Shown: positions 1-31,446 of the stretch, piece by piece
Position numbering within the stretch: the stretch's first letter is position 1
Layout: each line of letters starts with the position of its first letter
The notes under the pieces: model-generated
Seen by the model: the letters and a program-made list of their open reading frames with translations, nothing else
Databases searched by the model: none
Told to the model about the DNA's origin: nothing
DNA from: a virus
IMG/VR virus record: IMGVR_UViG_3300009169_000062
Location: 1-31,446 of that record
DNA length: 31,446 nt
Reading direction: 5' to 3' (one strand)
Program-made: the position numbers and the translations under genes

Positions 1-107
1 ATAATAGTATTAAATATTATAATATTTTATATTGAGTATATTGTAATGAATTAAGAACTTCCTCGACGCTCGCGCGAAGATCTCCCTCGATTTCTTGTTT
101 GAAGTAC
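1..107. repeat. Left arm of inverted repeat A (copy of 3152-3258)
   Basis: Bases 1-107 are the exact reverse complement of 3152-3258, the last 30 codons of the polymerase-like gene plus 16 bases beyond its stop. The match breaks at base 108 on one side and runs off the window on the other. Because the polymerase gene is intact at 3152-3258, this copy looks like the duplicate. It contains a GC-rich core unlike its AT-rich surroundings and no gene of its own. Confidence 0.97.
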
Positions 108-118
108 CTTTAAAAAGA

Positions 119-152
119 TTTCTTCATGTCAAGAATATTGTTTATATTTACA
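119..152 (+). promoter_or_regulatory. Early-type promoter, shared with the leftward operon
   Basis: This 34-base block recurs exactly, inverted, at 29736-29769 upstream of another gene. It contains TATATTTAC, close to the Bacteroidota -7 box TAnnTTTG, and lies 35 bases before the start codon at 187. The leader that follows ends in ACGGACAACA before the ATG, nearly the same as the leaders of the genes starting at 29710 and 29295. Promoter function is inferred from this conservation. Confidence 0.6.
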
Positions 153-186
153 TAACAATTTAATTATTAACTTAAAACGGACAACA

Positions 187-672
187 ATGAAAACATTAAC
201 AAACAACTCAAACGTCAAAAGATTCGTATTATTTTTTGGAATGCTTTTAATGGTGCAAATTATAAATGCACAATGGATTACACAATCGATAGGAGGTGCT
301 TTTAGTGATAAAGGAATGATAATGGCTGAACAAGGAATTAGTAATGAATTTCCTTATGAAAAACCTTATTTATTTGTAAGATTAACTGATAAAATATTAA
401 TTTATTTTACTGAAGTTCCTTATGCAGGTTGTGAAGGAAGTTATATTTCAATTTCTATTGATGATAAAAAACCAAAATCATATCTATCTACAACAGATGC
501 AGCAGGGAAAGCCTGGTTTATTAAAATTAAACGCGGTAATGAAGAACTTATTAATGAAATGCGTAATGGAAGTAAAATGGAAATAAGATTAAGAAGTAAT
601 TGTCTTCAATACAGTGCAACATTTGATTTAACGGGAACAGACGAAGCATTTAATAAAATTGGTATATTATAA
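187..672 (+). CDS. Secreted or lipid-free exported small protein, unknown function
   Basis: Encodes 161 residues. The N-terminus has basic residues, then a hydrophobic stretch (about residues 13-26, VLFFGMLLMVQI) ending in NAQW, a good signal peptide with a likely cut after Ala28 or nearby. The mature part is mixed alpha/beta with two cysteines (in GCEG and SNCL) that could form a disulfide. I do not recognise a family. The gene has its own promoter, shared with the leftward early operon, so it is probably made early. An exported early phage protein could act at the cell envelope, for example in superinfection exclusion, but that is speculation. Confidence 0.8.
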   Translation: MKTLTNNSNVKRFVLFFGMLLMVQIINAQWITQSIGGAFSDKGMIMAEQGISNEFPYEKPYLFVRLTDKILIYFTEVPYAGCEGSYISISIDDKKPKSYLSTTDAAGKAWFIKIKRGNEELINEMRNGSKMEIRLRSNCLQYSATFDLTGTDEAFNKIGIL

Positions 673-727
673 GAAGTTTAACAAAACATTAACATAAATG
701 TAATATCTTTTTTAATTTTCATGTATA

Positions 728-739
728 TATATAATAAAA
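728..739 (+). promoter_or_regulatory. TATATAATAAAA motif copy
   Basis: One of eight copies of a dispersed intergenic motif. This one lies 188 bases before the next start codon (916), farther than the others, so it is the weakest candidate for a functional site. Confidence 0.3.
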
Positions 740-832
740 GGAATAGTAAAAGAAGTCTTACTTCGAAATGACTATATATGTTTACAAAAGAAAAACTGAC
801 TTTTTGATTTTCTTTCCTTTTTAAAAATATTA

Positions 833-907
833 AAATCTGTCAAATGAAAAGGATTTTTTTCTGTGTTCAATATCAAAGGCCTCAACTTCTTAATTTCTGA
901 CAGATTT
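833..907 (+). promoter_or_regulatory. Long-loop inverted repeat in the leader of the zinc-ribbon gene
   Basis: Perfect 10-bp arms AAATCTGTCA (833-842) and TGACAGATTT (898-907) enclose 55 bases and end 8 bases before the ATG at 916. The loop holds an 18-codon frame starting at 844 (MKRIFFCVQYQRPQLLNF) and a GGCCTC run that could pair with GAGGC just inside the gene. This may be a leader that controls translation, or an operator pair. Nothing downstream identifies the signal. Confidence 0.4.
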
Positions 908-915
908 ATAGATTT

Positions 916-1173
916 ATGGAGGCTTTTGTATTGGACACTTTTAATATAAATGATATGGATATAGATGAAGAATTAGATAATGAATTAGCAAAAATACAAG
1001 TAAATCTTGTTGAGAAATGCAAATACTGTGGTTCACATGAATTACTCTTTTATAAAAAAGGAAAACATATTGGATGTAAATGTACGAATTGCTATAAATG
1101 GTTAGGATGGGTGAAACAAACTCCTTACATATTAAGCAAAGCAGTATCATATAATAATAAAACATTATTTTAA
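916..1173 (+). CDS. Small zinc-ribbon protein
   Basis: Encodes 85 residues. Residues 35-59 hold CKYCG followed by CKCTNC, the paired CxxC knuckles of a zinc ribbon with about 15 residues between them, then an aromatic stretch (YKWLGWVK). The N-terminal third is acidic. Such phage proteins usually bind DNA or a host protein, but the exact partner cannot be read from sequence. It heads a tight run of genes that ends in the polymerase-like gene, with only 5 bases before the next ATG, which suggests a replication or early regulatory role. Confidence 0.75.
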   Translation: MEAFVLDTFNINDMDIDEELDNELAKIQVNLVEKCKYCGSHELLFYKKGKHIGCKCTNCYKWLGWVKQTPYILSKAVSYNNKTLF

Positions 1174-1178
1174 ATAAG

Positions 1179-1583
1179 ATGATTACAGGATTTGAAGAAA
1201 TAACAAAGCCTTTAAATGAAGAAGAACAACATTATGTTGAAGTTCTCATTAAAGCATTTAGCACTATGAAAAAAGGAAAAGATCATGCCATAACATCAAC
1301 TTTTATTATTGATAAATTAAAATCAATTAATGTAGATGTTGAAGGTGTAAGATTAAGAAAACTTATACAACATATACGTGTTAATAACTTAGTATATGGA
1401 TTATGTTCAAATTCTAATGGCTATTTCATGTCTGAAAATGCAGAAGAATTATTAAGTACATTAAAATCATTAAAAGATAGAATTGAAATGCAAACATCTA
1501 CATTTAAAGCTCTTAAATATCAATATGATTTTATGTATAATCATAAAGAAGATGAAATAAAAGACGAAAACAAATTATTTTAA
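1179..1583 (+). CDS. Winged-helix-like early protein
   Basis: Encodes 134 residues. The middle part (about residues 45-85) reads like a winged helix: a helix with VRLRKLIQHIRVNN, then a wing-like LCSNSNGYFM. The C-terminal part is a charged helix (SLKDRIEMQTSTFKAL). The pattern of an 'IR..NN...LCSNS.GYF' core followed by a helix is common in small phage proteins placed in replication modules, so DNA binding is likely. This is inferred from the pattern and position, not from a named match. Confidence 0.7.
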   Translation: MITGFEEITKPLNEEEQHYVEVLIKAFSTMKKGKDHAITSTFIIDKLKSINVDVEGVRLRKLIQHIRVNNLVYGLCSNSNGYFMSENAEELLSTLKSLKDRIEMQTSTFKALKYQYDFMYNHKEDEIKDENKLF

Positions 1584-1584
1584 T

Positions 1585-1761
1585 ATGAATTTTAAAGATA
1601 AAAAAGAAGAAATAGATTTTCAACATTTGGTAACAAAACTTACACATATTTGTAGATCTTCAAAGTTATCTTCATTTTTACAATTGAATGCTATAATGCT
1701 TGCATATAAGAATGTTGATGATGAATTAACAAAAGAATTTGATAGCACAATAAATAATTAA
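1585..1761 (+). CDS. Small protein of 58 residues, unknown
   Basis: A short frame starting one base after the previous stop and ending 8 bases before the next start, so it fills the only gap in this gene run. It encodes 58 residues, starting MNFKDKKEEIDFQ, mostly helical, with one cysteine. Its codon use and spacing fit the neighbouring genes. The function is unknown. Confidence 0.6.
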   Translation: MNFKDKKEEIDFQHLVTKLTHICRSSKLSSFLQLNAIMLAYKNVDDELTKEFDSTINN

Positions 1762-1769
1762 TAAATGAT

Positions 1770-2075
1770 ATGAATAATATCACATTAACAGAAGTGTATA
1801 AACAATATACAACAGAAAGATTAGCAAAATTTTTAAGAGGAATAATACGTTCTGATAAATTTACTTTAGAAGCAGGAAAAGATTATAATTTAAAGGCTTA
1901 TTATTATGGTAATAGAATTAGTTTATCTGTTATTGATCTTAATAAATTTGAAAAATTAAATAATAATGAAATAATTTTATTTCAAATGAATTGGATACGC
2001 GATTTTAAAAAAGAATATGATGAAACTGGTTTTATTGATGATTTTAAACTTTATGATAAAATTAATTATTCTTAA
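1770..2075 (+). CDS. Unknown early protein
   Basis: Encodes 101 residues, acidic and aromatic-rich (many Tyr and Phe), with no membrane segment or recognisable motif. It sits 3 bases before the polymerase-like gene and is probably translated from the same message, so a role next to the polymerase is plausible. Confidence 0.65.
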   Translation: MNNITLTEVYKQYTTERLAKFLRGIIRSDKFTLEAGKDYNLKAYYYGNRISLSVIDLNKFEKLNNNEIILFQMNWIRDFKKEYDETGFIDDFKLYDKINYS

Positions 2076-2078
2076 TAA

Positions 2079-3242
2079 ATGAATAAACCTTTCTTATTAA
2101 ATTATTTAATAGAAGTTGATGATAGACTTAAAAATGAATATGATAATCCTATTTCAAGAATAGATTATATTACATTTTTAGATTGGTTTGATAGTATGTT
2201 ATCTTTCAAAAAAAGCTATGAATTTTCTTTTCATATGTCTGATGAAAGAATAAAATGGGGTCGTATAAAAACTGAAGATGGTATTAATTGGAAATTAAAA
2301 ATTATTCTTGACACATTAGCATTATATGGAATAATATATCGTTCCAATTATAGATTTGGTGAAATTTCATATAGTAGATCATATCAATATACACAAGATT
2401 TTTTGGATAGTATTAAATTTGAATTAGCGCATATTAATGAAGAAGTTAATATAAAAATATTCAATACTATTTCCATAGAAAATAGAAGTGATACAGAAAA
2501 TTCTCAATATAAATTATTAATGTCTTCACGTTTTAATATTGATTGTGATAAAGCTACAAAATGGGTATTTAATCAATATGAAGATCAAATAATAGACAAA
2601 GATAAAGCCAATAGGTATTTTAAAATGATTTACTCAATGTTTTATAAAAATATTTTTGTTATTAAAGGTGAACTTAATAATAGAATTTATTCATCGTTCA
2701 ATACAATTAAAAAAGAATTAAGACAATTCTGTACAATAGACGGAATTTATTTACATTCATTAGATTTAAAATCTTCACAAGCATATTTTCTTGCTCATTA
2801 TTTACGTAAAAAATATCCTGATGATACAAATGTAAAAACATTTTTTGATTTAATTGTAAACGAAGATTTATATTTATATTTAAAGGATAAATTAAATTAT
2901 TCTACAAGAGATGAAGCAAAAGAGGAATTCTTTCATTTCTTATACAAAGGAAATATGGGATATGTACCTGTGCAAAGAATTATTATGAATGAATTTCCCT
3001 CTGTTTATAATCATATTATGTCCTTAAATAGAGAATGCAAAAATAACAAAACTTCTTTATCTGTTCTTTTACAGAAAATTGAATCTTCCATATTCATTCC
3101 AATTTGTGAGAGATTCATAGACAAGGGTTGTCTTTCTGTTCATGATTCTCTGTACTTCAAACAAGAAATCGAGGGAGATCTTCGCGCGAGCGTCGAGGAA
3201 GTTCTTAATTCATTACAATATACTCAATATAAAATATTATAA
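2079..3242 (+). CDS. Compact family A polymerase-like protein without exonuclease
   Basis: Encodes 387 residues. The C-terminal half follows the order of a family A (Pol I) palm and fingers. R202 and SS205-206 match the GR.SS region. D229 in LDLKSSQAYFLAHY matches motif A. R277-x3-K281-x7-Y289 matches motif B exactly in spacing. H355-D356 in SVHDSLYF matches motif C. Differences: the motif A glutamate (the sugar-selecting 'steric gate' position) is Tyr236, the residue after the motif C aspartate is Ser rather than Glu, and the Gly after the motif B Tyr is Lys. The N-terminal 200 residues match nothing I know and have no 3'-5' exonuclease motifs. The protein is far shorter than Klenow (about 600). 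It could be a repair or replication polymerase, a primase-polymerase or an RNA polymerase-like enzyme. The last 30 codons lie in inverted repeat A. Confidence 0.75.
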   Translation: MNKPFLLNYLIEVDDRLKNEYDNPISRIDYITFLDWFDSMLSFKKSYEFSFHMSDERIKWGRIKTEDGINWKLKIILDTLALYGIIYRSNYRFGEISYSRSYQYTQDFLDSIKFELAHINEEVNIKIFNTISIENRSDTENSQYKLLMSSRFNIDCDKATKWVFNQYEDQIIDKDKANRYFKMIYSMFYKNIFVIKGELNNRIYSSFNTIKKELRQFCTIDGIYLHSLDLKSSQAYFLAHYLRKKYPDDTNVKTFFDLIVNEDLYLYLKDKLNYSTRDEAKEEFFHFLYKGNMGYVPVQRIIMNEFPSVYNHIMSLNRECKNNKTSLSVLLQKIESSIFIPICERFIDKGCLSVHDSLYFKQEIEGDLRASVEEVLNSLQYTQYKIL

Positions 3243-3258
3243 TATTTAATACTATTAT
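3152..3258. repeat. Right arm of inverted repeat A
   Basis: Exact inverted copy of 1-107. It starts at codon 358 of the polymerase-like gene, just after motif C, and includes the stop codon and a 16-bp perfect palindrome at 3232-3247. This copy is in its natural context because the reading frame and protein alignment run through it without a break. Confidence 0.97.
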
Positions 3259-3339
3259 CCATTATATGTACACCGTACAGCAGGCCAACAACTTGTGAGA
3301 CTCCTCATTTTCTATTATTTGTACACTAATTATATTGAA

Positions 3340-3376
3340 AAAGGGATGCTATTCTGGCTAAATAGTACATCCCTTT
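3340..3376 (+). terminator. Hairpin after the polymerase-like gene
   Basis: A 9-bp stem AAAGGGATG/CATCCCTTT continues, after a 2-base bulge, into a 5-bp stem CTATT/AATAG with a 7-base loop. It lies 98 bases after the polymerase stop. There is no T-run after it, so a plain intrinsic terminator is not certain. It could also be part of an origin or packaging signal. Confidence 0.45.
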
Positions 3377-3390
3377 ACCTTATAATGAAA

Positions 3391-3411
3391 TGTATTGACG
3401 CGATCAATACA
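3391..3411. promoter_or_regulatory. Palindromic site TGTATTGA/TCAATACA
   Basis: Perfect 8-bp arms separated by the 5 bases CGCGA. The shape fits an operator for a dimeric regulator or a core site for a recombinase. No other copy was noticed in the window and no integrase is encoded here, so its role is open. Confidence 0.45.
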
Positions 3412-3477
3412 GTGTAAAAATAATTATTATTATCCTACAAGATCTCTCCTTTATGTTAATTTTCTGTTAAATTGTGT

Positions 3478-3508
3478 ATACTCAAGCAAGACTCAAATAC
3501 TCAAGCAA
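3478..3508. repeat. Pair of 12-base direct repeats
   Basis: ATACTCAAGCAA occurs at 3478-3489 and again at 3497-3508, 19 bases apart, with a partial copy (ACTCAA) between. Short spaced direct repeats in a gene-free region next to a polymerase gene resemble iterons of an origin, but two copies are few for that claim. Confidence 0.45.
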
Positions 3509-3663
3509 ATCACAGTTCAGTTTGAAATGAACCAACTGGTAGGGAAAGCACTGAGATTAAAAAACAAAAAGGAGCCAATGATATAGAGGCTTTGAAATCG
3601 CATCATTTTCGACCAGGTATAGTAATATTTTATTTGCGCATGCGCTTGCGTGCTTGCAGCGGG

Positions 3664-3766
3664 CCCGCAGACTTGTAGTCTTTACAGAGGAGTGCTTGCA
3701 GATGGGGGAATTCGAGGAGATTGCGGGAGAGAAGAGGAAGATGGGAGAGTTGCGGGCCTCCGAGTA
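3664..3766. repeat. Inverted repeat B, GC-rich purine-rich block before the terminase
   Basis: Exact reverse complement of 31344-31446 (103 bases). One strand is nearly all purines in places (GGAGATTGCGGGAGAGAAGA), and the GC content is far above the rest of the window. It opens within the palindrome GCGGGCCCGC (3659-3668) and contains the hairpin AGACT-TGT-AGTCT (3669-3681). It ends 36 bases before the small terminase start. The composition suggests a foreign insertion or a constrained packaging or origin element. Confidence 0.9.
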
Positions 3767-3779
3767 ATTGTAATTAAAA

Positions 3780-3793
3780 TATATAAATAAAAT
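3780..3793 (+). promoter_or_regulatory. TATATAATAAAAT motif copy (one extra A)
   Basis: TATATAAATAAAAT, 23 bases before the small terminase start. It is a one-base-insertion variant of the dispersed motif and has the usual spacing to the ATG. Confidence 0.4.
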
Positions 3794-3802
3794 AAATTCA
3801 TT

Positions 3803-4138
3803 ATGACTTTACGAGAACGTATTATAGAACACCTTAAAACAAAAGGAACATATGACCCAAACGTAGATGATGACCAAGTAGATGAATTAATAGAAAACTC
3901 TATGTTTGCAAAAAGAATATTTAAAGAATTATTAAAAGAAGGTGCAATATTGCACCTTGTAGATAGAAGCGGTAATCCATATACAAAAATGAATCCCGCT
4001 ATGAATGCCTACCAGATGATGATGAGAAATGTTTTTCAAATGAGCTCTAAATTAGGAATAAGTAGAAGTGATAGACTCAAACTTAAAATAGTTGAAATGA
4101 AAAGAGAAGATGAATTCAGTAAACTTATGAACGAATAA
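3803..4138 (+). CDS. terS: Terminase small subunit, P27-like
   Basis: Encodes 111 residues. The C-terminal half has the P27-type small terminase pattern: NPAMNAYQMMMRNVFQMSSKLGISRSDRLKLK, that is an N-P opening, a helix, and an LGIS..DRLKL end. It would recognise the packaging site and hand DNA to the large subunit. The stop overlaps the next ATG (TAATG), so the two subunits are translationally coupled. The usual P27 length is somewhat larger (about 120-160), so this is a compact version. Its site may lie in the 560-base region just upstream. Confidence 0.85.
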   Translation: MTLRERIIEHLKTKGTYDPNVDDDQVDELIENSMFAKRIFKELLKEGAILHLVDRSGNPYTKMNPAMNAYQMMMRNVFQMSSKLGISRSDRLKLKIVEMKREDEFSKLMNE

Positions 4139-5844
4139 TGAGACTCACTTCATCAGAATATGTAGATAGATGTAATGAATATGCAGAAATTTATATTGAA
4201 GGTGTAAATTCTGGAGATATAATTACAGGAAAATACATAAAGAAACTCGTTAAAAAATATAATGATCATTTAAATAATGAGAACTATATTTTTAGACAAG
4301 AAAAAGTTAATAAAGTATTTGCTTTCTTTAGCTTTTTAAATATCCAACATAAGAATCAATATGTCCAATTCCCAATGTTACCTTGGCAATGTTTCTTTAT
4401 ATCCTTTATATTCGGATTTTATTACGCAAAAGATAATGAAAAGAGACTTGTGCGTGAAGCTTTGCTCTTCATCGCAAGAAAATCAGGTAAAACTGCCTTA
4501 TCCGCAGCAATACAATTATATGGAATGTTGGGGGACGGCGTTGCTGTACCTCAAAGTTTGTTGTTAGCAAATACAGCACAACAAAGTAGTGTAGCATTGA
4601 ACTTTGCAAAAGATATGGTAGTTCATACACCTGCTTTAAGAGAAAGATTAATAGGACAAAGAAGTAGAATTATATTTAAAGATTTTGAAAAACAAGGATT
4701 CTGTCAAATATTTTCAACTGTAGATCCAGCAAGACTTGAAGGAATGAGTCCATCTATGTGTATATGTGATGAGGTCCATAATTGGGATGACAATTCAATA
4801 TATGCCGCAATAAAAACTGGTATAGGTGCAAGAGTAAATCCTTTAATTTTAATCATTACAACCGCAGGTAAAAAGAATAATGGTTTTTGTAATGAATTAT
4901 TAAAGTATCATAAAAATATATTAGACGAAAATATAAAAGAAGATACTGTTGTAGGATTCATTTATCAACCAGATGATGAAGATAATTTAAATGATACAGA
5001 TACTTGGATAAAAGCAAATCCTTCATTATCAATAATTAATAGTCTTGAAGATTTAGAAACAGCATATAAACAAGCACAATATTCATATAGAGATAAGTAT
5101 GCTTTTTTAACAAAGAATTTAAACATATTTGTTGATACTCCGGACATTTGGGTTCCTGAAGAATATTTACTTCCTTTATTTGATAATGATTTTGATGAAA
5201 CAAAATTATATGGTAAAGATGTATACATAGGAATGGATCTTTCAAAAAATACAGACTTATCTTCAATAGTAATGTATATTCCTGACGCAAGTACTTCATA
5301 TGCAATTCCATATTTCTGGATGGCTGATATGGAAGGAAATGTAATAAGATCTAATGGAAGAGATTTATCAAATTGGATTTTTGATAAATGGATAACAAAA
5401 TGTAAATCAAAAACTATAGATTTAGATTTGATATATGATAAAATAGTTGAAATATCAAATAATTTTAATATAATTAGTATTCAATATGACCCTTATAATA
5501 CACCTGTTTTAATATCAAGATTAAAAGAATACGGATTTAATTGTGAATTGTTTAAACAAAATGCTTCAAAATTTAATGCACCCATGAAAATGCTTGAAGA
5601 AATGATATACAATAAAAAGATAACAATGAAAAATCCAGCATTATTGTGGAATTTTGCAAATATTGTTTTGTGGATTGAACCAGGAAATGCAAATATAAAA
5701 ATAGTTAAAAACAAACAAAATGATTCTGTTGATGGGTGTGTTGCATTGGCAATGGCAATAGGCGGATGGGTAATAAGCAAATATGGTGAAGAAGTGATGG
5801 GTTTAAATCAATATATAGAATTTTCTAAAAACAAATCTATTTAA
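4138..5844 (+). CDS. terL: Terminase large subunit
   Basis: Encodes 568 residues, the usual length for the Terminase_1 group. The ATPase part has a Walker A-like ARKSGKTA (about residues 113-120) and a Walker B MCICDE (207-212) followed by VHNW. A coupling-motif ITTAG follows. The nuclease part starts at YIGMDLS with D367 and ends with the acidic VDG (D532) typical of the RNase H fold. It powers DNA packaging into the procapsid and cuts the concatemer. It is followed by a hairpin and the portal gene, the standard order. Confidence 0.95.
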   Translation: MRLTSSEYVDRCNEYAEIYIEGVNSGDIITGKYIKKLVKKYNDHLNNENYIFRQEKVNKVFAFFSFLNIQHKNQYVQFPMLPWQCFFISFIFGFYYAKDNEKRLVREALLFIARKSGKTALSAAIQLYGMLGDGVAVPQSLLLANTAQQSSVALNFAKDMVVHTPALRERLIGQRSRIIFKDFEKQGFCQIFSTVDPARLEGMSPSMCICDEVHNWDDNSIYAAIKTGIGARVNPLILIITTAGKKNNGFCNELLKYHKNILDENIKEDTVVGFIYQPDDEDNLNDTDTWIKANPSLSIINSLEDLETAYKQAQYSYRDKYAFLTKNLNIFVDTPDIWVPEEYLLPLFDNDFDETKLYGKDVYIGMDLSKNTDLSSIVMYIPDASTSYAIPYFWMADMEGNVIRSNGRDLSNWIFDKWITKCKSKTIDLDLIYDKIVEISNNFNIISIQYDPYNTPVLISRLKEYGFNCELFKQNASKFNAPMKMLEEMIYNKKITMKNPALLWNFANIVLWIEPGNANIKIVKNKQNDSVDGCVALAMAIGGWVISKYGEEVMGLNQYIEFSKNKSI

Positions 5845-5850
5845 CAGAAA

Positions 5851-5877
5851 CCCCTCCAGTGAATCATGCTGGAGGGG
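5851..5877. terminator. GC-rich hairpin between terminase and portal genes
   Basis: Perfect 9-bp stem CCCCTCCAG/CTGGAGGGG with a 9-base loop, 7 bases after the terminase stop. On the plus strand it is followed by A-runs, not T-runs, so it may act as an RNA-processing or mRNA-stabilising hairpin rather than a classic terminator. Confidence 0.5.
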
Positions 5878-5965
5878 AAAAAATAAAAAAATTGTTAATA
5901 CTATGATAACAAGTATCAAAATATATATCTCTCTTAAAGAAGATATGATTTTTATTAAAGATAAA

Positions 5966-5978
5966 TATATAATAAAAT
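5966..5978 (+). promoter_or_regulatory. TATATAATAAAAT motif before the portal gene
   Basis: Exact motif, 24 bases before the portal start. The larger context AAAGATAAATATATAATAAA is identical to that before the major tail protein gene. Confidence 0.5.
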
Positions 5979-5989
5979 AATTCATATAC

Positions 5990-7591
5990 ATGGCCTTAAA
6001 TAATTTTATTAGTTCATTAAAAAACATGTGGATAGGAACAGAAAATGATTATAATGACATTGTTGTTCCTGCCATAGTAACAGGCACAGGACTTTCATTC
6101 GATATTTCAAACGCAGATAAAGTTTCAACAGTTTATACTTGTGTAAAAATACTTGCAGAAACATTATCAAGAATGCCGTTAAATATTTATAATGATGGAG
6201 GTGAAGGAAGAACAGTTAATAAAGATGATTATAGATATCCCATACTTCATTATCAACCAAACAATTGGACATCTCAACAAACCTTTTTCTCTTCATTAGA
6301 ATATTGGAGAAACATAAAAGGAAATTCATTTGCAAGAATTTATAGAGATAACGCTGGAAAATTAGTTTCATTAGTTTTAATTCCGCCATCAAGAATAATG
6401 AGTTATTCAATTACAAATGATCAATTATATTATACAGTAAAAAATGACAAAGATGAAGCAGAGATTATAAATTCAAGTGAAATACTTCATTTTAAAGGAA
6501 TGACAAAAGATGGCATATGGGGTATAAATCCTATAGAAGCAATTCGTCAAAATATAAGTTCATCATATTCAGGCATTCAAGCAATAGATTCTTTTTATAA
6601 AAATAATGCAATGTCACCAAAGGCATTGAAGTCAACTGTATCAGGGGCAAATCAAAAAGCAATGATTGAAGCACTTGACGAGTTTAATAGAAAATATGTA
6701 GGAGCATCTAAGGCTGGTACAATGGCAACTCTCCCGCCTAATACAGAAATTATAGATTTAGCATTAAATTTTGCAGATGCAGAATTTATCAATACAATGA
6801 AATTTAATACAACTGCAATTGGTGCATTATATGGAGTTCCTGCTTGGATGTTAGGAATTTTGGAACAAACAAAGTTTGCTTCTGTTGAAACTACTGCAAG
6901 AGATTTTAAAAATACAACTCTTGCTGCTATTGGCAGAATGTATCGTCAAGAATTAGAAAGCAAATTGCTTACAATAGAAGAAAGATTATCAGGAACTTCT
7001 ATTGAATTTAATTGGGAAGCACTTATTGAATTAGATTCTAAAACAAGAATAGAAAATTTAAGAGCATTGCAAGGAATGGGCGTTGTAACTCCTAATCAAA
7101 TTTGCAAACTTGAAGGCTTTCCTACTTACGCAAGTGGAGATACTTATACAATGCCAGGCAATTATTTACCTGTAGATGAAATTGCATCAAAACGAGATGC
7201 AATATCACTAATAAGAAATGAAAAAAATATAGATATTATTCTTGATTTGGAAGAAGAAGATCGTGGAAGTGAAAGTTCAGGAAATTTTGATCATTCTGGA
7301 AGGCCAGGTGAAGTAGGAGGTTCAGGACCCCATGGTGTTACTGGAGCAACAAGTGCTTCTGATTTTATATCAAGAATAAAAGGAAAAGGCTATGGAATTA
7401 AAAAATCAAAAAGTTTTATAAGTAAAGAACCTTTAATAAAATTGTTTGAATCTACTATTTCTGGCGGAACTAAATCAACCTTATATGGTCATAATCAAGG
7501 AGCATACGTAGAAATTCCTGGTGGTGGTTCTTCATATCAAAATCCTATATCAGATTTTGTTAAAGCAGGACATATAAAAATTATTAAATAA
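5990..7591 (+). CDS. Portal protein, HK97 family, with extra C-terminal domain
   Basis: Encodes 533 residues. Residues 1 to about 410 match the HK97-type portal pattern: an early STVYTCVKILAETLSRMPL, then YWRNIKGNSFARI, then a long helical part with VPAWMLG and a TAIGALYG stretch. The portal forms the ring through which DNA enters the head and onto which the tail is built. After the portal domain there is a glycine-rich insert with HSGRPGEVGGSGPHG (about 442-456) and a further 75 residues ending in a Gly-rich stretch. This extension is not part of a minimal portal. The same kind of HSGRPG motif occurs as a spacer in other phage head proteins, to my knowledge, but its role is unclear. Confidence 0.92.
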   Translation: MALNNFISSLKNMWIGTENDYNDIVVPAIVTGTGLSFDISNADKVSTVYTCVKILAETLSRMPLNIYNDGGEGRTVNKDDYRYPILHYQPNNWTSQQTFFSSLEYWRNIKGNSFARIYRDNAGKLVSLVLIPPSRIMSYSITNDQLYYTVKNDKDEAEIINSSEILHFKGMTKDGIWGINPIEAIRQNISSSYSGIQAIDSFYKNNAMSPKALKSTVSGANQKAMIEALDEFNRKYVGASKAGTMATLPPNTEIIDLALNFADAEFINTMKFNTTAIGALYGVPAWMLGILEQTKFASVETTARDFKNTTLAAIGRMYRQELESKLLTIEERLSGTSIEFNWEALIELDSKTRIENLRALQGMGVVTPNQICKLEGFPTYASGDTYTMPGNYLPVDEIASKRDAISLIRNEKNIDIILDLEEEDRGSESSGNFDHSGRPGEVGGSGPHGVTGATSASDFISRIKGKGYGIKKSKSFISKEPLIKLFESTISGGTKSTLYGHNQGAYVEIPGGGSSYQNPISDFVKAGHIKIIK

Positions 7592-7592
7592 A

Positions 7593-7605
7593 TATATAAT
7601 AAAAT
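7593..7605 (+). promoter_or_regulatory. TATATAATAAAAT motif before the protease gene
   Basis: Exact motif, 24 bases before the protease start and directly after the portal stop codon, which sits at its left edge. Confidence 0.5.
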
Positions 7606-7616
7606 AAACAATTAAT

Positions 7617-8273
7617 ATGGCAAAAAATATAGATATCGAATACAGATACTTGGAGCCTGATGTAGCAGAATGCAGAGCCCTTGAAGAAGAAAATAAAAGA
7701 TTCCTTGAAGGTCATGCTTCCGTTTTTTCCCAGAAATCTAAGTTAATATTCGAGAATGAGAGAATTTTTAATGAGATTATCGCACCTAATGCCTTCGATA
7801 ATTTGTTAAAGGATGAAAGAATAGATGTTCCTATGACATTTAACCACGAACGTGGTAGATTACTTGGAAGAACTAAATCTAATACCCTACAAATATCAAA
7901 AGATGAAAAAGGCCTCCGATTTCGAGTAGAGATTCCGAATACGACTACAGGAAATGATGTATATGAACTTGTTAAAAGAGGTGATTTATATGAAAATTCT
8001 TTTGGTTTTGTTTCTGATAGAGCAACTGATACTTGGACTAAAGATGAAAATGGCGTAAGTATAAGAACTGTTAATAACATTAAAAAATTAGTTGACATTT
8101 CTATTGTTACATCGGGTGCATATTCTAACACTGATGTAGCAGCAAGATCTTTTGAAGAACACCCAGAAGAAATAATTCCAGATGAAACTGAAAAGCTTCG
8201 TTTAGAAAAAGTAAATAAAGACCTTGAACAAATGAGAATGCACATTACTGAGTTAAAACTAAAAATTAAATAA
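7617..8273 (+). CDS. Prohead protease, HK97 family (U35)
   Basis: Encodes 218 residues. The core shows the family landmarks: LEGHASVFS near residue 30, the catalytic histidine H77 in FNHERGRLLGRT, the serine S128 in YENSFGF, and the closing DISIVTSGAYSNTDVAAR. It cleaves the N-terminal delta (scaffold) part of the capsid protein during head maturation. The C-terminal 40 residues are a charged coiled-coil. It sits directly before the capsid gene, with a 4-base gap. Confidence 0.93.
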   Translation: MAKNIDIEYRYLEPDVAECRALEEENKRFLEGHASVFSQKSKLIFENERIFNEIIAPNAFDNLLKDERIDVPMTFNHERGRLLGRTKSNTLQISKDEKGLRFRVEIPNTTTGNDVYELVKRGDLYENSFGFVSDRATDTWTKDENGVSIRTVNNIKKLVDISIVTSGAYSNTDVAARSFEEHPEEIIPDETEKLRLEKVNKDLEQMRMHITELKLKIK

Positions 8274-8277
8274 TAAT

Positions 8278-9360
8278 ATGAAAAAGATAAACGAAATGAA
8301 GGCCGAAAGAGCCGAACTTATTTCTAAGATGGAAACTATATCAAATGGTGAATCCCTTAATGATGAACTTCGCGCCGAATGGTCTGGTTACGATACCCAA
8401 GTTAAAACAATCGACAATGATATTACATTGGCTGAACGTCAAGAAGAATTAAATAAACAAGCTGTAAGGAAAGAAGAAAACATTCCTACTCCTGTCGAAG
8501 AAAGAAAATCTGTAGGCGTTCAATTTAGAGATTGGATGTTTGAAGCAGTTGAAAAGAAAGATACTCCTGCATTTCGTGCGGATCCTCTTTTATCTTCAAC
8601 AGATACTGGACTTATTAACAAAACAATTGCTCCAGGTATTGATGTTCTTAAATCGCCTGCACTTGAATTTCTAAAAAGTTTAGGAATTACATTTTTTACA
8701 GGATTAAATGGTAATCTTTGCCTTAATTCAATGGCAGAAGATACTGCAACATTCCCGGGAGAAAATACCGGTGCTGCTTCTTATAGTGCTGCACCAACTG
8801 CACTTACACTTACAGCAAGACGTGTAACACATACACAAGCAATTACAAAAGAAACACTCGCTCAAAGCAATCCTACTATCTATAATTCTATAGTTCAGAA
8901 TTTAGTTGATGGTCTTTATAATGCTGTTGCAAATGATGCATTTGATACATTACAAACAGATGCTCCAGGACAAAGACAAACTGCAGGTATTACATTTGCA
9001 GATATTGCTGCTTTGGAAGCTTCATTGTCTTATGCTAATTTAGGAACTGTTAAATTTGTAACTACTCCTGCTAATAGGGCAACATTAAAAACAACCGCAA
9101 AATTTACAGATCAAGCCGCTATTTGGGGTGAAGATAATACAGTGTTAGGTTATCCTGCATATGCTGCACCTTGTGCAAATCTATCAATGATGTATATGGG
9201 TGATTTTTCAAAATGCGTTGTTGGACAATGGGGTGGAGTAGAAATTGTAGTAGATCCTTATACAGATGCTAAGAAAGGTCTTATTAATTTAACAGCTATC
9301 GGTTTATTTGATACTGGTGTTGTAAATCAAAAGGGTCTTGTTTGGAAATCTAATGCATAA
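8278..9360 (+). CDS. Major capsid protein 1, HK97 fold, with scaffold domain
   Basis: Encodes 360 residues. Residues 1 to about 75 are a charged coiled-coil (KAERAELISKMETI...), the delta domain expected to be removed by the protease. The rest is an HK97-fold shell: N-arm with ADPLLSSTDTGLINKT, a spine and A domain with RRVTHTQAITKETLAQS, and a final DPYTDAKKGLINLT. It is paralogous along its whole shell part to the next gene. It probably forms most capsomers of the head. Confidence 0.9.
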   Translation: MKKINEMKAERAELISKMETISNGESLNDELRAEWSGYDTQVKTIDNDITLAERQEELNKQAVRKEENIPTPVEERKSVGVQFRDWMFEAVEKKDTPAFRADPLLSSTDTGLINKTIAPGIDVLKSPALEFLKSLGITFFTGLNGNLCLNSMAEDTATFPGENTGAASYSAAPTALTLTARRVTHTQAITKETLAQSNPTIYNSIVQNLVDGLYNAVANDAFDTLQTDAPGQRQTAGITFADIAALEASLSYANLGTVKFVTTPANRATLKTTAKFTDQAAIWGEDNTVLGYPAYAAPCANLSMMYMGDFSKCVVGQWGGVEIVVDPYTDAKKGLINLTAIGLFDTGVVNQKGLVWKSNA

Positions 9361-9380
9361 TAAAATAATAAATTAAATAT

Positions 9381-10295
9381 ATGAAAGAAATAAATGAAAA
9401 GCCTACTTTTAGAGATTGGCTTAAAGAAGCGGTAGATAATGGTAGATCAGCAAGTTATCGTGCAGATCCTCTTTTATCTTCAACCGATACAGGATTAATT
9501 AATAAAACTGTATTTCCAGGCATAGATACTTTAGTATCACCTGGTGAAGCATTTTTACGTCAACTTGGCGTAACATTCTTCCCTGGATTAACTGGAAATT
9601 TTGCTGTTCCTTCAATGGCAGAAGATACAGGTGCATTTGTAGTTGAATGGGGTTCAGATTATACAGTTGATGCTTGCGCAGCTTCTGCAAATATGGCACC
9701 AAGTTCACTTACTCTTGCTGCAAGAAGAGTTACTCACTCTCAAGCAATAACAAAAGAAACTTTAAATCAAAGTTCTCCTGGAGTTTATAGTGCAATTGTT
9801 CAAGCCCTTATTGATGGAATGTGGAGCGCTGTTACTTATGATTTGTTTGATAATGTACGAGTTGATTGTACAAGTTCAAATGAACATATTGTTAACGTTC
9901 CAACAGCTTCAATTAACATAACATTTACAGATTTAGTTAACATGGAAGCAAGTTTAGGTGGAAAGATTTTAACATCACCTGCTTATGTTGTAACGCCAAC
10001 AATGCGTGCATCATTAAGTACAACTGCTAAGATGACAAATCAAGAAGGAATTTTTGAAGATGGAAAGATAAATGGATATCCTGCTTATGCAGTCCCTGCA
10101 CAAAATACTACATTTACCTCATTTGGTGATTGGAGTAGAGCATGTGTTGGACAATGGGGTGTACCTGAAATAATTGTAGATCCTTATACTGATGCTAAAA
10201 AAGGACTCATAAATTTGACTATTGTAGGGTTATTCGATACTGGCGTATTTAATAAAACTGCTATTGTTAATCTTTGTGATCCATCAGTGAAATAA
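9381..10295 (+). CDS. Second capsid protein, paralogue lacking the scaffold domain
   Basis: Encodes 304 residues. After a short start (MKEINEKPTFRDWLKEAV) it aligns along the whole length with the preceding capsid protein. It shares ADPLLSSTDTGLINKT, the RRVTH.QAITKETL run and DPYTDAKKGLINLT, but it lacks the 75-residue coiled-coil front part. It may form pentons, decorate the shell, or co-assemble with capsid protein 1. The first residues, FRDW, equal a segment just after the scaffold domain of the first copy, so the duplication lost exactly the cleaved part. It ends 10 bases before a strong terminator. Confidence 0.88.
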   Translation: MKEINEKPTFRDWLKEAVDNGRSASYRADPLLSSTDTGLINKTVFPGIDTLVSPGEAFLRQLGVTFFPGLTGNFAVPSMAEDTGAFVVEWGSDYTVDACAASANMAPSSLTLAARRVTHSQAITKETLNQSSPGVYSAIVQALIDGMWSAVTYDLFDNVRVDCTSSNEHIVNVPTASINITFTDLVNMEASLGGKILTSPAYVVTPTMRASLSTTAKMTNQEGIFEDGKINGYPAYAVPAQNTTFTSFGDWSRACVGQWGVPEIIVDPYTDAKKGLINLTIVGLFDTGVFNKTAIVNLCDPSVK

Positions 10296-10305
10296 ATTTT
10301 AACAT

Positions 10306-10330
10306 AAAGGGAGGAAAATCTCCTCCCTTT
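10306..10330 (+). terminator. Intrinsic terminator after the capsid genes
   Basis: A 10-bp stem AAAGGGAGGA/TCCTCCCTTT with a 5-base loop, followed by further Ts. It lies 10 bases after the second capsid stop. It would cut transcription after the highly expressed capsid genes, giving them a higher mRNA level than the downstream neck genes. Confidence 0.85.
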
Positions 10331-10352
10331 TTTAATAAAATAATATTTTTAG

Positions 10353-10913
10353 ATGAATATTGCTAATTTACTTCCTGATTATCAAATAACAAAAACAATA
10401 GATTCATATCCATTATCCTTAGATATGATAAAAAGACATCTTCGTTTAGATAATGATTTTGTAGATGATGATGATTATATTATGGAATTGCTTTATGCTG
10501 CTACTCAAATGGCAGAAAATTTTGTTGGACATGCAATTGCTAAAACTTTAAATGTTTTAAGAATTGATGATTTTGAAGATGATTGGGTTCAAATAATGGA
10601 AGGAAATTTTATTTCTGTAGTTAGTGTTACAAATTCTGCAGGAGGTTCTTTAGGTACTGTTCACCAAACATCAAAACATTATGATTATTTTACTATTGAA
10701 TGGGATTCACCTATTCAAGCAGATCCTATTACAATAACATTTTATACTGGTTATGATACTACAAATGAAATACCTGTGTTATTGAAACAAGCAATACTTA
10801 TAGGAATAGCAGATTTTTATGATAATCATCGTTCAAGTTTGAATTGGAATGGAGTTCAAGATAGTAAAATATTTGAACGCATTTTACAACAATATCAAAG
10901 TTATAGATTCTAA
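10353..10913 (+). CDS. Head-tail connector, gp6/Gp8-like
   Basis: Encodes 186 residues. The N-terminal part has the connector helix pattern LSLDMIKRHLRLDNDFVDDDDYIMELLYAATQMAENFVG, in which an acidic patch follows a helix with H-L-R-L. It ends in an ADFYDNH..S helix. This family forms the adaptor ring under the portal. Its stop overlaps the next start (TAATG). Confidence 0.88.
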   Translation: MNIANLLPDYQITKTIDSYPLSLDMIKRHLRLDNDFVDDDDYIMELLYAATQMAENFVGHAIAKTLNVLRIDDFEDDWVQIMEGNFISVVSVTNSAGGSLGTVHQTSKHYDYFTIEWDSPIQADPITITFYTGYDTTNEIPVLLKQAILIGIADFYDNHRSSLNWNGVQDSKIFERILQQYQSYRF

Positions 10914-11239
10914 TGAGTAATGTAAATGATTTAAGAACACTTATAGAAGTGTGGAAATATGATTATTCTGACAATACAGGTGGTACACCAATAGAAACAT
11001 TTAAATTATATCGTAAAAAATATGCTAATTTAAAAGTTAATAGTGGAAACACAGAAAATACTGAACTTGGAAAATTGCCTAATACAAATGTGACTTTTAT
11101 TGTAAGATATGATAATACTATTGATTATAGATGTCAAATAAAATACAATTCAAAATTCTATGAAATTACACATATTGAAATCATAGATAGAAAAGCTTGG
11201 ATGAAGTTACAAACAACAGTATACAATGAAAGAATTTAG
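10913..11239 (+). CDS. Head closure protein, SPP1 gp16-like
   Basis: Encodes 108 residues with the beta-barrel pattern of head-closure proteins (Phage_H_T_join): IEVWKYD at the front, Y-K-Y-A-N in the middle, and the closing YNSKFYEITHIEIIDRKAWMKLQTT. It plugs the connector after packaging and joins head to tail. Its place after the connector gene supports this. Confidence 0.85.
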   Translation: MSNVNDLRTLIEVWKYDYSDNTGGTPIETFKLYRKKYANLKVNSGNTENTELGKLPNTNVTFIVRYDNTIDYRCQIKYNSKFYEITHIEIIDRKAWMKLQTTVYNERI

Positions 11240-11303
11240 GCATTCTGAATGGCAAAAGATGGCCCGAGATGAATCGAAACATAAAAGTAATATGATACCT
11301 TAA
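11226..11303 (+). CDS. Possible 25-residue protein
   Basis: A short frame overlapping the 3' end of the head-closure gene by 14 bases and stopping 2 bases before the next start. It encodes 25 charged residues (MKEFRHSEWQKMARDESKHK...). It fills an otherwise unused 66-base gap between tightly packed genes. There is no homology evidence, so confidence is low. Confidence 0.25.
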   Translation: MKEFRHSEWQKMARDESKHKSNMIP

Positions 11304-11305
11304 CA

Positions 11306-11761
11306 ATGGAACAATTTAAGATAGATGGCCTAAAAGAAGTGGAAGAAGCATTAAAAGAACTTCCTATAAAAATGCAAGCATCTGTTTATAGAGCTGCTAA
11401 TAGAAAAGCTGTTAAAAGATTCATTGTAGATAACATAAGAAGCGCAATAAATTATTCCGAAAAAACAGAAAAAAATGTTACAGTTATTAATGATAGAAGT
11501 GATCCTACTGCAGTTTATGGAGGTGTTACTTCAGATTCATTTTACTTAAGATTTGCTGATAGAGGAACTGCTTCAAGACAAACATTAAAAGGAGCAAATA
11601 GAGGAGCAATAGTAGGCAAAAATCAAATACAACCTATAATTGAAGGAAATGTAGATAATATTATCAAATATATGAATGAAGAATTAGGAAATGATGTAGT
11701 TCAAATACTTGAAAAAAGAATAAAAAGCACAGGAAAAGCAATATCAAAATTAAATTTATAA
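11306..11761 (+). CDS. Neck/tail completion protein, HK97 gp10-like
   Basis: Encodes 151 residues. The pattern FKIDGLKEVEEALKELP, a helix with AANRKAV, and the late RFADRGTASR run match the HK97 gp10 family. These proteins join head and tail at the neck. It is placed between the head-closure and tail-terminator genes, the expected order. Confidence 0.88.
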   Translation: MEQFKIDGLKEVEEALKELPIKMQASVYRAANRKAVKRFIVDNIRSAINYSEKTEKNVTVINDRSDPTAVYGGVTSDSFYLRFADRGTASRQTLKGANRGAIVGKNQIQPIIEGNVDNIIKYMNEELGNDVVQILEKRIKSTGKAISKLNL

Positions 11762-11762
11762 A

Positions 11763-12152
11763 ATGTCATTTATAACCAATTTTAAAACAATAATTGAAGG
11801 TGATGCAAGTATTAATAATATTTTGTCTGGAGGCATAAAATTTGATCATCTTCCTGAAGATTTTGATATTTCAAAAAGCTGGTTAGTATGGAATTACAGA
11901 GTATCTTCACAAAATGATTCATTAAGTACAAACAATTGTTATACAGTATATTCAATTCCAATAACAGTTACGGCAACAGATAGTGTAGTAATGAATAATA
12001 TATGTGATTTAGTAATTACATATTTAAATAATAAAACAACAGCAAATTTTCCAGATATACATTTATTATCCGATTCAAAAATAACAACTTTATCACGACA
12101 AGCTAATGCTTATCAAAATGCACTTGAATTCGAAGCGATATATTTGGAATAA
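11763..12152 (+). CDS. Tail terminator, gp17/DUF3168-like
   Basis: Encodes 129 residues of alternating strands and helices with late beta strands (ALEFEAIYLE). Its size, fold pattern and position (after the gp10-like gene and just before the major tail protein) indicate the tail terminator ring, which stops tail polymerisation and joins the head. Confidence 0.75.
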   Translation: MSFITNFKTIIEGDASINNILSGGIKFDHLPEDFDISKSWLVWNYRVSSQNDSLSTNNCYTVYSIPITVTATDSVVMNNICDLVITYLNNKTTANFPDIHLLSDSKITTLSRQANAYQNALEFEAIYLE

Positions 12153-12159
12153 AGATAAA

Positions 12160-12173
12160 TATATAATAAAAAT
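12160..12173 (+). promoter_or_regulatory. TATATAATAAAAAT motif before the major tail protein gene
   Basis: Five As instead of four, 36 bases before the start at 12196. It shares the larger AAAGATAAATATATAATAAA context with the portal upstream region. Confidence 0.45.
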
Positions 12174-12195
12174 AACTTAAAATAAATTATACAAA

Positions 12196-12618
12196 ATGAG
12201 TACACCACTTTTTAGTAAACAATGTTCGATTGTATTTGATACATCAACACTTGGATGCGCACAAGATTTTTCTCTTGCAGTTAATAAAGACATGATTGAA
12301 ATAGCATGCTTAGGTTCTACAGGAGCAAAACAAAATGTGCCTGATATGTATGGTTGGACTTTATCATTCTCGGGAATGGTTATAACAACTACTACAAAAG
12401 GAACAAATTATGGATATGATAATTTAATGGATAATCTTATTTCTTCAACAGATGCTTCATTATCAGTTTATATTCTTCCTGATGTTAGTACACAGGTATA
12501 TTATTCAGGTTATGGTTACTTATCATCAATAACAATGGATGGCGGAGTTGGTTCTGCAGTAACTTATTCTGGAGAAGTAGCAGGTTCAAGTCCTTTAGTT
12601 AAGAAAACCACAGCTTAA
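12196..12618 (+). CDS. Major tail protein
   Basis: Encodes 140 residues, mostly beta. The pattern FDTSTLGCAQDFSLAVNKDMIEI (as FDTSTL and then INKDMIEIACLG-like runs) and a late SVYILPD..T..YYSGYGYL followed by GGVGSAVTYSGEVAGSS is that of siphovirus tail tube proteins. It polymerises to form the tail tube. Its upstream motif and separate position suggest its own transcription start. Confidence 0.85.
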   Translation: MSTPLFSKQCSIVFDTSTLGCAQDFSLAVNKDMIEIACLGSTGAKQNVPDMYGWTLSFSGMVITTTTKGTNYGYDNLMDNLISSTDASLSVYILPDVSTQVYYSGYGYLSSITMDGGVGSAVTYSGEVAGSSPLVKKTTA

Positions 12619-12630
12619 TTCTAACATAAT

Positions 12631-12954
12631 ATGGTAGAATTTATCACATACAAAGGTGAGAAATACCCCATTCGAGTCTCGTATTACGTTCTAATGATGG
12701 CTCAAAAGGAAAGTGGTGTGTCTTTAGAAGAACTTGAAAAGAATTTTGAATCTCAACAATCAATTCTTTGGTATTCATTAATAGCGGGTCATCACATGGC
12801 TAATAAAGATCTTACATTAAAACGTGAAGATATGATGTGGGTACTTGATGAATGTTATTTAGAATATCAAAAGATTATATTTGGTTTTGCAAATTCTATC
12901 ATAAAAATGCAAGAAGAAATAGTACAAGAATCGAAAGACGATAAAAAAAAATAA
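12631..12954 (+). CDS. Tail assembly chaperone (upstream frame)
   Basis: Encodes 107 residues, helical, with the run SYYVLMMAQKESGVSLEELEK typical of the first frame of siphovirus assembly chaperones. It ends in a run of lysines encoded by nine As. It binds the tape measure protein and recruits tail tube subunits. A -1 slip at the A-run would extend it into the second frame, as in lambda G/GT. Confidence 0.82.
   Translation: MVEFITYKGEKYPIRVSYYVLMMAQKESGVSLEELEKNFESQQSILWYSLIAGHHMANKDLTLKREDMMWVLDECYLEYQKIIFGFANSIIKMQEEIVQESKDDKKK
12943..12951 (+). other. Slippery A-run, probable -1 frameshift site
   Basis: Nine consecutive As end the first chaperone frame: codons AAA AAA AAA then TAA. The second frame is open from 12945 and has no good ATG, so a -1 slip would read on as ...KKI NNIEEIFVWISSKL into the second frame. 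Both the shift direction and the location match the lambda G/GT type of control. Confidence 0.75.
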
Positions 12955-12998
12955 ATAATATTGAAGAAATCTTTGTTTGGATCTCTTCTAAATTAAAT

Positions 12999-13331
12999 TT
13001 GCAGCCGAAAGAATTTCTGGAATATACACCAGCAGAACTTTCGGCTATTCTTTTTTATCATGATAAGAATGAAGACGAAAGAATGAAAATAGAATGGGAA
13101 AGAACACGTATTCAAACTTATTTTCTTATTAGTATACAATTAACAAAGAAAAATAAAATCTCTTATACTAAATTTCGTAAAGATATTTGGCCATTCATAT
13201 GGGAAGAAAATAAAGAAATAAATGAAAACCCAGAAGAAGGATTAATGAATATTGATCAATGGAATAATCTTTTCAATAAACCTGTAATTTCTGCAAAAGA
13301 AATAGGACTCAATGAAGATTTAAAAATATAA
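12999..13331 (+). CDS. Tail assembly chaperone (downstream, frameshifted part)
   Basis: 110 residues from a TTG, but the frame is open further upstream to 12945. The upstream codons give NNIEEIFVWISSKLN, which fits the helical LQPKEFLEYTPAELSAIL that follows. The PKEF..YTPAEL pattern is that of the T part of GT-type chaperones. It is probably made only as a fusion to the upstream frame, at a fixed ratio, and guides the tape measure. The TTG start is unlikely to be used. Confidence 0.75.
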   Translation: MQPKEFLEYTPAELSAILFYHDKNEDERMKIEWERTRIQTYFLISIQLTKKNKISYTKFRKDIWPFIWEENKEINENPEEGLMNIDQWNNLFNKPVISAKEIGLNEDLKI

Positions 13332-13333
13332 AA

Positions 13334-13347
13334 TATATAATAAAAAT
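13334..13347 (+). promoter_or_regulatory. TATATAATAAAAAT motif before the tape measure gene
   Basis: Starts 25 bases before the tape measure start, directly after the chaperone stop. Confidence 0.45.
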
Positions 13348-13358
13348 AACTATTTAAT

Positions 13359-15173
13359 ATGGCAAAAAACGTCCTTGCAGATCTCGTATTAAGGCTTTCC
13401 GCAAATAGTGCAGAATTATCTAAAGGAATTGCCAATGCAAATAAAAGTCTTGGTAGTTTAGAAAAAGGTGTTAAAAATGTTGGGGGTCAAGTTGTAGGCG
13501 CTATGGCAAAAATGGGTGGCGCATTTTTTGCTATTGGTGGTGCTGTAGATTTTTTCAAAGGAGCGATGAATTCTACAGGAAAAACCGCAGATGCCTTTGC
13601 TGCAACTATTGAAGGTATCAAACAAGGTTTTGATGCAGTTAAAAGAGCAGTTGCAACATTAGATTTTAAAGATTTTATTAAAAATGTAAAGTCTGCGATT
13701 GATGAAGGAAGAAGATATGCCGAAAATCTTGATGATTTAGATGAAAAGACAAGACGATTAAAAATTGCGGAAGCAGACGCAACAGCAAAAATATTAGAAC
13801 AAACAAAAATACAAAGAAGTGCTAAATCTACAAATGATGAAAAAATTGCAGCTGGAAAAGAAATTATTAGATTAGAAGAAGAACTTGCAGGTATACGTAC
13901 TGGTATTGCACAACAAGCATATGATAATGAAATAACAAATATTGCTTCAATAACAAAATTAACAAATAAAGAAGTAGAAGCATATTTAAGAGGTGAAAAA
14001 GCAATAGTAGATAATATTGCAGCAGGAGAAACTTATAATGATGCTTTAAAGGAAAGATCTACTATATTAAAAACAGTTGCAAATGCAGGAGGATGGACAA
14101 AAGAACAAACAGCACGTTTTAGTGAATTAACAAAAATTACACAAGGCGCAACAGAAGAAACAAAGCGTTTTGCATTTGCTGCAAAGGCAATGGCGGATGA
14201 TCCTAAATTAAATCTTGCAGTTGAAAAATATGTAGAATTACAAGGCGCAAAAAATTCTGCAACTGAAAAAACATTAAGAACAAGTTTAAGATTAGATTCT
14301 GTAGAAGAAAAAATTGCAGATGGAATAGAAAAAGCTGGCGAAAAAGCGGCAGAAGCAGCACTAAGAACAGACAAATATACAACATCTTTAGGTAAATTAT
14401 CAGCAATGTTAGTGGCAATGCCACTTGCAGATAAACAAGAAATGCTTGCAGGCATTAAAGGTGTAATTCCTAAAATTCCTGCAATGCCTTCATTATCAAA
14501 AACAACATTTGGAGCAAATGCGCCTGGTATTATAGCACCTACACAAAATACGCAGGAAAATATTGATAAAATAATAGAAACAAATAAACAAATTGAAGCA
14601 GGAATTATTGTAGCAGAAGAATATGAAAGTGCTTGGACTACTTCTTTAAATAACATTAACAAAGGTTTAACTACTGCTTCTATGGCTTTTACAGCATTTT
14701 CAGATTTGCAAACAAGTTTAATGAATAGAGAATTAGTTGCAGCTGGAAATAATGAATCTAAAAAAGAAGAAATTCGTAAAAAATATGCTAAAAAGCAAAA
14801 AGCTGGCGCAATAGCGCAGGCTGTAATAAATGGTGCATTAGCAGTTACCAATATGATGGCTAATGTTCCTTTGTCTGCTTTAAATCCTTTAACATGGGTA
14901 GGAATAGGAGTAGCTGCAGCAGCAACAGCAGCTCAGGTTGCGCTTATAGCTTCACAACCTTTAGCAAAAGGTGGACTTGCATATGGTTCTACATTAGCCA
15001 CTGTTGGAGAATATCCTGGAGCTCGATTTAATCCTGAAGTTATAGCTCCTTTAAGTGATCTTAGAGATCTTTTAGGAAGTGCAACATTAGGTGGAGAAGT
15101 AAGATTTGTCATTGAACAAAATCAATTGGTTGGAATACTTGACAAGTATAATAAAAAGAACATATATTTCTAA
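13359..15173 (+). CDS. Tape measure protein
   Basis: Encodes 604 residues. The N-terminus (LADLVLRLSANSAELSKGIANANKSLGSL) is the standard tape measure opening. A long helical middle follows. Near residues 485-540 is a hydrophobic Ala-rich part (AGAIAQAVINGALAV and GIGVAAAATAAQVALIAS) that can cross the membrane for DNA entry. It sets tail length. By the usual rule of about 1.5 angstrom per residue, a tail of roughly 90 nm is expected. It sits directly after the chaperones. Confidence 0.9.
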   Translation: MAKNVLADLVLRLSANSAELSKGIANANKSLGSLEKGVKNVGGQVVGAMAKMGGAFFAIGGAVDFFKGAMNSTGKTADAFAATIEGIKQGFDAVKRAVATLDFKDFIKNVKSAIDEGRRYAENLDDLDEKTRRLKIAEADATAKILEQTKIQRSAKSTNDEKIAAGKEIIRLEEELAGIRTGIAQQAYDNEITNIASITKLTNKEVEAYLRGEKAIVDNIAAGETYNDALKERSTILKTVANAGGWTKEQTARFSELTKITQGATEETKRFAFAAKAMADDPKLNLAVEKYVELQGAKNSATEKTLRTSLRLDSVEEKIADGIEKAGEKAAEAALRTDKYTTSLGKLSAMLVAMPLADKQEMLAGIKGVIPKIPAMPSLSKTTFGANAPGIIAPTQNTQENIDKIIETNKQIEAGIIVAEEYESAWTTSLNNINKGLTTASMAFTAFSDLQTSLMNRELVAAGNNESKKEEIRKKYAKKQKAGAIAQAVINGALAVTNMMANVPLSALNPLTWVGIGVAAAATAAQVALIASQPLAKGGLAYGSTLATVGEYPGARFNPEVIAPLSDLRDLLGSATLGGEVRFVIEQNQLVGILDKYNKKNIYF

Positions 15174-15175
15174 AC

Positions 15176-18073
15176 ATGGCAGTATATAATAAAATTTATT
15201 CAGGTTCATTTGAAGATATTCTTGGGGATCAAATAGACATTTATATAAAACAAAAAGATTTTTCTGGAAATCCTTCAACACTATTATTAGATAGTAATCC
15301 TTTAGTAATATCATATCCTAAAAAAGAATTTTGGGAATCATTATTTGGGTGTGGATGTGAAATTAATATCATTAATCAATCAAATAATTTCTTTTTTTAT
15401 GATAGTTTATTTTCTGTTCCTGAAAAAAGCAATTATATTGAAATAGTTAAAACTTCTAATAATCTTGATTCATCTATATTATTATTTCAGGGGTATATTC
15501 TTCCTGATATGTATACGTCAACAATTGAAAAGAATATAAAATTATCAGTTCCTGCAACAGATCAACTTACAGTGTTAGAAAATTCAATTCCTAATGCAGT
15601 AATTGATACATCAACAGAAAGAATTGATGAATATGAAAATGCATTTGGTATAATAAGCAATATACTTTCTCAGGCTGATATAACTAATAAAATAGCAATT
15701 CATAATACATTAGAAAATATAAATTATAAAACTACTGATTCTTCAACTACAGTTTTTGATGACATATATTTTCAAACAGATAATTTTTATGATAAAACAA
15801 CAGTTCAAAATAGTAATGCATGTTTAGCAAAAATATTTAAACCTTTTTATTCACGATGTTTTTATTTTGATGGAAAATGGAATATTGAAAGAGTTAGTGA
15901 TTTAGGAAAAGATAATAAAAGTTATATTTTATATGAAAAAGATGTATCTTCACTTCGTGTAGATGTTTCAAATAATAAAATTGATATATCATGTCCTAAA
16001 CATAGAATAATAAGTAAAACACCAGCATTGACTTTCAATCCAGGTTATCAAAAAATTATATTAACATTAAATTATAAAGAACCAGATAGTTTAGTAGAAA
16101 ATTATTATTGGAATATTGATTATCTCGATGTAAGTACAATGAGTAATGGTGGAAAACCAAGACCATCATTTAGAAGATGGATGATGAGTGGAACAGATGC
16201 TTCATTATCACAAAAAGTTTATAATTCTACAAAACTTACTAATGGAATGTGGATGTTTGTTGATATTTGGAGTACAATGGCAATTAGATATATGTGGTTT
16301 AAAGATCAATTTGCATCTACAATGTTTCAATTTAGTCCTGATCCTTTAAAAACAGAAATTGAAATCAGTTATAAACATGAATTAACACCTGTAATGGTTT
16401 ATGGATTAACAACTGGTGATATAGCAAATATATACGTTATACAAAGATTTGCCTTAAGAGCATGCGATGCAAATGGAAAAGATTGGTGGATAGCAAAATC
16501 TATTTCTACTGATTCATCATCATATTGGAGTTCTACACCATATGCTTTTACTACTACTAAATCATGGGCAGATATCGTAGAAGCAAATTATTTATGGGAA
16601 ATAAAAGACACTGTAAATATTACTGATCCTATTTTAATTGATGTATCTATATGTCAAGGAAGTAAAAGATATGGTGGTTGGAATTGGGATAATTGGCAAT
16701 GGGAAAGAAGAGGAATTATAGCAACTACTTATACTGTTCCTTCAAATCCACAAAAAATTGGACAACTTTATTTAGATGTTTATCCTTTATTAAGAAATGC
16801 ACCTGATGTTTATACTGAATTAATTGGTTTAACACCCGGAACTTTTTTTCCATATTATACTTGGTTCGGCGATGTTGATGTAGATATTAAAACTCCTAAA
16901 CCATATAATATTTTAGAAAGTTCTATAGGAAATTGGAATACTATAAAAGAAATGGATATTGATATTTTTGATACATCAACTATAATGTTTACAAATGGTA
17001 TTTACAATATTGATGCAAGTTATAATTATCGTGCCATAGGAGGGTGGAGAGATAAATCTACAGACAATTATATAAAATTACAAAACAAATATATTGAAGA
17101 TCTTGCGCAAATGTATCATAAACCAAGATATTCATTAGATGTAGATATTAAAAGCAATGATTCCTCTGTTTGGACTCTAAGTAATTTATATACACATGAA
17201 ATGATAAAATATCCTGATGGATCTACATTAGAATTTATGTGTAATGGGTTACAATATAATGTTAAAGAAAATACATATCGTCTTAATTTATTAGAATATA
17301 TTGATGATGATAATTGGAGAAATGATCCTGTAGTTCCACCAGGACCACCTCCATCATTCTTTAGTATACTTGCACCCGGTTCTTTTTCTCCAAATTGGCA
17401 GGGTGAAGATAATTTTAATTATATTGATGTATGCACAAATGTATTATATTCATTTGATACAGATGAAACTTGGATTACAATGGCAGGAAGTGTGCCTGGG
17501 CCTAATGATGTTTCAGTTTGGTTTGATGAAAATTATGGAATAGCAAGAGATGGTTCAATAACATTTACAGCGTCTGGCTTAGGAACATATGTATTGAGTG
17601 TTCATCAGGATTCATCTGAAGCTGGACTTAATATAACATTTGATGATTATGGAAATATAACATTGTTAAATTTAGATGTTTATGCTGTGGATATAAGTAT
17701 ATGGGTTAGAGCAGCAGCAACAGCGCAATCATATAGTGATCAAAGTTTTACTACAGATTCTGAAGCTTGGTATAATTTAAATGGTAGTAGACCTGATGCT
17801 CCAGATAGAGCTCATGTATATGTAACTGCACCACCAGAAATATCAGATATTTCTACAATGTATTACAATATTATAGGTGTAGATAAAACAGATACAATGT
17901 TTGTTGATTGGGCATATGGAGAATATAAAGATGATGAAGAAGCAACTTTAGTACCATCAATGTCTGCAAAAATAACTAAATGTACAAAAACAGGTGATGC
18001 AGGTGATGTTTCAATATTGTATAATTATTTTTGGAATAGTTATTTAAATACTGGAATAATGTCAACACCTTAA
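15176..18073 (+). CDS. Large distal tail protein with a BACON domain
   Basis: Encodes 965 residues. The first 750 residues are beta-rich, with motifs of no family I can name, and probably form the tail tip or baseplate structure. Then comes a proline linker (VPPGPPPSFF). The segment from about residue 740 to 830 has the BACON pattern: FNYIDVCTNVLYSFDTD, W-I-T, VSVWFDENYGIARDGSI and TYVLSVHQ, that is a strand with Val, a Trp, an N-x-x-x-R turn and a closing V-Q. BACON domains occur in Bacteroidota proteins and in crAss-like phages and may bind carbohydrate or mucin. It follows the tape measure gene, the usual position of the distal tail protein. Confidence 0.75.
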   Translation: MAVYNKIYSGSFEDILGDQIDIYIKQKDFSGNPSTLLLDSNPLVISYPKKEFWESLFGCGCEINIINQSNNFFFYDSLFSVPEKSNYIEIVKTSNNLDSSILLFQGYILPDMYTSTIEKNIKLSVPATDQLTVLENSIPNAVIDTSTERIDEYENAFGIISNILSQADITNKIAIHNTLENINYKTTDSSTTVFDDIYFQTDNFYDKTTVQNSNACLAKIFKPFYSRCFYFDGKWNIERVSDLGKDNKSYILYEKDVSSLRVDVSNNKIDISCPKHRIISKTPALTFNPGYQKIILTLNYKEPDSLVENYYWNIDYLDVSTMSNGGKPRPSFRRWMMSGTDASLSQKVYNSTKLTNGMWMFVDIWSTMAIRYMWFKDQFASTMFQFSPDPLKTEIEISYKHELTPVMVYGLTTGDIANIYVIQRFALRACDANGKDWWIAKSISTDSSSYWSSTPYAFTTTKSWADIVEANYLWEIKDTVNITDPILIDVSICQGSKRYGGWNWDNWQWERRGIIATTYTVPSNPQKIGQLYLDVYPLLRNAPDVYTELIGLTPGTFFPYYTWFGDVDVDIKTPKPYNILESSIGNWNTIKEMDIDIFDTSTIMFTNGIYNIDASYNYRAIGGWRDKSTDNYIKLQNKYIEDLAQMYHKPRYSLDVDIKSNDSSVWTLSNLYTHEMIKYPDGSTLEFMCNGLQYNVKENTYRLNLLEYIDDDNWRNDPVVPPGPPPSFFSILAPGSFSPNWQGEDNFNYIDVCTNVLYSFDTDETWITMAGSVPGPNDVSVWFDENYGIARDGSITFTASGLGTYVLSVHQDSSEAGLNITFDDYGNITLLNLDVYAVDISIWVRAAATAQSYSDQSFTTDSEAWYNLNGSRPDAPDRAHVYVTAPPEISDISTMYYNIIGVDKTDTMFVDWAYGEYKDDEEATLVPSMSAKITKCTKTGDAGDVSILYNYFWNSYLNTGIMSTP

Positions 18074-18091
18074 TGAAAATTAATTATTTGT

Positions 18092-18445
18092 ATGGCCATT
18101 AAACCTTTAATAATATTAGAAAAGCAATCTGGAGCTACTGCAGAAATTTCTGTTATAACAAGTAGATTAAGTTCGCCTACATTTGTAGAACCATACTATA
18201 CATATGATGTAAGTGTAATAGAATATTTAGTTGATTTAAAAGATGTTTCAGTTAAAACTCCATTAAATGATCAGGTTTTAACCTATGAAACTACAACTTC
18301 TTTATGGAAAAATAAATCATCTTTAGATTTAAGTACCGGTTTTTATTCTATAATAGATTTATCAACATACGATATTAAAAAATATTTTTATACAAAGAGT
18401 GAAATAGATGCTTTATTAGATTCAATTGTAGGAGGAACATATTAA
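18092..18445 (+). CDS. Short tail fibre-like protein
   Basis: Encodes 117 residues. It contains LKDVSVKTPLNDQVLTYETT, a shaft element that recurs twice in the 498-residue fibre downstream, and a late KKYFYTKSEIDALLDSI, the TK.E.DA helix-end motif common in phage tail fibres. It may be a fibre attachment or a short shaft segment. Confidence 0.65.
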   Translation: MAIKPLIILEKQSGATAEISVITSRLSSPTFVEPYYTYDVSVIEYLVDLKDVSVKTPLNDQVLTYETTTSLWKNKSSLDLSTGFYSIIDLSTYDIKKYFYTKSEIDALLDSIVGGTY

Positions 18446-18459
18446 AATAAATTGAAAAA

Positions 18460-18648
18460 ATGAATAAAGAAGAAATAGAACAAGATAATATTAGAAAAGA
18501 ATTTCAGAAAGAAATTTCAGAAATAATAAAAAAATATAATAAGTTATTATCTGGTGATGAAATTAGAAATATTTGGACTGGTAGAATAGTACCTTTAACA
18601 CATGGTAGAAAAAATATATTTGGATTAGAAAATAATTTACCTTTTTAA
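18460..18648 (+). CDS. Unknown small protein between tail genes
   Basis: Encodes 62 residues, charged and helical at the front (MNKEEIEQDNIRKEFQKEI), with a mixed end. Its stop overlaps the next start (TAATG), so it is probably coupled to the propeller gene. The function is unknown. Confidence 0.6.
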   Translation: MNKEEIEQDNIRKEFQKEISEIIKKYNKLLSGDEIRNIWTGRIVPLTHGRKNIFGLENNLPF

Positions 18649-20630
18649 TGAGCTGGTTATATTATGATATAGTTACACACAATGAAAATTTATTATTTTG
18701 TCCATCGTGTTTTGATTCATCTTTAGTTGTAGCATCATATAATAAAGATGATCAAACTGAAATTGGATATGGAATAACTTATAATAATGATTATCCAAGT
18801 TATTATGATATAACAACAGATTCGCAAGGAAGAATATACATATTAGCATGTCCTTTAACAACAACTTGGGAAGTTTATTATAATGGAATACAATCTCCAG
18901 CAGTAATTAGATTATTACAAGATGGCACTATAGATTCTTCATATAACATAGGAAATGGACCTACAGATTATGTAACAACATTAATGATTGATTCTTCTGA
19001 TAAATTATTGGTTGGAGGACATTTTTTGAATTGGGATGGATATGGAAGAAATGCAATTGTTAGATTAAATGAAAATGGGTCTGTAGATACAACTTTTACT
19101 TCTCCGTTTTTATATAATAATCATCCTACAAAAATTATTCAACAGACTGATGGAAAATATGTAATCACCAGTTATTTAAAATTATATTATGGAAATTTTT
19201 CAGATCCAACTATGAGATCTGGAGTAGTTAGATTAAATAATAATGGAACATTAGATAACACATGGACACGATATAATGAAAATGGTGGTAATGATATGTT
19301 GCAAGATTTATCAGGAAAAATATTAATAGCAAAAGATTTTTCAACTGGTCTTGTAAGATATAACACAAATGGAATAAAAGATAACACATTTAATATTGGA
19401 ACTGGTTTTACTGTAGAAGCAGGATTTGGATATTATCCATTTGTTAATTGTATAACATTGCAAGATACTGATATTTATGCAGGCGGATGTTTTCAATGGT
19501 ACAGAGATATTTCAGCAAATACAATAGTAAAAATCAATAATGATGGAACTATAGATACCGGATTTATAACATCAACTCAAGGTGGTTATCCTGGAAATTG
19601 GTATTTACCAAGAGAACTTAAAGTTATAAACAATAAATTATATGTTTTTGGAGGATCTATATCATATGATGGATCTGTTTGTCCAGGCGGAATATTTGTA
19701 TTAAATGATAATGGGTCAAAAAATAATGATGCAGATTTTGGACATGGTTTTGATATAATTTTAAATAGTGATTATATGACTCAACATGCGAGAGTATTTT
19801 CTGCTACTCAATATGAGAATAATTTATATTTAATTGGTGATTTTAATAGGTATAAATATTCTCCTACAGACATTAATCATTTTGCAGTTATAGATACTTC
19901 AGGTACAAATTACACTATACCTGAACATATACCGGGACCAATTTATGATATAGTAGTAGATTCTTCAAATTTAAAAACTCAATTGCCTTTATTATTTAAT
20001 GATCATCGATCAAGAGGATATGTAGAATGGGGGGATGAATCAAGTGAATATGTTTTAACTATTCCTTCACAAAAAATAGAACATACTTATTCAAATACAG
20101 GAACATACACAATAAAAATGTATGGAGACTTTAGAGCTTTTTATTGGGATGATGTCTCTTCATATGTTAGAGATCAATTAGTAAGAATAAGAAGTTTTGG
20201 AACCTATTATGCAGGATATTCAGATTATGATTATGTAGAAACAAAAATGATTAATTTATATAATTTAACAACTATAGATGATGTTTCAATAGCAAATAAT
20301 GATTTTAGATATTTTCATTATATAGATTTTGCAAATGCTTATAAATTAACTTCAATTCCTGAAACTTTATTTAGACACAGTACAACAAAATATTTTTTAA
20401 GTACGTTTGAGAATTGTTATGCATTACAATCTATTCCATTAAATTTATTTTATCATGTCAATGATCCTTCTGGAATTTTATCTTTTCAAAAATGTTTTAA
20501 AAATTGTACAGGATTAACAGGTAATGCCCCTGATATATGGAATACAATACCTGGTGCAGTTGGAACACAATGTTTTTATAATTGCACTGGATTAAGTAAT
20601 TATGCAAGTATACCAATTGATTGGAAATAA
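18648..20630 (+). CDS. Receptor-binding candidate: propeller, PKD and BspA-type repeats
   Basis: Encodes 660 residues. Residues 60 to about 420 hold repeats of the form VIRL-x-DGTIDSSY / IVRLNENGSVDTTF / GVVRLNNNGTLDNTW / IVKINNDGTIDTGF, the delta-60 (DUF5122) beta-propeller repeat. A PKD-like segment follows, with YVEWGDESSEYVL and HTYSNTGTYTIKMYG (about 460-490). The end has Asn/Cys-rich LRRs of the BspA type: TFENCYALQSIPLNLF, FKNCTGLTGNAP, FYNCTGLSNYASIP. Propeller and LRR parts bind ligands in host surface proteins, so this looks like a receptor-binding protein assembled from host-type domains. Confidence 0.75.
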   Translation: MSWLYYDIVTHNENLLFCPSCFDSSLVVASYNKDDQTEIGYGITYNNDYPSYYDITTDSQGRIYILACPLTTTWEVYYNGIQSPAVIRLLQDGTIDSSYNIGNGPTDYVTTLMIDSSDKLLVGGHFLNWDGYGRNAIVRLNENGSVDTTFTSPFLYNNHPTKIIQQTDGKYVITSYLKLYYGNFSDPTMRSGVVRLNNNGTLDNTWTRYNENGGNDMLQDLSGKILIAKDFSTGLVRYNTNGIKDNTFNIGTGFTVEAGFGYYPFVNCITLQDTDIYAGGCFQWYRDISANTIVKINNDGTIDTGFITSTQGGYPGNWYLPRELKVINNKLYVFGGSISYDGSVCPGGIFVLNDNGSKNNDADFGHGFDIILNSDYMTQHARVFSATQYENNLYLIGDFNRYKYSPTDINHFAVIDTSGTNYTIPEHIPGPIYDIVVDSSNLKTQLPLLFNDHRSRGYVEWGDESSEYVLTIPSQKIEHTYSNTGTYTIKMYGDFRAFYWDDVSSYVRDQLVRIRSFGTYYAGYSDYDYVETKMINLYNLTTIDDVSIANNDFRYFHYIDFANAYKLTSIPETLFRHSTTKYFLSTFENCYALQSIPLNLFYHVNDPSGILSFQKCFKNCTGLTGNAPDIWNTIPGAVGTQCFYNCTGLSNYASIPIDWK

Positions 20631-20685
20631 TGATTTAAGAATATATAATTAAACTAAAATAATAAACAAAAATAAATTTTAAGAT

Positions 20686-21660
20686 ATGAGTTATTTAACA
20701 CAAATAATTTTAAAACAAGGGATTACAAATCCTGGAACTGTATTAAGTTTAGCAGAACCTGCATATGATACAAGTGCTAATTTGTTATATGTAGGAAATG
20801 GTATTGGAAATGCCGCAACATTAATTGGACCAATTTCAGTTGATGAATTTGCAACAATAGAATATGTAGATGGATCGTTAGGTGCATTGGCAGGAGTTTA
20901 TACAACATTTGAATATGTTGATGGAAGTTTAGCAGCAATTCCTGTCCCAGATGTAACTAAAGAATATGTAGATGGATCGTTAGGTGCATTGGCAGGAGTT
21001 TATACAACATTCGAATATGTTGATGGAAGTTTAGCCGCGATTCCTATAGCAGATGTAACTAAGGAATATGTTGATGGATCTTTAGGAACAAAATATGATA
21101 AACCTATAAATACAGATGTTATATTAGGATTAAACGCTGTTTCTGACCCGAGTTATGCAGGAAGTCAAAATGTTGTAATAGGAAATAACGCAGATGATGT
21201 AATGACGGGCGGTATAGACAATACTATTATAGGATTTGAAGCTGGACAATTTATATATGATGGACAACAAAATATTATTATAGGAAGTGGGGCAAATCCT
21301 GATGGTGATGATTCAAATTCTATTGTCATAGGTTATCAGGCAGCGGGTAAAGGATCTAATACAACAGTACTTGGAAATTCTTCATGTATAGAAACTTATC
21401 TTTATGGACAATTATTCATAGATGATGTTTCAGTTAATTTTGGTAATGTTGAGACATATACATTTGTAACTGGAGATACTGAAGTTCCAACACCAACAGG
21501 ATCAAATAGAATTTTAGGTATTAAAAACATAAGTGCAGGCGATGTTTCAGTTTATATTTTAGGTGGAGCAACTATTGATAATTTAACATCAAAAGTTCTT
21601 TTATCTATGAATACGTTGGACATCTATGATTATGATGCAACAAACTGGTATATAGTATAA
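20686..21660 (+). CDS. Trimeric tail fibre with head-like repeats
   Basis: Encodes 324 residues. The front has repeats of EYVDGSLGALAGVYTTF (34-residue unit, two full copies and a partial third). The middle is a YadA-like head region: NVVIGNNA, NTIIGFEAG, NIIIGSGA, NSIVIGYQAAG and NTTVLGNSS. These repeats build left-handed parallel beta rolls as trimers. It probably forms a side or tip fibre used for surface attachment. A terminator follows the gene. Confidence 0.8.
   Translation: MSYLTQIILKQGITNPGTVLSLAEPAYDTSANLLYVGNGIGNAATLIGPISVDEFATIEYVDGSLGALAGVYTTFEYVDGSLAAIPVPDVTKEYVDGSLGALAGVYTTFEYVDGSLAAIPIADVTKEYVDGSLGTKYDKPINTDVILGLNAVSDPSYAGSQNVVIGNNADDVMTGGIDNTIIGFEAGQFIYDGQQNIIIGSGANPDGDDSNSIVIGYQAAGKGSNTTVLGNSSCIETYLYGQLFIDDVSVNFGNVETYTFVTGDTEVPTPTGSNRILGIKNISAGDVSVYILGGATIDNLTSKVLLSMNTLDIYDYDATNWYIV
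20860..21063 (+). repeat. 102-base direct repeat in the fibre gene
   Basis: Two adjacent copies of 102 bases (20860-20961 and 20962-21063), nearly identical in sequence, each coding a 34-residue unit (EYVDGSLGALAGVYTTF...). A partial third begins at 21064. The near identity suggests recent duplication by slippage or recombination. Confidence 0.85.
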
Positions 21661-21664
21661 TAAT

Positions 21665-21684
21665 AAGGGGCTTAAAAACCCCTT
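21665..21684 (+). terminator. Hairpin after the trimeric fibre gene
   Basis: AAGGGG/CCCCTT stem with an 8-base loop, starting 5 bases after the stop at 21660 and followed by an AT-rich stretch with a T-run. A reasonable intrinsic terminator. Confidence 0.65.
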
Positions 21685-21701
21685 TAAAATAATTTTTTTA
21701 A

Positions 21702-22676
21702 ATGAGTTATATCACAGATACAGATATTTCTTATGTTGATGCTTCTATAGAAACATTAAGACTTAATGTTAATAGTTCATTAAATGGTATTTGGGTTGAG
21801 TTAGGATATGATGATGTTTCATTAAATCAAATATGGGATTTAATGGCTACAAATGCATCAGTTAATAATGGATTATCACAAAAGTTAGACAATACAACAG
21901 ATACATTTAGAGGAGTTTTAACAGTTGATGGCTGTATGTATTTGATTGGTAACTTTTATCAAAATGGTTCAACATATACTGTTAATGCTGAAAATTTAAA
22001 TACAAACGCCGATTTTATAACAATGCGTGCAAACGCAGTTCTTCAAATTCCTGATGGTTCAATTTCTGGTATTAGAGTTGTTAAAGCAGATGGAACAAAT
22101 GATGTTATTTTAGGAACTGCAAATGATGCAATAATGAGAATTGGTTGGAATGGAGATACACTTGAAGCAATTGCAACAAGAGAAGATGCTCCTGTAAATA
22201 ATTGGTACGCATATTGGGATGATGGTTCAACAATGTTTAAAACCTATGATTTAAAAGCATATATTGATAACAAAGCAACACAACTATCAGTTCATGCATG
22301 GGCTGGAAATACAGGAGGATTAACAATAGCAAAAAGCACAACAAGATATGCAGCACCTGTTTCAACAACAGGAATAGAACTTAGTGATGTTCCAGCAAAA
22401 ACAAGAAATATAGTTTGGCATAATGCAACTATACGTGATTTAGCAGTTAGAACAAATGGAAACCCTGGAGCTGTTGATAATACAGTAATGGTTACGAAAA
22501 ATGGTTTGGATACATCATTATATACAATATTAAATAATGTAGAAACAGGTGATAGTAGCACAAGAAGTTTTGTTGCTGCAAAATATGATGAACTTGGAAT
22601 TAAAATATCAACAGGTAATGGAAATGTAGTTCCTTGGAGTTGGGCATTTGAAATAGTTTACATATTAGATGAATAA
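21702..22676 (+). CDS. Tail fibre or baseplate fibre protein
   Basis: Encodes 324 residues. It starts with short helical repeats (YVDASIETLRLNVNSSL, LGYDDVSLNQIW) typical of trimeric shaft starts, then a beta-rich region (NADFITMRANAVLQIPDGSISGIRVVKADGTN). The end is rich in strands. This pattern, without a known domain name, is common for phage fibre chains with a tip. It lies between two other fibre genes. Confidence 0.65.
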   Translation: MSYITDTDISYVDASIETLRLNVNSSLNGIWVELGYDDVSLNQIWDLMATNASVNNGLSQKLDNTTDTFRGVLTVDGCMYLIGNFYQNGSTYTVNAENLNTNADFITMRANAVLQIPDGSISGIRVVKADGTNDVILGTANDAIMRIGWNGDTLEAIATREDAPVNNWYAYWDDGSTMFKTYDLKAYIDNKATQLSVHAWAGNTGGLTIAKSTTRYAAPVSTTGIELSDVPAKTRNIVWHNATIRDLAVRTNGNPGAVDNTVMVTKNGLDTSLYTILNNVETGDSSTRSFVAAKYDELGIKISTGNGNVVPWSWAFEIVYILDE

Positions 22677-22691
22677 AATAAAAAACAATAA

Positions 22692-24188
22692 ATGAGCGCA
22701 TACGAAACCGATGTTATAGTAACAGTATCAGATGCCTGCATTAATTCTTGGGTAGTTGATCCATGCATATATGGTGTAATGGGCCACTTCATAATTAATG
22801 CGCAAAGAGGCGATAAAGGAGATCCAGGAGGTATATCTGATGCATCAGTTCTGGGTAATGGTCATTTTTGGGAGAATGGAATATTAAATAATGATAATTT
22901 CGTAAGAGAATCTTCATTAGGATTAGGATTTGCATATGGTATTGATGGTAAAATATATGTAGATGTAAGTACAATAGCTGGAGGAGTAACATTTGCCTAT
23001 GTAGACGTTTCATTAAATGCAAAAACAGATAAGACATATACATCAAAGCAGGATATTTCAATTGGATTAAAAACAGACAAAACTTATACTTCAAAACAGG
23101 ATATTTCAATTGGATTAAAAGCAGATAAAACTTATATTGATGCTTCATTATTATCAAGAGACATAGCAATTAATTTAAGAGCAACAAATGCAAGTGTTAA
23201 TAGTGCATTCATTACAAATACATCTTTAGGTTTAGTTAAAGTTTATGATCTAACTCCTTATGCAACAAATGTAAGCGTAGGCAATGCATTCATTACAAAT
23301 ACATCTTTAGGTTTAGTAGGAATATATGATTTAACTCCTTATGCAACAAATGTAAGTGTAGGCAATGCATTCATTACAAATACATCTTTAGGTTTAGTAG
23401 GAATATATGATTTAACTCCTTATGCAACAAATGTAAGTGTAGGATTAGCAATTGAAAATTTTGCAACAAATGTAAGTGTAGGCAATGCATTCATTACAAA
23501 TATATCTTTAGGACTTGTTGAAATTTATGATCTAACTCCTTATGCAACAAATGTAAGTGTTAATAGTGCATTCATTACAAATACATCTTTAGGACTTGTT
23601 GAAGTCTATGATCTCACTCCTTATGCAACAAATGTAAGCGTAGGCAATGCATTCATTACAAATACATCTTTAGGTTTATCATTTGATAAAGTTAATTATA
23701 TAAATGATTCATCTTTAAATCAATCAAAATTTAAATATGTAGCAGGATATTTGGAGCCAAGTATAGCATCGAGTGGTGGAACCTTAATAAGTTTAACAGA
23801 TGTTTCAATAGTTTCTCCTATATCAAATCAAGTTCTTGCATATGATACAGTATGGAAAAACATGGCAGCAGTTGATGTATCAATATGGAATGTTGTAAAT
23901 GCATCTGATTATTTTTGGATTTTTTCAGATGTTTCATTAACATCACCTTTAAATAATCAAGTTTTAGCTTATCATGGAGCATCATCTACATTTGTAAATA
24001 AAACAATTGATAATTCTTTATATGAATATACAGAAGCCTCAATTTATTTTCAAAAAAGTATAACATTTGCTTCACCTGCAAGTAATGGAACAGGAAATAT
24101 GGGAGATTTATCATTTGATGCTTCATATTTTTATGTATGCACATCAACTAATAAGTGGATGAGAATATTGGGAATAACAGCGTATTAA
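22692..24188 (+). CDS. Repeat-rich tail fibre
   Basis: Encodes 498 residues. Early it has a short collagen-like run (RGDKGDPGG). Then two copies of a 16-residue unit (KTDKTYTSKQDISIGL), followed by six copies of a 27-residue unit (ATNVSVGNAFITNTSLGLV.. YDLTPY) with one 13-residue short unit inserted. The end has LTDVSIVSPISNQVLAYD and SDVSLTSPLNNQVLAYH, related to the short fibre protein at 18092. It likely forms an extended trimeric shaft with a tip. The repeat number may vary between isolates. Confidence 0.8.
   Translation: MSAYETDVIVTVSDACINSWVVDPCIYGVMGHFIINAQRGDKGDPGGISDASVLGNGHFWENGILNNDNFVRESSLGLGFAYGIDGKIYVDVSTIAGGVTFAYVDVSLNAKTDKTYTSKQDISIGLKTDKTYTSKQDISIGLKADKTYIDASLLSRDIAINLRATNASVNSAFITNTSLGLVKVYDLTPYATNVSVGNAFITNTSLGLVGIYDLTPYATNVSVGNAFITNTSLGLVGIYDLTPYATNVSVGLAIENFATNVSVGNAFITNISLGLVEIYDLTPYATNVSVNSAFITNTSLGLVEVYDLTPYATNVSVGNAFITNTSLGLSFDKVNYINDSSLNQSKFKYVAGYLEPSIASSGGTLISLTDVSIVSPISNQVLAYDTVWKNMAAVDVSIWNVVNASDYFWIFSDVSLTSPLNNQVLAYHGASSTFVNKTIDNSLYEYTEASIYFQKSITFASPASNGTGNMGDLSFDASYFYVCTSTNKWMRILGITAY
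23183..23680 (+). repeat. Six 81-base coding repeats in the fibre gene
   Basis: Near-identical 81-base units, each coding a 27-residue module with ATNVSV..AFITNTSLGL and YDLTPY, plus one shortened 39-base unit. Units 2 and 3 differ by very few bases. Boundaries are approximate. Confidence 0.85.
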
Positions 24189-24202
24189 AATAAAATATAA
24201 AT

Positions 24203-24925
24203 ATGCCAGATAAAATTTTAAAATGGAATAATGATTTATTAACTTGGAGTGGTAACTATATAAGAACTTATATAGCTCCTCCTGTAATTCCCTGGCCTAC
24301 AGATGGTTTAATTGCACGATGGCCTTTACAATCAGATTTAAAAAATACAGTTACAGGAGAACCTGATTTACATTTATATGCAGGAGATGAATCATATACA
24401 TCTGGAGGACTAAGTGGAAATGCATTTACATTTAATGGAACAAGATGCTGTTCAACATATAGAGAAGATGGCTGGCCAACATCTGCGTTGTCTATATCTT
24501 ATTGGATACATCAAGATACTGCTTTTGAAAGAAATCCTTGGCAAATAGATAATGCCATAAATCCTGTAAATCCGCCAAAAAGACTAATTGGAGTTATGGC
24601 GCCAGGGGCACAATATTGGGGCACAACCGCAGGGAATGTATGGAGTGGTGATATAGATAAAACAGGATTAAATAATTTACAAGATGCTTGGTGGCATATG
24701 GTATTAACTTTTAATGGAACTGGAGCAAAAATTTATAGAAATAATGTAGTAGACACATCTTTAGCTCGTACACTGACAGACGCAACTTCGTTACAATATC
24801 TTTTTATTGGAAGAGGTTGGGGAGTGCCTATTGAAGCAGGATGGATGCAATTTGTTTATTACTATAATAGAGAATTGATAGCATCTGAAGTTAATACATT
24901 ATATAACGGAGGTTATGGCCTGTAA
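24203..24925 (+). CDS. LamG-type lectin-like tail protein
   Basis: Encodes 240 residues. The start MPDKILKWNNDLLTWSGNYI resembles that of the second lectin gene (25592). The rest is a LamG/concanavalin-like jelly roll: GLIARWPLQSDLKNTV, GNAFTFNG, LSISYWIHQD, WWHMVLTFNGTGAKIYRNN and YYYNRELIASEVNTLYN, the last being the typical end of the Laminin_G_3 fold. It probably binds a surface sugar or protein. It is intact. Confidence 0.8.
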   Translation: MPDKILKWNNDLLTWSGNYIRTYIAPPVIPWPTDGLIARWPLQSDLKNTVTGEPDLHLYAGDESYTSGGLSGNAFTFNGTRCCSTYREDGWPTSALSISYWIHQDTAFERNPWQIDNAINPVNPPKRLIGVMAPGAQYWGTTAGNVWSGDIDKTGLNNLQDAWWHMVLTFNGTGAKIYRNNVVDTSLARTLTDATSLQYLFIGRGWGVPIEAGWMQFVYYYNRELIASEVNTLYNGGYGL

Positions 24926-24949
24926 ATTTAACAAAAAAATAATAATAAA

Positions 24950-25372
24950 ATGATATTTGATGCATATAATATAAATAAAGATGATAATTGGTATAAAATT
25001 CCTTCATCATGGAATTATTTTGCGTGGGGTATTGCTGGAATTATAGAACAAACACTTATAGAATATAATGAATGTCCTCATTGTGGAGCATTAACATATA
25101 GAGATGATAATTATTTTTATATACCATATAATTATGATAAAATAAAGGGTATATATTGTATAAAATGTGGAAAAACTATTAAAGAAATAAAAGAAACAGA
25201 TTTATATACAGAATATGAAAATGATAAAGATATTGTTAAAGTTTTATTAAAAATTTTATTGCAAGCAAATGAAAGCAAAACAATTATGGACACAATCATG
25301 AATTCGGCAGAATTAGAATATAAAATTAAATTAAGAATGAATGAAATTTTAAAAAATGTAATTATAAATTAA
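24950..25372 (+). CDS. Zinc-ribbon protein inside the tail gene cluster
   Basis: Encodes 140 residues. It has ECPHCGALTYRDD (CxxC) and later GIYCIKCGK (CxxC), about 30 residues apart, a zinc ribbon around an aromatic-rich hairpin. Its C-terminal half is a long helix. A zinc-ribbon protein in the middle of a fibre cluster is unusual. It may be a chaperone for the lectin or a cargo gene (moron). The function is unknown. Confidence 0.6.
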   Translation: MIFDAYNINKDDNWYKIPSSWNYFAWGIAGIIEQTLIEYNECPHCGALTYRDDNYFYIPYNYDKIKGIYCIKCGKTIKEIKETDLYTEYENDKDIVKVLLKILLQANESKTIMDTIMNSAELEYKIKLRMNEILKNVIIN

Positions 25373-25378
25373 AAAAAA

Positions 25379-25585
25379 ATGAAAAAATTAGAAACATTTA
25401 TGATGGAAAGAAATTCAACATTTGATGTATCAAAGGAATATCAAAGATATTCTAATGGAATTAAAGAATTTTTAATAGTTGCACAAAAAGAAAATCCTGA
25501 AGAATTTTGGAGATTAGTTGAATTATGTAATGAAAGTACAAAGGAATTATTTAAAGATATTTTTTATGAAGTATCATATTATTAA
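25379..25585 (+). CDS. Small helical protein between the lectin genes
   Basis: Encodes 68 residues, helical and acidic (KEYQRYSNGIKEFLIVAQK). It starts 6 bases after the zinc-ribbon stop and ends 6 bases before the second lectin gene. Unknown role. It may pair with the zinc-ribbon protein. Confidence 0.55.
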   Translation: MKKLETFMMERNSTFDVSKEYQRYSNGIKEFLIVAQKENPEEFWRLVELCNESTKELFKDIFYEVSYY

Positions 25586-25591
25586 AACATA

Positions 25592-26137
25592 ATGCCGAGT
25601 AAATTAATAAGATATAATGGTGATTTAATGTTTTATAATGAATCATATGTAGTTGATAAAATACCAACATTTTCTACTATTGGTTTAATTGGACGATATC
25701 CATTTGATGGATCAACAGCAGATTTATCTGGTTTTCAAAATAATTTTATTGAATCAAGTATAGGATATAATACATATGTATCTGGTGTTAATGGAACTGC
25801 AATAGAATTTCATGGTGGACCATTAAAATGTGAAGATAGTGATATAACAAATGCATTAAGTAATGCTTTTACAATCTCATTTTGGTATTATCATGGAACT
25901 GGTAATACTGGAGTTAGATTTGTACAAACTAATGGGGGGAGTCCTGGTTATGGATGGGTCGGAGATAGTATAATTATTTCTTCGACTAATAGACAATTTG
26001 TAGTATCAGCACAAAGAACTACATCATATAGTTATTCATATCCCGGAGATTTAAATACATATGATACTTGGCATCACGTAGCATGGAGTTGGCAAACTTC
26101 AACTAATTTATTAAAATGTTATTGGAATGGCATATAA
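25592..26137 (+). CDS. LamG-type lectin-like protein, cut by an in-frame stop
   Basis: Encodes 181 residues up to a TAA. The start MPSKLIRYNGDLMFYNESYV is similar to the first lectin gene. The fold GLIGRYPFDGSTADLSG, FTISFWYYHG, DTWHHVAWSWQTSTN is clear. The frame then stops, and the same frame goes on for 51 more codons (26138-26293) that encode the rest of the fold (YNRVLTDEEILDLY). A complete product would be about 233 residues, close to the 240 of the first copy. Either the gene is broken, or TAA is read through, or this is a sequencing error. Confidence 0.75.
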   Translation: MPSKLIRYNGDLMFYNESYVVDKIPTFSTIGLIGRYPFDGSTADLSGFQNNFIESSIGYNTYVSGVNGTAIEFHGGPLKCEDSDITNALSNAFTISFWYYHGTGNTGVRFVQTNGGSPGYGWVGDSIIISSTNRQFVVSAQRTTSYSYSYPGDLNTYDTWHHVAWSWQTSTNLLKCYWNGI

Positions 26138-26293
26138 TTTGGAAGTTTATCCGTTCCAAATTTACCATTGACTATGACATATTTAGAATTGGCTCAAAAA
26201 ACAACAGGATTAATTTACAGAATGGATCAACTTTATATTTATAACAGAGTTTTAACAGATGAAGAAATACTTGATTTGTATATAATAAAATGA
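26138..26293 (+). pseudogene. Detached 3' part of the second lectin gene
   Basis: 51 codons in the same frame as the preceding lectin gene, directly after its TAA, ending in TGA. They encode FGSLSVPNLPLTMTYLELAQ and then YIYNRVLTDEEILDLY, the terminal strands of a LamG domain. There is no start codon of its own that would make a useful protein. Confidence 0.75.
26279..26291 (+). promoter_or_regulatory. TATATAATAAAAT motif before the 108-residue protein gene
   Basis: Exact motif, 24 bases before the start at 26303. It overlaps the end of the broken lectin frame. Confidence 0.5.
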
Positions 26294-26302
26294 AATAAAA
26301 TA

Positions 26303-26629
26303 ATGAGTTTAACACTTAAATCAGCAAGCATAGAATTTGACACAGCAGTTTCAACAATTGCAGAAGCATTATATAATTTATTGAAAAATGATGCTCCTGA
26401 TTCAACGATAAAACGTGGTGGTTATCTTTATCAAGACTTTACATATTCACAAACTGATAATGGAAAGCCACAAATCTTTTCATTGTTTATGTCGAGATCA
26501 CAATTTACCGCACAAGATGTAGCAACAAAAACTGTAGCAATACATGTTATACGTTCAATAATTTATGGAAAATTAACGCAAAATGCAAAATTATCTTATT
26601 TTAATAAAATTAATTTTGTAATAACTTAA
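26303..26629 (+). CDS. Unknown structural-type protein
   Basis: Encodes 108 residues of mixed helix and strand, with SIEFDTAVSTIAEALYNLLK at the front. No domain could be named. The gene lies at the tail-to-lysis transition and has the dispersed motif upstream. Confidence 0.6.
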   Translation: MSLTLKSASIEFDTAVSTIAEALYNLLKNDAPDSTIKRGGYLYQDFTYSQTDNGKPQIFSLFMSRSQFTAQDVATKTVAIHVIRSIIYGKLTQNAKLSYFNKINFVIT

Positions 26630-26643
26630 ATAAATACAATAAT

Positions 26644-26955
26644 ATGGACAATCACATTTCAATATATCAAAAAAATACAAAGACTATCGCTATTCTTGTT
26701 AATGGCATATCTGATTTATCTCCATATGTTCCATATCTCTCTGTTAAGAAAAAGGTGACTGATGCAAGTACTGTTCTTTTTAAATCTGGTACTGTAAGTG
26801 ATCCTTCAACTACCTTTGCATTTGCGCTTACAACTACTGATACAAGTTTAGCAGTTCTCGATTACGTATATGATGTGACTATTGTTGGTAATTCAAATGT
26901 AATTACACTTGTAAGAGATAGATTTACAATTATGGAAAATGTAATCGAAATCTAA
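26644..26955 (+). CDS. Beta-sandwich baseplate-type protein, BppU-like
   Basis: Encodes 103 residues, nearly all beta. The order LSVKKKVTDASTVLFKSG, TTFAFALTTTDTSLAVLDYVYDVTIVG, NVITLVRDRFTI matches the N-terminal domain of the BppU (baseplate upper) fold: a V-K strand, an aspartate turn, Y-DV-I strand and a late 'V.D.F.I' strand. It may attach receptor-binding proteins to the tail. The call rests on pattern, not on a search. Confidence 0.55.
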   Translation: MDNHISIYQKNTKTIAILVNGISDLSPYVPYLSVKKKVTDASTVLFKSGTVSDPSTTFAFALTTTDTSLAVLDYVYDVTIVGNSNVITLVRDRFTIMENVIEI

Positions 26956-27152
26956 TGGGACTTTGTGTAACAAAAAAAGAATTTAATGAACTCACATTAA
27001 GAGTTCTTGAATTAGAAATTCAGAATTTAGTGTATAAAAAAATAATAGATGAAATAGTTTTTAAACATAATGAAAACCCCGATGGAATTGCAATACGAGA
27101 TGTTGATTACATAGGGACTATAATAAAAAATAATTATAAATATGGACAATAA
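26955..27152 (+). CDS. Small coiled-coil protein, unknown
   Basis: Encodes 65 residues. The start overlaps the previous stop (TAATG) and the end overlaps the next gene by 11 bases. The first half is an amphipathic helix (KKEFNELTLRVLELEIQNLVYKKIIDEIV). Position next to the holin candidate suggests a lysis or late accessory role. Confidence 0.55.
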   Translation: MGLCVTKKEFNELTLRVLELEIQNLVYKKIIDEIVFKHNENPDGIAIRDVDYIGTIIKNNYKYGQ

Positions 27153-27504
27153 TTATGACAATGTTCCTATAACTGAGCAAACAAAGGAAGGAATGTCTCT
27201 TACGACTGATGATCAAAAATGGATAAAATTATTATTTGATCGCCAAGATGAATGCACTTATGAATTCATTTCAAAAACATATGATTTACATGCAAAACTT
27301 ATATGTGATACGGTGCGTGATATGCTTGATGATATTAGAAATGAGCTTAAAGATATAAAATTTGAAATACAAGAAATAAGGGCAGATTTAAAAACACTTC
27401 ATGGTATTGCCGAAGAAAATCGTAGAGATATACGAGAATTACAAAAATTAAGTAAAGAACATGACTGGAGAATCACTCATATAGAGAATAAATTAGGAAT
27501 TTAA
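27142..27504 (+). CDS. Coiled-coil protein upstream of the holin candidate
   Basis: Encodes 120 residues. From residue 50 on it is a long coiled-coil (DTVRDMLDDIRNELKDIKFEIQEI and the like) with heptads of Ile, Leu and acid residues. No membrane segment. Similar small coiled-coil proteins precede holins in several phages, where they can act as spanin-like or regulator proteins, but this cannot be read here. Its last base overlaps the next start. Confidence 0.6.
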   Translation: MDNNYDNVPITEQTKEGMSLTTDDQKWIKLLFDRQDECTYEFISKTYDLHAKLICDTVRDMLDDIRNELKDIKFEIQEIRADLKTLHGIAEENRRDIRELQKLSKEHDWRITHIENKLGI

Positions 27505-27761
27505 TGTTAACAGATTTAAACGAAAAAGCAGCAAAAAAAGTTTATAAAAAAATGCTATCATTTGACAATATAGGCAAAAAAAGTAATAAAACATGGAAAT
27601 TTGTTTCAAAATTACTAACACGTGTATTGCCTGTCATAGCTGGCGCGATAATTCCTTTGCCTATCTCTGAAGTTTTAAAAGTATGGATTATTTTTGCTTG
27701 TACTGTATTTGTAAGTATAATTTCAACTCTTTCAGAATTAACTACAAGTGAAATCACTTGA
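27504..27761 (+). CDS. Holin candidate
   Basis: Encodes 85 residues. A basic N-terminal half is followed by two hydrophobic segments, about 36-51 (LLTRVLPVIAGAIIPL) and 57-77 (EVLKVWIIFACTVFVSIIST), and a short acidic end. The size and two-segment layout fit a class II holin, which would time lysis by permeabilising the inner membrane. It is the last late gene, just before the hairpin array. No endolysin gene was recognised nearby. Confidence 0.55.
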   Translation: MLTDLNEKAAKKVYKKMLSFDNIGKKSNKTWKFVSKLLTRVLPVIAGAIIPLPISEVLKVWIIFACTVFVSIISTLSELTTSEIT

Positions 27762-27764
27762 TAA

Positions 27765-28057
27765 GGCTTAAAACAAGCCCTCGATCGCACAGGATTCATC
27801 GAGTTAAAATATTATAGTAAAGTTATAGGATACCTTAACAAAGGTATAAAAGTGAAGGAGGACCCTCGAATGAGAATCCTCCTCTTGGTGTTGGTACGAA
27901 CAACCGAACCAACATCATATATAAAATAAAGACTAAAGGAGTTAGGGATGAAACGGCCCTTCTCCTATACTATATATTTCTTCAAAAAAGGAAGGTTCTG
28001 TTACTATGATTCGCAGACTCCTTCCCGATTGGACGAGGGTATGGAGTACCCTCAATC
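27765..28057 (+). ncRNA. Array of eight hairpins, probable structured RNA
   Basis: Noncoding stretch between convergent genes. Stems in order: GGCTT/AAGCC (27765-27779); CTCGAT/ATCGAG (27780-27803); ATACCTT/AAGGTAT (27830-27847); AGGAGGA/TCCTCCT with an inner CTC/GAG (27856-27883); GGTGTTGGT/ACCAACATC with one G-T pair (27887-27916); AGGAG..AGGG/CCCT..CTCCT (27937-27966); GGAAGG..TCTG/CAGA..CCTTCC (27990-28025); GATT..GAGGGTA/TACCCTC..AATC (28027-28057). Linkers are AT-rich. The G-T pair in stem 5 and the T-rich tail after stem 8 both favour a plus-strand RNA, made as the 3' end of the late transcript. It could be a stable small RNA, an assembly signal, or a multi-hairpin 3' UTR. I know of no matching family. 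Confidence 0.65.
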
Positions 28058-28075
28058 TATTTATTCAATTTTTCT
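28027..28075 (+). terminator. Terminator at the end of the hairpin array
   Basis: The last stem (4 bp GATT/AATC plus 7 bp GAGGGTA/TACCCTC, loop TGGAG) is followed by TATTTATTCAATTTTTCT. The T-run lies on the plus-strand side, so it fits termination of rightward late transcription. It also separates the late genes from the leftward operon. Confidence 0.7.
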
Positions 28076-28331
28076 AAATATTTTTAATTATTTTTTCTTC
28101 ATCAATTTTAATTTCTTCAATTATTAAATCAATTTCTTTAACTTTGAAGAATTGTTTTCCTAAATAATATACATCTAACGTATATTTTTCTTCAATTTTA
28201 TTTAAAAATCTATGCAATGTATTTCTTGTCACTCCATGAACATTACAAAAATGTTTAATTGATGCATAAACTTCTCCTTCTATAGAGACCACATTTGTAC
28301 CTTTGTTTCTTTTTCGTTCTACTTTTTTCAT
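28074..28331 (-). CDS. Small helix-turn-helix protein
   Basis: Encodes 85 residues. The stretch YASIKHFCNVHGVTRNTLHRFLNKIEEK (about 27-55) reads as a helix-turn-helix, with a basic N-terminus and an acidic tail. It probably binds DNA as an early regulator. It is the last gene of the leftward operon, and its start overlaps the previous stop by 4 bases (ATGA), so it is coupled. Confidence 0.7.
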   Translation of the reverse strand: MKKVERKRNKGTNVVSIEGEVYASIKHFCNVHGVTRNTLHRFLNKIEEKYTLDVYYLGKQFFKVKEIDLIIEEIKIDEEKIIKNI

Positions 28332-29026
28332 TTTAATAAGCCTTTAGATTTAAATAATTTTTTTCTTGATAACATATTTGCATAATGGTGTACGTTTCCA
28401 CGTGTTGTATTAAACATTTCTGCAATTTGATCATATGTTAATATATCCTTAGGAACTATTTTATCTTCAACCACCATTTTATTTTTAGGTGCATATGGAT
28501 AATTTATTATTAAGTAATTTCTAAAAGGCTGTGCTAACTTATAAATTACAAATACTTCTTCATTAGTGCATAATTTATATTCAATTGCATCGCCTTTTAC
28601 TTTTTTTCTTTTAATTATTTCTCTTTCACTTTTATCACATTTTTTTAACCAGTGATCTTCCTGTGTTTCGGTTGTTGTTTCAAAACCAGGAACTAATCTT
28701 CCTTCTTTTATTGCAAGTTTAATGCCTTTTATAGCCTTTTCACGAAATTCAATATCTTGCCATTTTTCTTTTGAACGTTTACCTATTTCTATGGCATATT
28801 CAGGATGATCTATATGATATTGTTTTAATAATTTACTTCTTTGTTTACGTTTTTCAGGATGTTTAACATATGTATCTTTTAAAGATTCAGATATTTTATT
28901 TGCATATTCTGGGTCTTTCCAAACTTCTTTCATAAGTTCAGACATTTCTTGTCTCTTCTCTGGTGTATAAAGAGATCTTAAAATTTCCTTTGTTTTTTCT
29001 TTTAAATGTTCGCCCTTCTGTGCCAT
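28328..29026 (-). CDS. Protein with NUMOD3-like repeats and a C-terminal HTH
   Basis: Encodes 232 residues. The N-terminal half repeats a short helical module with aromatic and proline marks: SELMKEVWKDPEYA, DTYVKHPEKRKQRSKLL, QYHIDHPEYAIEIG, EKWQDIEFREKA. This looks like the NUMOD3 DNA-binding repeats of homing endonucleases. The C-terminus has TYDQIAEMFNTTRGNVHHYANML, a clear helix-turn-helix. No nuclease motif was seen. It may be a sequence-specific DNA-binding regulator or a decayed homing endonuclease. Confidence 0.65.
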   Translation of the reverse strand: MAQKGEHLKEKTKEILRSLYTPEKRQEMSELMKEVWKDPEYANKISESLKDTYVKHPEKRKQRSKLLKQYHIDHPEYAIEIGKRSKEKWQDIEFREKAIKGIKLAIKEGRLVPGFETTTETQEDHWLKKCDKSEREIIKRKKVKGDAIEYKLCTNEEVFVIYKLAQPFRNYLIINYPYAPKNKMVVEDKIVPKDILTYDQIAEMFNTTRGNVHHYANMLSRKKLFKSKGLLK

Positions 29027-29295
29027 TATTTCATTCCATTTAATAAATCTTCATCAGATAATACGCCAATGTATTGATATTCACATTCTCCATTTGCTAT
29101 TTGAGGATATAACTTATACATCCAGGCTTTAAATGCTTCTCTCGAATCAATAGGCGAAGATGGAAATGCTTTATTCCATTCTTTTAAAGCATTAGAAATT
29201 TGTCTTTTTGTTAACTTATGATTAAAAGCATCTCCAAAAAAACCTTTTTTTCCATAAAAATCATTAATGTAATTGATGAATTCTTGTGCTTTCAT
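29026..29295 (-). CDS. Unknown early protein
   Basis: Encodes 89 residues, mostly helical, with LTKRQISNALKEWNKAFP in the middle that could be a helix-turn-helix-like element and an acidic end. The leader before its start is ACGAACAACA, the same as that of the first gene of the operon, so it can also start its own transcript. Function unknown. Confidence 0.65.
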   Translation of the reverse strand: MKAQEFINYINDFYGKKGFFGDAFNHKLTKRQISNALKEWNKAFPSSPIDSREAFKAWMYKLYPQIANGECEYQYIGVLSDEDLLNGMK

Positions 29296-29319
29296 TGTTG
29301 TTCGTTTTTAAATTATAAT

Positions 29320-29328
29320 GTAAAGGTA
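29320..29328 (-). promoter_or_regulatory. Promoter-like -7 box for the 29295 gene
   Basis: On the minus strand it reads TACCTTTAC, close to the Bacteroidota -7 box TAnnTTTG, 25 bases before the start. It is followed by ATTATAATTTAAAAACGAAC, a leader similar to that of the gene at 29710. A clear -33 box is not visible. Confidence 0.45.
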
Positions 29329-29371
29329 ATCAAAATAATCTAATCGAAGAAAGATTTAATGTTAAAAAATG

Positions 29372-29710
29372 TTAAAATGCCCAAGGATATGCTTCAATAA
29401 TTAATTTTTTATTTTTGTCAATTAATTCTTGCATTACTTTTGCAGCAAAGGGAACACAAAGCATTCCACGAGGATCATTACCAATTTTCATTTGTATCAT
29501 AGCATTGTAAGATGCAATTTTCTGTGCCGGTGATAAGTCAGTAATTTTTGAAAACATTTTTTTGGTTGCGTCAGCAATTTCCTGCTGTTCAAAAGTAAAT
29601 TCTTCTTCAGATAAACATGTCACATTTCCATTAGGACTTTCAACAGTTTGTCTTGCTTTAAAAGCTTTCATTCTGTTTCTTTCATTAAATCTTCTTTCTT
29701 GTCTGTTCAT
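29372..29710 (-). CDS. Unknown early protein, first gene of the leftward operon
   Basis: Encodes 112 residues. The N-terminus is very basic (NRQERRFNERNRMKAFKARQ), then a helical part with SPAQKIASYNAMIQMKIGND, ending in an aromatic YPWAF. I do not recognise the family. The basic front end may bind nucleic acid. It has the conserved 34-base promoter block upstream and is likely one of the first genes expressed. Confidence 0.7.
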   Translation of the reverse strand: MNRQERRFNERNRMKAFKARQTVESPNGNVTCLSEEEFTFEQQEIADATKKMFSKITDLSPAQKIASYNAMIQMKIGNDPRGMLCVPFAAKVMQELIDKNKKLIIEAYPWAF

Positions 29711-29735
29711 TTTGTTGTTCGTTTTTTAATTATAG

Positions 29736-29769
29736 TGTAAATATAAACAATATTCTTGACATGAAGAAA
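29736..29769 (-). promoter_or_regulatory. Early promoter of the leftward operon
   Basis: Exact inverted copy of 119-152. On the minus strand the -7-like box is TATATTTAC (29737-29745). Beyond the exact block the similarity goes on for several bases with a single-base gap (AAAAAG before TTTCTTC). The conserved block plus the same type of leader strongly suggest co-regulation with the gene at 187. Confidence 0.6.
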
Positions 29770-29796
29770 CTTTTTATCATTTATTTTCATATAATA

Positions 29797-29808
29797 TATA
29801 TAATAAAA
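29797..29808 (+). promoter_or_regulatory. TATATAATAAAA motif before the 29818 operon
   Basis: 21 bases before the start at 29818, back to back with the leftward early promoter. It would serve the rightward operon. Confidence 0.45.
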
Positions 29809-29817
29809 CTATAAATT

Positions 29818-30015
29818 ATGAAAACTAAAAATTTTATTGAAAAAGGAGACACAAAAGACCTTCTTGAAATATCAGAAACAGTTAATGAAATTTTAAATTC
29901 ATTAACTATAGAAGAAAAGATTGATAAAATCTTACGAATGATGATCGGTAAACAAGTAAAAGACTGTCCAAAAAGAATTAATGTATTATTTAAATTTTTA
30001 AAAATAAAACTATGA
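29818..30015 (+). CDS. Small unknown protein
   Basis: Encodes 65 residues, helical, charged, with a basic end (FKFLKIKL). First gene of a coupled rightward run. Its stop overlaps the next start (ATGA). No function is visible. Confidence 0.55.
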   Translation: MKTKNFIEKGDTKDLLEISETVNEILNSLTIEEKIDKILRMMIGKQVKDCPKRINVLFKFLKIKL

Positions 30016-30230
30016 AAACACTAAATGAAAAACCAAGATTTTATATGAGAGATGGACATATAAGAGAAAGAAAATTAGAAATAATGGAAAGAACTAATTC
30101 AAATGAAACAACTATAAATGTATGTTCAGAAGAAATAAGTGTAGTTATAAATCTTATTTCATCAGGAAATACAGGCAAAATGTCAAAGAAAGAAATATTA
30201 GAATGGTTAGAAAATAAAATTAATGAATAA
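30012..30230 (+). CDS. Small unknown protein
   Basis: Encodes 72 residues, with a basic front (RDGHIRERKLEIMER) and a late GKMSKKEILEWLENKI helix. It overlaps its neighbours by 4 and 1 bases, so the run is translationally coupled. Confidence 0.55.
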   Translation: MKTLNEKPRFYMRDGHIRERKLEIMERTNSNETTINVCSEEISVVINLISSGNTGKMSKKEILEWLENKINE

Positions 30231-30601
30231 TGGAAAACAGTGAAGAATTTAAGTTTGTTCCAGGATATGGAAATAGATATGCAATATCACGAAATGGTAA
30301 TATTATATCATATGCATGTAAAAATCCTATATTTTTAAAGAAATTAACTCACAAACATGGTTACATGATGGTAGCATTGTATGACAAGGAAGGCATCAAA
30401 TACCATAAAGGCGGTGTTTTTAGGACTGTTGGAAGTGTTTTAATGGATACCTATGGCCCACCTAAACCAAGCCCTAAATGTAAAGTTATTTATATTGATG
30501 GTAATAGAAAAAATTTAAACTTAGATAACTTAAGGTGGGGCACTCAAGATGAGATAATGAAGATAATGACAAATAAAAGATTAGAAAATTTAAATGTTTG
30601 A
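30230..30601 (+). CDS. NUMOD4/HNH-like protein with a changed catalytic residue
   Basis: Encodes 123 residues. The front EEFKFVPGYGNRYAISRNGNI is a NUMOD4 motif (position of the DNA-contact loop of homing endonucleases). Later CKVIYIDGNRKNLNLDNLRWGTQDE matches the HNH_3 end (usual form VNHIDGN..NN..NLEW.T), but the first catalytic His is Tyr (IYIDGN). It may be an inactive or regulatory relative. Its end overlaps the next gene by 8 bases. Confidence 0.7.
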   Translation: MENSEEFKFVPGYGNRYAISRNGNIISYACKNPIFLKKLTHKHGYMMVALYDKEGIKYHKGGVFRTVGSVLMDTYGPPKPSPKCKVIYIDGNRKNLNLDNLRWGTQDEIMKIMTNKRLENLNV

Positions 30602-30905
30602 AACACGAGAAGAACGACAGAATTTTTATAATAGCATAGAATGGAGAAATTTCAGAGAGTACATTCTCGCTAATGAACCATTCTGTCGTATCTGTAAAGC
30701 AAATGGCTACTTTGAAGGTGCTACATGTGTGGACCATATTAAAGATATAGAAGAAGCTCCAGAATTAAGATTAGAAAAGAAAAATTGCCAATCACTTTGC
30801 AAAAACTGCCATTCACGCAAGACCATGAGTAAAGCAATGAAGATAAATAATACAGCAAACACTAATAGAAAACCTGGACATATTAAAAGAAAGTTTGATC
30901 TATGA
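30594..30905 (+). CDS. HNH endonuclease
   Basis: Encodes 103 residues. It shows the compact phage HNH layout: FYNSIEWRNFREYIL, CRIC, VDHI (catalytic His), NCQSLCKNCHSRKT (Asn and His of HNH, with the second zinc CxxC). In many phages with this terminase type an HNH protein lies just before the terminase genes and assists DNA cutting at packaging. Here it would be next to them if the window is read as a circle without the repeat-flanked segment. Confidence 0.88.
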   Translation: MFETREERQNFYNSIEWRNFREYILANEPFCRICKANGYFEGATCVDHIKDIEEAPELRLEKKNCQSLCKNCHSRKTMSKAMKINNTANTNRKPGHIKRKFDL

Positions 30906-31108
30906 AAAAATTTCATGAATTAGAAAAGAGACAAAGAATAAGCAAAAAATTAGAAAAGAAATTATTTAAAGCAATAGATGAACTTCCTGTTAATGAACTT
31001 TCTATTGAAGATACATATTCTCTTCATAATTTATTCTTTAATTCAGATGTATCAATAGGAAATACAATGGAGTCTATCGATCCTGAAACAGAATTTAGAG
31101 AACAATGA
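30902..31108 (+). CDS. Small unknown protein
   Basis: Encodes 68 residues, charged, with two helices (LEKRQRISKKLEKKLFKAIDEL and a later short helix). It overlaps the HNH gene stop by 4 bases. No family is recognised. Confidence 0.6.
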   Translation: MKKFHELEKRQRISKKLEKKLFKAIDELPVNELSIEDTYSLHNLFFNSDVSIGNTMESIDPETEFREQ

Positions 31109-31428
31109 CCATATCTGTAGAAACATATGTAGACCCGGTTCCTTATAATAGAATTCCTGATATTAAAAATTCTGTACATAACGCTTTAAGAGAACAATTG
31201 AAAGCAAAGAATAACAATCTTGATTGGACCACAGAAACAATAACCGCCGAATATAAGAAAGGTGATAGTAATCGTAAATGTGATGATAGATTACTAATAA
31301 CAATGAGTGTAGATGTAAAGAAGATACTTAAATGTTATCTCTATACTCGGAGGCCCGCAACTCTCCCATCTTCCTCTTCTCTCCCGCAATCTCCTCGAAT
31401 TCCCCCATCTGCAAGCACTCCTCTGTAA
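31105..31428 (+). CDS. Small unknown protein with a C-terminus read into repeat B
   Basis: Encodes 107 residues as it stands. The first 79 or so are an ordinary mixed protein (MTISVETYVDPVPYNRIPD...). From 31344 the frame enters inverted repeat B and the last 28 residues are low-complexity Ser/Pro (ATLPSSSSLPQSPRIPPSAS), which looks artificial. If the sequence at 31343 is joined directly to 3767, the frame ends in TAA right there, giving a natural 79-residue protein. So the C-terminal tail is probably a by-product of the repeat. Confidence 0.6.
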   Translation: MTISVETYVDPVPYNRIPDIKNSVHNALREQLKAKNNNLDWTTETITAEYKKGDSNRKCDDRLLITMSVDVKKILKCYLYTRRPATLPSSSSLPQSPRIPPSASTPL

Positions 31429-31446
31429 AGACTACAAGTCTGCGGG
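31344..31446. repeat. Second copy of inverted repeat B at the window end
   Basis: Exact reverse complement of 3664-3766, running off the end of the window. It is GC-rich and pyrimidine-rich on this strand (for example CTCCCATCTTCCTCTTCTCT). It ends at the centre of the palindrome GCGGGCCCGC that is complete at 3659-3668. Confidence 0.97.

Follow-up and report, generated by a model that had tools for sequence, protein, structure and literature searches.

Polymerase segment between inverted repeat arms in a tailed-phage record that may map as a circle

The window analyzed here is the whole of an unclassified tailed-phage record (IMG/VR IMGVR_UViG_3300009169_000062; 31,446 nucleotides, 71% AT), in which both contig ends are inverted copies of parts of one internal stretch. 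This stretch, the repeat unit R (3152–3766, plus strand, 615 bp), occurs in one full copy and consists of arm A (3152–3258, 107 nt, the tail of a polymerase gene), a middle part X of about 405 bp (3259–3663) and arm B (3664–3766, 103 nt, GC content 0.553), all read on the plus strand. The left end of the record, A′ (1–107, minus strand), is 100% complementary to 3152–3258 and duplicates the polymerase 3′ end in the opposite direction, and the right end, B′ (31344–31446, minus strand, 103 nt), is 100% complementary to 3664–3766. No other inverted repeat in the window is as long as these two arm pairs, which lie far above chance expectation. The record is classed as linear, its two ends do not overlap, and its last base is the exact centre of the palindrome GCGGG/CCCGC in B′. 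Segment S (108–3151, plus strand) lies between A′ and R. Arms A and B also resemble each other over 37 nt (1 of 500 mononucleotide shuffles), a curiosity.

A sequence-only reading had proposed that R is present in two inverted copies. The arms bear this out in that both pairs match perfectly and in the right orientation; X′, the inverted copy of X, is missing from the record, so that the two 615-bp copies rest on 210 observed bases of the second one, all identical to the first. The arm order and orientation, B′-X′-A′, are what closure of a circle needs, and we infer from the sequence both a predicted X′ and the circularity of the genome.

Two genes of S are of note here, namely a gene at 1179–1583 (plus strand; 39.5% identity to a gene from Flavobacterium phages; phrog_2113) and a gene at 2079–3242 (plus strand) for a 387-amino acid protein. 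This protein had no sequence-family match in Pfam, PHROG or NCBIfam. For its structural model (mean pLDDT 71.5), rows 1 to 29 of the Foldseek comparison with the PDB were all family-A polymerases (best E-value 9.1e-4), with low TM-scores of 0.2–0.4. Residues D229 and H355-D356, which we take to be polymerase motifs A and C, are invariant. Judged by the modeled fold and these two motifs, the protein is family-A-like (PolA-like) among DNA polymerases, which bears out the earlier polymerase call at the level of the fold. The family occurs mainly on large phage contigs. Codons 359–387 and the stop codon lie entirely within R, and the model predicts, with confidence, a helix for the tail that they encode; the distance from the HDS motif to the C-terminus is 30 amino acids in the window and 23–37 in 37 distinct relatives. 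Because the gene ends in R at the distance that the relatives show, this C-terminus is the natural one, which marks R as a part of this genome that was duplicated and not as the end of a free-standing transposon.

The GC content of S (0.237) is below that of every sampled 3-kb window from the rest of the genome. A foreign origin of S was unsupported by tetranucleotide frequencies, because the profile of S does not stand out from that of the rest (of 99 windows, 32 were no less distant). An element upstream of the first S gene (113–163, plus strand) shows 88% identity to the reverse complement of 29725–29775, which lies in front of the minus-strand gene 29372–29710. The shared element and the in-range tetranucleotide profile indicate that S belongs to this genome.

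Apart from the polymerase 3′ end, R is noncoding over about 525 bp, up to shortly before the gene for the terminase small subunit (TerS). Two perfect 10-bp GC-rich palindromes at 3636–3645 and 3659–3668 (spanning 3636–3668), the only two of this kind in the window, are a candidate cos, origin or recombination site. Two copies each of the plus-strand direct repeats ATACTCAAGCAA (3478–3489 and 3497–3508) and GTGCTTGCAG (3650–3659 and 3692–3701) are also found, and the palindromes together with these short repeats qualify the noncoding part of R as a candidate region for cos or an origin. No intrinsic terminator was found in R, and its single-strand fold was ordinary (z = −1.24); Rfam and tRNA searches gave no match. 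The hexamer TGCTTG, considered as an iteron (25 sites vs. 15.75 expected, 2 of 100 shuffles), was too weak and was dropped.

The P27-like TerS gene (3803–4138, plus strand) is followed by the gene for the terminase large subunit (TerL; 4138–5844, plus strand), whereas an HNH endonuclease gene (30594–30905, plus strand), of a kind that relatives carry a short way upstream of TerL, is at the opposite contig end; the last right-end gene (31105–31428, plus strand) extends into B′ as recorded. When position 31343 is joined to 3767, as proposed in the sequence-only reading, this last gene indeed stops at once (...LKCYL-stop), with TerS starting 36 bases past the outer edge of R at 3766. Among 85 relative loci found by TerL, 31 carry both genes, and in 29 of these the distance from HNH to the TerL start is 275–1497 bp; in the window, direct joining of 31343 to 3767 would give 1121 bp, and an intervening repeat, segment and repeat would raise this to 5395 bp. 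The spacing is not absolute, given that HNH lies 6860 bp from TerL in one of the 31 loci, and an HNH match was absent from 54 of the 85 loci, 13 of which have at least 1500 bp of upstream sequence. The genes follow the HK97-type packaging and head order (HNH, TerS, TerL, portal, protease, capsid), and, because HNH is at the opposite contig end, the map must be circular for this order to apply. Conservation of the HNH-TerS-TerL spacing in relatives lends support to circular closure and to insertion of S between the last right-end gene and TerS, both of which had been suggested earlier.

Two further observations point in the same direction: this polymerase family is absent from 80 TerL-relative loci, and an inverted end match of at least 40 nt was found in only 1 of 47 other whole contigs. 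None of the relatives found shares the layout, which counts against the circular reading. Close relatives identified by TerL or by the polymerase alone were lacking in viral_contigs, and the polymerase search was likewise negative in genome_contigs. Exact sequence patterns from R yielded no match, DNA searches yielded nothing for R in phages or plasmids and nothing for S in phages, and the polymerase protein search yielded nothing in plasmids. Among 43 loci of polymerase relatives, which are distant, lie for the most part on large contigs and are thus no test of the layout, an inverted repeat of at least 60 nt was present in one only, as a self-palindrome.

Taken together, these observations make it moderately probable that the record holds a nearly complete genome with a circular map, in which S lies between inverted copies of R and may invert by homologous recombination; the host would be a member of Bacteroidota, probably Flavobacterium-like. 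Under this scenario, S with its family-A-like polymerase gene would separate the HNH gene from the terminase genes, with a copy of R on each side, in a layout resembling P1 and the 2-micron plasmid. The second copy would stem from a recent inverted duplication or would be kept identical by gene conversion, and inversion of S would proceed through ordinary general recombination between the copies. Given that R carries the polymerase end and S a promoter-like element, an intact polymerase would be expressed from either isomer, and inversion would be tolerated without acting as a switch. GC skew tracks transcription and is therefore uninformative as to which isomer prevails. The exact arms, oriented as a circle requires, and the fact that other contigs seldom have inverted end matches favor this explanation, whereas the unequal arms (107 vs. 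103 nt) and the single passage of the assembler through R count against it. Breaks at repeats in metaSPAdes and MEGAHIT are described as leaving ends of one length, maxK (PMC10914622). The value 103 is one k in a MEGAHIT list used for JGI data, not its maximum, and 107 is not in that list; the 103-nt arm was not attributed to k = 103 because the other arm is 107 nt.

The main rival is chimeric contig ends: R would be single in the true genome, each end having been lengthened by about 100 bp through chimeric fold-back reads, e.g. from multiple displacement amplification (MDA), or through misassembly. We consider this unlikely but a serious contender. MDA readily makes inverted chimeras, over distances from 0 to more than 5,000 nt, but with a peak at 250–300 nt in the cited data (PMC4595205), compared to jumps of about 3.0 and 3.7 kb here. 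The unequal, read-like arm lengths fit an artefact, and there is precedent: inverted contig ends were seen in two other loci (L033 and L059), and L059 ends in a stretch that repeats the beginning of its own portal gene, inverted and at 93%, showing that such ends do occur. However, the two ends would have to hit, facing each other, both borders of a single 615-bp interval; the chance of two chimeras bounding such an interval of at most 615 bp is, on our own assumptions, 0.5% for uniformly placed chimeras and 4–5% for chimeras within 4–5 kb; furthermore, one of these borders would have to sit 36 bp before TerS, near the junction predicted from relatives.

A stronger version of the circular reading, in which the phage genome is organized like a small chloroplast genome or the 2-micron plasmid, with a replicase segment between identical inverted repeats that contain the packaging or origin region, two isomers and a bidirectional start of replication or packaging, seems to us improbable. 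Quite improbable, too, is a mobile unit R′-S-R of about 4.3 kb, which, in the manner of a transposon, would have terminal inverted repeats of 615 bp and would have entered between the last gene and TerS. The interrupted HNH-TerS-TerL cassette, the AT-richness of S and the lack of the polymerase in TerL relatives would suit such a unit, a possibility raised in the sequence-only reading; however, no transposase, integrase, invertase or serine/tyrosine recombinase was detected among the window proteins scanned, no relative or other copy of R or S DNA was found, and the upstream element is common to S and the rest of the genome. A target duplication is not demonstrable either, and the TA at the outer edges, once read as a weak fit to a TA target, is part of the repeat in a genome that is 71% AT and is no evidence for a TA target.

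A dedicated inversion switch of the Mu G or P1 C type shares the geometry of a few-kb segment between inverted repeats, and is very unlikely: no serine or tyrosine recombinase was found among the proteins scanned, the cargo is a polymerase instead of tail fibers, and, with the polymerase deduced to be intact either way, nothing would be switched. Equally slim is the chance of 2-micron-like amplification, whereby recombination between the repeats during replication turns the forks over to double rolling circle replication; the replicase lies within S, and the two-micron inverted repeats, 599 bp (PMC3147054), are close to 615 bp, but such similarity in size alone means little. Nor was a Flp-type recombinase found among the window proteins scanned. 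Linear ends with terminal inverted repeats would suggest a protein-primed, B-type polymerase. Two such linear pieces (1–3258 with 107-bp ends and 3664–31446 with 103-bp ends) joined by X would account for the geometry, the unequal arms and a record that stops at a palindrome centre, and are the least credible alternative of all, given inner ends that run unbroken into X and a polymerase that is family-A-like.

If the circular genome with an invertible S is real, this would be a tailed phage with a replicase segment able to invert, flanked by repeats in which the packaging or origin region seems to lie. It would bear on the ways in which phages put up with genome isomers or make use of them, and on the effect of inverted cos or origin copies on packaging, and would show how such genomes, their assembly broken by the repeat, get filed as linear fragments.

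Comparable arrangements are known. The P1 C and Mu G segments are, as proposed for S, few-kb phage segments bounded by inverted repeats (PMC12529663); they carry tail fiber (host-range) genes and their own invertases (Cin, Gin), whereas S carries a polymerase and no invertase was seen. The yeast 2-micron plasmid shares with the layout proposed for the window a circular map that a pair of inverted repeats, each near 600 bp, divides into two unique parts (PMC3147054), but encodes Flp, which was not found here, and the unique parts of the window are very unequal. Chloroplast and herpesvirus genomes likewise have unique segments between long inverted repeats, and inversion is observed there according to the same source; for the window it is a prediction, and the second copy is present over 210 of its 615 bp. 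The invertible L segment of halovirus PhiH lies beside repeated elements (PMC6210493), as does S, for which inversion is predicted; the PhiH repeats are the insertion sequence ISH1.8, whereas R holds the 3′ end of a polymerase gene that belongs to the phage itself. Finally, HK97-type cos phages, in which the HNH protein gp74 is reported to stimulate cos cleavage (PMC11331095, PMC9410871), have the same order of HNH, TerS, TerL, portal, protease and capsid genes, from which the window differs by a polymerase segment with inverted repeats between HNH and TerS.

The record, which IMG/VR lists as linear (31,446 bp, all of it in the window), has no overlap between its two ends, and its two longest inverted repeats, both perfect, pair 1-107 with 3152-3258 (arms A' and A) and 3664-3766 with 31344-31446 (arms B and B'). 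Thus, both contig ends continue into the internal stretch 3152-3766 (repeat unit R), one from each side and in opposite orientations. Joined ends would give the order 31343-B'-X'-A'-S-A-X-B-3767, where S is the segment 108-3151, X is the middle of R, and X' is its inverted copy (405 bp), which is absent from the record. All 210 visible bases of the second copy of R are identical to the first (divergence below 1.4%, 95% bound), suggestive of either recent origin or ongoing conversion. Under the arrangement that we favor, the genome would map as a circle in which an inverted duplication has placed one copy of R on either side of S, and S would invert through general homologous recombination between the copies. 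A mobile element, a 2-micron-like amplifier and two linear pieces are the rivals to this arrangement. The inverted-repeat observation of the sequence-only reading is sound, and its support is now stronger than the sequence alone could give; its essential claim, a second full copy of R and a segment that flips, is a prediction.

The GC content of S (0.237) is lower than in any of the 99 3-kb windows sampled from the remaining genome (minimum 0.267), and its tetranucleotide distance is ordinary, with 32 of the 99 windows equally far or farther. The first gene of S is preceded by an element with 88% identity over 51 bp to the element before the minus-strand gene 29372-29710; altogether, this common element (113-163, 29725-29775 and 29287-29337) precedes one gene of S and two minus-strand genes and ends in ACGAACAACA or ACGGACAACA ahead of the start codon. 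Relatives of the S gene 1179-1583 occur in phages of Flavobacterium (31 records) and Chryseobacterium (one record), with a best identity of 39.5%. Given the ordinary tetranucleotides, the common upstream element and the Flavobacterium-phage relatives, S appears to be a functional part of this phage.

The packaging-type HNH endonuclease gene (30594-30905) lies at the right contig end, and the terminase genes TerS (3803-4138) and TerL (4138-5844) lie at the left end; a NUMOD4-HNH homing-type endonuclease (30230-30601) is immediately 5' of the packaging-type gene. An IMG/VR scan with an alignment of five TerL sequences matched 587 relatives; the best 80, each with about 27-32% TerL identity, were combined with loci L008-L015 into a set of 88. 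TerL was matched in 85 of the 88 loci and HNH (E <= 0.01) in 31 of these 85. The start of HNH lay 275-1497 bp from that of TerL in 29 of the 31 loci, which include apparent near duplicates (934 bp was given by four loci), 2055 bp in L025 and 6860 bp in L090. In the window, joining 31343 to 3767 would make this distance 1121 bp, as against 5395 bp when the second copy of R, S and R intervene. HNH was not matched in 54 of the 85 TerL loci, 13 of which have at least 1500 bp upstream. In some linear records of named phages, HNH occupies the extreme end, e.g. Listeria phages B025 (42292-42603 of 42653) and LP-101 (43413-43724 of 43767). Together, the spacing and these terminal positions make it plausible that the two contig ends adjoin, in which case S would occupy a site where a short HNH-TerS interval is the norm. 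A polymerase-profile match (E <= 1) was found in none of the 80 TerL loci, many of which are short fragments.

An assembly or amplification artefact has to be weighed against a genuine repeat. An inverted match of at least 40 nt at a contig end was seen in one of 47 other whole contigs (L033, whose two ends form an inverted repeat with each other), and among 123 loci (1,377,842 bases), two (L033 and L059) contain an inverted repeat of at least 80 nt at 85% identity or more; the end of L059 (1-121) repeats the portal start of the same contig (2618-2738) in inverted sense at 93% identity. Inverted contig ends are thus rare yet do occur. In simulations resting on our own assumptions, two independent chimeras bordered one facing interval of at most 615 bp with a chance of 0.5% in the uniform case, and 1.1%, 4.3% and 5.3% when confined to 20, 5 and 4 kb, respectively. 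Here, the chimeras would have to span about 3.0 and 3.7 kb. For MDA chimeras, the distance distribution has its peak at 250-300 nt and extends beyond 5,000 (excerpt of PMC4595205). Graph breaks at repeats should give ends of a single length, the maximal k (excerpt of PMC10914622), so that the unequal arms, 107 vs. 103, count against a genuine repeat. One MEGAHIT k list used for JGI data contains 103 and ends at 123 (excerpts of PMC6646334 and, with the same list, PMC9302102), and MEGAHIT may not be the assembler of this record. Elsewhere in the window, the adjacent genes 8278-9360 and 9381-10295 are paralogs that share DNA repeats of 74-77% and each have matches to major head protein families (phrog_617, phrog_10), and genes downstream of the tail genes carry codon-phased tandem repeats (23021-23759, 20850-21104; 81-nt and 51/102-nt spacing).

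The 387-aa protein encoded by 2079-3242, mostly within S, matched no Pfam, PHROG or NCBIfam model, and a PDB sequence search yielded one row, at chance level. Its first relatives came from two records of uncultured phages, each about 635 kb long, and further ones from IMG/VR (2, then 43 loci, mostly large contigs). The AlphaFold model (29 input sequences; mean pLDDT 71.5, pTM 0.56) matched family-A DNA polymerases in the first 29 rows of PDB structures (best E 9.1e-4, low TM-scores), as well as a marine phage protein labeled 'putative DNA polymerase I' (E 9.1e-15), so the earlier label 'polymerase' stands as a fold assignment. The PolA-like family of about 400 aa to which it belongs (2079-3242; L096-L138) has no Pfam, PHROG or NCBIfam model and is found mostly in large phage contigs.

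Arm A encodes the last 29 polymerase codons and the stop. In 37 distinct relatives (45 loci with identical proteins removed), the C-terminus extends 23-37 residues past the motif HDS, compared to 30 in the window, and the tail is modeled as a confident helix; accordingly, the gene end at the 3152 copy is natural and 1-107 is the duplicate. The polymerase would be complete whichever way S is oriented. A dedicated inversion switch is therefore unlikely, given that inversion would switch nothing and that no recombinase was seen among all 45 frames taken as genes (against PHROGs, Pfam or both), a scan covering frames of at least 60 aa not opposite genes.

Beyond arm A, R is noncoding, and no gene was assigned to 3243-3802 (560 bp). 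This part of R holds two perfect 10-bp palindromes of at least 60% GC, 3636-3645 and 3659-3668, which are the only such palindromes in the window and are surrounded by short direct repeats; of 2000 shuffles of 3601-3766, 2 had two or more palindromes of at least 80% GC. The record stops on its right (31437-31446) at the exact center of the second GC-rich palindrome (3659-3668), which may be chance. The GC-rich stretches 3165-3201 (arm A) and 3708-3740 (arm B) are also alike (37-nt alignment, 1 of 500 shuffles), perhaps a remnant of an earlier, since degraded duplicate of the polymerase tail.

Within a search on long inverted repeats and genome isomers in phages that had most subscription journals outside its scope, no title or abstract opening named a phage segment with a polymerase bounded by such repeats; the papers compared, in excerpt, were PMC6210493, PMC12529663 and PMC3147054. 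A cos site would be expected in GC-rich, palindromic DNA lying between HNH and TerS, and R is a candidate cos or origin; the HNH protein of HK97 stimulates cleavage at cos (excerpts of PMC11331095 and PMC9410871).

Follow-up and report, generated by a model that had tools for sequence, protein, structure and literature searches.

An array of eight hairpins between the converging operons of an uncultured tailed phage

What role might be played by a row of eight hairpins, unrelated to one another in sequence, that is packed between the ends of two phage operons transcribed toward each other? The question is raised by a contig of an uncultured tailed phage, 31,446 bases in length and hereafter termed the window, in which a single rightward block carries the terminase, portal, protease, capsid, and tail genes, as judged from its open reading frames and their Pfam and PHROG profile matches. 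The last gene of the rightward late operon ends at position 27761, and a leftward operon occupies 28074–29710 on the minus strand. The noncoding gap between these converging operons is almost wholly filled by hairpins, with nearly no spare sequence. The initial annotation of this DNA had described eight hairpins between convergent operons, and they are indeed present, in 27765–28053.

The genes that border the array are both small. The last gene of the rightward operon (27504–27761, plus strand) encodes an 85-amino-acid protein with a hydrophobic segment, which is holin-like by appearance only; it has no Pfam or PHROG match, and a single-protein scan found no relatives in viral or genome contigs. 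The last gene of the leftward operon (28074–28331, minus strand) likewise encodes an 85-amino-acid protein, with a weak DUF7726 match below the curated cut-off.

Architecture of the hairpin block

The eight discrete hairpins differ in size, in internal organization, and in the strand on which they fold best. Four are assigned to neither strand: H1 (27765–27779) with a 5-bp stem (GGCTT/AAGCC), H2 (27780–27803) with a 6-bp stem (CTCGAT/ATCGAG) and a 12-nt loop, H3 (27830–27847) with a 7-bp stem (ATACCTT/AAGGTAT) and a 4-nt loop, and H6 (27937–27966), in which a 5-bp outer stem encloses a 4-bp inner stem and is followed by a T-rich tail on the minus strand. On the plus strand H4 (27854–27884) forms a 7-bp stem that encloses one of 3 bp; on the minus strand, which it prefers, it has 13 contiguous pairs with a T-rich tail and is terminator-like. 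H5 (27886–27917) favors the plus strand, with a 10-bp stem that includes one G–U pair and a 2-bp inner stem. H7 (27990–28025), assigned to the minus strand, has a 6-bp outer stem (GGAAGG/CCTTCC) and an inner stem, and is directly followed on that strand by a T6 tract (27984–27989; A6 on the plus strand). H8 (28035–28053), assigned to the plus strand, combines a 7–8 bp stem (GAGGGTA/TACCCTC) with a weak terminator-like site. Inner stems are thus nested in H4, H5, H6, and H7, and a ninth short stem (27745–27760) overlaps the final late gene at its end.

The main stems are almost purely Watson–Crick, with almost no G–U pairs or mismatches. The block contains no repeated unit sequence, and the few short repeats that were found fall largely outside it; its only other match inside its own genome is a 26-nt partial one near 11284, at a gene junction. 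Tandem-repeat RNA or DNA elements of the CRISPR-like, type III antitoxin-like, and REP-like kinds, all of which call for a repeated unit, were rejected as candidates, and CsrA-type decoys and integron attC sites were set aside because a repeated motif is absent.

The block is noncoding and is not a chance product of its composition. As the initial annotation had noted, its GC content exceeds that of the genes around it (0.38 vs. about 0.27–0.28), and the short frames within it, such as that from 27948, are probably spurious. Dinucleotide shuffles yielded a mean of 4.5 hairpins and a maximum of 7, so that none of 500 reached the observed 8; hairpins of −10 kcal/mol or better number 5, compared with a shuffle mean of 1.4 and a maximum of 4 (again 0 of 500), and exact arms of at least 6 bp number 6, compared with 1.6 ± 1.1. 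The fold of the whole region has a z-score of −5.5, with none of 100 shuffles as stable, and local folds reach −6.1 (plus strand) and −5.6 (minus strand), with none of 300 shuffles as stable in either case. Shuffled sequence of matched composition does not fold equally well. A sliding scan along the full genome places the block among the very best stretches, in the company of lone strong hairpins, for example one near 10295. By GC-corrected fold energy it ranks ninth of 315 noncoding gaps (200–900 nt) in the compared phage loci, and its hairpin density is the fourth-highest among the 30 lowest-energy gaps listed; dense hairpin clusters are thus rare, but not unique.

Terminator-like sites and strand signals

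The block contains three terminator-like sites, two on the minus strand and one on the plus strand, where 0.3 ± 0.5 would be expected. H7 on the minus strand has the makeup of an intrinsic terminator, a GC-rich stem directly followed by a T-tract; the T-score of its T6 is 4.23, within the top 0.4% of the genome, and this is the sole strong T-tract in the block. The T-rich tail of H6 on the minus strand scores 2.57 (top 7%). H8 on the plus strand conforms to a loose terminator consensus, with a T-score of only 0.83, which lies at the 55th percentile from the top and is average for the genome. Most of the stems are followed by no T-tract. The fold energies of individual hairpins also diverge between strands: H4 reaches −20.3 kcal/mol on minus versus −14.6 on plus, and H5 reaches −14.6 on plus versus −11.3 on minus. 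Promoter-like sites of the sigma-70 type are no commoner in the block than in shuffles.

These signals do not support the earlier assignment of the array to the plus strand, which had been drawn from a G–T pair and from a T-tail after the last stem. The strongest T-tract and the 13-bp stem of H4 are both found on the minus strand, contrary to that assignment, and the tail after H8 is a weak plus-strand signal. H5, with its one G–U pair, does favor plus. The strand signals are mixed, with the T6 of H7 and the stem of H4 favoring minus, and H5 and, weakly, H8 favoring plus, which is what would be expected of a zone serving both converging transcripts.

Relatives, comparable elements, and other features of the genome

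Homologues of the block were sought at several levels. Neither strand matched any family of Rfam 15, GOLLD and ROOL included, at the gathering score, upholding the earlier view that the array is unlike known phage RNAs; at a permissive E-value the best matches were eukaryotic families below their own cut-offs. DNA searches of phage records and plasmids found no homologue of the block. A covariance model of H4–H6 run against 39 related loci recovered itself and weak matches, none of them a homologue; having read the best two residue by residue, we judge these weak matches to be chance. A 16-mer of H8 had seven matches over viral contigs, about the chance expectation, and was discarded as a lead. 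A literature search found no description of such hairpin arrays.

The phage itself is similarly isolated, with no close relative found by single-protein scans or DNA searches. Profile searches with the terminase, the major tail protein (named by phrog_1407), and the tail-tip protein nonetheless delineated a family with conserved gene order, in which terminase identity reaches about 60% in short partial contigs (L100, L101) and is about 35–43% in contigs spanning more of the genome. In the relatives whose contigs include the end of the late operon (G002, G023, G025, and G026), that operon closes with a small conserved protein, whose homologue in the window is encoded at 26644–26955, then a short protein that is by appearance mostly coiled-coil with a membrane segment, and then a hairpin, which in G023, G025, and G026 is followed by an orthodox T-tract. 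The eight-hairpin block is absent from the relatives with conserved gene order, both by sequence and by covariance model. A motif common to G023 and G026, scanned over viral contigs, recurred only in those two and in unrelated contigs. The lack of homologues in the phage records, plasmids, and related loci searched is in itself weak evidence.

Several known systems share some attributes of the block. The late-operon terminators of G023, G025, and G026 likewise follow the last late gene, in the syntenic position, but each comprises one hairpin with an orthodox T-tract on the plus strand rather than an array. Terminators that are bidirectional or overlap are known from convergent gene pairs (Ju, Li, & Liu, 2019, as cited in PMC8060035), and overlapping 3′ untranslated regions have been reviewed (PMC7821165); the block resembles such terminators in its convergent placement, in hairpins usable from both strands, and in a T-tract on at least one of them, and departs from them in that its hairpins number eight rather than one or two and for the most part lack a T-tract. 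GOLLD and ROOL are likewise phage-encoded, noncoding, and extensively structured; however, they are conserved RNAs that contain pseudoknots, measure from about 660 to more than 800 nt, and often neighbor tRNA genes (PMC12286853), whereas the block has no Rfam match and no tRNA was found here. The three gaps denser in hairpins than the block, among the 30 lowest-energy gaps listed, all belong to loci related to the Pasteurella phages Pmp7 and Pmp8. Their clusters (L031, 4431–4784; L034, 7267–7602; L040, 2257–2487) lie between HNH and small terminase genes and, like the block, pack 7 to 10 unrelated short hairpins into 230–350 noncoding nt. They differ in lying between same-direction genes upstream of the terminase and in consisting mostly of palindromes with 4-nt loops, and they have no sequence relation to the block.

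The ends of the contig present a separate peculiarity. Window positions 1–107 are the exact reverse complement of 3152–3258, and the last 103 bases (31344–31446) that of 3664–3766, such that the sequences copied inverted at the contig ends flank 405 nt that lie upstream of the small terminase gene. The simplest reading suggests a circular genome split by an inverted repeat no longer than about 615 bp, with one copy at 3152–3766 and the other spanning the unassembled junction; only the edges of the repeat (about 100–125 bp) are proven, and an assembly artifact could still be its source. The same two-ended pattern occurs in G002 and G023, and the ends of G024 and G026 are inverted copies of each other. 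As the near-identity of G023 and G024 may mean that one sample was assembled twice, these cases are not all independent. The hairpin array lies outside the inverted repeat. Upstream of the small terminase gene, 3243–3802 comprises about 560 noncoding nt with no local structure by fold z-score against shuffles; its right end is GC-rich with purine-rich G runs, a similar G-rich motif is found near GGGGAGTGGG in noncoding regions of relatives, and a cos-like site here would be a guess. A structured noncoding stretch of about 540 nt in relative G002 (L099, 10761–11300; local z-score about −4) lies between a small plus-strand open reading frame and minus-strand HNH genes, largely inside that genome's inverted repeat and with no Rfam match at the gathering score.

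Other repeats were encountered elsewhere in the window. An inverted 53-nt repeat links 111–163 to 29725–29776 (90% identity, 34 nt exact), placing similar sequence upstream of gene 187–672 and in the divergent region 29711–29817, possibly as shared early promoters. The tail-fiber-like genes at 20686–24188 abound in motifs such as YVDGSL and ATNVSVG and contain near-identical tandem repeats, with units within 20859–21086 and 23181–23678. Gene 9381–10295 is a paralogue of the preceding major capsid gene (8278–9360): the capsid regions that the two match in relatives coincide, and DNA repeats connect them.

Interpretations of the array

With moderate confidence, we interpret the block as a zone of bidirectional termination and 3′-end protection, an extreme form of a known kind. 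From its position, its structure, and the T-tract of H7, we infer how transcription, termination, transcript ends, and stability would be arranged. Leftward transcripts of 28074–29710 would most likely end at H7, by its stem and T6, with H6 and H4 as back-up stops, while rightward late transcripts would traverse the block to stop at H8 or beyond it. The stems in between would fold in the 3′ untranslated regions of both transcripts, where they may bar read-through into the opposing operon and block 3′-to-5′ decay of both messages. This interpretation draws on the location exactly between convergent operons with almost no sequence to spare, the excess of terminator-like sites, the T6 after H7 together with H4 being strongest on the minus strand, the equally extreme stability of both strands, and the terminator or hairpin that relatives of the same gene order carry at the end of the late operon. 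Stems unrelated in sequence furthermore suit a role of hairpin shape, as opposed to a sequence read by one protein. Among the functions proposed by the initial annotation, an RNase-resistant 3′ end fits best, and the decoy, packaging signal, and regulatory RNA found no positive evidence. Against a shared 3′ end, a terminator needs no more than one or two hairpins, the number that the relatives have, leaving the excess to eight unaccounted for; most stems lack a T-tract, that of H8 on the plus strand is average, and the searches found no homologue.

The same fold energy and number of hairpins, both well outside the range of shuffles, could instead denote a discrete structured RNA, about 300 nt long and transcribed from one strand, that works independently in regulation, as a decoy, or in assembly. 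The block is noncoding, GC-rich for this genome, and contains nested stems, and G002 (z-score about −4) and G023 have other structured noncoding regions near the late–early junction. Those regions, however, have no sequence in common with the block, and the mixed strand signals, the near absence of G–U pairs and mismatches from the main stems, promoter-like sites at shuffle frequency, and the failure to find an Rfam match or a homologue in the 39 related loci, phages, or plasmids render such an RNA somewhat unlikely. Nearly perfect Watson–Crick stems that are equally good on both strands are also what a DNA-level element would exhibit, its hairpins extruded or formed in single-stranded DNA at a site of replication, packaging, or recombination, and the Pasteurella-type clusters do lie where a packaging site is expected. 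The block, however, adjoins neither terminase nor replication genes, and the inverted repeat at 3152–3766, which does adjoin the terminase genes, excludes the array and is not locally structured; we regard this alternative as unlikely. Recently acquired, palindrome-rich DNA without function would account for the absence from relatives and for a GC content above that of the flanks, but it is improbable: the number and energy of the hairpins are far beyond those of composition-matched shuffles, and stems this close to perfect should erode if selection did not maintain them.

A further prospect, which we consider quite improbable, is that phages possess a new class of noncoding element, represented here, in which hairpins unrelated in sequence are lined up and retained for their shape alone; it would fold in the transcripts of both strands and set the fate of two converging operons. 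If the block is merely a terminator cluster, it would be ordinary biology in an unusually dense form. If it acts on both transcripts, it would constitute an unusually elaborate separation of converging operons in a small phage genome, and would offer a simple natural model for how hairpin number relates to termination and mRNA stability.
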